A model generated the notes under the pieces. That model was not told where the DNA came from, searched no databases, and saw only the letters and a list, made by a program, of their open reading frames with translations. Below are positions 1 through 41,906 of a stretch of DNA of 41,906 bases, in pieces. The stretch spans positions 1 to 41,906 of the IMG/VR virus record IMGVR_UViG_3300046674_000102; one strand, 5' to 3'. Numbering within the stretch: the first letter of the stretch is position 1; every line of letters starts with the position of its first letter. Source of the stretch: a virus. The translations under genes and the position numbers were made by a program.

Positions 1-127
1 CCGGCGCCAAAGGTCCAGAAGGTCAACCCCACGGAAGGCTAGGTCAGCCTCAATGGCATCCCCGTGATCACGAATCAGCCCAAGAAGGCTTAGGAGTTTC
101 CCGCGCCCACAGCCTCGCCGGCCACCT
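1..127. repeat. Contig-end overlap (left copy)
   Basis: The first 127 bases are identical to the last 127 (41780-41906). This is most simply the k-mer overlap of a circularised or circularly permuted assembly, not a biological terminal repeat, because it falls inside the tail-chaperone gene. The 127-base length equals a common maximum assembler k-mer, which supports an artefact. Confidence 0.93.
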
Positions 128-344
128 TGAAGAACTGGCCCAGGTCCGCCACCTTGCGGTTGGTCACCCGGAAAGTCTTGTACTGCTCATCACCCAGAAG
201 CGCCTTGAGCGCGTGCGTCATCCGCTGGTCATCAACGGCTTCAAGCACGTCGATGTCCCACTCGTCAGCCGGGGGAACCAGGTAGGTGTCACCGTTGAAC
301 TCAACGGAAACGGGGGTACCCAGTGCATCGTTCTTCGTAGCCAT
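90..344 (-). CDS. Tail assembly chaperone, zero-frame product (gpG-like)
   Basis: An 84-residue protein between the major tail protein and the tape measure gene, the standard place for the lambda gpG-type chaperone that coats the tape measure before tail tube polymerisation. The ATG at 342-344 is preceded by a good ribosome site (AAGGAG). The body is acidic (VPPADEWDIDVLEAVDD) and ends GAGNS. The heptamer GGGAAAC lies four codons from the end, in the correct phase for -1 slippage. Slippage would join it to the open frame at 41486-41881 once the circle is closed, giving a fusion of about 212 residues. The assignment rests on position, size and slippery site rather than on a strong sequence signature. 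Confidence 0.85.
   Translation of the reverse strand: MATKNDALGTPVSVEFNGDTYLVPPADEWDIDVLEAVDDQRMTHALKALLGDEQYKTFRVTNRKVADLGQFFKVAGEAVGAGNS
96..102 (-). promoter_or_regulatory. Programmed -1 ribosomal frameshift site GGGAAAC
   Basis: On the minus strand the codons read GCG GGA AAC, containing a perfect X XXY YYZ heptamer. A -1 shift bypasses the TAA at 90-92 and continues through the contig junction into the frame ending at 41486. The same heptamer appears in the duplicated end at 41875-41881. G/GT-type frameshifting is established for siphovirus tail chaperones. Confidence 0.85.
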
Positions 345-386
345 GCTGGTTATCTCCTTAGCGCGGGTGGTGATGGGTGGATTAGA

Positions 387-424
387 AGCGGGACCAGGCC
401 CCCACCCAGAAGCCTGGCCCCGCT
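387..424 (-). terminator. Hairpin between major tail protein and chaperone
   Basis: An inverted repeat (agcggg/ccaggc paired with gcctgg/cccgct) with a 12-base loop lies in the 85-bp gap between the tail protein stop and the chaperone start. There is no U run. It may attenuate transcription, lowering chaperone and tape-measure output below that of the tail tube subunit. Confidence 0.45.
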
Positions 425-429
425 GGTCA

Positions 430-987
430 TTACGCGGCAGCGTTCGCCGTGTCGTTGTCGTAGTCCACGTACAGGACGTCATCCGTGTCCGGGTAGATAG
501 TGATGGTCAGCTCAAACGCCTGCATGTCTGCTTCGCTGAGCGCGACTTCACCAACCGCCGTGATCTCACCCGTGGGGATGTGCCGGCGCCGGGTAATGTC
601 CCCGTCCACCAGCTCAAGGACGAAGCTGCGCTTGTCAGACTTCGGAATCTTCACAGTGCGCTTGTTAACGCCGGCCGTGGTGGTCACGGTGGAGCCAGGG
701 TTCACCAGCCCGAACACAACCAGGTTGTCCTCAAGGCACGTCACCGTGATGGAGCGCTTGTGCTTGCTCCGCTTCGTGCGGATGAGCTTGCCACCCCATG
801 CGTAGAAGTCCGTGGAGTCTTCGTCCCGGGCCTCAGAAGCGCCATCCTCAGACAGGAGACCAACGGGCTTCCATGCCGGGACAGAGCCCATGGCGTCATC
901 AAGGTCAGCGGGAAGAGCCGTAGCGACCGGGGCACTCCACAGGTCAGCCCCTTCCCATAGTCGGGGGTTGTTCACGTTGCCGCTCAC
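430..987 (-). CDS. Major tail protein (tail tube subunit)
   Basis: A 185-residue protein expected to polymerise into the tail tube. It sits directly between the tail terminator gene and the tail chaperone, as in most siphoviruses, and its size is typical. The centre alternates short beta-strand-like segments (SITVTCLEDNLVVFGLV), as expected for the tube fold. The start is GTG at 985-987, overlapping the previous stop as GTGA, so translation is coupled to the tail terminator gene. The tail has an acidic stretch and a run of three alanines. No extra Ig-like domain is visible. The call comes from order, length and composition. Confidence 0.82.
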   Translation of the reverse strand: MSGNVNNPRLWEGADLWSAPVATALPADLDDAMGSVPAWKPVGLLSEDGASEARDEDSTDFYAWGGKLIRTKRSKHKRSITVTCLEDNLVVFGLVNPGSTVTTTAGVNKRTVKIPKSDKRSFVLELVDGDITRRRHIPTGEITAVGEVALSEADMQAFELTITIYPDTDDVLYVDYDNDTANAAA

Positions 988-1385
988 GCGGTCTCCATTT
1001 CCGTTCCCCGTGCGGAGAACTCAACAGCGAATGAGTAACGCGGCTGGCCGGACGCTGAGTCAGGCAGCCACATGGGGCCGGAAACTTCCGACACGTTATA
1101 GACGGTGGTCTCGCCACGCTTGCCGGCCATTGCCATCACGTACGCGCGCACCCGCTTCATCAGCTCTTCTGCGCCCTCTTCGCTGTCAGACCAGCACTCA
1201 ACATCAATGCGGGGCCGGTCAATGATCAGCGACTTGCGTAGCCCACCCAGGCGCTCAATGCGGATGAACTCCGCCGGCCTGGGATCAGGTACACGAGAGA
1301 AGACGGAAGCGCCGGGAAGGGCTTCACGCAGGTATTCGATGGCGACCAGCACAGCGTCAGGGAAGACGACTACTGGTCTGCTCAC
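984..1385 (-). CDS. Tail terminator protein
   Basis: A 133-residue protein, the likely ring that caps the tail tube and joins it to the head (lambda gpU-like role). Early residues read as a partner-binding helix (AVLVAIEYLREALPG) followed by RVPDPRPAEFIRIERLGG and DVECWSDSEEGAEELMKRV, a pattern common in actinophage tail terminators. The start is GTG at 1383-1385, overlapping the preceding TGA as GTGA. Placement before the major tail protein supports the role. Confidence 0.75.
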   Translation of the reverse strand: MSRPVVVFPDAVLVAIEYLREALPGASVFSRVPDPRPAEFIRIERLGGLRKSLIIDRPRIDVECWSDSEEGAEELMKRVRAYVMAMAGKRGETTVYNVSEVSGPMWLPDSASGQPRYSFAVEFSARGTEMETA

Positions 1386-1645
1386 TCGGGATCAGCCGCC
1401 GCATCCATGGCCAGCAGCAGATTCCGCCGGGTGCCTTCGGCCGTTGCGCCATCCTCATAGCCGGCGATCACAGCGGCACGTGCGCGAGTAGGCCCAGGCT
1501 GAGCGTCGACTTGCGTCTGAACACCGACACTGCGAAGGGCAGCGTCTATGTCATGCGCCTTCTGAAGTAGAAGCGCGTGTGTGCGTGGCAGCGTGCCCAG
1601 GCCCCGGATAGCTTCAAAGTTGTATCGCATCCGAACGCCACTCAT
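1382..1645 (-). CDS. Small head-tail joining or tail-completion protein
   Basis: An 87-residue protein between the head-tail stopper and the tail terminator, the slot usually held by an HK97 gp10-like tail-completion protein. Its ATG overlaps the upstream TGA (ATGA, 1642-1645) and its stop overlaps the next start (GTGA). The sequence is mostly helical and has an Ala-rich, acidic C-terminus. A second in-frame Met at residue 6 is a possible alternative start. It is shorter than the usual 110-150 residues of the gp10 group, so the exact family is uncertain. Confidence 0.6.
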   Translation of the reverse strand: MSGVRMRYNFEAIRGLGTLPRTHALLLQKAHDIDAALRSVGVQTQVDAQPGPTRARAAVIAGYEDGATAEGTRRNLLLAMDAAADPE

Positions 1646-1986
1646 CCGCTCACCTCCTTGAGCCTTGCTTCACAGTGGTGCAGCCGGCCACCCACCTTGA
1701 AGCGGCCAACCTTGCCGTCAACTTCGAGCGTCAGCCCTTCCCATTCCACGCGGTCAGTTGCCAGCGCCGGGAAGTCCTTACCCTTGGGAGTCATCAGGCG
1801 CCAGCCGGTAACGGCAGTGGCCCGGTCCCCCGTGTCTTCACTGGACGTGTCCGGCTGAACCATCAGGCCCGGGTATGGTGTGCGCGTCGCGCTAGCCCAG
1901 TCACGTTCGCTGGTGGTGTTGCCGTACTTGTCGACCTTGAGTGGAGCCCGGACCAGCGTCACGGTCTCCCCAAAGAGCGCGCTCAT
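1642..1986 (-). CDS. Head-to-tail stopper protein
   Basis: A 114-residue protein with an N-terminal segment (GETVTLVRAPLKVDKYGN) typical of the small beta-barrel stopper or joining proteins that close the portal channel after packaging. A second conserved-looking part contains the GWRLMTPKG motif and a C-terminal strand-rich region. It overlaps its upstream neighbour by ATGA (1983-1986). Context between the adaptor and tail proteins fits an SPP1 gp16-like function. Confidence 0.7.
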   Translation of the reverse strand: MSALFGETVTLVRAPLKVDKYGNTTSERDWASATRTPYPGLMVQPDTSSEDTGDRATAVTGWRLMTPKGKDFPALATDRVEWEGLTLEVDGKVGRFKVGGRLHHCEARLKEVSG

Positions 1987-2516
1987 ATGGTCTTCAGGAC
2001 TGCGAAGGTCCCGCGATAGCGCCCCAGAAGATCCTTATCCGCCTGGCTCAGGCTGGCCCCGATGGTCTCGGATGCGTACGTGACGCTGACCGCTCCAACG
2101 GTTTCCTGCCGTAGGTCATGAGGGTTGCTGAGGACGCGCTGAGCGGCTGTCAGAGCGACTGCCATGACGTCCCCGGGCACTTCTGCGTACCCGTGCGTGA
2201 ACGTCACTGAGACGGCCGCCCACGACCGTACATGCAGGCGCTCAGTCTCTTCGTCCCAGTTGTAGGCCAGCGGCAGCCCGTCACGCGTCACAGAGTCGAC
2301 GGACACGACCGGTCGCAACGGCAGTCGAATGACCCCGTCACAGTCTGGCGTGCGCCTCAGCGTGGTGGTCCGGCGTACGAACTGGTTCCTAGCTTCGCGC
2401 CGGATGATCGCTGAGACCTGGTCCAGCGTGGTTGCAGCGTTGGCCGGAAGGGTGCCCGGGTCCACCTGCATGTGTGCTGCCAGATCATCAACCGTGGCAA
2501 GCGCCGGCAGTGCCAT
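1983..2516 (-). CDS. Head-to-tail adaptor (connector) protein
   Basis: A 177-residue protein starting at ATG 2514-2516 (MALPALATVDDLAAHM). A preceding AAGGGG ribosome site favours this start over an upstream in-frame Met. The N-terminal helical region (DQVSAIIRREARNQF) is followed by PLRPVVSVDSVTRDG and a hydrophobic helix near VPGDVMAVALTAAQRVL. This is the layout of SPP1 gp15 / HK97 gp6-like adaptors, which form the ring below the portal. It lies after the capsid gene and before the stopper. Confidence 0.78.
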   Translation of the reverse strand: MALPALATVDDLAAHMQVDPGTLPANAATTLDQVSAIIRREARNQFVRRTTTLRRTPDCDGVIRLPLRPVVSVDSVTRDGLPLAYNWDEETERLHVRSWAAVSVTFTHGYAEVPGDVMAVALTAAQRVLSNPHDLRQETVGAVSVTYASETIGASLSQADKDLLGRYRGTFAVLKTI

Positions 2517-2530
2517 GGGCACCCCTTCCG

Positions 2531-2692
2531 TTACTTCGTGTCCTGTGCTCCGCACTCCTGGCAGCGCGTGACCGTGACCTCAGGGGCATCCCCAGGCGGA
2601 AGAGCCTTGAACTCTTCCACCCGGGAACCCTTGCAGTCTTCGGCATGCTCTAGCTCAGGAGTGGCCACCTCAGCGCGCTTGCGCGGGGGCAT
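2531..2692 (-). CDS. Small protein with CxxC pair next to capsid gene
   Basis: A 53-residue protein starting MPPRKRAEV, with ATG at 2690-2692 eight bases behind a strong AAGGAGG ribosome site. It begins with a basic patch and has three cysteines, including a C-terminal CQECG pair that could bind metal. It lies between the capsid and adaptor genes. Small proteins of this type at this position are common in actinophages and have no established role. Confidence 0.7.
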   Translation of the reverse strand: MPPRKRAEVATPELEHAEDCKGSRVEEFKALPPGDAPEVTVTRCQECGAQDTK

Positions 2693-2704
2693 GAACCAGC
2701 CTCC

Positions 2705-3652
2705 TTAGCTGTTGAGAACGCCGGTCAGTCGGGCAGCGCCCTTGCCGCCGAAGACAGCCAGACCCGTGTAGAACTCAAGACGCGTCCGGTAGACCGGCTT
2801 CGTGTCAAGCTCACCCAGGTCCCGAACCTGCACCCCACCGTTGGTGAGACCGGTCACGGCCTGGTCACCCTCAGCCTGGCCGAACTTCACGGCGTAGATG
2901 CTGGAAGCCGTGCCGGAAGCCGTGCCCTGGGTCTCCGTCTGGGGGATGATGTCCACGCCAGCCGCCGTCTGGCCAATGTCCAGAAGGGCAATGCCGTTGT
3001 ACGTCGCGACCATCTTCTGAGTCAGCGTGTCCTTGATCATCTCAACGCCACCCAGGCGCCGCGCGCTGGACTTGATGCGGCTGATCACCTTGGCGTTGGC
3101 GTACAGGGCGCCGTTGCCGCCGTTGAGGCCCGGGACCTGAGCAATGAGCGCGTCAAGCGCGTCAAAGAAGTCGTGCCCGGCAGCCACAGGGCCAAGGCCG
3201 TTGGTAGCCGCCGGCATGACCTGAGCGCCGGTCAGACGCTTCTTGAGGCCGTCGAAGCCGTTCGCGTCAACGGCCGTGTCACCGTTGATGAAGTGGTCCT
3301 GAAACTTGTACGAAGCGGCCTTGACCTTGAGACGAGTCTGCACAGCGCGCTGATCGTTCAGGTTGCCGCGAGTCTGGACGATGAACCGGTCAACATCAGC
3401 GTCACCACCCAGGATGACCAGCTTCTCAGACTTGGGGTTAACCGTACCGGTGGACTCAGTGTAGGACCCGTTCACGGCGCGGAACTCAACGCCCGGTAGC
3501 GTGGCCTCTTCGTTGTACGCGTACGCGTTGCCCTGGATCGTCAGGAACGGGATGCGGTCGAGAACCGAGGATTCCTGAACGAAGGTCTCTAGAACGCCGC
3601 GCTGTAGGTCATCCTGAGACAGCTTCGCGGACTCAGCCAGAGTTAGTGCCAT
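2705..3652 (-). CDS. Major capsid protein (HK97 fold)
   Basis: A 315-residue protein expected to form the head shell. The N-terminus (MALTLAESAKLSQDDLQRG) and the downstream block (FLTIQGNAYAYNEEATLPG) match the N-arm and E-loop region of actinophage HK97-type capsids. The segment after NLNDQRAVQTRLKVKAAS reads as the spine helix. It has no long cleavable N-terminal delta domain; a separate scaffold gene lies just upstream. The ATG at 3650-3652 follows a TTAGGAG site. The 22-bp palindrome at 3676-3697 sits in front of it. Confidence 0.92.
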   Translation of the reverse strand: MALTLAESAKLSQDDLQRGVLETFVQESSVLDRIPFLTIQGNAYAYNEEATLPGVEFRAVNGSYTESTGTVNPKSEKLVILGGDADVDRFIVQTRGNLNDQRAVQTRLKVKAASYKFQDHFINGDTAVDANGFDGLKKRLTGAQVMPAATNGLGPVAAGHDFFDALDALIAQVPGLNGGNGALYANAKVISRIKSSARRLGGVEMIKDTLTQKMVATYNGIALLDIGQTAAGVDIIPQTETQGTASGTASSIYAVKFGQAEGDQAVTGLTNGGVQVRDLGELDTKPVYRTRLEFYTGLAVFGGKGAARLTGVLNS

Positions 3653-3675
3653 AGTGGCAATCTCCTAATGGTTGG

Positions 3676-3697
3676 CACCTACGAAAGTTCGGAGGTG
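3676..3697. promoter_or_regulatory. 22-bp palindrome, copy 1 (scaffold-capsid gap)
   Basis: A near-perfect inverted repeat, half-site CACCTACGAA, centre AG, then TTCGGAGGTG. It is one of ten genome copies and lies in the gap between the scaffold stop and the capsid ribosome site. It is proposed as an operator or stoperator-like site. Confidence 0.75.
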
Positions 3698-3698
3698 G

Positions 3699-4268
3699 TT
3701 ACTTGCCTGCCTTGCCGTAAGCGCGTCGCATGCGCTCTTCGGGAGTAGCGGGCTCAGGCTCAGCGGAAGGCGTCTTGCCTCCGCCAACGTCACCCCACGG
3801 CTTCGCTCCGGACTCAGCCGCCAGATAGGGCTTGTCCTTGAGAAGCTGGTCGACGGCAGCCTTGATGGCCTCTTCGCCGCTGACCTCAGTGGGCTTGATG
3901 TACAGGAGCGCGTCAGCCGGGTCCTGTAGACGTCCCTTGGCCTCAGCCTTGATGGAAGTCTCAGCAATCTGAGCGGTGAACTCCGCCCGGATCTCCGTCT
4001 TGATGGCCTCAAGGTCAGTGCCCTTGACCGCAGCGTTGGACCGCTGTAGCCGGGTCACCTCAGCCTTGAGAGTGTCGCGCTCCTTCTCGGCAGCCTTACG
4101 AGCATCGCGCTCCGTCTTGAGTGCCTTCTTGCCAGCGTCGCCCAGTCCGTCATCAGGCTCCGTTGCCGGGTCCGTGGTCGGGTCAGTTGCCGGGTCCGTC
4201 TGGGGCTCAGTTGCCGGGTCGGCAGCCGGGTCCGTAGCCGGGGCAGGGGCAGTGGTGGGCTCAGCCAT
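3699..4268 (-). CDS. Capsid scaffold protein
   Basis: A 189-residue protein encoded directly upstream of the capsid gene, the usual scaffold position. It starts with a low-complexity stretch of repeated (T/A)DPAT units (residues about 10-40). A strongly charged helical part follows (KTERDARKAAEKERDTLKAE) that should form a coiled coil. It has a short basic C-terminus (RMRRAYGKAGK), where scaffolds commonly bind the capsid. No protease motif is visible. The ATG at 4266-4268 lies behind GGAG. It should direct procapsid assembly and then leave the head. Confidence 0.85.
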   Translation of the reverse strand: MAEPTTAPAPATDPAADPATEPQTDPATDPTTDPATEPDDGLGDAGKKALKTERDARKAAEKERDTLKAEVTRLQRSNAAVKGTDLEAIKTEIRAEFTAQIAETSIKAEAKGRLQDPADALLYIKPTEVSGEEAIKAAVDQLLKDKPYLAAESGAKPWGDVGGGKTPSAEPEPATPEERMRRAYGKAGK

Positions 4269-4280
4269 TAGGAATCGCTC

Positions 4281-5264
4281 CTATGTGATGTAGCCATGCT
4301 TCTTGAGCAAGGCAATTTGAAGCTCACGATTTCCGTGCGCGTTCTTGAGAATCTGCTCAGGCATCAGGCGCGCTTCACGCGTGCGGGCATACCGCTGACC
4401 CGGGGTCTTCGCGAAGCCTTCGGCTCTCAGCGCCTTACCGCCAATGCCTCGCTTCGTAGTGCCCTCAGTGGTCACCTGCTTGCCTGTGCTGGTGGTGGCC
4501 ATACCGCGTCGCGCGTTGACCACCTGCCCCATGTCAGCCCCGTTCTCAAGTGCGTCAGCCCCGGCAGTGCCGAAGCGCTTACGGCGCTCTTCAGGGGTCA
4601 TCGACTTGAACAGGTCTTCGGGGCTGCCGGCGGTCTCCCGTGACATCCACTCTTCGTGGCTCATGGGCTCCATACCGCAATCACACTTCGGATGGCGCTT
4701 GAAGCCCTCAGAGTGTGTGTACTGCCGGCCGGCAAGGATGATGCATCGCGAGCAAGCCGGTAGCTTGACCACTCGGACATAGCCGTAACAGCGGGGCTCA
4801 GCGGTCATCGCGACCTGTGTAGCCGTTCGTGCTGTGTCGGCAATCGTGGTGGCAACAAGCATTCCCATCTGAGCCATGCCCCGTGCTAGGGCAACGTCAG
4901 CGGGCAGGCCAGCCGCTAGGGCTTGACCCGTGGTGATAGCCGGGACGTACAGGAGCGTTGCCAGTGGCCGGCCATCCATGGCCAGACCTGCAAGCGACCC
5001 AGCGTTCAGGGTGGCTACTGCCTCAACCCCTGCCCCCTGTGCCAGCATCGCGCCAGTCACGAAGGCTTGGGCGCCTTGAGCCGCTGAGAGTTGCCCGGCA
5101 ATCACAGCGTTGAGAATCAGCCGCCCGGTATTGCCTTGCAGGGCAGCGAAGATGCGGTCAGGGGGCACGTCGGACCAGAGCGCTTGAACGGCACTCACAA
5201 CGCCTGACGTGATCCCCTGCACCACTTCATACCGGGTGGCTGCCAACGTGGCTGATGTAGCCAC
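4281..5264 (-). CDS. MuF-like head morphogenesis protein
   Basis: A 327-residue protein between portal and scaffold. The first half is an alanine-rich helical region. The middle has a cysteine/histidine cluster (KLPACSRCIILAGRQY followed by RHPKCDCGMEP) characteristic of MuF-type minor capsid proteins of actinophages, which are injected or internal head proteins. The C-terminus is basic. The start is GTG at 5262-5264 behind AAGGGGG. No separate capsid protease was found. Confidence 0.8.
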   Translation of the reverse strand: MATSATLAATRYEVVQGITSGVVSAVQALWSDVPPDRIFAALQGNTGRLILNAVIAGQLSAAQGAQAFVTGAMLAQGAGVEAVATLNAGSLAGLAMDGRPLATLLYVPAITTGQALAAGLPADVALARGMAQMGMLVATTIADTARTATQVAMTAEPRCYGYVRVVKLPACSRCIILAGRQYTHSEGFKRHPKCDCGMEPMSHEEWMSRETAGSPEDLFKSMTPEERRKRFGTAGADALENGADMGQVVNARRGMATTSTGKQVTTEGTTKRGIGGKALRAEGFAKTPGQRYARTREARLMPEQILKNAHGNRELQIALLKKHGYIT

Positions 5265-5273
5265 TGGGCCCCC

Positions 5274-6680
5274 TTACTGAGCGGCTGGTAGCGCTGCCGC
5301 AGGTTCATCCGGCTTCGCGCCGAACAGACCAGCGATGTTGCCCCCGACGATGGCCGCTGCCTGGTCATCCCTCATGGACTTCCAGCGCTCAATCTCTTCC
5401 GGCGTGGTGTCCGGCATGCGCTCCCACAGGGCTTCATCCGGGACGTTGATTGCCTTGTACTTCGTAAGCGCGTCCGCGTACTGGGCTTCGGAGCGGAACT
5501 GAGCATCGCGCCAGACCACAGAGCCCATGGACAGAGCCTCAGCACGGGCAGCGTCGCCAGCCGCTAGGGCTTCCAGCCTGACTATCTCGCGAAGCGCCGC
5601 ACCGAAATACCGTTGCCGTTCCTGCACCTTTGCCACTAGGCCGGCCTCAGAAGCCACCAGGGCATCAGCGCTGATGTTGACCATTTCCCCAGTCAGGTAG
5701 GACGGGGGTGTGCGCGTCTGAGCGGCAATGTGGCGGACGGCAGTCTCAATAACGCTGGTGTAGTTCGTCAGATCAGCGGCACTGAACTCCGCAATCTGAG
5801 CCCCTTCACGCTCAAGCCAGAGAAGCCGGTCCTTGCGGAACCGGTCAATCGGCATGTCCTCTTCGCCGATGATCTCCCCGTCTTCGTCAAGGATCTCCTT
5901 TGTGGGGCGATCCATTCCCAGCACAGCGCGCGCGGGTACGGCCCGTTCATCAGCCGCTGTCATCAGGTGCGCCCACAGGGTGTTGACGCTGTCCTGTAGC
6001 GGCGCCACGCTGGCAATTTCACTGGTGGGCTTCCCGCGCAAGCGCGCCCGGTTCTCAATGGCCACCAGCGGTACAACGCCCAGGGGATTCCCCAGCGTGC
6101 CGGCGGACACCCAGCCTGCCGCACTGTCTACGGCGTAGCCGAAAGCCGTGTCTGTCCGACGCACCCACAGGTAGACAGCATCCGGGTAGAAGAGCGAAGC
6201 TCGCTCCTGGTTACCGTCACGCCAGACAAGGAGACCAGCGCGACGCACCCGGCGCTTACCCGGAACGTAGTCAACGGTGGCCTGCCGCACGTCATGAAAC
6301 GTGATCTCAGTGTTGACGCCATCCGACTTCCAGACCAGGCCATAGGAGCGGCCGGCAATCAGCGCCTCAAGGAAGGCTAGGCCAACCTCAACGTCAGCTT
6401 CGTTCCGGCGCCACGCGTCCCATGCCTTGCTGTCCATCGTTCCGTCATTGAGGCGGAAGGCGATAGGCACCAGGCGCTCAACGGTCGCGTCCGGAACCAC
6501 CTGACACCAGTTGTCAGAGAAGTTGTCGAACAGCTCACCGGTCTGGGCCCGGAACTCCGGGGACGTGAACTTGAGCGGAACGTTGCCGTTGTAGTAGTCG
6601 GACCAGCGCTCAGCGGCACCAGCACGTCGTGTCAGCTTCGCATACAGGTAGTTGAGGTCTTCTAGCGGGGTTAGCGCCAC
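5274..6680 (-). CDS. Portal protein
   Basis: A 468-residue protein of the SPP1 gp6-like portal family. It forms the dodecameric ring through which DNA enters and leaves. Recognisable parts are the N-terminal ERWSDYYNGNVPLKF block, the central VVPLVAIENRARLRG segment with its PLQDSVNTLWAHLMTAADERA helix, and the TRTPPSYLTGEMVNISADAL segment near the channel region. Length is typical. The start is GTG at 6678-6680. It follows the large terminase gene after a 40-bp gap that contains palindrome copy 2. Confidence 0.92.
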   Translation of the reverse strand: MALTPLEDLNYLYAKLTRRAGAAERWSDYYNGNVPLKFTSPEFRAQTGELFDNFSDNWCQVVPDATVERLVPIAFRLNDGTMDSKAWDAWRRNEADVEVGLAFLEALIAGRSYGLVWKSDGVNTEITFHDVRQATVDYVPGKRRVRRAGLLVWRDGNQERASLFYPDAVYLWVRRTDTAFGYAVDSAAGWVSAGTLGNPLGVVPLVAIENRARLRGKPTSEIASVAPLQDSVNTLWAHLMTAADERAVPARAVLGMDRPTKEILDEDGEIIGEEDMPIDRFRKDRLLWLEREGAQIAEFSAADLTNYTSVIETAVRHIAAQTRTPPSYLTGEMVNISADALVASEAGLVAKVQERQRYFGAALREIVRLEALAAGDAARAEALSMGSVVWRDAQFRSEAQYADALTKYKAINVPDEALWERMPDTTPEEIERWKSMRDDQAAAIVGGNIAGLFGAKPDEPAAALPAAQ

Positions 6681-6697
6681 GGGGTCCCCCTTCTAGG

Positions 6698-6719
6698 CAC
6701 CTACGAATATTCGGACGTG
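6698..6719. promoter_or_regulatory. 22-bp palindrome, copy 2 (terminase-portal gap)
   Basis: Half-site CACCTACGAA, centre TA, then TTCGGACGTG, with one arm mismatch. It lies between the large terminase stop and the portal ribosome site. Confidence 0.7.
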
Positions 6720-6720
6720 G

Positions 6721-8433
6721 TCAGGCGGAAGCGGCACGGGGCTTCTTGAGCGGACGCCGTACGTAGCCGTCCATGGCCATCACGGCAGCGGCAATGCCGT
6801 CAATGCGTGCGCTGGACTTCTGCCGGTTAGGCTTCACAGGGCGGAAGTTGTCGTTGCCGTCAGCGATGATCTCCACGCATGAGGCATGCCAGCGAAGGAC
6901 CGGGTTACCGCCGTGCCTGATCTTGCCTTCGCGCAACATGCGCTCAAGCTCCTTGGAGCCAGGCCCCATACCTAGGTAGGTCTGAGCGACTGGCACCAGG
7001 TCAACGCCACGGGTCTTCTGGTCCACGCGCTGAACTAGCTGGCCGGCGAACATGCGGTCATAGCTCACGCGCTGAACGTTCAGCCGGCGGCAGTCCTCAA
7101 TGATCTGGCGCTCAATGGCGCCATAGTCGATTGCGTCGCCTTCGGTTAGCTTGATCCATCCTTCGCGGACCCAGAGCCGAAGCGGGACCTGTAGCTGTTG
7201 CTCAAGTTCGTCAACTCGCTCTTCCGGTAGCCAGAAGCGCGCGACTAGCTCAAGCTCAACACCAGGCTGCCGGGACTCAACGGCCATCACCCATGCGGAC
7301 ATGTCAGAGACAGCCGAAAGGTCAACGCCACCCCACGCGCGCCTGTAGCGGAACTTCTGATCATCGACCATGCCCGCGTTCGCATCCCATAGCGGCATAG
7401 GCAGCCAGCGGGTAGCGGCACGCATTCGCCGGTTAAGGCTCAGCCGGCAGAAGGTGGGGAAGTAGGAAGGGGTGGACTTCGCCTTGGCCGCTTCACGGCG
7501 CATGTATGCCAGCGAAGGGCTAGCCCCTAGGCCAGGGTTCGCCTTGTACCAGGTGGCTTCGTCAAAGGGATCGTCCGACTCTTCGGCAGCCCAGATGACG
7601 CCATAATGCCCGGGGTCCTCAACGACGCCTTCCGCAATGCGGCGCGTGTACGTGTGCTTTTCATCGTAGATCGAGCCCTCTTCGCCTTCGTCAGCCGTGG
7701 TGATGAACACCACCAGGGGCTGATCACGGGCGCCCGTACCGGTCTCTATAGCGTCGACCAGGTCACGCTTCTTGTGCACGTGGACTTCGTCAACGATGGC
7801 GCCACTGACGTTCAGGCCGTGGGCAGTCTCAGCGATCTTAGACAGCGCCCGGAAGACACCACCAGTACGCGGAACGCGGATGACTCCGCGAAGCACTTCA
7901 ACACGGCCCTTGACAGCGTTGGACGTCAGAGCCATTCGCTTAGCGTCGTCAAAGACTCGCTCAGCCTGGGGCAGCGAACCAGCCGCCGCGTAGACCTCAG
8001 CACCGTGTTCCCGGTCAGCCAGTAGCAGCGTCAGGCCAATGCCAGAGCTGAGCGTTGACTTACCGTTCTTGCGCGGTACCTCAATCCAGACGCTGCGCAC
8101 TACGCGGACGTCCCGATCAATCTCCGGGTCGTACCACAGCCAGCCAAAGACCGGCGCGATGACCCAGACGACTTGCCACGGGGAAAGTTTCAGGGGGCTT
8201 GTGCCCCAGCGTCCCTTAGTGTGCTTGAAGGACTGAACGGCCTTGATAGCGCGCCGGGCAGCGTCCACGGAGAAATAGGCGCCGGGTTGCTTGTCAGCCT
8301 GCATGGCCAGCACCAGGGGCCGGCTACGCGCAGCTTCGCTGATCTCATCAGGCGTGAGCCCAAGCTCAATCAGCGCCTCATACGGGACCGGCAAGCCTTC
8401 GGCGTCAGCCTTAGTCGAAAACGTCCCCGTCAT
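6721..8433 (-). CDS. Terminase large subunit
   Basis: A 570-residue DNA-packaging ATPase and nuclease. The Walker A block is visible as VPRKNGKST (about residues 119-127) and a Walker B as AIVDEVH. The C-terminal nuclease half contains GGVDLSAVSDMSAW, with the expected acidic metal ligands, and a late ARIDGIAAAVMA segment typical of this family (Terminase_1). The ATG at 8431-8433 lies just behind GGGGGAG and inside the small terminase gene, giving a 23-bp overlap. An upstream in-frame Met would only add residues shared with the small subunit frame. The pair is expressed together. Confidence 0.95.
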   Translation of the reverse strand: MTGTFSTKADAEGLPVPYEALIELGLTPDEISEAARSRPLVLAMQADKQPGAYFSVDAARRAIKAVQSFKHTKGRWGTSPLKLSPWQVVWVIAPVFGWLWYDPEIDRDVRVVRSVWIEVPRKNGKSTLSSGIGLTLLLADREHGAEVYAAAGSLPQAERVFDDAKRMALTSNAVKGRVEVLRGVIRVPRTGGVFRALSKIAETAHGLNVSGAIVDEVHVHKKRDLVDAIETGTGARDQPLVVFITTADEGEEGSIYDEKHTYTRRIAEGVVEDPGHYGVIWAAEESDDPFDEATWYKANPGLGASPSLAYMRREAAKAKSTPSYFPTFCRLSLNRRMRAATRWLPMPLWDANAGMVDDQKFRYRRAWGGVDLSAVSDMSAWVMAVESRQPGVELELVARFWLPEERVDELEQQLQVPLRLWVREGWIKLTEGDAIDYGAIERQIIEDCRRLNVQRVSYDRMFAGQLVQRVDQKTRGVDLVPVAQTYLGMGPGSKELERMLREGKIRHGGNPVLRWHASCVEIIADGNDNFRPVKPNRQKSSARIDGIAAAVMAMDGYVRRPLKKPRAASA

Positions 8434-8893
8434 CGTCTCCCCCGTTCTCAGGCGGCTGTATGCGCCCACGGGCGGAGGGACTCAGCCCTAGTTCTCCGAT
8501 GTAGCGGGCAAGCTGTGAGCGGTACTGGCCCAGGACCGTGGTCCATCCGTTCTTCTGCCAGCCGCGTTCGCCTTGCATCAGCACGCCATCCCGGGACAAG
8601 GAACGCTCACCCTGGTCAATGCGTGCGACGCAAATGCAGTAGTCAGTGAGAACCACCGTGTCTACAGCGCCGATGCCAGCCGTGTAGCGCAGCACCGGAA
8701 GGATTCGGTTCCACTCAGCGGACGCGATCTGGCGGCAACGAAGCTCAGAGCCCTTGCCCGGGAAGACGTCGGCCCAGTCTGGCTCTGTCAGCTCAGCCGG
8801 CGGAGTGGTGATGCCCGGGTTGATGGGGCGCTTGCCGGGGTTACCTTCGCGCACCACCTGTAGGGGTGGCTTGCTGCGCATGGGGTCAGCCAT
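8411..8893 (-). CDS. Terminase small subunit (P27-like)
   Basis: A 160-residue protein that recognises the packaging site and recruits the large subunit. The C-terminal LGLSPSARGRI motif and the helical middle (VVLTDYCICVARIDQ) are typical of the phage P27 small terminase family. It starts at ATG 8891-8893. Its ribosome site GGAGGTGG is the 3' arm of palindrome copy 3, so the palindrome in mRNA could hide the site. The rightward genes begin about 95 bp away on the other strand; the packaging site (cos or pac) is likely near here but was not identified. Confidence 0.9.
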   Translation of the reverse strand: MADPMRSKPPLQVVREGNPGKRPINPGITTPPAELTEPDWADVFPGKGSELRCRQIASAEWNRILPVLRYTAGIGAVDTVVLTDYCICVARIDQGERSLSRDGVLMQGERGWQKNGWTTVLGQYRSQLARYIGELGLSPSARGRIQPPENGGDDDGDVFD

Positions 8894-8898
8894 GGGAC

Positions 8899-8920
8899 CA
8901 CCTCCGAATTTTCGTATGTG
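8899..8920. promoter_or_regulatory. 22-bp palindrome, copy 3 (in front of terminase, next to rightward promoter)
   Basis: Half-site CACCTCCGAA, centre TT, then TTCGTATGTG. It overlaps the small terminase ribosome site on the minus strand and ends four bases before the possible -35 of the rightward gene at 8989. Confidence 0.72.
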
Positions 8921-8923
8921 GTG

Positions 8924-8952
8924 TTGCGCTGCCGCGCGCAAGGTGCTTAACT
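8924..8952 (+). promoter_or_regulatory. Possible host-type promoter for rightward gene
   Basis: TTGCGC (8924-8929), a 17-base spacer and TTAACT (8947-8952) resemble a sigma-70/HrdB-class promoter upstream of the ATG at 8989. Both boxes are imperfect, so support is moderate. Confidence 0.35.
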
Positions 8953-8988
8953 AAGAGCACGGCAAGGGGAACGGACCAGGGAGCGGAC

Positions 8989-9495
8989 ATGGCTAAGGTT
9001 TTCGAGCGGACCGAGAACGGCACCACCACTGAGGTTGACGTCAAGGCCGGATGGGCTGAGATCAATCACGCGATGATGGCCGGCAAGAAGGACGTCCGGA
9101 CCATGTCCTCTGGTGGCACCCAGCACAGCATTGAGTACAAGGATGGGCGCAAGGTTCGCCTGGTGCTGAGTGAGGTTGAGGACCAGGCGCCGGCCCAGTC
9201 GGTCAACGTGGTCAGCGTCCGTGGCGGCAAGGTTCACACGAAGAGCGCATGGGACGCGGACGGCAGCGTGCACGCACTGTGCAGGGTCAGCGCCCGTACG
9301 GTCTACCGTGAGACCAACGCTGAACTCACCTGTGACGTGTGCATCGAGAATGAGCGTCGCGCGTTCATGGTCGGCCGTGACACGGAGACGTGCACCTACT
9401 GCCGCCACGGGATCAGCAAGCACGAGACGGGCGGATGTGTGGCCCCTGTCGGTAAGTACGACTGCTCATGCCCGTACGAGGGTGGCCGGCGGTAA
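8989..9495 (+). CDS. Cysteine-rich zinc-binding-like protein of unknown function (rightward)
   Basis: A 168-residue protein and one of only two rightward genes. The N-terminal half (MAKVFERTENGTTTEVDV) is beta-strand-like. The C-terminal half carries paired cysteines (TCDVC, CTYC) and ends with a small Cys/His cluster (HGISKHETGGC, DCSC), which suggests one or two zinc sites. The ATG at 8989 is preceded by GGGAG. It is flanked by a possible promoter and an efficient-looking terminator. This autonomous layout next to the terminase genes, against the general transcription direction, fits a moron expressed from the prophage. No family was recognised. Confidence 0.82.
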   Translation: MAKVFERTENGTTTEVDVKAGWAEINHAMMAGKKDVRTMSSGGTQHSIEYKDGRKVRLVLSEVEDQAPAQSVNVVSVRGGKVHTKSAWDADGSVHALCRVSARTVYRETNAELTCDVCIENERRAFMVGRDTETCTYCRHGISKHETGGCVAPVGKYDCSCPYEGGRR

Positions 9496-9516
9496 CCAGC
9501 TTCGCACCCAGAGAAG

Positions 9517-9545
9517 CCCCCGGCGCGAAATGCCGGGGGTTTTCT
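9517..9545 (+). terminator. Terminator after the zinc-binding gene
   Basis: A perfect 8-bp stem (cccccggc/gccggggg) with loop GCGAAAT is followed by TTTTCTC. It lies 21 bp after the stop codon of the rightward gene. Confidence 0.85.
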
Positions 9546-9588
9546 CATGCCCAGGTAGTACGCCTGTGGCAACAGCGCCCGCAGATCG

Positions 9589-9619
9589 TTACTGGAAGCG
9601 GATGTTCCGTCAGTAGGCT
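9589..9619 (+). promoter_or_regulatory. Possible promoter for the lipoprotein gene
   Basis: TAGGCT (9614-9619) is a good Streptomyces-type -10. TTACTG (9589-9594), 19 bases upstream, is a weak -35. The ATG begins 7 bases after the -10 and lacks a ribosome site, which would fit a leaderless transcript. Confidence 0.35.
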
Positions 9620-9626
9620 CAGCGGC

Positions 9627-9959
9627 ATGAGACGACTTATCGTTCCGGCCCTGGTAGCCGCTGCCCTGACGCTGACCGCGTGCTCTTCGAGCGATGACCA
9701 GGCGCCGGCGCCGAAGGTCACCAGTGCGGAGCCCAGCGAGAGCACAGAGCCCACGTTCGATGCGAAGGCTGCGCTGCATGAGTCCTGGGTATCAGCTCGG
9801 GACACCTACCCGGCGGACCTCAAGCTGGACATATGCGAGGCTGCCAAGAAGGGCGGGGAGGCTGACGTCAAGGCACTCCTGACTGACAGCGACCGAATGC
9901 CCTTCGTGGTGGACCACCCTGACTACGATGCCGGCCAGTGGGTCATCTACTGCCAGTGA
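9627..9959 (+). CDS. Secreted lipoprotein (possible superinfection exclusion or conversion protein)
   Basis: A 110-residue protein with a basic start (MRR), a hydrophobic signal segment and a lipobox ending LTAC at Cys19, followed by SSSDDQ. It should be lipid-anchored on the outer face of the host membrane. The mature part is about 90 residues, acidic, and contains two further cysteines (DICEAAKK and the C-terminal IYCQ) that could form a disulphide. It stands alone between two strong terminators. Phage-encoded lipoproteins in this kind of setting often alter the lysogen surface or block further infection; that role is inference. Confidence 0.85.
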   Translation: MRRLIVPALVAAALTLTACSSSDDQAPAPKVTSAEPSESTEPTFDAKAALHESWVSARDTYPADLKLDICEAAKKGGEADVKALLTDSDRMPFVVDHPDYDAGQWVIYCQ

Positions 9960-9971
9960 GCCAGCCCAGGT

Positions 9972-9999
9972 AAGCCCCCGCGCGAAATGCCGGGGGCTT
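9972..9999. terminator. Bidirectional terminator between convergent genes
   Basis: A stem of 9 bp (aagcccccg/cgggggctt) with loop CGCGAAATGC is followed by TT on the plus strand and flanked by A/T on both sides. It lies between the lipoprotein stop (9959) and the stop of the leftward gene at 10009. Its loop resembles that of the terminator at 9517. Confidence 0.82.
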
Positions 10000-10008
10000 T
10001 TCCATGCG

Positions 10009-10185
10009 CTAATCCGGTAGCAGAAGGTGAGCTATGCCGTGCCGCTCCCACCAGGAACGATAGACATCGTCTGCCCAGTCAGCGTGCCAGGCACGGCGCT
10101 CCTGTGCACGCTGCCCTGTGGGGCGAATTCGGTCATACCCTCTTGTGGAGTACGGAACGGCGCTGGCCCTAAGCATTCGTGGCAA
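10009..10185 (-). CDS. Small hypothetical protein, TTG start
   Basis: A 58-residue product ending WWERHGIAHLLLPD. The chosen start is TTG at 10183-10185 because GGAGG lies exactly five bases upstream (GGAGGAAACC then TTG). A longer open frame upstream has poor composition. It is rich in Arg, Trp and His, and no domain was recognised. It is the last gene of the leftward tRNA/HNH unit and ends at the bidirectional terminator. Confidence 0.55.
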   Translation of the reverse strand: MPRMLRASAVPYSTRGYDRIRPTGQRAQERRAWHADWADDVYRSWWERHGIAHLLLPD

Positions 10186-10282
10186 GGTTTCCTCCGCGCA
10201 AACGGCCTGGGTTGCGGCGCTAGCTTTTTCCCTCCCTGCCGAGTGGCCAGGCAGCCGGGAGGGGGTCATCCCCCGGGTGGGT

Positions 10283-10297
10283 GTCACAAATTGTGAC
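10283..10297. promoter_or_regulatory. Small palindrome GTCAC-N5-GTGAC
   Basis: A 5+5 bp inverted repeat with an AT centre lies in the gap between two leftward genes. It is operator-like in form, but there is only one copy and no known reader. Confidence 0.25.
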
Positions 10298-10307
10298 CAG
10301 ATTTGCC

Positions 10308-10640
10308 CTAAATGCCACGTACAGCGACTAGCGTCAGGAGCGCGCTGTCAACGCTGAGCAGCAGTGCAGAACCGTAGTCAGCAGCGTCGAAGGGTCCGAA
10401 GGCCTTGGACGTGTTCGCGGGCACTGAGGTGACCCTAGGCGCGACGGTCTGACCATCCACGGTGCGACTGATAGTGATCGTCACGCTGTGTGCGGCTGAA
10501 CTGTCTGTGTTCTTGACGATCAAGCCCACGTGTCCATCGTTAGGCAGCGTGTGACCATTGGCCACATCACCAGCCAAAGGCGTTGGCATGGACGTACCAG
10601 CGCGCGTGAAGGTCGCACTAGGTATCTCGATACGTGCCAC
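10308..10640 (-). CDS. Probable small structural (decoration or head-fibre-like) protein
   Basis: A 110-residue protein starting at GTG 10638-10640 with AGGAG seven bases upstream. The sequence is strand-rich and low in charge (HSVTITISRTVDGQTVAP followed by VTSVPANTSKAFGPFDAADYG), like an Ig-type beta-sandwich. Proteins of this general form are widespread in Streptomyces phages and have been taken for virion decoration proteins. It lies near the packaging HNH gene rather than in the main head block, so the structural role is inferred only. Confidence 0.65.
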   Translation of the reverse strand: MARIEIPSATFTRAGTSMPTPLAGDVANGHTLPNDGHVGLIVKNTDSSAAHSVTITISRTVDGQTVAPRVTSVPANTSKAFGPFDAADYGSALLLSVDSALLTLVAVRGI

Positions 10641-10650
10641 TCATCTACTC

Positions 10651-11007
10651 CTATCGTTCGGCAGCCCATCCGCCAGGCTGATGCCTAGCGGTCTGCTTGT
10701 TATGGCATGGGGTGCACAGGGGTCTTAGATGGGTGGGGGTATCAGGGTCAACACCACGGGCTACTAGCTCACGACGTGACAGGGGGTAATGATCAGCCAC
10801 GGTCGCTTGCCGACCACACAGGTTGCACCATGGATGGCTGTACAGGTACGCGCGCCTGATGCGCTGCCAGCGGGAAGCCCCATAGTTATGGGCCCCACGC
10901 TCCTTGCGTAGCTTCCAGTCCTGGGCCCTGTGGGCCTCGCAGCGACCACCAGAGGTCAGCTCAGGGCAGCCGCTCACAGAACACGGCGTACGTGGTCTAC
11001 GGGGCAT
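10651..11007 (-). CDS. HNH endonuclease (packaging-associated type)
   Basis: A 118-residue HNH nuclease. A first Cys cluster (CSVSGCPELTSGGRC) is followed by the core (WCNLCGRQATVADHYPL, then LRPLCTPCHNKQTA), which supplies the zinc CxxC pairs and the catalytic His and Asn/His residues. HNH proteins encoded near the terminase assist cos cleavage in HK97-like phages, and this gene is the third leftward gene before the terminase pair. The ATG at 11005-11007 lies two bases after the previous stop, so translation is probably coupled. Confidence 0.88.
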   Translation of the reverse strand: MPRRPRTPCSVSGCPELTSGGRCEAHRAQDWKLRKERGAHNYGASRWQRIRRAYLYSHPWCNLCGRQATVADHYPLSRRELVARGVDPDTPTHLRPLCTPCHNKQTARHQPGGWAAER

Positions 11008-11009
11008 GC

Positions 11010-11222
11010 TCAGGGGCCCATCAGGATGTGTACCAGGTACCAGACGCCGAAGGTACACCAGACGATGGCGAATGCCAGCCGGCCGCCCTTCGTGTGCGTG
11101 GCAAACCAGCGCCGTGTGTGCTCACTGAACGTGTCGCCAGGCGTCTTGTTGGCCAGCGCCCTGCCCTCAATGACTGCGAAGGCTGCCAGCCAGGCGGCCC
11201 ATGCCAGTGTGTATCCGCTCAT
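11010..11222 (-). CDS. Small membrane protein with two transmembrane segments
   Basis: A 70-residue protein starting MSGYTLAWAAWLAAF (ATG 11220-11222). There are hydrophobic helices at about residues 5-20 and 48-66, separated by a charged loop (TFSEHTRRWFATHTKGGR). It could be an additional holin-like or other membrane protein, but it is far from the endolysin. A longer start at 11276 adds an arginine-rich stretch and seems less likely. Confidence 0.65.
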   Translation of the reverse strand: MSGYTLAWAAWLAAFAVIEGRALANKTPGDTFSEHTRRWFATHTKGGRLAFAIVWCTFGVWYLVHILMGP

Positions 11223-11323
11223 GGGCTCCGCCCTTCCGTGTGCGCTTCGCAGCAAGCTGTGAGGGAACCGTGCCATGCACGGCCATCAAGGGGTGCCAGT
11301 CCCTCGCTTACGTCCCTCAGCGG

Positions 11324-11405
11324 TCCGCCGTGAGGGATTCGAACCCCCATGCCTTTCGGCACCCGGGCCTAAGCCGGGCGTGTCTTCCAGTTCCACCAAC
11401 AGCGG
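11324..11405 (-). tRNA. tRNA-Leu (anticodon TAG)
   Basis: A complete cloverleaf. The acceptor CCGCTGT pairs with ACGGCGG and the discriminator is A. The anticodon stem CCCGG/CCGGG encloses loop CTTAGGC (anticodon TAG). It has a class II variable arm (TGCCGAAAGGCA) and a T arm with TTCGAAT. CCA is not encoded. It would read CTA codons, which this phage uses often, especially before CAG. Confidence 0.9.
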
Positions 11406-11410
11406 TAGGC

Positions 11411-11467
11411 TTCGCACACCCGGAATCGAACCGGAGCCATGACCTGACACCACTACGTCATGTGCGA
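11411..11467 (-). pseudogene. tRNA-like remnant lacking a standard anticodon arm
   Basis: A 57-nt element with a perfect acceptor-like stem (TCGCACA/TGTGCGA, extendable to 9-10 bp), a D-arm-like TGAC/GTCA stem and a canonical T arm (TCCGG, loop TTCGATT, CCGGG). Only about nine bases remain where the anticodon arm should be. An alternative fold pairs CATGAC with GTCATG. It is probably a deletion derivative, or a structured RNA that mimics tRNA ends. Confidence 0.55.
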
Positions 11468-11473
11468 AGCGCG

Positions 11474-11546
11474 CTGACCGGGCAGGGGTCGAACCTGCAA
11501 CCTCCCGGGTAACAACCGGGCGCTCTACCAATTGAGCTACTGGTCA
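11474..11546 (-). tRNA. tRNA-Asn (anticodon GTT)
   Basis: A full cloverleaf of 73 nt. The acceptor TGACCAG pairs with CCGGTCA with one A-C mismatch. The D arm is GCTC/GAGC, the anticodon stem CCCGG/CCGGG with loop TTGTTAC (anticodon GTT), and the T arm GCAGG/CCTGC. Discriminator G fits Asn. Confidence 0.92.
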
Positions 11547-11657
11547 TTGAGGGCTACTCGCCGCCCGCTCATGCTGATGACTAGTCAGTGAGTTGGGGCC
11601 GGTTTCACCCAGGGTGGCGCTGCGCAAGCCGGTCAAGGCCGCTAGGCAACCACCAAG

Positions 11658-11743
11658 TGCCGCATCCAGGATTTGAACCCAGGACATCCCCATCACCAAT
11701 GGGCCCATGGTGGGGGCGCTCTACCAGACTGAGCTAATACGGC
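11658..11743 (-). tRNA. tRNA-Thr (anticodon GGT) with a 12-nt insertion in the anticodon stem
   Basis: Acceptor GCCGTAT/ATGCGGC, D arm GCTC/GAGC, T arm CTGGG/CCTGG and discriminator A are all intact. The anticodon arm would be CCCCA, loop TTGGTGA, TGGGG (anticodon GGT) if 12 nt (CACCATGGGCCC) were removed from the 5' stem. The extra bases form a near-palindrome with the native sequence (CACCATGGGCCCATTGGTG). The tRNA may be inactive or may fold unusually. Confidence 0.75.
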
Positions 11744-11747
11744 AAGC

Positions 11748-11791
11748 GGCCCCGCGTACAACCCAGGGAGAGAGACCAGGGACGCGGGGCC
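11748..11791 (-). other. Stem-loop at the head of the tRNA array
   Basis: A 10-bp perfect inverted repeat (ggccccgcgt/acgcggggcc) with a 24-base loop lies between the promoter-motif pair and tRNA-Thr. It may be a leader structure for tRNA processing or a partial attenuator. Confidence 0.5.
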
Positions 11792-11872
11792 AGTCAGAGG
11801 GGGCAGGACCACTGTCCGCCGGACATCGAGTCAGTTCTACGTGCGCGGGATCAACTGCCCCTCTGTTATGTA

Positions 11873-11911
11873 TCTAGGGAGTCGAATGCCGGGCCTAGGG
11901 AGTGGAGTGCC
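11873..11911 (-). promoter_or_regulatory. Tandem promoter-like motifs in front of the tRNA array
   Basis: Two copies of the dispersed motif (minus-strand GGCATTCGACTCCCTAGA at 11873-11890 and GGCACTCCACTCCCTAGG at 11894-11911) are spaced 21 bp apart and point toward the tRNA genes. The 94-bp repeat lies 17 bp upstream in transcription sense. Confidence 0.7.
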
Positions 11912-11928
11912 AGGCGCCGGGGCCGGCC

Positions 11929-12022
11929 AGTGTAGAAGTGTAGGAAGTGGTGGGGGTCTGGTATTCCCTTAGGAATCTCTATAGGAATACTGAAGTGGGT
12001 ACAGAAACTACACTTCTACATT
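11929..12022 (-). repeat. 94-bp exact direct repeat, copy A
   Basis: Identical over 94 bp to 30215-30308, in the same orientation. It carries terminal 13-bp inverted repeats TGTAGAAGTGTAG (11931-11943) and CTACACTTCTACA (12008-12020), and an inner pair GTATTCC/GGAATAC (11961-11967 and 11984-11990). It is noncoding and AT-richer than its surroundings. It lies between a hairpin terminator (12087-12119) and promoter-like motifs (11873-11911), the same arrangement as copy B. Confidence 0.95.
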
Positions 12023-12086
12023 TATGCAGGTCAGATGGGCTGTGAATGGGTGGCACTCCGCCCGCTCATACACGCTGACAGCACGA

Positions 12087-12119
12087 AGGGCGCCCACCAG
12101 GTGACCCGGCAAGCGCCCT
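12087..12119 (-). terminator. Hairpin after the integrase/zinc-ribbon unit
   Basis: A 7-bp stem (agggcgc/gcgccct) with a 19-base loop lies 13 bp downstream of the zinc-ribbon gene stop. There is no strong U run. It probably ends the integrase transcript. Confidence 0.5.
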
Positions 12120-12131
12120 CTGTGACCCAGA

Positions 12132-12458
12132 TCACTCTTCGTCAAGGAAGCGGACAGCGCGAACGGCCCGCTTGAGCCCTTCAAGGCCCCCCAGCACGTC
12201 TACGCACTCCCGGCAGGTCTCACAGATACCGGCGCCCTCAATGGCTGTCCCACAGACAGCGCACTTGCCCTGACGCATGCCGGCCCGGTACGCGCGCATG
12301 GCGTAAGCCTTGTCCTCAGGGGACTTGCCCGCCATGCGTGCCGCCTGGTCCTTCGCCTTACAGGCCCGGCAGTGGCTCTGTCGCCCATCCTTGTGCTTAG
12401 GGTCCGGCGGGAAGGCTTCCAGGGGCTTCTCTTCCTTGCACTTCGTGCACGTCTTCAC
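12132..12458 (-). CDS. Zinc-ribbon protein translationally coupled to the integrase
   Basis: A 108-residue protein starting at GTG 12456-12458, which overlaps the integrase TGA as GTGA, so it is almost certainly co-translated. The N-terminal MKTCTKCKEEKPLEAFPP and SHCRACK segments form a CxxC...CxxC zinc site of the type often found in front of HNH domains, but no HNH core follows. A second cluster (KCAVC, GICETCREC) adds five cysteines. It may bind DNA and help or modulate recombination; this is inference from gene pairing. Confidence 0.82.
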   Translation of the reverse strand: MKTCTKCKEEKPLEAFPPDPKHKDGRQSHCRACKAKDQAARMAGKSPEDKAYAMRAYRAGMRQGKCAVCGTAIEGAGICETCRECVDVLGGLEGLKRAVRAVRFLDEE

Positions 12459-13948
12459 GCCAGCGCCGCCCATGCCGCCTCTTCCCTGTCTACTGCCGCC
12501 ATGTCATCCGCTGCCGGGTCTTCTACTTCGACCTTCGCCCGGTCACCCGTGGGGGTACTTCTGCCACCTGCCGGCCACAGCCTGACCACGTATCCCATGG
12601 TGTCCATCATGTCTGCCGCTGAGCCGCTCTCAAGGTCATCAGCGACCGTACGGCCAGTGTCCCGCTCTTCCCAGCGCCCAGGTTCGTCAGGAAGCTGAGC
12701 CAGCACACCACGGCGCGCGATCAGAGCCTTCATCTGACTGCGGAATCGTGTCTCATCCTCTTCACCGTCATAGAGCCCTAGTTCCCGGTCGTCCCTGAGC
12801 CTGGCAATGGTCGCTTCCACCTGGTCCCGTTCAGCGCTGTGATCAGTACCGCCTACCCAGACGCTCTCAGTCACACGCATGGTGCCGAACTTTTCCCGTA
12901 GCTCCGAGTTGACCCACGGCTCAAGCTCATCAAGGCGGATGTACGGTGCCGGCCTGTGGCGTAGCTCATTCGGACGGGCGCACTTAAAGGCCACGCGGCC
13001 ATGAGTGACCGTGTTGGTCATGTTGAAGCCACAGACACCACACTTCAGGAAGGGTTGCAGCCAGTGTGAGTCATGGCGCTTCCGGCGCTTCGACCCTTCC
13101 AGCTTGTCTAGCGCTGCCTGTAGCTCACCCCACTCAGACAGGCTCAGGACCGGCGGGAAGACCTCAAGGGGCATGCCATTATCACCACAGCGCACACGGC
13201 CGTCAGGAAGGCGCTGGTGGCCGATTAGCTGGGGGTTACGAAGCACCTGACGCACGGCATTCCCGCGCCAATAGGTCTCCTTAGCACCGTTCTTCTTGGC
13301 TGTAGCCCCCCGCTCCCGTGACGTCTGGACCTTCTTTTCGTTCAGCCAGATAGCCAACTGGGTGGATGAGTAGCCGTCATCAACCACCTTGCTGACCATG
13401 TGCTTGATGATCGGCACGGCTTGCTTGTCCCTGACCAGGATGCGCCCCTTGCCAGACGGGTGAGTCGCTGTTGTGACTCCGAAGGGGAACCGGCCACCTA
13501 CGAACTTGCCCTCAGCCAGAAGAGACCGGCGCGCGTCTAGCGACCGCTCCTTGATCATGTCCCGCTCAAGGCGTGCGAAGACGGCAATGATCTCCGCCAT
13601 GGCACGGCCGATAGGGCTACTCAGGTCCATGGGCTCAGTGACGGACGTCATGCTCACCTTGGCAGCCTGGCAGCGCTCCATCAGGTCAGCGAACGCCACT
13701 GTGCTACGGGCCAGCCGGTCAATCTTGTAAAAGACAATCGCGTTATATCGCGACAGATCCTTGAGCATCTGGCGCATTCGTGGTCGGTCGTCAGGGTCCA
13801 CAGCGCCGCTGACACCTTCGTCCGCGAAGACCTCAACCACTGTCCATCCACGCTGCTTGCACAGCTCCTGACAGTGGGCAATCTGCCTGGCGACGCTGGT
13901 AGTAGCCTCAGTGACACGGCTGATTCGGGCATAGATAGCCACTCGCAT
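12455..13948 (-). CDS. int: Large serine integrase
   Basis: A 497-residue site-specific recombinase. The N-terminal resolvase domain (about 2-140) has YARIS with catalytic Ser10, RQIAHCQELCKQRGW, the YKIDRLARS motif and SSPIGRAMAEIIAVFARLE. A recombinase domain follows, then a zinc-ribbon domain (CGVCGFN and FKC) and a C-terminal coiled-coil-like region. This is the phiC31/Bxb1 class that integrates phage DNA at attP x attB without host factors. The ATG at 13946-13948 follows AGGAGGGG; an upstream in-frame start adds unlikely sequence. It is the fifth gene of the leftward unit driven from about 15.55 kb, behind a strong hairpin, and is followed by a coupled zinc-ribbon gene. Confidence 0.96.
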   Translation of the reverse strand: MRVAIYARISRVTEATTSVARQIAHCQELCKQRGWTVVEVFADEGVSGAVDPDDRPRMRQMLKDLSRYNAIVFYKIDRLARSTVAFADLMERCQAAKVSMTSVTEPMDLSSPIGRAMAEIIAVFARLERDMIKERSLDARRSLLAEGKFVGGRFPFGVTTATHPSGKGRILVRDKQAVPIIKHMVSKVVDDGYSSTQLAIWLNEKKVQTSRERGATAKKNGAKETYWRGNAVRQVLRNPQLIGHQRLPDGRVRCGDNGMPLEVFPPVLSLSEWGELQAALDKLEGSKRRKRHDSHWLQPFLKCGVCGFNMTNTVTHGRVAFKCARPNELRHRPAPYIRLDELEPWVNSELREKFGTMRVTESVWVGGTDHSAERDQVEATIARLRDDRELGLYDGEEDETRFRSQMKALIARRGVLAQLPDEPGRWEERDTGRTVADDLESGSAADMMDTMGYVVRLWPAGGRSTPTGDRAKVEVEDPAADDMAAVDREEAAWAALA

Positions 13949-14034
13949 GGGGCCCCCCTCCTGACGGTTGTGGGTCCCTACACTACGCCTGGCCGTACTG
14001 TCGTTAGTCACAGCGAAGAGGCTAGCAGACGCAA

Positions 14035-14079
14035 GTGCGCCCCTTCCAGAGCCGGCCGGCATCACAGGAAGGGGCGCAC
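14035..14079 (-). terminator. Strong hairpin upstream of the integrase
   Basis: A 13-bp perfect inverted repeat (gtgcgccccttcc/ggaaggggcgcac) with a 19-base loop lies nine bases after the stop at 14088. It would end or attenuate the transcript from 15.5 kb before the integrase, so integrase may have partly independent control. Confidence 0.75.
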
Positions 14080-14087
14080 ATGGTTGT

Positions 14088-14309
14088 TCAGCTTGCTACT
14101 GGTGTAGACCTGCCTTCAACGACTGCCAGCCGGTACAGGCCCCATAACCGCTGCCCCTCTTCACACCCCTCCGTAGGGTCAGCCCCAGCAAGGCAGCCGG
14201 CACAGGGTGCTGCTTCGTGGACGCTACGGGGCTGTGCATGGTCCAGCCACGCTGTAAAGGTGATCCACGGAGCCCCCAAGACGACGTCTTCCGGGGGCAG
14301 GGCCGTCAC
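14088..14309 (-). CDS. Small hypothetical protein with CxxC
   Basis: A 73-residue protein starting at GTG 14307-14309, overlapping the previous stop as GTGA. It contains FTAWLDHAQPRSVHEAAPCAG followed by CLAG and CEEG, a possible small metal site, and two Trp residues. No family was recognised. It is the last gene before the hairpin at 14035-14079. Confidence 0.72.
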   Translation of the reverse strand: MTALPPEDVVLGAPWITFTAWLDHAQPRSVHEAAPCAGCLAGADPTEGCEEGQRLWGLYRLAVVEGRSTPVAS

Positions 14310-14632
14310 GTTGTCACCTCTGCCATGAGCTGTGCGTATAGTTCCGCCTGGCGGTCAACTTCGATCACTAGGCGTGCCCATGACTCAGCGCTGACAGTGT
14401 TGTCCAGCGCTTCGTACGTCCCCCCTTCGAACAACTCAGGGTGATCATCTACCAGCCCCAGGACATCCCAGGGCGCTGTTGCGTACCACTGGGCCGGATC
14501 GCACTGCCGGACACTCTCCGAACGGAAGAAACCCCATCCGGGTGGCAGACTTGCGGTCGCTTGCGCCTGCCCCGGCATGGGGTCTGGTGCAGCGACATTC
14601 TCAACGCAGAAGCGTTGTCCGCTGGCGGTCAT
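14306..14632 (-). CDS. Hypothetical protein of the lysogeny-side operon
   Basis: A 108-residue protein. ATG at 14630-14632 was chosen because AGGA lies nine bases upstream; an in-frame GTG at 14668 is the alternative. It is acidic, with tryptophans in a central PPGWGFFRSESVRQCDPAQWY segment and a helical C-terminus (ESWARLVIEVDRQAELYAQL). No DNA-binding motif is evident. It overlaps the next gene by GTGA. Confidence 0.68.
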   Translation of the reverse strand: MTASGQRFCVENVAAPDPMPGQAQATASLPPGWGFFRSESVRQCDPAQWYATAPWDVLGLVDDHPELFEGGTYEALDNTVSAESWARLVIEVDRQAELYAQLMAEVTT

Positions 14633-14696
14633 GTTCGATTGTCCTAACTCAACGTCAGGCCCGGTCACTCCGGACCAGGTGAGCTAGCGTACGCCC

Positions 14697-14885
14697 TCAG
14701 TCACTCACCGTGTAGGTGGTATGACCGACTTTCACCGATCCGTGGCCACTCTCAAGGGCTGTGGCACCATGGGCCGCTTCCTGACTCAGGGTGTCCTTAC
14801 AGAGGTGATGCCAGCCTTCGGACATTTCACGAAGGCGCTCAGTCAACTCAGCGCGGGTGCCTGTCTCTTGCATGGGTGTGGTCAT
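14697..14885 (-). CDS. Small hypothetical protein
   Basis: A 62-residue protein (MTTPMQETGTRAELTERLRE) with a helical charged N-terminal half and a polar C-terminus ending HTTYTVSD. The ribosome site is weak. It lies 18 bp after the gene at 14904. Function is unknown. Confidence 0.6.
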   Translation of the reverse strand: MTTPMQETGTRAELTERLREMSEGWHHLCKDTLSQEAAHGATALESGHGSVKVGHTTYTVSD

Positions 14886-14903
14886 GCAGGCAGGTTACCG
14901 GCG

Positions 14904-15485
14904 TCATGCGCTGCGAAGGCCGTACAGGTCCGGCAATGAGCCTTCGTGGGGCACGTCTTCCTTGTGGCGCGCATGAGGCGCCGGCTGGCTCGGTATGGCG
15001 TTGAGCCTCTTCCCTGATGCGGCACGCCTCTTATCCAGATCACAGGCAATCGGCAGGCCGTACCGGGCCTCAAAACGCTTCTCTTCGTAGTACTGGCCCG
15101 TCCGTAGGTAGTACGTACGGATGGCCTCCTTCCAGCCACTCAGGTACTCAGCCGCGCGGTGGTAGTCCCTGAGGTCTACTGACCACTCCCACTCGCGCAT
15201 CCCGACCATGAGCCCCGTGGTTACTTCCCAGGCGCATATGCGGAACCTGTCTCCTATGCAGTTGCGCAGTAGGACACGTGTAACCGTCCGGCCATACGTG
15301 TGCACCAGTGATTCACACTCACTGTCACTGTATGCGTACTCCCGGGCCAGATCGCCCGGGTATGTCGCCGATTCGCCCCATGACCACCCACCAGCCGGTA
15401 GCGGGACCGGCACAGCGAGCGTAAGACGAATGTGCGGCATTGGTGCAAGATCCACAGAACTGATCATGACGTGCCATCCCCCCAT
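14904..15485 (-). CDS. First gene of the integrase-side operon, unknown function
   Basis: A 193-residue protein whose ATG (15483-15485) overlaps the stop of a 9-codon leader ORF as TGATG; a GTG at 15497 is also possible. The N-terminus looks beta-rich (MPHIRLTLAVPVPLPAGGW). The middle is Tyr/Trp-rich (MREWEWSVDLRDYHRAAEYL, then KEAIRTYYLRTGQYYEEKRF) and the C-terminus basic. No helix-turn-helix was recognised, although its place directly behind the only canonical host-type promoter makes it a candidate lysogeny regulator. That role is unproven. Confidence 0.68.
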   Translation of the reverse strand: MGGWHVMISSVDLAPMPHIRLTLAVPVPLPAGGWSWGESATYPGDLAREYAYSDSECESLVHTYGRTVTRVLLRNCIGDRFRICAWEVTTGLMVGMREWEWSVDLRDYHRAAEYLSGWKEAIRTYYLRTGQYYEEKRFEARYGLPIACDLDKRRAASGKRLNAIPSQPAPHARHKEDVPHEGSLPDLYGLRSA

Positions 15486-15514
15486 CAAACCTGACACTCC
15501 GTTGCGTCACTCAT
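15485..15514 (-). CDS. Possible 9-residue leader peptide
   Basis: ATG at 15512-15514 opens a frame encoding MSDATECQV and stops with TGA that overlaps the next ATG (TGATG). It would begin about ten bases from the expected transcript start and has no ribosome site. It could control translation of the downstream gene, or be chance. Confidence 0.3.
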   Translation of the reverse strand: MSDATECQV

Positions 15515-15532
15515 GCTAAGCGGAGTGGCTGA

Positions 15533-15561
15533 ATCCTTTGCTTATTCATGGGGGGTGTCAA
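15533..15561 (-). promoter_or_regulatory. Canonical host-type promoter for the integrase-side operon
   Basis: On the minus strand TTGACA (15556-15561) is followed by a 17-base spacer and AAGGAT (15533-15538). This is close to the consensus for the main Streptomyces sigma factor (TTGACA/TAGGAT) and points into the gene at 15485. It is the best bacterial promoter seen in the window. Confidence 0.75.
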
Positions 15562-15710
15562 TACATCTTGTGTCTGTTCTGTAAAGAACTTCACACACCC
15601 CTTGCCTAGCGCTGAGTGACCAGCCGCGCGCCTAAGGTTACTTCGAACGGCTGTGCGAAGCAATGGCATATGCCGCTGACACGTACACGTCAGGACAAGG
15701 CAAAAGAAAA

Positions 15711-15738
15711 AGCCCCCAGTCCCGAAGGGCCAGGGGCT
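15711..15738 (-). terminator. Terminator of the early region
   Basis: A stem (agcccc/ggggct, inner gccct/aggg) is followed on the minus strand by TTTTTCTTTT. It lies directly after the last early gene (stop at 15749) and separates early genes from the integrase-side promoter. Confidence 0.88.
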
Positions 15739-15748
15739 CATCTGTGGG

Positions 15749-15967
15749 TCACGAATGCTTGGGACTGGGCAGCGGGCTCCGCCATCCTTCCCGGTCCGTA
15801 TTGGGCTCCCAGCGGGCCGGCTCAGGAGTGACTACCGGGCACAGGTTCGGGCAGTCGTTCAGGGTCGGGGCCTGGGCCGGCGAAGCGGCAATCACAGTGC
15901 CCATTAGGCAGGCGGCTACGCCAGTGACCACGGTCCCGGCACCAACGGCTATGGCACGAAGGCTCAC
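15749..15967 (-). CDS. Small secreted or membrane-anchored protein
   Basis: A 72-residue protein starting at GTG 15965-15967 (GTGA overlap with the previous stop). A basic N-terminus and a hydrophobic segment end at SPAQA, a good signal peptidase site. The mature region has CPNLC and is proline-rich. It could be exported, or anchored if uncleaved. It is the last gene before the terminator. Role unknown. Confidence 0.68.
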   Translation of the reverse strand: MSLRAIAVGAGTVVTGVAACLMGTVIAASPAQAPTLNDCPNLCPVVTPEPARWEPNTDREGWRSPLPSPKHS

Positions 15968-16224
15968 GAGGGCTTCACTCCCAGAATTTCGGTCTTGCGC
16001 TCTTTGGTGCCCGGCGCACTCTCCCACCAGGAAGCCGGGTCAGCGTCGTCAAGGGCGGAGTCAATGCCCTTCCGCAGCACGTCGGCCCAGTAGTGCGGCA
16101 CACGGATGATCTTGACGATGCCGCCCCGGGTCTCCACCAGGACTGCCGCGTACGCAAAGCCTTCGTCCCCGTCTTCCATGGTGACGCTGATCACGCGCTT
16201 GATGGTCTCCGTCAGGCCAGTCAT
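15964..16224 (-). CDS. Small hypothetical protein
   Basis: An 86-residue protein. ATG 16222-16224 was chosen because GGGGAGG lies seven bases upstream. The sequence MTGLTETIKRVISVTMEDGD followed by AAVLVETRGGIVKIIRVPHYW looks like an alpha/beta mini-domain. No family was recognised. It is coupled to the secreted-protein gene. Confidence 0.7.
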   Translation of the reverse strand: MTGLTETIKRVISVTMEDGDEGFAYAAVLVETRGGIVKIIRVPHYWADVLRKGIDSALDDADPASWWESAPGTKERKTEILGVKPS

Positions 16225-16259
16225 CGCGTTGCCTCCCCTAGTCGCTGTGTAAAGCCCCA

Positions 16260-16282
16260 GGGGCCGGAATCGAACCGGCCCC
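16260..16282 (-). terminator. Hairpin that mimics a tRNA T arm
   Basis: A perfect 8-bp stem (ggggccgg/ccggcccc) encloses loop TTCGATT when read on the minus strand, exactly like a T-psi-C arm. The rest of a tRNA is absent and a gene ends at 16294, so this is likely a terminator or attenuator, or a tRNA fragment. Confidence 0.55.
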
Positions 16283-16293
16283 ATACCGCCTGG

Positions 16294-16533
16294 CTACTCG
16301 ACCGGGCCAACACGCTGTATCCAGTCACGGACCGTGTGAACTCCCTTGCCGATTCGGTTCTTACCTTCGGCAGTCACGTAGTAGCCCACCGTGGCAACCC
16401 GAGTCTGGAACACGTTCCCGTTCACATCCCGGCGTGCAACGAAGAAGTCCCAGACCCTTTCACCGGCCGGTGACGCGTAGCCTCCCTGTGACTCAACGTC
16501 AGTGATCAGGGCCTGTATCGTCTTCGGGATCAT
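16294..16533 (-). CDS. Small hypothetical protein (possible winged-helix fold)
   Basis: A 79-residue protein starting MIPKTIQALITDVESQGG (ATG 16531-16533; AAGG upstream). The layout of helix, VWDFFVARRDVNGNVFQTRV strands and a C-terminal GKGVHTVRDWIQRVGPVE helix could be a small nucleic-acid-binding fold. No confident family. It lies between the deaminase and another small gene. Confidence 0.68.
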   Translation of the reverse strand: MIPKTIQALITDVESQGGYASPAGERVWDFFVARRDVNGNVFQTRVATVGYYVTAEGKNRIGKGVHTVRDWIQRVGPVE

Positions 16534-16610
16534 GTCCTGTACCTTCCTGGGGTTCCGTTCGCTTGCGAGACCAACTATGGCATGACGTAGGTGGTGCACA
16601 CAAGGGGCAA

Positions 16611-17087
16611 CTACGGTTTTGCGTAGTCCGTTTCAGGCGTGACCACCCGGGCGATGCCGGCAGCCCGTATCAGCGTCCAGCAACCCGGGCACGGCTCACG
16701 CGTGGTGTACAGGGTGCTGCCTGCAAGTTCGGCCGGCGCAGTGTGCCTGATGGCATTGCGCTCAGCGTGGTCCGCTATGCAATTGCTGTAGTCGCTGTCA
16801 GGGGCTACCGCATCCGGGCACGGCCAGCCCTTTCCGCACAGGCAGTTGTGGAGCCCCACCAGGTTGGGAAGCGGAATCCGTCCGTGAACACCCCTAGGGC
16901 AAGCACCAGCGCTAGCGCATCCGGGAACCCCAGCCGGCGCACCGTTGTAGCCCGTGCCGCGTACCTCATGCGCTGCATTGACCAGGATGGCGCCCACAGC
17001 GGAACGCGTGCAGTCAGCGCGAGTGGCCACCCATGCTGCGCCGGCCAGGAAGTAGGCATCCCAGTTCGGTCGGGTACTGCTGCTCAT
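16611..17087 (-). CDS. Deoxycytidylate (dCMP) deaminase
   Basis: A 158-residue zinc enzyme converting dCMP to dUMP, the substrate of thymidylate synthase. It has the deaminase signature: HAERNAI supplies the zinc His and proton-shuttling Glu, and EPCPGC supplies the two zinc cysteines. An inserted region has extra cysteines (CASAGAC, CLCGKGWPC), as in other phage dCMP deaminases. The ATG at 17085-17087 overlaps the previous stop (ATGA). With ThyX and the dNMP kinase it forms a dTTP supply route. Confidence 0.93.
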   Translation of the reverse strand: MSSSTRPNWDAYFLAGAAWVATRADCTRSAVGAILVNAAHEVRGTGYNGAPAGVPGCASAGACPRGVHGRIPLPNLVGLHNCLCGKGWPCPDAVAPDSDYSNCIADHAERNAIRHTAPAELAGSTLYTTREPCPGCWTLIRAAGIARVVTPETDYAKP

Positions 17088-17287
17088 ACCTCTTCAACCT
17101 GCACTTTCACGCGGAACAGCTTGACGTCCCCGCCACATGCAGGGGTCTCGTATGACACGGTCACGTGGTCTTCACCTTCGCCAACCAGCCTGATACGGCT
17201 TTGCGGTCCGTGGTCGGGGAATGTGTAACCAGGCAGCCACTCAGCCACTGTCCCCAGCGCATCGTCTCTCACGCTGTCAGCGCTCAC
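17084..17287 (-). CDS. Small hypothetical protein upstream of the dCMP deaminase
   Basis: A 67-residue acidic protein with GTG start at 17285-17287 behind GGGAG. It has a strand-rich sequence (RIRLVGEGEDHVTVSYETPACGG) and ends KVQVEEV. Its stop overlaps the deaminase start, so the two are co-translated. No family was recognised. Confidence 0.7.
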   Translation of the reverse strand: MSADSVRDDALGTVAEWLPGYTFPDHGPQSRIRLVGEGEDHVTVSYETPACGGDVKLFRVKVQVEEV

Positions 17288-17465
17288 GTGCTATCTCCCT
17301 TCGCCAGAACGCGTCTTCGCGCCGCCGTACCAGACGCCGAAACCATGCGCCCCTATCGCCTTCGTCCGCGTACCTGTGGGGGAAGATGCGACTGTTAGCG
17401 CTGACCCCCTTGGAACGCCTTCTGTGCCACCGTGCGCGCCCTGTACCGGGTACCGGGTCACTCAT
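17277..17465 (-). CDS. Small arginine-rich hypothetical protein
   Basis: A 62-residue, very basic protein (WHRRRSKGVS, RRLVRRREDAFWRREIARER) with ATG at 17463-17465 behind GGAGAG. It overlaps the start of the next gene by 11 bp. It could bind nucleic acid. It opens the unit after the ThyX terminator. Confidence 0.6.
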   Translation of the reverse strand: MSDPVPGTGRARWHRRRSKGVSANSRIFPHRYADEGDRGAWFRRLVRRREDAFWRREIARER

Positions 17466-17480
17466 GTCTCTCCTTACGCC

Positions 17481-17514
17481 AGAAGGCCCCCAGGGCGCTC
17501 CCCAGGGGCCTTCT
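17481..17514 (-). terminator. Terminator after thyX
   Basis: A 10-bp stem (agaaggcccc/ggggccttct) with a 14-base loop lies 11 bp after the ThyX stop. The arms end in a U-containing stretch on the minus strand. Confidence 0.82.
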
Positions 17515-17525
17515 CGGATGTGCGG

Positions 17526-18227
17526 TCAGCCTCCGTAGGGCTCAGTGGGAACATCCTGGAAGCTGTTTGGGGCAAGCTCACGCAAGTGGTCCAGCACCAG
17601 TCCGGCGAAGTCCCGGATCTCAGCGTCAGCGGCGACGTGCCAGCGCTTACCCAGCACATCCCGCCAGGCGCGCATGTTGCCGGTAACCACCATGTCGACG
17701 GGTGCAGCGTTCGGCAGGACAGCGCGGGCAGCTTCCCGGGCAGCCTTGTTCTTGAAGCCCCGTGCCCTGAGCCGGCGAACTAGATGCTCGTAGCACGCGA
17801 CTGCCTCAACGTACGCCTGACTAATGTCATTGATCATGGCGTAGTCGTCACCAACGGCAGGTGGCATGACAGGGCGCGTGTCACCGTAATCAACGTAGCG
17901 CTGAGACACCACGCTGAACGAAAGGTGCCGGTGCCGCGTAAGTTCCGTCAGAAGGGCGCGACTGACGTCCCGGACCAGGAAGGTGGCGGACGCGTGCTCC
18001 AAGACACTGAAGTGACCCTGACGAAGGATGTTCGCCAGATAGCCACTGTTCGTGGCGGTAGCCGAGTTGGGCCGGTCGAACGACTTGTAGCACAGCCGGC
18101 CGGAAGCCTCAGCCAGTGCGTCAGCGCCGTTCGGCTCATCCGGGCTGATCATGTCGTAGCCATAGGCTTCCCGCATGACATCCGGAAGCACTCCGGTATA
18201 GGCCAGTACATCAACCCTCATGGGCAT
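17526..18227 (-). CDS. thyX: Flavin-dependent thymidylate synthase
   Basis: A 233-residue enzyme making dTMP from dUMP with methylene-tetrahydrofolate and FAD. The defining RHR-X7-S motif is present ([14 protein letters not shown], from about residue 98), preceded by the [13 protein letters not shown] block that binds flavin. The ATG at 18225-18227 follows GGAGAGAGG; a second Met two codons later is possible. Palindrome copy 4 lies just upstream and a strong terminator just downstream, so the gene is a single-gene unit. Streptomyces hosts use ThyX as well. Confidence 0.96.
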
Positions 18228-18253
18228 TAGCCTCTCTCCATCTTGAGGATGAC

Positions 18254-18285
18254 GGGGCCACCTCCGAAAGTTCGTAGGTGGCCCC
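18254..18285. promoter_or_regulatory. 22-bp palindrome, copy 4, extended to 32 bp
   Basis: The core CACCTCCGAA, AG, TTCGTAGGTG (18259-18280) is flanked by GGGGC/GCCCC, giving near-continuous 15-bp arms. It sits between the small gene at 18290 and thyX and could act as terminator as well as operator. Confidence 0.78.
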
Positions 18286-18289
18286 AATG

Positions 18290-18451
18290 TTAGAAACCGC
18301 TGGCCAGCCACTTAGCTAGCTCAAGGACTTCATCAGGCTCAGCGTTATGGAAGCCCTGAGCCCTCAGCTCACGCGCTGCAATCCGGTAGATGTCCACCAG
18401 GTCAGCGGTAACGTCCGTAGGGGTGGGGTCCCCGGCGTCAACCTGTGCCAT
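18290..18451 (-). CDS. Small hypothetical protein
   Basis: A 53-residue acidic helical protein ([20 protein letters not shown], then [14 protein letters not shown]). The ATG at 18449-18451 overlaps the previous TAA as TAATG, so translation is coupled. No family was recognised. Confidence 0.72.
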
Positions 18452-18630
18452 TAGAGCGAAGCCAGCCGGTCAGCAACCCTCAGGTTGAACTCAAGCTCCG
18501 CAGCATCCGCGTCGCCCAGGTAGACCGTACTGATCACGTCGCCTTCCGGGTTACTGGTGGCGAACTCCGTCTTCGGCCCAGCCTCCGCCGTCTCGACTGT
18601 GTACCCGCTGCCCAGCCTGTAAGAAGCCAC
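18451..18630 (-). CDS. Small hypothetical protein
   Basis: A 59-residue protein starting at GTG 18628-18630 with CAGGAG six bases upstream. It has a strand-rich N-terminal half and an acidic helical C-terminal half (LGDADAAELEFNLRVADRL). It is the first gene behind the promoter-like motif at 18667. Confidence 0.72.
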   Translation of the reverse strand: MASYRLGSGYTVETAEAGPKTEFATSNPEGDVISTVYLGDADAAELEFNLRVADRLASL

Positions 18631-18666
18631 TGTTTTCTCCTGACGTTTCGGGTGTCTCGAAGAGGG

Positions 18667-18684
18667 GTTAGTGAGTCGAATGCC
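18667..18684 (-). promoter_or_regulatory. Promoter-like motif at the end of the HNH gene
   Basis: Minus-strand GGCATTCGACTCACTAAC. It encodes the last residues of the HNH protein (HSTH) and points to the two small genes and thyX. Confidence 0.7.
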
Positions 18685-18940
18685 AGCCGGCTGCCCACTG
18701 GGCTAGCGACAGGTCACCCTTCGCGTAGTTGCATGGGGCGCATGCCGGAATCACGTTGGACAGCACGTCACGTCCACCCCGGGCAATGGGCTTGATGTGG
18801 TCTAGGTGCTCCGCCGGTGCATCGCAGTAAGCACAAGCCCCGCCCCATCGGGCAAAGACTTCTCGACGCGAGTAGGGCGCCGCCCTGACCCGGCGCTGAG
18901 ACCAGTACAGGGCGGCATACTGCGGAAGCGGCACGCTCAC
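18668..18940 (-). CDS. HNH endonuclease (free-standing, homing type)
   Basis: A 90-residue HNH nuclease. CAYC and CAPC form the zinc pairs. EHLDHIKPIARGG followed by NVIPACAPCNYAKGD carries the catalytic His-Asn-His set. It begins at GTG 18938-18940, overlapping the sigma-like gene stop (GTGA). It closely resembles the core of the HNH protein at 25893 (CAYC...HLDH...GG...N(V)IPACA.CN..KG), so the two are probably paralogues within one genome. Confidence 0.9.
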   Translation of the reverse strand: MSVPLPQYAALYWSQRRVRAAPYSRREVFARWGGACAYCDAPAEHLDHIKPIARGGRDVLSNVIPACAPCNYAKGDLSLAQWAAGWHSTH

Positions 18941-19857
18941 TTACGTCCGCCATGGCCCAGGTTGATGGCAGCGGCCTCCGTCAGCTCCTTGGCCTCTTCT
19001 TCGCTGCGGGCAGCCGCCTTGATGTAGCGCTTAGCGAATGCCTTGTGCCCCTTCGTGCGTGCGTCCCGGGCCTGGGTCATTTCGACCCCCAGAAAGGCAG
19101 CCAGTCCAAGAAGGTCCCCGTCGATGCCGGTACCGAAGCACTGAGCCCCGCCAATGCCGTAGGAGTGGCGAAGGGCGTTGGCCTGGTTCGCGCTCATGCT
19201 GTCGAGAATCGCCCACACCATGGCGTGCTTGACACGGTTCTCTTCGGCAGTCATGTCATCAGCGGTCAGAAGGTCTTCCGGGATGCCCAGCGACGAAGCG
19301 AGCTGTTCACCCAGGCACGGGAGCGCCGCATAGTCGCCCATCTGAGCCACGCCCGTGTAGTGCTCCTTGGCAGGCGGAGCGTCCAGCGAAGCAGCGCCCT
19401 GCCATGCCAGGCGGGCAGCCTGGGCCCTGTCAGCCCCGAGACGTCGACCCTTGGGCGGAAGCGTCTGGGCGAACTTCTCGGCAAGGTAGACGTCTCCGTC
19501 AGCCTTCTCGACCATGGCCCCGAAGATCTTCACAGCGTCAGCGTCAGCCCCGCCGTTTCGCTCCTCCCGCACCTTGTCCTTGAGCGTGTTCTCAATGGTG
19601 GACCACATGAACGCGTAGAAGGCATCCACGGTGTCACCGTCGAACCGGGGCAGGGCTTCGAACATGGCAAGCGCGCCATCCTGCCGGAAGTCCTCACGGT
19701 TCTCCCGGTACCAGGCACCCGCGCTGGGGTCGATGCGGCGGGCGGCAGCCTCAGCGAGCTTGGCTATGCGACCGGTCATGGCGCTGTTGACAGCCTCAAG
19801 TCCAGCGAAGCCGTTGAGCTGAGCGTCACGGATCTGGTCAAGGGTGAGCGTGCTCAT
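18937..19857 (-). CDS. Phage sigma-70-family-like transcription factor
   Basis: A 306-residue protein. Residues about 30-100 resemble sigma region 2: IAKLAEAAARRIDP, then EDFRQDGALAMFEALPRFDG and YAFMWSTIENTLKDKVREE, matching the usual pattern of DxxQEGxxxLxxAxxxFD then YAxxxIxxxI. Residues about 215-290 (AILDSMSANQANALRHSYG, then LAAFLGVEMTQARDARTKG) resemble region 4, the -35-recognition helix-turn-helix, with an insertion. ATG at 19855-19857 lies behind GGAGGG. A copy of the dispersed promoter-like motif lies 34 bp upstream, which would make it autoregulated if it reads that motif. Assignment is from motif reading; divergence is high. Confidence 0.72.
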   Translation of the reverse strand: MSTLTLDQIRDAQLNGFAGLEAVNSAMTGRIAKLAEAAARRIDPSAGAWYRENREDFRQDGALAMFEALPRFDGDTVDAFYAFMWSTIENTLKDKVREERNGGADADAVKIFGAMVEKADGDVYLAEKFAQTLPPKGRRLGADRAQAARLAWQGAASLDAPPAKEHYTGVAQMGDYAALPCLGEQLASSLGIPEDLLTADDMTAEENRVKHAMVWAILDSMSANQANALRHSYGIGGAQCFGTGIDGDLLGLAAFLGVEMTQARDARTKGHKAFAKRYIKAAARSEEEAKELTEAAAINLGHGGRK

Positions 19858-19890
19858 GGTGGTCCCTCCGGGGTTCGATCACTTGTTTTT

Positions 19891-19910
19891 GGGTGAGTGA
19901 GTCGAAAGCC
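19891..19910 (-). promoter_or_regulatory. Promoter-like motif for the sigma-like gene
   Basis: Minus-strand GGCTTTCGACTCACTCACCC, 34 bp before the ATG, which has its own ribosome site (GGAGGG). Confidence 0.68.
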
Positions 19911-19940
19911 CGTTAGGGAGGTGGAACCGGCCGGATCTCC

Positions 19941-19956
19941 TGTGACCTGGGTCACA
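19941..19956. promoter_or_regulatory. Crp-type palindrome TGTGA-N6-TCACA
   Basis: TGTGACCTGGGTCACA has perfect 7-bp arms and fits the Crp/Fnr consensus, including the form described for Streptomyces Crp (GTG-N6-GNCAC). It lies 84 bp upstream of the sigma-like gene. Confidence 0.5.
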
Positions 19957-20315
19957 CCCTGTTTTTGACAAGGGGGTGCCGCAGCGATGACAGAAGGGAC
20001 ACAGGCGGAACCAGGCCCCCCAGATGGGGCTTCCGCTTGTGTTCGAAGATCCGGCCGGACGCTTCGAACGCTTGATCCGAGTAGAACGCCTTTGCGTAGG
20101 TGGTGCAAGGGCTGTTGAGCGTTGAGTTACTTAGTAGACACTCGGGGCCACAAAAGGTTGACCTTGGAATTCAAGGCGTGACCGGGGATCGTCCTTCGGA
20201 TGTACACACACAGCCGGGGCCCACTGTGGGTCACGCCACCGTTACGCAATCACGGCCTGTAGATCGATGATCACGCCAAAAGGCTAAGGATCAAGAAATA
20301 TTTTCCGAAGGAGAC

Positions 20316-20337
20316 CACCTCCGAAAATTCGTAGGTG
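20316..20337. promoter_or_regulatory. 22-bp palindrome, copy 5 (after the DNA polymerase gene)
   Basis: Half-site CACCTCCGAA, centre AA, then TTCGTAGGTG; the arms extend with GGAGAC/GACCTCC. It lies 50 bp beyond the polymerase stop. Confidence 0.78.
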
Positions 20338-20387
20338 ACCTCCCGTAACGAGTCGTCACGGAAAGTCACCACAGATGGTTGCCTGGG

Positions 20388-22259
20388 TCACACGTCAGCG
20401 CCATAGAGGGAGCCCCATGAGCGCTTGCCAACCTCCGAATCAGCCTCAATCCGAACGCCGAAGAGATCGAAGGTCATGCAACTTTCAATCTCTCGCGCGT
20501 AGTCCTGGGCCTCAGCGGCAGGCACGGATGCCAGTACTTCGTCATGGATGGGCAGGCGGAGCGCATCCAGAAGGCCGGCGTTTTCGAGATTGATAAGGCT
20601 CTGGCCAAGGCAGTCACGGGCAGCGGACTGGACCGCATAGTTGGTCACGGCGTAGACCCGGTTCCGGTCGACAGGCAGGCGCCGGCCAGTGACGCTGACA
20701 CCCACGAAGCCGTTCTCATACGCCTGACGCTGCAGTCGCCGTGAGTAGCGTTGGATCTCCGGATACACCCGGTCATACGCACTCATGGCGCGCTGAACGT
20801 CTTCCAGCGGAGCCCCGGTTTGCCGGGAAGTAGTGGCAGCCCCACCTCCGTAGACCTTCGAGAAGCCAACGCCCTTGCACACCTTGCGATGCTGTTTGGT
20901 GAAGCCTTCGCCATAGACCTGCCGGGCCGTGAACTCGTGAAGGTCTTCGCCAGCCGCAATGGCTTCCTTCATCCGCTTCACGTCAGCCAGTGCAGCCAGG
21001 ACACGCATCTCAACGGCAGCGAAGTCCGTCGACACCATGACGTGACCCTCTTCGGCCATGAGGCAGCGTCGGATCATGTCGTCACCAGACGGCAGCGTTT
21101 GCAGGGCCGGCCTAGTGATGGACATGCGCCCCGTGCGTGCCTGCATGCTGTTGATGAACGGGTGCACCCTGCCTTCGGCATCCATGACGTCAAGGAAGGT
21201 GCTGGTGTAGGCGCTCCGCCACTTGCCGGCCCGCTTGCTGCGGATGATGGCCAGCGCCAGCGGGTTGGGCTTGCGGCTACCCAGCGGCTCACCCGACTGG
21301 AAGTCAAGGTCAGCGAAGCGATGCAATACCGCCTTGTCCACCTTGAGCGCCCCGGTAGCCGTCAGCTCATCCGCTGACCATTCCTCCCCCATGGCAGCAA
21401 GTGCCTCGCGGAGCTGCGCCGGCGCATTGACGTTGGTCACTCCGTACCGGAGCGCCTTCGCCTCATACTCCGCAGCCTCTTCGGCCAGTCGCGCGTCAAG
21501 CCCCTTCGTGTACGGGACGTCAAGCACCATGCCCGTGCGCTGCATGACGGCACAGATACGCGCTATCTGGTGTTCGTACTCGATCAGCCGGGGACGCACG
21601 TCCAACATGTCAAGTTCACGGTCAAGGCACGTGTCCAGCCGGGCAGCGAAGATGGGGTCAAGGCCGGCGTACAGGAGATACGTGGGGTGCATCAGGTCGA
21701 TACCGGCCCAGCCAGTGGCCTTCGTGAGCTTGAGCGACCGGAAGACCGCCGTAAGGTCTCCCTGAGTGTCGGCTGCCGCCGGGTCCACGTACCAGGACAT
21801 GAGAGGCTTCAGCGCCGTGCCCCGTCCGCCTTCCTGCGGCTGCCTGGGGTCCACAAGACCGGCCTTTAGCCGGGTGTCGATAGTCTTCGGCGCGAGCGCC
21901 TCAATGGAGCCGTCAAAGCCGTCGCCAGACGCGTGCCGGTCAAGGACTGCCCAGTCAAAGGGCGCGTTGTGAATCTGAAACTTCATGATGAAGTCCAGCG
22001 CACGCCGGGCATAGTGCTGGAAGTAGCCGCCCAGTTCCCACAGGATGACCCAGCCCGTGTGCCGGTCCCCGAACTGGACGGTACGAAGCCGGTAGTGCGG
22101 AGCATAGATGTCAAGGCCCGTGGTCTCTGTGTCCAGCCCGATGGGCCCCCGGGCGTTCGCCTGCACCACCCAGTCCCGGAACAGCTCAAGGTCTTCCCGG
22201 GTCCCAGGCACCTTGACCGTGACCGGGTCCCCGGCAATGGCGTAGTTGAAGATCAGCAT
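20388..22259 (-). CDS. DNA polymerase, family A, with 3'-5' exonuclease domain
   Basis: A 623-residue replicative polymerase. The N-terminal proofreading domain shows the Exo I motif DTETTGLD. The polymerase half has motif A DFAAVEMRVLAAL, motif B RKVCKGVGFSKVYGGG (the R...K...F...YG pattern) and motif C PIHDEVLAS. There is no 5'-3' exonuclease domain, as is usual for phage PolA proteins. The ATG at 22257-22259 lies behind AAGGGGAG; an upstream Met at 22289 would read through palindrome copy 6. The exonuclease domain and DNA-polymerase-type motifs rule out a T7-type RNA polymerase. Confidence 0.96.
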   Translation of the reverse strand: MLIFNYAIAGDPVTVKVPGTREDLELFRDWVVQANARGPIGLDTETTGLDIYAPHYRLRTVQFGDRHTGWVILWELGGYFQHYARRALDFIMKFQIHNAPFDWAVLDRHASGDGFDGSIEALAPKTIDTRLKAGLVDPRQPQEGGRGTALKPLMSWYVDPAAADTQGDLTAVFRSLKLTKATGWAGIDLMHPTYLLYAGLDPIFAARLDTCLDRELDMLDVRPRLIEYEHQIARICAVMQRTGMVLDVPYTKGLDARLAEEAAEYEAKALRYGVTNVNAPAQLREALAAMGEEWSADELTATGALKVDKAVLHRFADLDFQSGEPLGSRKPNPLALAIIRSKRAGKWRSAYTSTFLDVMDAEGRVHPFINSMQARTGRMSITRPALQTLPSGDDMIRRCLMAEEGHVMVSTDFAAVEMRVLAALADVKRMKEAIAAGEDLHEFTARQVYGEGFTKQHRKVCKGVGFSKVYGGGAATTSRQTGAPLEDVQRAMSAYDRVYPEIQRYSRRLQRQAYENGFVGVSVTGRRLPVDRNRVYAVTNYAVQSAARDCLGQSLINLENAGLLDALRLPIHDEVLASVPAAEAQDYAREIESCMTFDLFGVRIEADSEVGKRSWGSLYGADV

Positions 22260-22286
22260 GGTCTCCCCTTGGAACGCGAAAAGGGC

Positions 22287-22308
22287 CACCCCCGAAAGTT
22301 CGGAGGTG
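22287..22308. promoter_or_regulatory. 22-bp palindrome, copy 6 (in front of DNA polymerase)
   Basis: Half-site CACCCCCGAA, centre AG, then TTCGGAGGTG, framed by AAAGGGC and GACCCCTTT, giving extended arms. It lies 28 bp upstream of the polymerase start. Confidence 0.78.
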
Positions 22309-22327
22309 ACCCCTTTCTGATGGCTGC

Positions 22328-22972
22328 CTAGCGCTGTGCCAGGAACTGGCGTGCGATGTGCTCCGTGTAGGCGGGCGGGATGGCTTCCGTCAGCTCTTCC
22401 CGGACGTCCGTCCAGTGGATGCCCATGGCCTCTTGCATCTCAGTGACGCTGCCCTTGCCACCACCATTGCCGTAGGCAGCGATGTACGGGCCGTCAAACC
22501 ACTGGCCATGTCGGTAGCCACGGACGCGCCCACGGTGCTTGATGTGCTCCGGGGCCTTAGCGGACCAGTTGACCAGCTCGAAGCGCCTGTGCCGGATGAC
22601 ACCCAGCCCGAACATCTCCCCGCACAGGACCATGTCCGGCCGGGCGCTGGGGTTTTCGATGACCCCGGGCACTCCGCTGGCGTACATCAGGTCACGGACT
22701 TCCGGGTACAGGTCGACGTACCGGCCAGCCAGCGCCTTGTTGGTGCCAGCGGTCAGGCTGCACTTCGCCTGGCACGGGGGCGATATGTGCACCAGGTCGA
22801 ACAGCCTCAGGTACGCCGGGTTCCGCAGCACTTCCAGCGCGTCACCCTGATAGAACTTGAACGGGTAGCGCGGGCGCTCAACGATATCCCAGCCTTCAAC
22901 GTAGGTGGCTCCGCCGTTCATGTAGCCCCTACCGGCGCCACCAGAGCAGCAACAGAGGTCAAGTACGTACAT
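22328..22972 (-). CDS. DNA cytosine-5 methyltransferase-like protein
   Basis: A 214-residue protein with motif I (MYVLDLCCCSGGAGRGY, SAM binding), motif IV ISPPCQ with the catalytic cysteine, an ENPSARPD block at the ENV position, and RHRRFELVNW resembling motif VIII. It is short compared with stand-alone C5 methylases (usually 300 or more), so the target-recognition domain is reduced. It may methylate phage DNA to evade restriction. ATG at 22970-22972 follows GGGAGAG. No partner nuclease is visible. Confidence 0.8.
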   Translation of the reverse strand: MYVLDLCCCSGGAGRGYMNGGATYVEGWDIVERPRYPFKFYQGDALEVLRNPAYLRLFDLVHISPPCQAKCSLTAGTNKALAGRYVDLYPEVRDLMYASGVPGVIENPSARPDMVLCGEMFGLGVIRHRRFELVNWSAKAPEHIKHRGRVRGYRHGQWFDGPYIAAYGNGGGKGSVTEMQEAMGIHWTDVREELTEAIPPAYTEHIARQFLAQR

Positions 22973-23035
22973 GCTCTCTCCCAGGGCATGCGAAGGGGCC
23001 ACCTGCCGCAGCAAGTGACCCCTGATCGGTTGTGC

Positions 23036-23161
23036 CTAGCGGCTGAGGAGAAGGTCAACTTCCCACTCAGCCAGCGGATAGCGCCCTACCATGTGCCCCA
23101 GTGCGCACTTGAGGTTGTGGGTCCGCCACAGTGCCCACATCACGCGGAGTCGCCTAGTCAT
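23036..23161 (-). CDS. Small basic protein coupled to the primase-helicase
   Basis: A 41-residue protein (MTRRLRVMWALWRTHNLKCA, ending WEVDLLLSR). Its ATG at 23159-23161 lies inside the last codons of the primase gene (ATGACTAG overlap) behind GGAG. The N-terminus is basic and amphipathic. Unknown role. Confidence 0.65.
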   Translation of the reverse strand: MTRRLRVMWALWRTHNLKCALGHMVGRYPLAEWEVDLLLSR

Positions 23162-25643
23162 CGTCACTCCCAAAGATTCCGGGTCCGGTCTTCGAAGTGG
23201 TGTTAGTGAGTCGAATGCCCACCAGCGCCATGCCCTTAGCGGCACGCGTCCGGGTGATGCCCCGCTCTTCCATGGCGCTATAGAAGGCCCGACGCGTCCA
23301 ACGCTCCTTGGCCGGCAGGTTCTCCGCTTCGCACCAGTCCAGATAGGCATTGAAGGCTTCGGACCCATCAAGCCGGGCAGCATCATCCTTGACCGTGACG
23401 CTGGGAATAGTCGGGTCTTCCGAGTAGAAGCCGGCCAGCGCGTCAGAGGTCTCCTTGTACTCCTTCGTAGCCGCGCTGATGGAAGCCGGGTCCCGGAGCC
23501 CTTCGGCGAACCAGGCAACAGCCCCGCGAACAGCCCATGCGGCAATGCCCTGGGCCTCCGCTTCCAGCTTCTTGTCAAGGCTGTAGTCCCGCTCACTGGG
23601 CGCGAAGTAGCGAGTGAAGGGGATCATCTTGACCCGGCGCCAGAGACCTTCATCCTGGCCGCGAAAGCGGGGCTTATGGTTCGTCGCCAGCATCAGGAAG
23701 AAGCTGGGCTTGAACTCGAAGAACTCTTGCCGCAGGAACCGGGCAGCGATCATGTCCTTGCCCGTGACGCGCTTGAGAATGGCTTCGCTCATGGGCTTAC
23801 CGCTCTCGCCTTCGCTCGCCATGACCAGGCGTGAACCACGCAGCGCCGCAATGTCGTTGGGGATGCCGCCGCTGGCCTTCTCTTCGAACGTGGCAAACGG
23901 TGTGGTCTTCGAAATGGTCCGGAAGACGTTTGACAGCGTGTCGGTCAAAACTGACTTGCCGTTGGCGCCCTTGCCCCACAACACAGCGAAGCACTGCTCA
24001 TCCGTGTAGCCCGTGATGCCGTAGCCGCACAGACGTTGCATGTACGGGACCAGGTCCGGGTGTTCCGGGAAGATCTCCGTCATGAACTGTTCCCAGCGCG
24101 GGCAGGCTGCCGCCGGGTCATAGTCGATGCCAAGGCAGTAGGTCAGCATGTCTTCTTTGCGGTGCGGACGAAGGCGACCAGTGCGAAGCTCCACGGTGCC
24201 ATTGCGGAAGCTGAGAAGGTCATGGCGCGCGTCAAAGTCGGATGCCCCGACGAAGACACTGGGAACGGCCTTTAGCTCCGTCATCAGGTCATCAATGCGG
24301 CTGGTGGTCGCAAAGGGCTTTGCCTCTTTGACCTTTCCGGCCAGCATCAGCGCTGCCGCCATGCGGTGGATCTCCTGGCGCACCCGGACTTCGCTGGGCA
24401 CCCACACGCGTCCGTCCCAGACATAGAAGCCCAGGCCCCGGGCCCAGCGAATGCGCCCTTCGGACCAGGCCACTAGCGCATGCGCGTTCATGGCGTCCGT
24501 GTCCCCGTAGCGCTCAAGGAGGCCGGCCAGAATGCGGGCAGCCTCAAGCCCCTGGTCCCGACTGACAACGTCCGTGCCGGTCGCTTCGCTGAGTTCCTCG
24601 GAGACCGCTTCGCGTGCCGCCTCACGCTGGTCAGCAACGGGCTTAGCCGCCTTGACAGCCTTGTGCAGCGCCAGAGCAAAGCCCAGGGGCTCAGACTCGC
24701 GCCACTCCGTCAGGTCCGTCTTCGGTCCCAGCTTCGGAATGGCCAGCGCATGCACGGCGATGCCATAGGCTTTCAGCCCTTCGGCCAACGTGGCGTTGAA
24801 GCCCTGCCCGGCGCTGTCAACGTCGCCACAGGCAATGACCATGGTCCCGCGCAAGCCTTCGGCAAGCTCCGCCAGCAACTCAGGGTTGCCCACCAGGGCA
24901 GCGCCACGGACCATGACGACGTCATAACCCACAGCAACCGCTGTAAGCCCGTCTCCGGGGCCTTCCGTGACCAGGGTGACCCCATAGCCGCCCTGCCCCC
25001 GGAAGACGCCATAGGGAGCCCAGCGGAAGCCCTCAGGGTTACGTAGGCTCAGCCAGCGTCCCGGGCACTCCCCCGTGATGTCCCGACCCTGCAAGCCACG
25101 GGGCTTCCCCCAGAAGTCGCACAGCGGAACGGTCACACGCGGGAACGCCTTGAAGCCACGGGTAAGGAACGGGAACGGGTCACGGACGTCAGGCCCGTCA
25201 TAGCCGATACCCAGTTCATACGCCGTGTCAGCGTCCATGCCGAAGCGGTCAACCAGGTAGCCAGCCGCATCCGCAGCCAAGGTGCTTGCGGCATCGCCTA
25301 GCCGGTCACGTGCGTCGTCCACGTAGCCAGCAAGGGCAGCGGTCTGGGCAACACCTACCATGGCCGGCTTCTCCTTCGGCACCGTGGCACCTTCGCCTTC
25401 GGCGTTGAACAGGTCCGGCCATGCCAGGCCAGCCGCCTTGACCACCTCAGCGGACTTGCAGCCCACACGGCACGTCAGACGTACCTTGTTGTCATCCCCG
25501 CGCCAGATACGGAGCGAAGGATCAGAGTCTCCGTGCGACGGGCACAGCGCGATATAGCCCCCGTCTTCGTGCTCACTCACCCCGTTGAAACGGTCCAGAA
25601 GATCAATGAAAAGCACGTAAGCGCCCCTCTCTTGAGTTGTCAT
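23154..25643 (-). CDS. Primase-helicase fusion
   Basis: An 829-residue replication protein. The N-terminus has a zinc-ribbon primase motif (CPSHGDSDPSLRIW, then TCRVGC). A Toprim domain follows (VTEGPGDGLTAVAVGYD, then ACGDVDSAG). The C-terminal half is a D5/P4-type superfamily 3 helicase with Walker A GKGANGKS, the acidic MASEGESG motif and sensor LATNHKPRF. One protein should therefore prime and unwind. The ATG at 25641-25643 has no ribosome site and lies only a few bases after the promoter-like motif at 25648, so the transcript is probably leaderless. A second motif copy is embedded near its 3' end. Confidence 0.94.
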   Translation of the reverse strand: MTTQERGAYVLFIDLLDRFNGVSEHEDGGYIALCPSHGDSDPSLRIWRGDDNKVRLTCRVGCKSAEVVKAAGLAWPDLFNAEGEGATVPKEKPAMVGVAQTAALAGYVDDARDRLGDAASTLAADAAGYLVDRFGMDADTAYELGIGYDGPDVRDPFPFLTRGFKAFPRVTVPLCDFWGKPRGLQGRDITGECPGRWLSLRNPEGFRWAPYGVFRGQGGYGVTLVTEGPGDGLTAVAVGYDVVMVRGAALVGNPELLAELAEGLRGTMVIACGDVDSAGQGFNATLAEGLKAYGIAVHALAIPKLGPKTDLTEWRESEPLGFALALHKAVKAAKPVADQREAAREAVSEELSEATGTDVVSRDQGLEAARILAGLLERYGDTDAMNAHALVAWSEGRIRWARGLGFYVWDGRVWVPSEVRVRQEIHRMAAALMLAGKVKEAKPFATTSRIDDLMTELKAVPSVFVGASDFDARHDLLSFRNGTVELRTGRLRPHRKEDMLTYCLGIDYDPAAACPRWEQFMTEIFPEHPDLVPYMQRLCGYGITGYTDEQCFAVLWGKGANGKSVLTDTLSNVFRTISKTTPFATFEEKASGGIPNDIAALRGSRLVMASEGESGKPMSEAILKRVTGKDMIAARFLRQEFFEFKPSFFLMLATNHKPRFRGQDEGLWRRVKMIPFTRYFAPSERDYSLDKKLEAEAQGIAAWAVRGAVAWFAEGLRDPASISAATKEYKETSDALAGFYSEDPTIPSVTVKDDAARLDGSEAFNAYLDWCEAENLPAKERWTRRAFYSAMEERGITRTRAAKGMALVGIRLTNTTSKTGPGIFGSDDD
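23202..23219 (-). promoter_or_regulatory. Promoter-like motif inside the primase-helicase 3' end
   Basis: Minus-strand GGCATTCGACTCACTAAC. It is preserved inside coding sequence (residues GIRLTN) and points to the 41-residue gene, the methyltransferase and the polymerase. Confidence 0.7.
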
Positions 25644-25647
25644 GTGG

Positions 25648-25667
25648 GGGTGAGTGAGCCGAATGAC
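25648..25667 (-). promoter_or_regulatory. Promoter-like motif for the primase-helicase
   Basis: Minus-strand GTCATTCGGCTCACTCACCC, ending five bases before the ATG codon of the primase-helicase. Confidence 0.7.
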
Positions 25668-25816
25668 TAGCGCCGGTCCCTGCGCCGTTTCATGCGGGCA
25701 AGGATCAGCGCGTTAGATGGGACAATCCACGTATGCCAGCCCACAGCGTCCTTCCAGCGGGCTCCGTGGTGCGCCCTCAGCACTCCACAGGCGGCACATG
25801 AGTACGGTTCGTGCAC
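25667..25816 (-). CDS. Small basic protein with CxxC
   Basis: A 49-residue protein starting at GTG 25814-25816 (HEPYSCAACGVLRAHHGA), with AAGGGG five bases upstream. It ends in an arginine/lysine-rich tail (RMKRRRDRR). The CAAC pair plus His residues could bind zinc and the tail nucleic acid. An in-frame GTG six bases earlier is less well spaced. It lies between the HNH gene and the primase-helicase. Confidence 0.62.
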   Translation of the reverse strand: MHEPYSCAACGVLRAHHGARWKDAVGWHTWIVPSNALILARMKRRRDRR

Positions 25817-25838
25817 GAACACCCCTTAGCGCCTAGCA

Positions 25839-25893
25839 ACTTGTCGGATCAGGGCACTTGCTTAGGTCCGGCAAGTCGCCTGATCCGGCAAGT
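25839..25893. other. Large nested stem-loop with repeated ACTTGCCGGA units
   Basis: The arms acttgtcggatcagg (25839-25853) and cctgatccggcaagt (25879-25893) pair over 15 bp with one mismatch. Inside, cacttgc pairs with gcaagtc. The unit TCCGGCAAGTC occurs twice as a direct repeat. It begins at the HNH stop codon and may be a terminator, an iteron-like origin element or an operator. Confidence 0.65.
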
Positions 25894-26339
25894 CAGAACG
25901 GGTAGCCCGTGCCGGCCGCTAGCGCCGGATCAGGGCCGAAGGTCAGCGACCACTCAGCAAGAGTCTTCGCGCCCTTGGAGAGATTGCAGCCGGCGCACGC
26001 GGGAACGATGTTGTGCTCCGCATCAGCCCCGCCCTTGCTCAGCGGGTGAACATGATCAAGGTGCGTGGCATGGGCGCCGCAGTAGGCACAGGCATGGCGC
26101 CAGCGCGCAAGCACTTCCGTACGGCTGTAAGCCACGTGGTCTACACCGTAGGTCTCTGCCCGGCGCTTGTGCGTGACCCTGTGACGTTCGTCGGGGCTCA
26201 TCCGGGCGTAATAGCCCTTGATGTGCTTGCGCTGAGCATTGCGCCGGCATGATGCGCACGCTGAGCTAGGCTTCTTGGCCTTCCCGGCAAGGAACTGGTC
26301 AGCGGGCTTTCCCCGCCCACATAGTCGACAGACCTTCAT
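25893..26339 (-). CDS. HNH endonuclease with N-terminal zinc-ribbon
   Basis: A 148-residue nuclease. The N-terminal MKVCRLCGRGKPADQF and CASC motifs form a zinc-ribbon of the HNH-associated type. The HNH core reads CAYCGAHATHLDHVHPLSKGG, then NIVPACAGCNLSKGA. The ATG at 26337-26339 overlaps the previous stop (ATGA). The core is similar to the HNH protein at 18668. It is likely a free-standing homing-type endonuclease. Confidence 0.92.
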   Translation of the reverse strand: MKVCRLCGRGKPADQFLAGKAKKPSSACASCRRNAQRKHIKGYYARMSPDERHRVTHKRRAETYGVDHVAYSRTEVLARWRHACAYCGAHATHLDHVHPLSKGGADAEHNIVPACAGCNLSKGAKTLAEWSLTFGPDPALAAGTGYPF

Positions 26340-26491
26340 TGCTGTGCAACCTCCGTGAGTGGTCCCCAGAGCCGTTCAAGGACGTCTAGCGACGGGAGCC
26401 ATGAGTGAGACTTCAGCTCCACCCATGCGCCATCGTCGCCGGATTCCTCCCAGACATTTCCGTCAGAGTCCTGCATGCGACGTGCGGTCAT
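26336..26491 (-). CDS. Small acidic hypothetical protein
   Basis: A 51-residue protein (MTARRMQDSDGNVWEESGDD) linked at both ends by ATGA overlaps (26488-26491 and 26336-26339). It is Trp-rich (four Trp) and strand-like. Unknown function. Confidence 0.72.
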   Translation of the reverse strand: MTARRMQDSDGNVWEESGDDGAWVELKSHSWLPSLDVLERLWGPLTEVAQQ

Positions 26492-26670
26492 CGCAAATCC
26501 CTTCCAAACCAACGGATCTCAGCGCCACGGGTCAGCGCTGCCATCAGGGCATCCGCGTACCGGGGCCAGTCTTTGCGGGCAGTGACGCCGGCCCTGAGCC
26601 AGACGGTTTGCCCGGCGCCTGCCTGCCTCACATCACCCAGGGCGGGGGCAGCCTCAGCCGAAATGACCAC
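26488..26670 (-). CDS. Small hypothetical protein, ribosome site within palindrome 7
   Basis: A 60-residue protein starting at GTG 26668-26670 (VISAEAAPALGDVRQ). The AGGTGG ribosome site three bases upstream is the 3' arm of palindrome copy 7. It ends in basic WFGRDLR. No family was recognised. It overlaps the next gene by ATGA. Confidence 0.68.
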   Translation of the reverse strand: MVISAEAAPALGDVRQAGAGQTVWLRAGVTARKDWPRYADALMAALTRGAEIRWFGRDLR

Positions 26671-26674
26671 GGGC

Positions 26675-26696
26675 CACCTACGAACTTTCGGAGGCC
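26675..26696. promoter_or_regulatory. 22-bp palindrome, copy 7 (over a stop codon and a ribosome site)
   Basis: Half-site CACCTACGAA, centre CT, then TTCGGAGGCC. It covers the last codons of the gene at 26678 and the ribosome site of the next gene. Confidence 0.7.
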
Positions 26697-26983
26697 ACAG
26701 GGGCGAAGCCGGCCGTCACCAGGCGCACATGTTCCGTGGTGATCCACTGGGGCACGGGGGTCTTGCGCTTAACGAAGCCAGACTCAACGCCAGTCGGCTG
26801 GACGCGAAGCACGGGCACCAGGACCATGCCCACACCCTCTACCCGGGCCTGTTTCGCTGTGGCTTCCAGCACCACAGCATCAGCCATCCGGACACGGTTG
26901 CCCTGCCGGGCGCTGTAGGCCACCAGGTCACCCGGGTGAAGCTCATTGCCGGCGTAGTCGGTTACAACCCCACGCTTTGCCAT
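26678..26983 (-). CDS. Small hypothetical protein, strand-rich
   Basis: A 101-residue protein (MAKRGVVTDYAGNELHPGDL followed by VAYSARQGNRVRMADAVVLE). The GNELHPGDLVAY segment resembles small SH3-like barrels often seen in phage early proteins. ATG at 26981-26983. Function unknown. Confidence 0.72.
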   Translation of the reverse strand: MAKRGVVTDYAGNELHPGDLVAYSARQGNRVRMADAVVLEATAKQARVEGVGMVLVPVLRVQPTGVESGFVKRKTPVPQWITTEHVRLVTAGFAPVASESS

Positions 26984-26996
26984 TGGGCTTCGCCCC

Positions 26997-27155
26997 TCAT
27001 TCCGTACTCAGGTCAGCGTGAAGGGCACGAACCTGCACTTCGTCAGCGTGGTCAAGTCCTTCGAATACAAGTAGTGAATTGAGCCCCCGGCGGAGCCATG
27101 ACAGCTCTTCTGGTGTCACCTCAAGCTCAACGTTCTTGGCTTTCATGGTTGCCAT
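26997..27155 (-). CDS. Small helical hypothetical protein
   Basis: A 52-residue protein (MATMKAKNVELEVTPEELSW) with ATG at 27153-27155 and AGGAGGTG upstream. It is predicted helical, acidic and Leu-rich. A Met three codons in is an alternative start. Unknown role. Confidence 0.7.
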   Translation of the reverse strand: MATMKAKNVELEVTPEELSWLRRGLNSLLVFEGLDHADEVQVRALHADLSTE

Positions 27156-27231
27156 TGGCGTAGCCACCTCCTAACGCCGAATGCCCGGCTCCCAGCGGCG
27201 CATCAGCGCTACCAGGAACCGGGCACAGGGG

Positions 27232-27483
27232 TTAGTACTGCGGCGCGTCGTCCAGCGCATCGTCAAGGGTGGGGGTCTCATCCTCGTACACGCTGATGAG
27301 TCGCACGTCGCCGGTCGTGTCCAGCTTCTCAGCCTTGACGTTCCGGCCCTTGCCGGTGACAACCACGCCGGCGAAGTGACCCACAGCGCGCCGGGCCTGG
27401 TCCACACCAGGGGCGATCACGACAGCGTCAACGAACTCTCCGGGGCCCGGACGATCAGTGCGAGAAACGTTGTAGATAGCCAT
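27232..27483 (-). CDS. Small hypothetical protein
   Basis: An 83-residue protein (MAIYNVSRTDRPGPGEFVDA) with AGGAGAG before ATG 27481-27483. An alpha/beta N-terminal part (VVIAPGVDQARRAVGHFAG) is followed by an acidic tail (EDETPTLDDALDDAPQY). No family was recognised. Confidence 0.74.
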   Translation of the reverse strand: MAIYNVSRTDRPGPGEFVDAVVIAPGVDQARRAVGHFAGVVVTGKGRNVKAEKLDTTGDVRLISVYEDETPTLDDALDDAPQY

Positions 27484-27495
27484 GCGTGTTCTCTC

Positions 27496-27678
27496 CTAGG
27501 TATAAGCCGGGTCCCCGATGGGCTCCGGGTCAAGGTTGAAACCGCGTCGCGTGCGCTCCGCAAGAACGAACGGCGCGTAGTACGGGTGGAACAGCCAGAG
27601 CGGTTGCCGCAGATACTCATCAGTCGCGAGTCTCATAGCGGCAACCGTCTGGGTTCGCTGGGTCTGGCTCAATGGCAC
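27496..27678 (-). CDS. Small hypothetical protein downstream of the Gp3-like gene
   Basis: A 60-residue protein starting at GTG 27676-27678 (PLSQTQRTQTVAAMRLATDE) with GGGGG upstream and aromatic residues in the centre (PLWLFHPYYAPF). Unknown. It probably belongs to the same transcript as the Gp3-like gene. Confidence 0.65.
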   Translation of the reverse strand: MPLSQTQRTQTVAAMRLATDEYLRQPLWLFHPYYAPFVLAERTRRGFNLDPEPIGDPAYT

Positions 27679-27690
27679 GGGGTTTGCCCC

Positions 27691-28395
27691 CTAGCGCTCT
27701 TCGGCAATGGCGTCCGCATAGGCGCCCAGTACCGTCAGGACCGGCTTCTTGTACTTGATCAGTTCGCCGTCATCGTTCGTGAACTCTTCCTGAACGATCT
27801 CCAGACGGCACAGGGCTTCGCCGGACACGTCCTCAAGGGCGTTCTTGACGTCGTTCACGGTCTCAGCGAACTGCCAAGAAGTAGCGATCCATCGACCGAC
27901 ACCCAGTTCGTAGCCCAGGCCGGCCAGCCGGAAGGTGACCACAATGTTGGGGCCCGGAGCCTTCTTGGCCCGGTTCTTCGCCTTCCGCTCCTTGAGCGTG
28001 CCAGAGCAACCGCACAGCTCGCCCCGGTCATCCTGCATCAGGCTTCGAACGCCGTCGCACTCATGGATGGGAAGCCCCTGAGGACCCCACATCATGAACT
28101 TGTCCTCAATGGCGTCAGCGCCACTCAGAACGATCTCAACAGAGGACGCGTCCGTAAGGACCTCGTAGTTGTGATCCTTCTCCGGGAAGGCTTCCGCCGG
28201 CGTACCGCCCATCAGCTCAGCGATTCCGGCTGCCGCCTCTTCGCCGGCCACCAGTACACGGAACTTCGCCAGGCTGACCGGCTTGCGGTTGCGCTGCATG
28301 CCGGTGCGGAAGCTGAACGCGTACTCCGGGCGAACGAACTTCGCTTCACGCTCTTCGCGCTCAGGGTCGGCAAAGATGCTGCTGTCCATGGCCAC
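27691..28395 (-). CDS. Gp3-like protein, candidate recombination directionality factor
   Basis: A 234-residue protein resembling the Gp3-like family named after the phiC31 directionality factor. Shared features as I know them are an N-terminal SIFADPE, FRTGMQRNRKPVSLAKFRV, AELMGGTPAEAF, YEVLTDASSVEIVLSG, MWGPQGLPIHECDG, a short Cys cluster (CGCSG), VVTFRLAG and a final KKPVLTVLGAY. The phiC31 protein binds integrase and switches it to excision. GTG at 28393-28395 behind GGGGGAG is preferred over ATG two codons later. It lies 14 kb from the integrase behind two promoter-like motifs, consistent with lytic-only expression. The family call is from memory of the pattern. Confidence 0.65.
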   Translation of the reverse strand: MAMDSSIFADPEREEREAKFVRPEYAFSFRTGMQRNRKPVSLAKFRVLVAGEEAAAGIAELMGGTPAEAFPEKDHNYEVLTDASSVEIVLSGADAIEDKFMMWGPQGLPIHECDGVRSLMQDDRGELCGCSGTLKERKAKNRAKKAPGPNIVVTFRLAGLGYELGVGRWIATSWQFAETVNDVKNALEDVSGEALCRLEIVQEEFTNDDGELIKYKKPVLTVLGAYADAIAEER

Positions 28396-28512
28396 TTAGG
28401 GTCTCCCCCTACTTCGATTCTCTGCGAATTTGTCAGGGACCGGACGGGGACAACCCTCACGTGCGCAACGCATCGGATCAGGTTTCCGGCCGTCCGGCCC
28501 CTTCGAAGTGGG

Positions 28513-28586
28513 TCTAGGGGGTCGAATGCCCGCCCCGTTTCCCACGCTGTTTCGCCTTACGAAGTGGGTCTAGGGAGTCGAATGCC
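28513..28586 (-). promoter_or_regulatory. Pair of promoter-like motifs for the Gp3-like operon
   Basis: Copies at 28513-28530 (GGCATTCGACCCCCTAGA) and 28569-28586 (GGCATTCGACTCCCTAGA) are each followed by CCCACTTCG. The conserved block is therefore about 27 bp long. They lie 118-191 bp upstream of the start, just below a strong terminator. Confidence 0.75.
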
Positions 28587-28610
28587 AGCGGACGGAGCCC
28601 CAACGCAGAA

Positions 28611-28648
28611 AAGCCCCCCAGCATCCCGTCAGGGACACCAGGGGGCTT
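28611..28648 (-). terminator. Terminator of the nuclease operon
   Basis: A stem (aagccccc/gggggctt) with an inner tccc/ggga pair is followed by TTTTCTG on the minus strand. It lies directly after the 21-residue ORF at 28655. Confidence 0.85.
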
Positions 28649-28654
28649 CGCTTC

Positions 28655-28720
28655 CTAGCCGCGACAGGTGGTGCACAGGCCGCTCTTCTGGGGGTCACAT
28701 AAACAGTTGGGACCCTTCAC
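28655..28720 (-). CDS. 21-residue cysteine-rich miniprotein
   Basis: GTG at 28718-28720, behind GGGCGG, encodes KGPNCLCDPQKSGLCTTCRG with four cysteines in a CxC-CxxC arrangement, enough for one zinc site. It sits between a gene stop (28736) and a terminator, so it is in the transcript. Its small size makes the call tentative. Confidence 0.42.
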   Translation of the reverse strand: MKGPNCLCDPQKSGLCTTCRG

Positions 28721-28735
28721 GTTGTCCGCCCTTCG

Positions 28736-28918
28736 TCAGGCCCGGGTCCTTCCCGGGTTGCCCAGTAGTAGACCCAGCTTCGTGCCCAGGCGCTCAAGCT
28801 CCGGGACGTCGTCACTGAGACTGGCAGCGATCTCCGCTTCGATGGCCAGTTCAGCCGCTTCGGACTCCGTCAGATGAACGCTCAGCGGACGATGCCGGCC
28901 CGTGCGGGTAGCAAGCAT
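28736..28918 (-). CDS. Small acidic helical protein
   Basis: A 60-residue protein (MLATRTGRHRPLSVHLTESE, then AAELAIEAEIAASLSDD). ATG at 28916-28918 lies six bases behind AAGGAGGG. The N-terminus has a PLSVHLTESE pattern like short ribbon-helix-helix strands, but the evidence is thin. Unknown role. Confidence 0.7.
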   Translation of the reverse strand: MLATRTGRHRPLSVHLTESEAAELAIEAEIAASLSDDVPELERLGTKLGLLLGNPGRTRA

Positions 28919-28920
28919 GG

Positions 28921-29106
28921 CTAGCCCTCCTTAACGAAGTCAGCGGACACGTCCTCAGTGCCCGTGACCCTGTTGACACTCAGCGTGGCTGACGGATAGC
29001 GCCCCTTGAGACCGCCCAGGATGCGCCTGGTGTGTCGCGCGTCGTCCCCGGTACGGTGCTCAGCGCGTCCAGAGCGGTAGCGAATGGTGATGATGAACTC
29101 AGGCAC
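28921..29106 (-). CDS. Small hypothetical protein
   Basis: A 61-residue protein starting at GTG 29104-29106 (PEFIITIRYRSGRAEHRTGD). A beta-alpha-beta pattern is visible; it ends SADFVKEG. Two bases separate it from the next gene. Its end (VSADFVKEG) resembles the end of its upstream neighbour (VSAVIHLREG), suggesting related folds. Confidence 0.7.
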   Translation of the reverse strand: MPEFIITIRYRSGRAEHRTGDDARHTRRILGGLKGRYPSATLSVNRVTGTEDVSADFVKEG

Positions 29107-29109
29107 GGC

Positions 29110-29298
29110 CTAGCCTTCCCTCAGGTGGATCACAGCGGACACGTCTTCGAGCTTGATGAACAGCGGGGAGGGACCGGTAAGCCCCTGCCACGTCAACCGT
29201 GTAAGCTCACCGCCCGTAGACGCTGCCGAGACCTCTTCGCCGGTCAGATCGAAGTGCGCTCCGCCCCTCAGGAAGACGCGCACAGTGTGCTGAGCCAT
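29110..29298 (-). CDS. Small hypothetical protein
   Basis: A 62-residue protein (MAQHTVRVFLRGGAHFDLTG), ATG 29296-29298, three bases after the nuclease stop. It is strand-rich and ends FIKLEDVSAVIHLREG. Function unknown. Confidence 0.72.
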   Translation of the reverse strand: MAQHTVRVFLRGGAHFDLTGEEVSAASTGGELTRLTWQGLTGPSPLFIKLEDVSAVIHLREG

Positions 29299-29301
29299 GA
29301 C

Positions 29302-30162
29302 CTAGCCCCTTCTCTCAGTGCCGGTCAGCTCTTCGCGGGAAGACGCCAGCGGGGAACCCAGAGCCTTGCGCGACGCGATGCGCTCCCAGTCCAGCGTCTG
29401 GCGAAGGTGCAGGAAGTAGCGGAACGCTGCCTCAAGCTCCGCCTTGTAGACCGGGACCAGGGTCCAGCCCTCAGGCGTGATGTGCAGGACCACGGCGCCA
29501 TCAAAGGCCGGCATGGGCTCTTCCGTACCGTCCGGGTCGATGATGCGGTCAGCGAAGGCGTAAGCGGCCATCTGAAGAGCGACGCTGGCCCATAGGGACT
29601 TGGACGTCTTCCAGTCGGCAATCACATCCACCCACACGGCTTCGCCGGACGCGTTGTCAGGGTCCAACGTCCATGTTCCGTCATCCTTGAGGATGACCCT
29701 GAGCTGTAGCCACGCGTCGAAAGACCCTGCGTAGCCGTGGGTATCGGACCAGGCCACGTCTTCGGCGCGCACCAGGACCGGCTTGACCGCGTTCAGGAAG
29801 TCCCGGAACTGGGCCCGGTACGGCTCTAGGTCCGGGTGCTGCCGACGAAGCGCCTGGCCCCGGATCATCCGCTCAAAGAGGTCATGCGCCTTCGAGCCAA
29901 TGTCGCTGCGAGAGCGCGTGTACCGATAAGCAGCGCCGGCAAGCCACTTCTTGGCCCCCGGCCGGTCCCGGTCCGCCATGCGCTGTAGGTAGTCGATGCT
30001 GTCAAGCGCCAGATCAGCGGCCATGTTGGCGGACCAGCGCTGTAGGAATTCCTTGGGAAGCATGCCCACCGTGACTGTCACGCTAGGGAGTCGCTTCGCG
30101 GGCTCAATGTCCCGGAAGTAGACCCGACTGCCGCCCTTCTCTTCGTTGTGAACCTTCGCCAT
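29302..30162 (-). CDS. PD-(D/E)XK nuclease, RecB/Cas4-like exonuclease
   Basis: A 286-residue protein. The C-terminal catalytic region shows GYAGSFDAWL (first acidic residue), VIADWKTSK (D-x-K core) and QMAAYAFA (the QxxxY motif of RecB/Cas4 nucleases). The N-terminal helical part (GSKAHDLFERMIRG) contains the conserved G..H segment. It likely trims double-stranded DNA ends for replication or recombination. ATG at 30160-30162 follows GAAGGG. It is the first gene behind promoter-like motif and 94-bp repeat copy B. Confidence 0.85.
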   Translation of the reverse strand: MAKVHNEEKGGSRVYFRDIEPAKRLPSVTVTVGMLPKEFLQRWSANMAADLALDSIDYLQRMADRDRPGAKKWLAGAAYRYTRSRSDIGSKAHDLFERMIRGQALRRQHPDLEPYRAQFRDFLNAVKPVLVRAEDVAWSDTHGYAGSFDAWLQLRVILKDDGTWTLDPDNASGEAVWVDVIADWKTSKSLWASVALQMAAYAFADRIIDPDGTEEPMPAFDGAVVLHITPEGWTLVPVYKAELEAAFRYFLHLRQTLDWERIASRKALGSPLASSREELTGTERRG

Positions 30163-30195
30163 GTGATGACCCTTCTGTTAGCTCTACAGAAGGGG

Positions 30196-30213
30196 TCTAG
30201 TGAGTCGAGTGCC
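30196..30213 (-). promoter_or_regulatory. Promoter-like motif for the nuclease operon
   Basis: Minus-strand GGCACTCGACTCACTAGA, 34 bp before the nuclease ATG. The 94-bp repeat begins one base upstream. Confidence 0.72.
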
Positions 30214-30214
30214 G

Positions 30215-30308
30215 AGTGTAGAAGTGTAGGAAGTGGTGGGGGTCTGGTATTCCCTTAGGAATCTCTATAGGAATACTGAAGTGGGTACAGAAACTACACT
30301 TCTACATT
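30215..30308 (-). repeat. 94-bp exact direct repeat, copy B
   Basis: Identical to 11929-12022 over all 94 bases. Terminal inverted repeats TGTAGAAGTGTAG and CTACACTTCTACA and the inner GTATTCC/GGAATAC pair are intact. It is flanked by a terminator on one side (30341-30372) and a promoter-like motif on the other (30196-30213). Confidence 0.95.
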
Positions 30309-30340
30309 CCCGCTGTTCAGCGCTGTGCCGGGCATGACGA

Positions 30341-30372
30341 AGCCCCGCCGGCCATGTAGACCAGACGGGGCT
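30341..30372 (-). terminator. Terminator after the gene at 30388
   Basis: A stem (agccccg/cggggct) with an 18-base loop, 16 bp beyond the stop codon. A weak TTCG tail follows on the minus strand. Confidence 0.7.
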
Positions 30373-30387
30373 AAGTGCGACAGCGCC

Positions 30388-31413
30388 CTACAGCGTGGCA
30401 GCGATCATCTGGCGGAGACCTTCCAGCGCCTTCTCAAGACGCTTCCGCTGGGCAGCCCTGGTCTCCTTGCTGGCCTTACCGACCACGTCCGTCTTCGTGC
30501 GGTTGATGTCCCGGAGCATCCTGTCAACCGTCTTCGTCAGGTACTCGTCCGGGTCCTTGATCTCTTCATCCTCCGTGGCGTCCGCCGAAGGCTCAGGCGT
30601 ACCCCCGCTGGCCTCAAGCTCCTTCTTTTGACGGTAGGCAGCCGCCTTTGCTTCGCCTTCGCCCACCGTGGACGTGCCATAGGCCTTGGCCACCCAGTCG
30701 GATGCCTTGCCGTCTTCCGGCTTGTCCTTGAGAACCTTGCCCATCAGCGCCCGGCGCCCCGTGGCAATCTCGTCGTCCCCGTCCAGCGACCGGAGCCACT
30801 TCGCGCGGACGTCAGATCGGTAGTACTGGACAGAACGGGTGAGCGACTGCAACGCCTTCTTGTTGTCGTACGTGTCCTTGAAGCCTTTACCGGCAATGGC
30901 AAGGGTGGCCTTCGTGATCTTCTTGGCTTCGTCCGTGTCGCCCAAGATGTCCGGTCGGCCAGCGCTGTTCTCCACACGGCACCAGGCTTCGAAGACGATT
31001 CCGGCCACCTCTTCGGCCACCTTCGCGCCCTTCAAGTTGAGCTTGACGCCTTCGGCCAACTTCTCAGCGGCAGCGTTCACCAGCTCAGGAACGCCCGGGA
31101 TGTTCTCCCACGAAGGGCCCATCACCACGCCTTCCGTGACCTTCTTGACTTCAGCCGCCGGCATCGCTGCCTTGCCCTCTTCCACAGCGGCAGTCCACGC
31201 GTCGCGCCACTCCTTTTTGTGCCTGATGCTTCCCTTGCCGCTCAGGGCGCTGATGACTGACTCGGTCTCTTCGTTCAGCGCCTTGAGTGCTTCATCGTTG
31301 CCCTCAGTGGCCAACACCCGGGCCCGCTCAATGTTCGCCTGAATCTGGTCAAGGGCTGCCCTGCCCTCTTCCGTGTTGACGTCCAGCTTCTCGGGTGTGG
31401 TGTCCTCAGGCAT
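30388..31413 (-). CDS. Large helical early protein of unknown function
   Basis: A 341-residue charged protein with ATG 31411-31413 behind GGGAGAG. The N-terminal third is coiled-coil-like (GRAALDQIQANIERARVLAT, then DEALKALNEETESVISALSG). The centre has LKGAKVAEEVAGIVFEAWCR. The C-terminus is a Lys/Arg/Glu helix (TRAAQRKRLEKALEGLRQMI). No catalytic motif or helix-turn-helix was recognised. It is a single-gene unit with palindrome copy 8 directly in its promoter region and a terminator behind, a layout expected of a self-regulated gene; a regulatory role is only a suggestion. Confidence 0.8.
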   Translation of the reverse strand: MPEDTTPEKLDVNTEEGRAALDQIQANIERARVLATEGNDEALKALNEETESVISALSGKGSIRHKKEWRDAWTAAVEEGKAAMPAAEVKKVTEGVVMGPSWENIPGVPELVNAAAEKLAEGVKLNLKGAKVAEEVAGIVFEAWCRVENSAGRPDILGDTDEAKKITKATLAIAGKGFKDTYDNKKALQSLTRSVQYYRSDVRAKWLRSLDGDDEIATGRRALMGKVLKDKPEDGKASDWVAKAYGTSTVGEGEAKAAAYRQKKELEASGGTPEPSADATEDEEIKDPDEYLTKTVDRMLRDINRTKTDVVGKASKETRAAQRKRLEKALEGLRQMIAATL

Positions 31414-31476
31414 GGTCTCTCCCTGGTAGTCGTTGCGGTGAAACCCACAGTAGCAGCGTGGCAGCCTGCCGCCCAG

Positions 31477-31499
31477 CACATCCGAAAAATTCGTAGGTG
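31477..31499. promoter_or_regulatory. 22-bp palindrome variant (23 bp), copy 8
   Basis: CACATCCGAA, centre AAA (one extra base), TTCGTAGGTG. It lies 64 bp upstream of the gene at 31413 and just after the dNMP kinase terminator. Confidence 0.7.
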
Positions 31500-31510
31500 A
31501 CTGGGCATGA

Positions 31511-31553
31511 AAAAAAGCCCCCCGGCGCTCCGCTCAGGGAGTCACCAGGGGGC
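31511..31553 (-). terminator. Terminator after the dNMP kinase gene
   Basis: A stem (gccccc/gggggc) with inner pairing is followed on the minus strand by seven T residues. This is one of the clearest intrinsic terminators in the window. Confidence 0.9.
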
Positions 31554-31566
31554 ATGTTGCGCAGCT

Positions 31567-32124
31567 CTAGCGGGCCCGGACCACGGAATCAACCGACGTG
31601 TGAAGATCATAGATCCGGCCGGCGTTGATGATCGTCTCATCTACCGGGAAGTTGTCCAGCTCCGTCTCACTGGCGTGAGTGTCCGTGGACATCAGGTCAG
31701 GGCGCTTGATCCGGACCAGTCGGAAGCCGGCCGCTCGCAGCGCCTCAGCTTCGTTCAGGTACCGGCAGTCAGTGACCACCACGGGCATGTTCCACGCTTC
31801 GGCAGCCTTCGCCTTGTCCAGCGCCATGTTAAGCCAGAAATCTTCGTCCAGCTCGCGCACGCTCTGACCGATGCGCTGCAACGTGGCGCGCACTTCCGGA
31901 TACGTGTCCTTCGCGTAGTCCCAGCCAACGTCAACGATCAGCGACTCAAGGCGTACGAGGATGCCCCAGCCGGTAGGGATGAACGGGTTGATATCCAGCG
32001 CCATGCGCTTGAGAGGATCAGCGAAGGCCAGCCTGGTGAAACGGTACTCGCTCACCAGGCGTTCCGCTGCCGTGTCCTTGCCGCTTCGGGCTTTGCCGAT
32101 AAAGGCTGTGTTCTGGTAGGTCAT
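31567..32124 (-). CDS. Deoxynucleoside monophosphate kinase
   Basis: A 185-residue P-loop kinase. The N-terminus has FIGKARSGKDTAA (Walker A, GxxxSGKD/T) followed by LAFADPLKRMALD. The middle has the VVTDCRYLNEAEALRAAG segment typical of phage dNMP kinases, and a late HASETELDNF resembles the lid. It would phosphorylate dNMPs, feeding the polymerase. The ATG (32122-32124) has no ribosome site and begins a few bases after the promoter-like motif at 32131, suggesting a leaderless transcript. Confidence 0.9.
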   Translation of the reverse strand: MTYQNTAFIGKARSGKDTAAERLVSEYRFTRLAFADPLKRMALDINPFIPTGWGILVRLESLIVDVGWDYAKDTYPEVRATLQRIGQSVRELDEDFWLNMALDKAKAAEAWNMPVVVTDCRYLNEAEALRAAGFRLVRIKRPDLMSTDTHASETELDNFPVDETIINAGRIYDLHTSVDSVVRAR

Positions 32125-32130
32125 GTAATG

Positions 32131-32150
32131 GGGTGAGCGTGTCGAATGCC
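32131..32150 (-). promoter_or_regulatory. Promoter-like motif for the dNMP kinase
   Basis: Minus-strand GGCATTCGACACGCTCACCC, a diverged copy ending seven bases before the ATG. Confidence 0.6.
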
Positions 32151-32341
32151 TACACCCCCAGGAACGCCCTGAGCACGTCCAGCACGGTGGCAGACGGGAA
32201 GTCAGGCACCCAGCGTGAAGCCAGCGGCAGACCAACGGCAAGCGCCGCATAGATCTTTCGCCTGTGCTTCGACACCCAGCTAAGGGCGGCAGCCGCCTTC
32301 GTCTTCCAGTCGCGCCCTTCGGTAGCGCTGTGTTCGCCCAT
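32150..32341 (-). CDS. Holin-like small membrane protein
   Basis: A 63-residue protein with a basic segment (SKHRRK) and one hydrophobic helix (IYAALAVGLPLASRWV). It is the third gene of the lysis cassette, behind the endolysin. Small proteins with this outline are usual holin or holin-partner candidates in actinophages. ATG 32339-32341, behind GAGG. Confidence 0.65.
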   Translation of the reverse strand: MGEHSATEGRDWKTKAAAALSWVSKHRRKIYAALAVGLPLASRWVPDFPSATVLDVLRAFLGV

Positions 32342-32350
32342 GCACTTACC

Positions 32351-32593
32351 TCACTTCGTCAGGAAGGGGACAGCTACACCTACGGCAGCACCAACAGCGG
32401 CAGCGAACCCAGAGGCACGCCACAGGCGCTGTTCTAGGGCGCTGACACGGGCGCCTAGGTCCGCCACCTCTTCGTGTGTCTTATCGTGCGCCAGGCGCTC
32501 ATCCAGCCGGGCAACCAGCTCAGACAGGCGCCTCAGCTCTGAATAGATCTCAGAGCCCGGGACCCATGCCCCGGGCTCTTCCTGTAGGGCCAC
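32351..32593 (-). CDS. Membrane protein with coiled coil, holin or holin partner
   Basis: An 80-residue protein. A charged coiled-coil-like region (SELRRLSELVARLDERLAHD, then EVADLGARVSALEQRL) is followed by a C-terminal hydrophobic helix (GFAAAVGAAVGVAVPFL). This is a common second lysis protein architecture. The start is GTG 32591-32593 just after the endolysin stop. A 10-bp hairpin (agagcccggg/cccgggctct, 32552-32579) lies inside its first codons and may tune expression. Confidence 0.7.
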   Translation of the reverse strand: MALQEEPGAWVPGSEIYSELRRLSELVARLDERLAHDKTHEEVADLGARVSALEQRLWRASGFAAAVGAAVGVAVPFLTK

Positions 32594-32599
32594 CTGCCG

Positions 32600-33469
32600 T
32601 TACCCCTTCGGCACCTTGAGCGCATCCCACGACGTCTTCCCAGGCCATCCGTCAATGTCGCTCCCGGACCAGCCCAGGTGATGCCGCGCGCTGTACGCCT
32701 TCTGCCACCAGGCAAACGCCTTGCGGTCAGCGTCAGTCCACTGGGGACCGGGACCCTTCGCATAGCCGCCGAAGCCTTCGGCCACCAGGCGCTTGCCCAT
32801 GCGAGTGATCAGCGCAGAGTTGGGGTTGTTCTTGAAGTAGGCCAGTCCCGGGAAGGGCGCGTACGCCACAGCGGGCTTGGGCTTCGGAGCGCTTGCAACC
32901 GGGGCAGCCGCAAACAGCTTAGCCACGCTGATCGCGCCCGGGTCCCAGTGGTCATTGCCGGGCACGTTGCAGTGCCCGTAATGCCCGCCCTTGCTCAACC
33001 ACACGTCACGGGTCCGCTTCGCGTCGCTGTCAGCGTAGTGGTCAGCCAGCGTACCCATGGGGAAGGCATCCGGCACACCCCACGAACGGATAGCCGCCAT
33101 GAGCGCACGGAAGTTCGGGCCCGGCTTCCAGTAGTCAGTGAACGGGGTACCGGCCTTCGCCAGTACCTCAATCTGAATACACACCCTGCCGGTTCGGTTG
33201 GTACGTGTGGCGCCATCGTTCTTGAGCGCGCGACCAGACTCACTCAGCGGACCGAACTGCCCGATGCGGTCAGTGGTGGGGTCGTACAGGATGTGAGGTT
33301 CAGCGCTGATGCTCCGAAGGTACTTGCCCACAGAGTCGAAGGCAGCGTCACCGGCGCCAGACTCAGTGGTGTGCCAGACGACACGGCCCGGACGCTCAGG
33401 GCTGTCCATGGCCCCGCCAATCGAGCCATCACCCAGGCGCTCAGCACCAGGAATCCAGATAGTTCCCAT
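32600..33469 (-). CDS. Endolysin: N-acetylmuramoyl-L-alanine amidase with cell-wall-binding domain
   Basis: A 289-residue lysin. The N-terminal amidase domain (about 1-180) has the zinc His in VVWHTTESG (His33), and HCNVPGNDHWDPGAI supplies the later His/Asp ligands. An Ala/Pro-rich linker (VASAPKPKPAVAYAPFPG) leads to a C-terminal module (SALITRMGKRLVAEGFGGY, then WTDADRKAFAWWQKAYS and GWPGKTSWDALKVP) of the actinophage peptidoglycan-binding type. ATG 33467-33469 behind AAGGGG. It opens the lysis unit behind two promoter-like motifs. Confidence 0.93.
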   Translation of the reverse strand: MGTIWIPGAERLGDGSIGGAMDSPERPGRVVWHTTESGAGDAAFDSVGKYLRSISAEPHILYDPTTDRIGQFGPLSESGRALKNDGATRTNRTGRVCIQIEVLAKAGTPFTDYWKPGPNFRALMAAIRSWGVPDAFPMGTLADHYADSDAKRTRDVWLSKGGHYGHCNVPGNDHWDPGAISVAKLFAAAPVASAPKPKPAVAYAPFPGLAYFKNNPNSALITRMGKRLVAEGFGGYAKGPGPQWTDADRKAFAWWQKAYSARHHLGWSGSDIDGWPGKTSWDALKVPKG

Positions 33470-33507
33470 GCGTTCCCCTTACTTCGAAAATGGGTCTTCC
33501 CAGTGGG

Positions 33508-33548
33508 TCTAGTGAGTCGAATGACCTTGATCTAGGGAGTAGAAAGCC
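33508..33548 (-). promoter_or_regulatory. Pair of promoter-like motifs for the lysis genes
   Basis: Copies at 33508-33525 (GTCATTCGACTCACTAGA) and 33531-33548 (GGCTTTCTACTCCCTAGA), spaced 23 bp, lie 40-80 bp upstream of the endolysin. The upstream copy overlaps the terminator of the tail operon. Confidence 0.7.
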
Positions 33549-33566
33549 CCCGGGGGCGCCGGGGGC
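33546..33566 (-). terminator. Terminator of the tail-gene operon
   Basis: A GC-rich stem (gccccc/gggggc) is followed on the minus strand by TTTC. It lies between the receptor-binding gene stop (33589) and the lysis promoters. Confidence 0.78.
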
Positions 33567-33587
33567 ACATACGAATATTCGGAGGTG
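33566..33587. promoter_or_regulatory. 22-bp palindrome, copy 9 (end of the tail operon)
   Basis: CACATACGAA, centre TA, TTCGGAGGTG. It sits immediately after the stop of the last tail gene. Confidence 0.72.
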
Positions 33588-33588
33588 G

Positions 33589-34221
33589 CTACAGCGACGC
33601 GAAGCATCCGTTGAAGCCGACCCATGCGGGCAGGTTCGAGGGAGTGCTGATGCCGTACAGGCGTAGCCACCCGTCCGTAGTGACGTCCATCTTCAGTGCG
33701 ATACGCGCTGAGCCAACGTCAGAGCACGGGACCAGGATGGTTCGCAGCGAAGAGGGCCGGGCGTTCGCCGGAAGCGCCGTAGCGTTCAGCGTGTAGTACG
33801 AGGGGATGGCGCCGCTGTACCCGTTGCGGGCAAGTCCGCCACGGAACATGATGGCGTCTTCTCCGAAGAGGTTGACCACGCGGTACTGAAAGGTCCCCTG
33901 AGAGTTGCCGTTCTGGGCCCACCCGGGCCAGTCGTCAACGGCAGCCGGCGGACTAATGGTCTTCCATGTGTTCGCACCGAACGCAAAGGAGACCCAGGCG
34001 GTACCGTCATAGACCTCAAGGCGCCCAACATCCTTGAGCCATGTGACCATGCCGGCCTTAGGCGTTGTGATAGTGGCGCCACGGACGATGCCAGAAGCGA
34101 AGGTCATGACCACCTTCGGCGTGAGCCCGTCAACTAGACCCTGCCCTAGCGTCTGGGCGTTGGGCTTGTCCGTCAGCGTCGAGTACTGGATACCCTGGCC
34201 GTAGGAATCGGTTAGAGGCAT
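33589..34221 (-). CDS. Putative tail fibre / receptor-binding protein
   Basis: A 210-residue protein, last gene of the tail operon. The N-terminal part (DSYGQGIQYSTLTDKPNAQT) looks like a tail-attachment segment. The middle TWLKDVGRLEVYDGTAWVSF is a short repeat common in actinophage tail proteins. The C-terminal part is strand- and aromatic-rich (GWLRLYGISTPSNLPAWVGF). It likely contacts the host surface. ATG 34219-34221. Confidence 0.72.
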   Translation of the reverse strand: MPLTDSYGQGIQYSTLTDKPNAQTLGQGLVDGLTPKVVMTFASGIVRGATITTPKAGMVTWLKDVGRLEVYDGTAWVSFAFGANTWKTISPPAAVDDWPGWAQNGNSQGTFQYRVVNLFGEDAIMFRGGLARNGYSGAIPSYYTLNATALPANARPSSLRTILVPCSDVGSARIALKMDVTTDGWLRLYGISTPSNLPAWVGFNGCFASL

Positions 34222-34233
34222 GGGTGGGACTCC

Positions 34234-34758
34234 TTAGTTGGTTGCGGCTATCCATGCGACCGGAAGGCTGACCCAGTCAACGGCAGGTGCAGCCGCATCG
34301 GACGTCAGGACAAAGAGAGTGAAGCCCGTAGTAGTCGCGTTGATGGCGCGGGCTGTGAACCAGCGGGCACTACCGGACCCGGACGCGATGCTGGCCACCA
34401 CGTTGGGTGTGCTGGCAAAGGGGCGCGTAAACGTGACTGTCACGCTGGTACTGGTGGCGGCAGTAAAGCTGACGCTCACGGTGCCGGACAGCATGCGTGG
34501 GGCGCTATGGGTCCTCAGCGCACCTACACAGATCCATCCGCCGGCGGTGCGCAGAAGTTCAACAGAGTCACCCACGGTGGGTGTCAGGTAGCTGGACAGC
34601 AGACGCACAGACGGGTAGGTGTCCCCCGTTCTTGTGCAATCCACCGTGCCATCAGAGTTGATGACGCTTACCGTTGCCATGAGCGCGTTGTTCTCAAGGG
34701 CGCCGGACCTCTTCACAGCGTCTACGGATGCACTGAGAAGGTTGTCAATGCCGGCCAT
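34234..34758 (-). CDS. Minor tail protein with H-type lectin-like domain
   Basis: A 174-residue protein. The N-terminal half (MAGIDNLLSASVDAVKRSGA, then ATVSVINSDGTVDCTRTGDT) resembles baseplate or hub proteins. The C-terminal half (VTFTRPFASTPNVVASIASG, then FTARAINATTTGFTLFV) has the form of an H-type lectin-like carbohydrate-binding beta-sandwich, seen in phage tails. The ATG overlaps the previous TGA (TGATG). Confidence 0.75.
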   Translation of the reverse strand: MAGIDNLLSASVDAVKRSGALENNALMATVSVINSDGTVDCTRTGDTYPSVRLLSSYLTPTVGDSVELLRTAGGWICVGALRTHSAPRMLSGTVSVSFTAATSTSVTVTFTRPFASTPNVVASIASGSGSARWFTARAINATTTGFTLFVLTSDAAAPAVDWVSLPVAWIAATN

Positions 34759-35879
34759 CAGGAATCGTCCGCCTTCCCGCTCATGGTGTTGATGTTGAAG
34801 TTGCCGCCAACGGTCAGCGGGATGTCAAAGCTGTGAGCGATGTGAAGCTCAGGCAGGGCGGCTGCCCCGTAGTCCACGCGGATGCAGTCGCCAGCGTCCA
34901 GCGCCGGGTTAGGTACCGACTCAAGCTCAACGGTGCGGTTGGGTGCCCGGTACTTCGCCAGAAGGGCAGCGGCCATGGCGTTCGCCTGGCCCGTAGTGGT
35001 CACCAGGGAAGAGCTGACAACCTTCGTCACCTTGCCGAACGGGCCTCCGTAGTACAGCGGGTCACTGGTGTTCGTGATGGTCGCGACTCCCTGGACGGGT
35101 GGCGCATTGTCGGATGAGTTTTCCCCTGTGACCACCACGCGGTTGTAGACCCCGCTTGCGGACAACGACATTGACGCGCTGACCATGACGCCACCTTCGC
35201 CGGCCGTAACCTCCCAGACGGGCGACAGAGACGAACTGGTCGGGTCAGGAACATCCACCAGCCGGAAGGAGCCATTGGCGTCAGCGAACAGCTCGCAGCC
35301 CACGGAGTCAGCCACTTCACGGAAGCTGGTCCATGCGTCTGTGCGCGCATCCCAGGTCTTCGTTGCCAGCGCCGTGGTCGCTCCCAGCGTGGACGCGTTG
35401 ACGAAGGATGCACCCGGGGCAATGGCCGGAATCTTGGCAGCCAGGAAGGCGGCAGCGTTCGCATATCCCTTCGTGCTGGTGGCGTTGTCCCACAGGTAGC
35501 GCTTGAACAGGATCTCAAGGCCACTGGCCGTGATGGTCAGGGGGCCCGTGTGGATGTCTCCGCTGATGTCTGTTATCACGAAGGTGCCGGCGGGAACGCG
35601 TTCAACACTTCCGTCTAGGTACTTGACGCCAGCCTCAACGTAGATGCGCTGGCCGTAGACAGCGAACTTGTCCGTGGCGCTGACCGGGAACTCACTGGGA
35701 CTGGCAACGGAAAGGGACAGCGACCGACGTACGTCACTGCCCCTATCCACCTTCACGGCCCCATCCGTAAAAGCAATGTCTTCAGCGACTATCGCGCCGC
35801 TGTAAAGGACGTTCACCTTTACGGATAGGCCGTGATCCGTAGTGAGTGCCGGAGCCCACTTGGAGCTAACCGACTGCAT
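34758..35879 (-). CDS. Minor tail protein (tail hub or baseplate type)
   Basis: A 373-residue protein. Segments such as RSLSLSVASPSEFPV, YGQRIYVEAGVKYLDGSVER with VPAGTFVITDISGD, and SFREVADSVGCELFADANGS are characteristic of a widespread actinophage minor tail family located after the distal tail protein and likely part of the tail tip hub. ATG 35877-35879, three bases after the previous stop. Confidence 0.82.
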   Translation of the reverse strand: MQSVSSKWAPALTTDHGLSVKVNVLYSGAIVAEDIAFTDGAVKVDRGSDVRRSLSLSVASPSEFPVSATDKFAVYGQRIYVEAGVKYLDGSVERVPAGTFVITDISGDIHTGPLTITASGLEILFKRYLWDNATSTKGYANAAAFLAAKIPAIAPGASFVNASTLGATTALATKTWDARTDAWTSFREVADSVGCELFADANGSFRLVDVPDPTSSSLSPVWEVTAGEGGVMVSASMSLSASGVYNRVVVTGENSSDNAPPVQGVATITNTSDPLYYGGPFGKVTKVVSSSLVTTTGQANAMAAALLAKYRAPNRTVELESVPNPALDAGDCIRVDYGAAALPELHIAHSFDIPLTVGGNFNINTMSGKADDS

Positions 35880-35882
35880 GCA

Positions 35883-38168
35883 CTATCCCTCCGTAAGGAC
35901 GTCAGCCCACGTGGCGTGAGCGTTGAACAGGTCTTCCCACGTCGGGTAAGCCACGTTGCTCAAGATGGTCTGCCACGTGCTGCCGGCGGAGCCCTGTAGC
36001 CCACCGTCAGGCCGGTCAACCTCAGTGATTGCCAGCGTCCAACGCCAGCCGGGTTGACGGGCATCCGGGTCCAGCGGGTCACAGTCCGCGTCACCAACGG
36101 ACACGTACAGGTTTGCGTCAATGCCGTACCCGGGCATGGCTTGAATCAGGGCAGCCGTGCCGGCGTCAAGCAGTGAGTCAAACAGCGCGTTGTCTTCCGG
36201 GTCCCAGATGAGAACCGTGATGCTGGACTGGCGCCCTGCCCGCGCGCTGGTGACGTGGACGGGGTTCTTCCGGCCGACGATGTCATAGCGGTTGTTACGC
36301 GCTGCCCGGGTCCACTTCAAGGGCGCTTCCATCTGAACAGTGGTGTTCATAGCGGGCATGCCGGGCGACTTGAACCAGACATAGTCGCCATCAGCCAGGA
36401 CCGGCGCGTCAATGGTCTGAGTGAATAGGCGTGTCCCCTGGGTCGCACCGTTCCACCACGTGATTGCGTACCAGACACGAGAGCCTAGCGGCGCTTCGTA
36501 GTCCTCAACCAGCATGGGTGCCGGAGAATAGGGCGCCTTGTTGTAGACGTTTCCGTATCCCCTCAGGAACACCTTGCGCCCATTGTCATCAACGCGCTCA
36601 ATGGTCACCGCAGTAGCGGCAGCCTGAATCGAACCAACGTCCAGCCGGACCATGCCCAGGGAGTTGTTGACGGTCAGCGTGTACTCAGCGGTTGCCGGCT
36701 GAAAGTGAATGTTGTCGAATGCCCAGAAGTCAAGCAACGGGCTAGTGCAATCAGCTTCAAACCCCACTTGAGCATAGGCAGCGCCAACGGGCGCAGTACG
36801 CGTCTCAGAGACGATGTGCGCGCTGTAAGAGCCGGTCGCATCGCGGGGGTAGAACTGGTCAGGGTTGTCCGTCCGGAACAGCGTTCCCGCACTGTCAAAC
36901 CAGTTGACCCACACTCGCATTGCGCTGGTAATCGACTGGACAGCGTCCGTGGAATGGCGCCATCCCGTAGCACGCACCACGTAGGTGGTTCCCGGGGTCA
37001 CCGGTATGAGCCGGTCAAGTTGCCCGCTGACCATGCCCGGCACCGTAGCCGTCGCCTTGAGCATGTAGAAGCCATCAGTGATGGAGCTGGTCAGGTAGAA
37101 GCGACTCAGCGTGGCATTCGTCACCGTCCATGAGGGGCTAGGGAGCATTTCCGTAGACCACTCATTGAGCGTCAGAAGGTTAGCCGGGTCATTCTGCGAA
37201 GGCCGGAAGGTGACGTCATCAACGTAGACCTGCTGCCCCACGGCAGTGGAATTCCAGCGCACGAAGAACTTCGCCTGAGTGGCACCAGTAGGCGCAACAC
37301 CAACAACAGCCTGCCGGTCATTTGCGGCAGTGGCCATGGCCGTAGCCTGAGCCGAAGTGGTGCTCAGCAGCGTGCCGCCGGCGTTGTACCAACGGATTTC
37401 ACTGGTAACCGTGTGCGCTTCATTCGGCGTTCGAACCAAGGCGTACGCTGAATACTCCGTGCCAGCGGTGACCGGGACGAAGGCGCTCAGCCCAACGTCG
37501 ACTGTGGCGATAGCCGTACTAGTGGCCCTGAGCACGGAGTAGCCGGCAGTGCCGTAGCCACCAGGCGTGAAGTCTGTGGCGAACCGGTCAAGGGTCGCAC
37601 TAGTGGCAGTCCAGCCGGAAACGTCGTTTTCCATGCTGGACACGTTCGGAGTAAGCAACTGCCCCGTCAGCATGGGGAAGTCAGCCGCGTATACGTCATC
37701 AATGTTGACGTACTCAGCAGCGGTCATGTTGGTCACGGTCAGCTTCGCCGTTGCAGACTTAGCCCCAACGGGTGCCTTGCCGCTGGTCACCACGTAGTTG
37801 TTGGGTTGCCATCCGACCGTGATACCCAGGTTAAGGGAGAAGTCGACAGTTCCCAGGGCGGTACCCCCGGACGTGGCGTCATACCAGGTGATTCGGCCGG
37901 TCGCTACCTTCGCCGCGTTGGTGGCGCTCATCACGCGAATGGGAATGCGCACCACGTACCAGTGAGACTCAGTCACCAGGAATCGGGGGCTGATGGACTC
38001 AATAGACCCGGCGGCAGTAGCCAGGATCTTCGTTGATGGCGTGGTGGTCAGATACTCACCCGTGGAAATGGACACCACGGTATTGGCCGTGTTCTGGTTC
38101 CACGCTGTGGTGCTGCCATCAAACGTGCTGCCGTTGACGGGCAGTAGGTTTGCGTTGGTGTAAGGCAC
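35883..38168 (-). CDS. Large minor tail protein with tandem carbohydrate-binding-like modules
   Basis: A 761-residue protein. The start GTG 38166-38168 is preferred because GGAAGAGGGA precedes it; the longer frame begins inside palindrome copy 10. Three modules of about 150-180 residues fill the first 500 residues. Each begins NLL or a similar turn and ends in an APVGAxxA...V(D/N)DV-type strand (TGKAPVGAKSATAKLTV, VGVAPTGATQAKFFVRW, RTAPVGAAYAQVGFEAD), a CBM4/9-like jelly-roll pattern. The last 260 residues look like a distal tail protein (WTRAARNNRYDIVGRKNPVH, ending NAHATWADVLTEG). A tail tip with built-in sugar-binding arms is likely. Confidence 0.82.
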   Translation of the reverse strand: MPYTNANLLPVNGSTFDGSTTAWNQNTANTVVSISTGEYLTTTPSTKILATAAGSIESISPRFLVTESHWYVVRIPIRVMSATNAAKVATGRITWYDATSGGTALGTVDFSLNLGITVGWQPNNYVVTSGKAPVGAKSATAKLTVTNMTAAEYVNIDDVYAADFPMLTGQLLTPNVSSMENDVSGWTATSATLDRFATDFTPGGYGTAGYSVLRATSTAIATVDVGLSAFVPVTAGTEYSAYALVRTPNEAHTVTSEIRWYNAGGTLLSTTSAQATAMATAANDRQAVVGVAPTGATQAKFFVRWNSTAVGQQVYVDDVTFRPSQNDPANLLTLNEWSTEMLPSPSWTVTNATLSRFYLTSSITDGFYMLKATATVPGMVSGQLDRLIPVTPGTTYVVRATGWRHSTDAVQSITSAMRVWVNWFDSAGTLFRTDNPDQFYPRDATGSYSAHIVSETRTAPVGAAYAQVGFEADCTSPLLDFWAFDNIHFQPATAEYTLTVNNSLGMVRLDVGSIQAAATAVTIERVDDNGRKVFLRGYGNVYNKAPYSPAPMLVEDYEAPLGSRVWYAITWWNGATQGTRLFTQTIDAPVLADGDYVWFKSPGMPAMNTTVQMEAPLKWTRAARNNRYDIVGRKNPVHVTSARAGRQSSITVLIWDPEDNALFDSLLDAGTAALIQAMPGYGIDANLYVSVGDADCDPLDPDARQPGWRWTLAITEVDRPDGGLQGSAGSTWQTILSNVAYPTWEDLFNAHATWADVLTEG

Positions 38169-38192
38169 ATTCCCTCTTCCGGGTAAGGGGGC

Positions 38193-38214
38193 CACCCCCG
38201 AAAATTCGGAGGTG
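38193..38214. promoter_or_regulatory. 22-bp palindrome, copy 10 (upstream of the large tail protein)
   Basis: CACCCCCGAA, centre AA, TTCGGAGGTG, framed by GGGGC and GACCCC. It lies 25 bp upstream of the chosen GTG start. Confidence 0.78.
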
Positions 38215-38227
38215 ACCCCGCAACTGA

Positions 38228-38428
38228 CTAGGCGCCAACGGGCTCTTCGTAACCCCCATCGGAGCCCACGTCAGTGCCCGGCATGCCGGAGTAGCCTTCA
38301 CTCACACCCGGCGGATATCCGACAACCACCGTGTTGCCGTCATCGTCCGTGCTCTGATCAGTGGCCGGCGTGATTACCGGGTCACCGTTCGGAACGGCAT
38401 CCGCCGGCGCCTCAACGTCATCAGGCAC
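38228..38428 (-). CDS. Small Pro/Asp/Gly-rich protein after the tape measure
   Basis: A 66-residue acidic, low-complexity protein (PDDVEAPADAVPNGDPVI, ending GYEEPVGA). Its GTG start directly abuts the tape-measure TAA. It may be disordered. Role unknown. Confidence 0.65.
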   Translation of the reverse strand: MPDDVEAPADAVPNGDPVITPATDQSTDDDGNTVVVGYPPGVSEGYSGMPGTDVGSDGGYEEPVGA

Positions 38429-41400
38429 TTACATCGTCCTTCCCAGTGATGCCGGACCAGTCAGCCCGGACTCAATGCGCCTGTCAGCGCGACTGTCCAC
38501 GTACGCTTCAAAGGTGCTGCCGCCTGTCACCAGAACCAGGCGGTCACCGTCCTGCAAACCACCCGGGGAACCCTCAGCGCCACGTGCCGCAAGCGTGCTC
38601 AGCACAGACCACTGACCGGCCGTGAAGACCGGCTCAGGCTTGCCGGACGCATTCACGCTGAGCGTTGCACCAGGCTGTAGCCAGCCCCCCGAGTCATAGC
38701 CGCCCGTCCGGTCATACGCCTTGCTCAGGCTGCCATAAGCGCCTAGGGCGTACTTCATGGATGAATAGACGTTGGCCATGGGGTCAGTGGAAACGCCGTA
38801 GGAGAACGGTCCCTTACTGCGGTACTTTCCGGCGTAGTGCTGGAAGGTTCCACGGATGACCTGCATGAGGCCAACGGACGGGTGTCCGGCCTGCCAGTTG
38901 GAGTCCCACTTGTTGACGATGTTCGGATTGCCGCCGGATTCCTGCTGCATACGGCGGAGCGTGCTGTTCGCCAGCGTGGAAGACTGACCCACTTCCCTCA
39001 GCGCACGAAGCACCACAGGGCGCCACTGTTCAACACCCTTAGAGGCGTTGTACTTGACGTGCGGAGCAATCTTCTTGTCCGCTTCCTTCGAGTAACCGAA
39101 GATGGCGTCAATGGCCTTTTCGGGCAAGTGCTTGAGCATCGAACCGAAGCCGTGGTTAAGCCCCGGAATCTTCGACAGAAGCGGGTTGACCACGTGGGTA
39201 AGGCCGGCACGGGCAGAAGCCTCAATCGTGTCCTTGAGCCACGAAGCGCCCTTCTTGATCTTGTCCCATGCCGCTGACCCGGCGCCAGCTACCGTGCTCT
39301 TCGTCCAGTCCCAGGCGTCACCCACCAGGCCACCAATGGAATAGCCGGGTAGCGCGCCGTTCTTGCGCATGTACTCAAGGGGCCCCAGGCCAATCCGGCT
39401 GGTGGCTTCCTTGGGCATGACGTATTCGCCACGGTGGACGACACCAGCCGGGGAATACTTGCCGCCGGCGCCCGTGTAACCGCCTGTGGCGAATCCCTTG
39501 GGGTGCCATTCGGCTAGCTTGGGGGCTCCAAACGCGCTGGCAATCTTGTTCCACGTGCCGACGATCGCACGGTTGTAAATCGTGTTCACCACGAAGGAGA
39601 TAGGCGCCTTGGCAAGATCTTGCAGGACGCTGAATCCCTTACCGGCCATCTTGGCAGCGGACGTGAACGCGTCAACCACCTTCGTCTTGAGCGTGCCCGC
39701 CCATCCTGGAATTGTCTTAGTGAAGAAATCCCGGATTGGGTACAGAGTGCTGCTCTTTATTGCGGCCCACGCGCTAGCCAGCCCTCCCCTGATCTGGTCC
39801 CAGTGCTTGACGATGTAAACCGTTGCCAGCCCGATGGGGCCAGTCAGCGCGCCCAGTATCCATGGCCAATTGGACTTGACCCAGGACACCACAGCGCCGA
39901 ACGCGTTAGGGATCGTCTTAGTAAAGAACGGGACCAGCGTGCCCGTGAACCAGTCGCACACGGCCAGGGCCGCTGACTTGATTCCGTCGAACGCTGCCTG
40001 AACGATGCTCCGGAAGGTCTCAGACTTCTGGTAGGCCACTACGATGCCAGCCACCAGGGCAGCCAGGGCGATTGCCACCAGCACGAAGGGGTTAAGGGCC
40101 ATCACGGCATTGAGTAGCGCCTGAGCGGCTGCCCACCCTTCCGTGACAATCGTGACACCCTTCATCACTGTGGTGGTAATGCCGGTCCAAATGGCCTGAG
40201 CCTTGAGCGCCAGCGCCAGACCAGTCACAGCCACAGCCAGCGAAGCGAAGTACGGGGCATTATCGCTGACGTAGCCGACCAGCTCACTAAACCACTGGAC
40301 ACCCGTCTTGACCGCCGGCACGAAGTACGTGTTGACCGCGCTGCCGACCGTGGTCAGTGCCGGAATCAGGTACTTGCCCATGCTGTCCGTGACGAATTGC
40401 TGGATACGGCGCTTGAAGACCTCTAGCTGATAGCTGGGTCCGCTTCGTAGTGCGTCCCCCATCTTCTTGGCAGACCCACCAACGTCCCCGACTGCCTTAA
40501 CAGCCTTACTGGGGTCGAGCTTGAAGAGGGCCGAACCCAAATCCTCAGCCTGGGTTCCGAAGAGACCAACGGCAGCGGCATTCCGCTTAACCGGGTCCTT
40601 CATTCCCCGAAGCCTGTCAAGTACCTTCTGTAGGCCTTCCTGAGCGCCCTTGCCACCCTTGGCTATCTGCTGTTCCATCTGACCGGCATTCAGCCCCAGT
40701 GCCTTGTAGGCATCCCGGGATGAAGTGCTCATGTCGATAGAGCGGATGGAGAATTCCTTGAGGCTGTCAGCGATGATGTCCGTATCACGGGCACCACCCT
40801 TTAGCCCCTGAGAGAACAGGCCCATGGACGTCTTCGCGTCAAGGCCTAGCTTCTGGAGTTGCCGGGGGTATTCCTGGAAGGTTTCTAGGAGATCTTCCGC
40901 GTTGGGGCCTAGCTTCTGGAAGCCTGTGGTGATGACGTCCAGCGCTTCGCCAGCATTCTTGGCCAGGCCGTTCTTCATCAGCGCTGAAACGGCCTGGGTC
41001 TGCATGCCCATGTCCGTGCCGAAGGTCGACGCAACGTCGCTCATCTTCGTGGCTATGGACTCAAGTTGCTTGTTGGTGGCCTTCGGATCTACCAGGCCAC
41101 CGTTGACAACCGACCGGATGGCTTCTGCGCCCTGTTCGAAGTTCTCAGTGACGCCCTTGCTGTACAGCTTGCCGGCCACAGCGCCATACTTCGCAGCATC
41201 CTTGCCGCTGGCCCCTAGCTGGGCCTGTAGCTTGCTGGTGATGTTCGCCTGGTCGATGGCGTCACCCAGTCCCTTAGCGATGACAGCGCCAGCCGCCACA
41301 GCAGCAACGGCAGCGCCGGCCATCAGCTTGGACTTGAGTCCACCCCCGGCAGCTTGGCCGGCATCAGCGCCAGCGTCACCAGCCGGGCCAACTATCTGCT

Positions 41401-41482
41401 CACGTAGCTGACGCGCAAAGCCCTGAATCTCAGGGACAATCGACACGTAAGCAACGGCAATCTCCGGAGCGCTGCCGCTCAT
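38429..41482 (-). CDS. Tape measure protein with lytic transglycosylase domain
   Basis: A 1017-residue protein that sets tail length. At a typical 1.5 angstrom per residue a tail of about 150 nm is expected. The N-terminal region is alanine/glycine-rich with a helical phage tape-measure core ([16 protein letters not shown], then [20 protein letters not shown]). The middle has strongly hydrophobic helices ([20 protein letters not shown]). The C-terminus has a soluble lytic transglycosylase-like domain with catalytic-Glu motif [12 protein letters not shown] and [13 protein letters not shown], which would open the peptidoglycan during DNA entry. ATG 41480-41482, three bases after the chaperone stop. 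Confidence 0.93.
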
Positions 41483-41485
41483 GGA

Positions 41486-41881
41486 TTACCTTCCCTTCGT
41501 GCGTTCCCTGAACGCCATCAGGGCAGCCGCAGTAATCGTGGCCTTCTTGGGCCCATCCATCCCGGGACGCGGGTACGGCTTCGGGGGCTTGCTCTGGTCC
41601 TGGCGCTTGACGTCCTTATTGGCCACAACCCATGTCGTGTACTGGGTCGAGTCAATGAGGTCAGCGATAAGGAAGTCAGTGGTCGTCCACAGCGGCTTAC
41701 CCTTGTTGATTGCCTGCCGTGTCACACTGTCCGGCGGAAGCCCCCATATCAGGACTGACATCTTCCGGGGGCTGATCTTCCGGCGCCAAAGGTCCAGAAG
41801 GTCAACCCCACGGAAGGCTAGGTCAGCCTCAATGGCATCCCCGTGATCACGAATCAGCCCAAGAAGGCTTAGGAGTTTCCC
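41486..41881 (-). CDS. Tail assembly chaperone, frameshift extension (gpT-like)
   Basis: The -1-frame continuation of the gene at 90-344. After the GGGAAAC slip (41875-41881 here) the frame reads LLSLLGLIRDHGDAIEADLA, then FRGVDLLDLWRRKISPRK, and joins the open frame MSVLIWGLPPDSVTRQAINK through to the stop at 41486-41488. The AIEADL...DL.DLW...PRK...L..LPPDS pattern is typical of siphovirus gpT parts. The fusion would be about 212 residues and is made in a minor fraction of translations. It is split only by the contig ends. Confidence 0.85.
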   Translation of the reverse strand, partial: GKLLSLLGLIRDHGDAIEADLAFRGVDLLDLWRRKISPRKMSVLIWGLPPDSVTRQAINKGKPLWTTTDFLIADLIDSTQYTTWVVANKDVKRQDQSKPPKPYPRPGMDGPKKATITAAALMAFRERTKGR

Positions 41882-41906
41882 GCGCCCACAGCCTCGCCGG
41901 CCACCT
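41780..41906. repeat. Contig-end overlap (right copy)
   Basis: Exact duplicate of positions 1-127, containing the start of the gpT frame and the slippery site. It should be removed when counting genome length. Confidence 0.93.

Follow-up and report, generated by a model that had tools for sequence, protein, structure and literature searches.

Why would a phage genome hold two identical noncoding copies of a 94-bp sequence at two separate places? The window examined here, i.e. the whole analysed stretch of 41,906 nucleotides, is a Rowavirus-like, phiC31-type Streptomyces phage written in reverse, whose contig ends overlap by 127 bp and whose genes around both copies are on the minus strand. 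phiC31 is a workhorse of Streptomyces genetics, and the searchable literature, outside which the original phiC31 genome paper lies, gave me no earlier account of its replication origin or of this element. As detailed below, the copies are very probably paired replication start sites, since their short repeats (iterons) covary, across dozens of related phages, with the part of the phage primase that would read DNA.

The exact direct repeat reported in the initial annotation was recovered: positions 11929–12022 and 30215–30308 are 100% identical across exactly 94 bp, in the same orientation, with sharp ends and no further matching base on either side, and both are noncoding. In a repeat census of the window the longest other exact repeat is below 20 bp, the contig-end overlap excepted. 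The low GC content of the element (42.6%, versus 64.5% in the flanks and 62.4% in the window) agrees with the initial description, as does the lack of a visible target-site duplication at either copy. The 13-bp terminal inverted repeats (TGTAGAAGTGTAG / CTACACTTCTACA) and the inner 7-bp pair GTATTCC / GGAATAC were also located in both copies, the latter at 11961–11967 / 11984–11990 in copy 2 and at 30247–30253 / 30270–30276 in copy 1. The 13-bp arms resolve into paired TGTAG iterons, 8 bp apart (TGTAGAAG TGTAG). The sequence TGTAGNNGTGTAG has four occurrences in the window, every one of them in the arms of the element, compared to 0.01 expected from shuffles. A TGACCTG box is found on one side of copy 2, and a degenerate TGAACAG (30313–30319) adjoins copy 1. 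The parts of the element are as follows:

30215–30308, minus strand: element copy 1, on the exonuclease side, 94 bp, identical to copy 2; syntenic in Rowa, phiC31 and other relatives
30294–30306, minus strand: copy 1 left arm (in the sense of transcription), two TGTAG iterons with an 8-bp period
30247–30276, minus strand: copy 1 AT-richer central dyad GTATTCC...GGAATAC, putative melting core
30217–30229, plus strand: copy 1 right arm, two inverted TGTAG iterons
11929–12022, minus strand: element copy 2, past the integrase and endonuclease VII genes and before the tRNA genes; syntenic in relatives
12008–12020, minus strand: copy 2 left arm, two TGTAG iterons
11961–11990, minus strand: copy 2 central dyad, with the same putative melting role
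11931–11943, plus strand: copy 2 right arm, two inverted TGTAG iterons
12027–12033, minus strand: TGACCTG box on one side of copy 2

Both copies have a similar setting. In the direction of transcription, the order at copy 1 is repressor gene, GC-rich hairpin, element, promoter-like motif and exonuclease gene. At copy 2 it is integrase and endonuclease VII genes, second hairpin, element, the same promoter-like motif and tRNA genes. This gene order indicates that the pair brackets the early region. The flanking features are:

30336–30374, minus strand: GC-rich hairpin upstream of copy 1, putative terminator
30182–30216, minus strand: early promoter-like motif (family D2) just downstream of copy 1, ahead of the exonuclease gene
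29302–30162, minus strand: Cas4-type exonuclease gene (homologue of phiC31 gene 1), the first gene downstream of copy 1
12082–12122, minus strand: GC-rich hairpin upstream of copy 2, putative terminator
11859–11893, minus strand: early promoter-like motif (family D2) downstream of copy 2, ahead of the tRNA genes

The hairpins have folding energies of −24.6 and −28.9 kcal/mol, and the promoter-like motif common to the downstream side of both copies is GGCATTCGACTC. The positions, the hairpin shape and the repeated motif thus stand as initially annotated, but a strict terminator scan and a sigma-70 promoter scan found nothing, and the labels "terminator" and "promoter" therefore rest on hairpin shape and on the repetition of the motif. 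Both element sites are probably gaps without transcription.

I searched for counterparts in other phages by matching the sequence that precedes the exonuclease gene against the remainder of each genome. All 22 named phages of the first set proved to have a second copy, that of Shady being only marginal (E 0.008). Their hosts are Streptomyces and Arthrobacter, and they include phiC31, BT1, TG1 and SASD1. In these relatives copy 1 precedes the exonuclease gene and copy 2 lies 15–32 kb downstream. Likewise, in 22 of 24 near-complete IMG/VR contigs copy 2 lies 16.4–20.0 kb downstream of the exonuclease start, with 9.8 kb unread in one of the two misses (G028). Pairs are also present in three more phages from Arthrobacter and Curtobacterium, and in the Microbacterium phages Stromboli and Dismas, where the copies are ∼15.6 kb apart and carry another iteron (AGGGCAAGT AGGGCAGTT). 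The search used for these two phages found no second copy in Eula, and six contigs (L108, L111, L115, L121, L240 and L241) have no element ahead of the exonuclease gene. The initial annotation had named a case against its own interpretation, namely that close relatives carry the counterpart only once and poorly conserved; this was checked, and pairs were found.

The element sequences are often barely alike between phages, while the layout is constant: TGNNG iterons, usually with an 8-bp period, stand in forward orientation to the left of a semi-conserved, AT-richer core and in inverted orientation to its right. The outer edges of the iteron array are 89–91 bp apart in 29 of 37 contigs, and the edge-to-edge span is ∼100 bp in Tbone and JasmineDragon. 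A whole-genome scan for dyads of tandem iterons returned exactly two sites in each of phiC31, Rowa, the window and contig G002. A TGACCWG box is present within 30 bp to the left of 33 of 67 elements and to the right of none of the 67 (background 0.008 per 30 bp); as the box is on one side only, the element has a direction.

These pairs bear on the possibility that the repeat is a mobile element, a recombination (att or cos) site or an assembly duplication, as its exact identity and terminal inverted repeats could suggest. I consider this barely conceivable, given syntenic, diverged pairs in many independent genomes. A miniature mobile element such as a miniature inverted-repeat transposable element, proposed in the initial annotation, is ruled out because counterparts of unrelated sequence occupy the same two fixed, syntenic places and because there is no target duplication. 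Against an att or cos site, copy 2 is found past the integrase gene's 3′ end, and in Rowa 1.8 kb separate the end of the copy from the end of the genome.

Identity between the two copies is 100% in the window, 71–78% in Rowa and 62–85% in most other relatives. For Vash and Lilbooboo, and for Sebastisaurus and RemusLoopin, each copy resembles the like copy of the other phage more closely than its partner in the same genome, and on this comparison concerted evolution was rejected as a general rule. Since a copy is often closer to the like copy of another phage than to its own partner, the full 94-bp identity reflects recent homogenisation in the window phage. Such homogenisation is clear for the window, and it is also likely for TG1 and G002. 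The identity had initially been attributed to recent copying or strong constraint. Lasting constraint can be assigned to the iterons, unlike the identity over all 94 bp.

I then grouped the phages by iteron (TGACG, TGTAG, TGTCG or TGCAG), and ranked the alignment columns of early proteins by accuracy or mutual information. Among 2,580 columns from nine early proteins, the best predictors of iteron class are residues 805 and 800 of the primase, encoded in the window at:

23154–25643, minus strand: P4-family primase-helicase gene, 829 amino acids, with a D5_N/SF3 helicase and a C-terminal winged helix bearing R800 and M805; candidate initiator

Residue 805 is I in 39 of 42 phages with TGACG, M in 19 of 20 with TGTAG, Q in 5 of 6 with TGTCG and N in 4 of 4 with TGCAG. 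Residue 800 is K in all TGACG phages (42/42) and R with all other iterons (30/30). A sliding-window comparison peaks at the primase C-terminus too. Four of the contigs without the element upstream of the exonuclease gene have lost the basic residue 800. Kinship was controlled for with a primase tree built without the C-terminus, on which eight independent, supported iteron switches were identified; K800 switched along in all eight (p = 0.008). In the kinship-controlled ranking, covering 2,462 columns of eight proteins, primase residues 800, 802 and 801 take ranks 1, 3 and 4, and residue 805 rank 2. Contig L093 is inside a TGTAG, R-M clade, yet its primase is K-I and both its copies carry TGACG; it is a natural swap of residues and iterons.

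In out-of-sample Arthrobacter-type phages, K800 pairs with TGACG or GGGACG wherever the iterons are readable, and R-M pairs with TGTAG/TGCAG in two. Six phages of the Arthrobacter/Curtobacterium lineage with a GG wing loop (L168, L172, L176, Donkey, L167 and L189) use TGACG despite R800. A universal residue code was rejected on these grounds, and the code depends on lineage. A prophage test set adds little, as it is mostly near-identical to the viral contigs. Overall, the covariation, with exceptions in one lineage, strongly supports the primase-helicase as the probable binding partner of the element.

The family and predicted structure of this protein are consistent with such a role. It matches TIGR01613 (P4 family) with 247 bits, against a cut-off of 108.7, and D5_N with 104 bits, and aligns by tblastn to P4 alpha (E 2e-6) over residues 476–807, spanning the helicase and the C-terminus. 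An AlphaFold model of residues 737–815 (pLDDT about 80–88) has a helix-helix-wing architecture, and places residues 800 and 805 on adjacent wing strands of the winged helix. The best PDB match of the C-terminus in Foldseek is the RFX1 DNA-binding domain (probability 1.00 but E 0.03), a domain that reads DNA with its wing. The structure 1ka8 is absent among the 50 best fold matches of the C-terminus, and a profile of this region had no match among PDB sequences. Alignment to the P4 alpha C-terminus with hhalign is not significant, and pairs RTRAAKGM with KRHTKQGI.

A phage sigma factor or repressor could instead bind the element, as an activator, sigma or repressor site. The element is upstream of early promoters, and some sigma and repressor columns correlate with iteron class too; however, none of the columns of either protein approaches primase 800/805 once phylogeny is controlled for, which makes this reading very improbable. 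Repressor-type palindromes moreover form a separate family, D1, scattered and absent from the elements. The phiC31 repressor operators (CIR type) were considered as well, and correspond to these short palindromes of the window, distinct from the element.

The initially proposed structured RNA, which would form the 5′ end of two transcripts and could be a leader, an attenuator or a put-like antiterminator, is likewise disfavoured. Both strands of the element do fold well (z −4.5 and −5.2), but it is upstream of the promoter-like motif, its arms are short direct iterons whose register varies and whose pairing is often imperfect, and it is the iterons that are conserved rather than base-pairing. 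Element variation also tracks the DNA-binding wing. In Rfam scans only tRNAs reached the gathering threshold, sub-threshold matches being chance ones, and none matched the element. I therefore give an RNA emitted from both sites next to no credence.

The initial annotation had listed a replication origin pair and the binding site of a replication activator as separate candidates. The first is strongly supported as a candidate, and the second merges with it, the activator probably being the phage's own primase-helicase. Very probably, this P4-alpha-like protein binds and assembles on each 94-bp copy, and the two copies form a paired replication origin. Origin activity is suggested by the initiator family, the anatomy and the P4 system, in which alpha attaches to the origin repeats through its winged helix before unwinding the DNA and priming (PMC4234260, section 18).

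By this analogy, the C-terminal winged helix of the primase, mainly through its wing, would read the TGTAG iterons of the inverted arms, as the protein-DNA covariation suggests. Primase subunits would gather on both arms, whose outer edges are observed at a fixed distance of ∼90 bp. As in P4, the SF3 helicase may then melt the AT-richer central dyad, the Toprim-type primase part would lay the first primer, and the asymmetric core and the TGACCWG box may give the process its direction. A family A polymerase encoded by the phage would extend the primer. Having two copies may be required or advantageous because each serves as an origin, or because one acts as ori and the other resembles crr, following the P4 arrangement. 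No switch in GC skew at fourfold sites is seen at either copy.

Since covariation points to a binding partner and not to a purpose, the primase could also bind the elements for gene control, through autoregulation or the timing of the exonuclease and tRNA/late-side promoters, the true origin being elsewhere. Both copies are indeed directly upstream of promoter-like motifs. However, the element is present at only two of the seven such motifs of the window, and none is found before the primase gene itself. A dyad with a fixed 90-bp span and an AT-richer core would also be an unusual operator, and P4 employs such iterons in replication. Gene control as the sole function is therefore unlikely, while a dual role in replication and gene control is possible.

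Extending the paired-origin reading beyond the window, I consider it probable that phages of the phiC31, BT1, TG1 and Rowa types and the Azeevirinae, and probably Dismasvirus, replicate from a bipartite origin, whose two equivalent dyads flank the early region. As the wing and the iterons of both sites change together, these phages seem to keep switching private origin-initiator specificities, with a partly readable amino-acid code. This yields precise sites, a proposed initiator and a testable specificity code for about 100 phages, where K/I would specify TGACG, R/M TGTAG, R/Q TGTCG and R/N TGCAG. It also raises the questions of how a pair of equivalent origins would work together, how sites so far apart change specificity in concert with a single protein, and whether private origins separate co-infecting phages.

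Several known origin systems offer points of comparison. In iteron origins, such as that of the lambda O system, short repeats beside an AT-rich region are bound by a phage- or plasmid-coded initiator; the phiC31-type system differs in its inverted arrays, its two copies per genome, and an initiator fused to helicase and primase. SPP1 possesses two initiator-binding origins in one genome, oriL and oriR, but its initiator is unrelated to the phiC31-type primase-helicase. The stem-loop origins of the pRN1 type are ∼100-bp inverted repeats located by replication genes, with a winged-helix replication protein and an architecture kept despite low sequence conservation (PMC4234260). In pRN1 the primase is of the archaeal type and the stem-loop lacks iterons, whereas the phiC31 type combines clear iterons with a Toprim-like primase and has the element twice.

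The closest parallels are with P4. Its record annotates 8-bp ori type 1 repeats both in ori and in the two 120-bp crr repeats; two forward repeats 9 bp apart precede inverted ones, a plan that the phiC31-type elements share. Unlike in the window-type pair, whose copies are equivalent, ori and crr differ from each other, and crr consists of two direct repeats. The 15–32 kb separation, near-constant 90-bp span, central dyad and phage-to-phage iteron change of the phiC31-type copies also set them apart. Conversely, the initiators of both systems are homologous, that of P4, alpha, having a known C-terminal winged-helix origin-binding domain (PMC4234260), and 8-bp iterons spaced 9–11 bp apart in both orientations, within units of ∼120 bp at two separate places, are a P4 trait that phiC31-type elements resemble. 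The window, too, has the P4-type hallmark of short iterons that occur at two genomic sites and run in both directions.

Seven related phages and prophages (L111, L115, L240, L241, and also L108, L239 and L121) lack the iteron element upstream of the Cas4-type exonuclease gene, and in four of these element-less relatives the basic residue 800 of the P4-family primase-helicase is replaced by I or A. In two further relatives, L177 and L196, the primase possesses K800 together with W805. Their putative iterons, GGGACG, have G and not T at the start, a hint that residue 805 may contact the first iteron base. Stromboli and Dismas (L203, L207), which are Microbacterium phages, possess near-identical iteron repeats of 44–50 bp, separated by about 15.6 kb; their iteron, AGGGCAAGT, is very unlike the others.

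Features of the window itself are listed below.

1–127 and 41780–41906: exact 127-bp repeat, at both contig ends
11657–11743, minus strand: tRNA gene, anticodon called with two bases only
11859, 18653, 23188, 28499, 28555, 30182, 33494, minus strand: promoter-like motif
3674, 6696, 8897, 18257, 20314, 22285, 26673, 33564, 38191: 26-bp palindrome

The end repeat is probably a k-mer overlap from a circularly closed assembly, and the phage genome is therefore essentially complete, at about 41.78 kb. The tRNA gene is also scored as a tRNA by Rfam, and at the matching position the related Streptomyces phage Rowa possesses seven tRNA genes. The promoter-like motif, GGCATTCGACTC-CTAGACC, is common to the window and Rowa; the window's seven copies probably act as early promoters of the phage and belong to a type that the sigma-70 scan does not cover.

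Finally, the palindrome, approximately CACCTCCGAAAGTTCGTAGGTGG, is dispersed across the genome in at least nine copies. These look like the repressor operators of phage phiC31, although the sequence differs, the phiC31 operator being CTACTCACGTGAGTAG.
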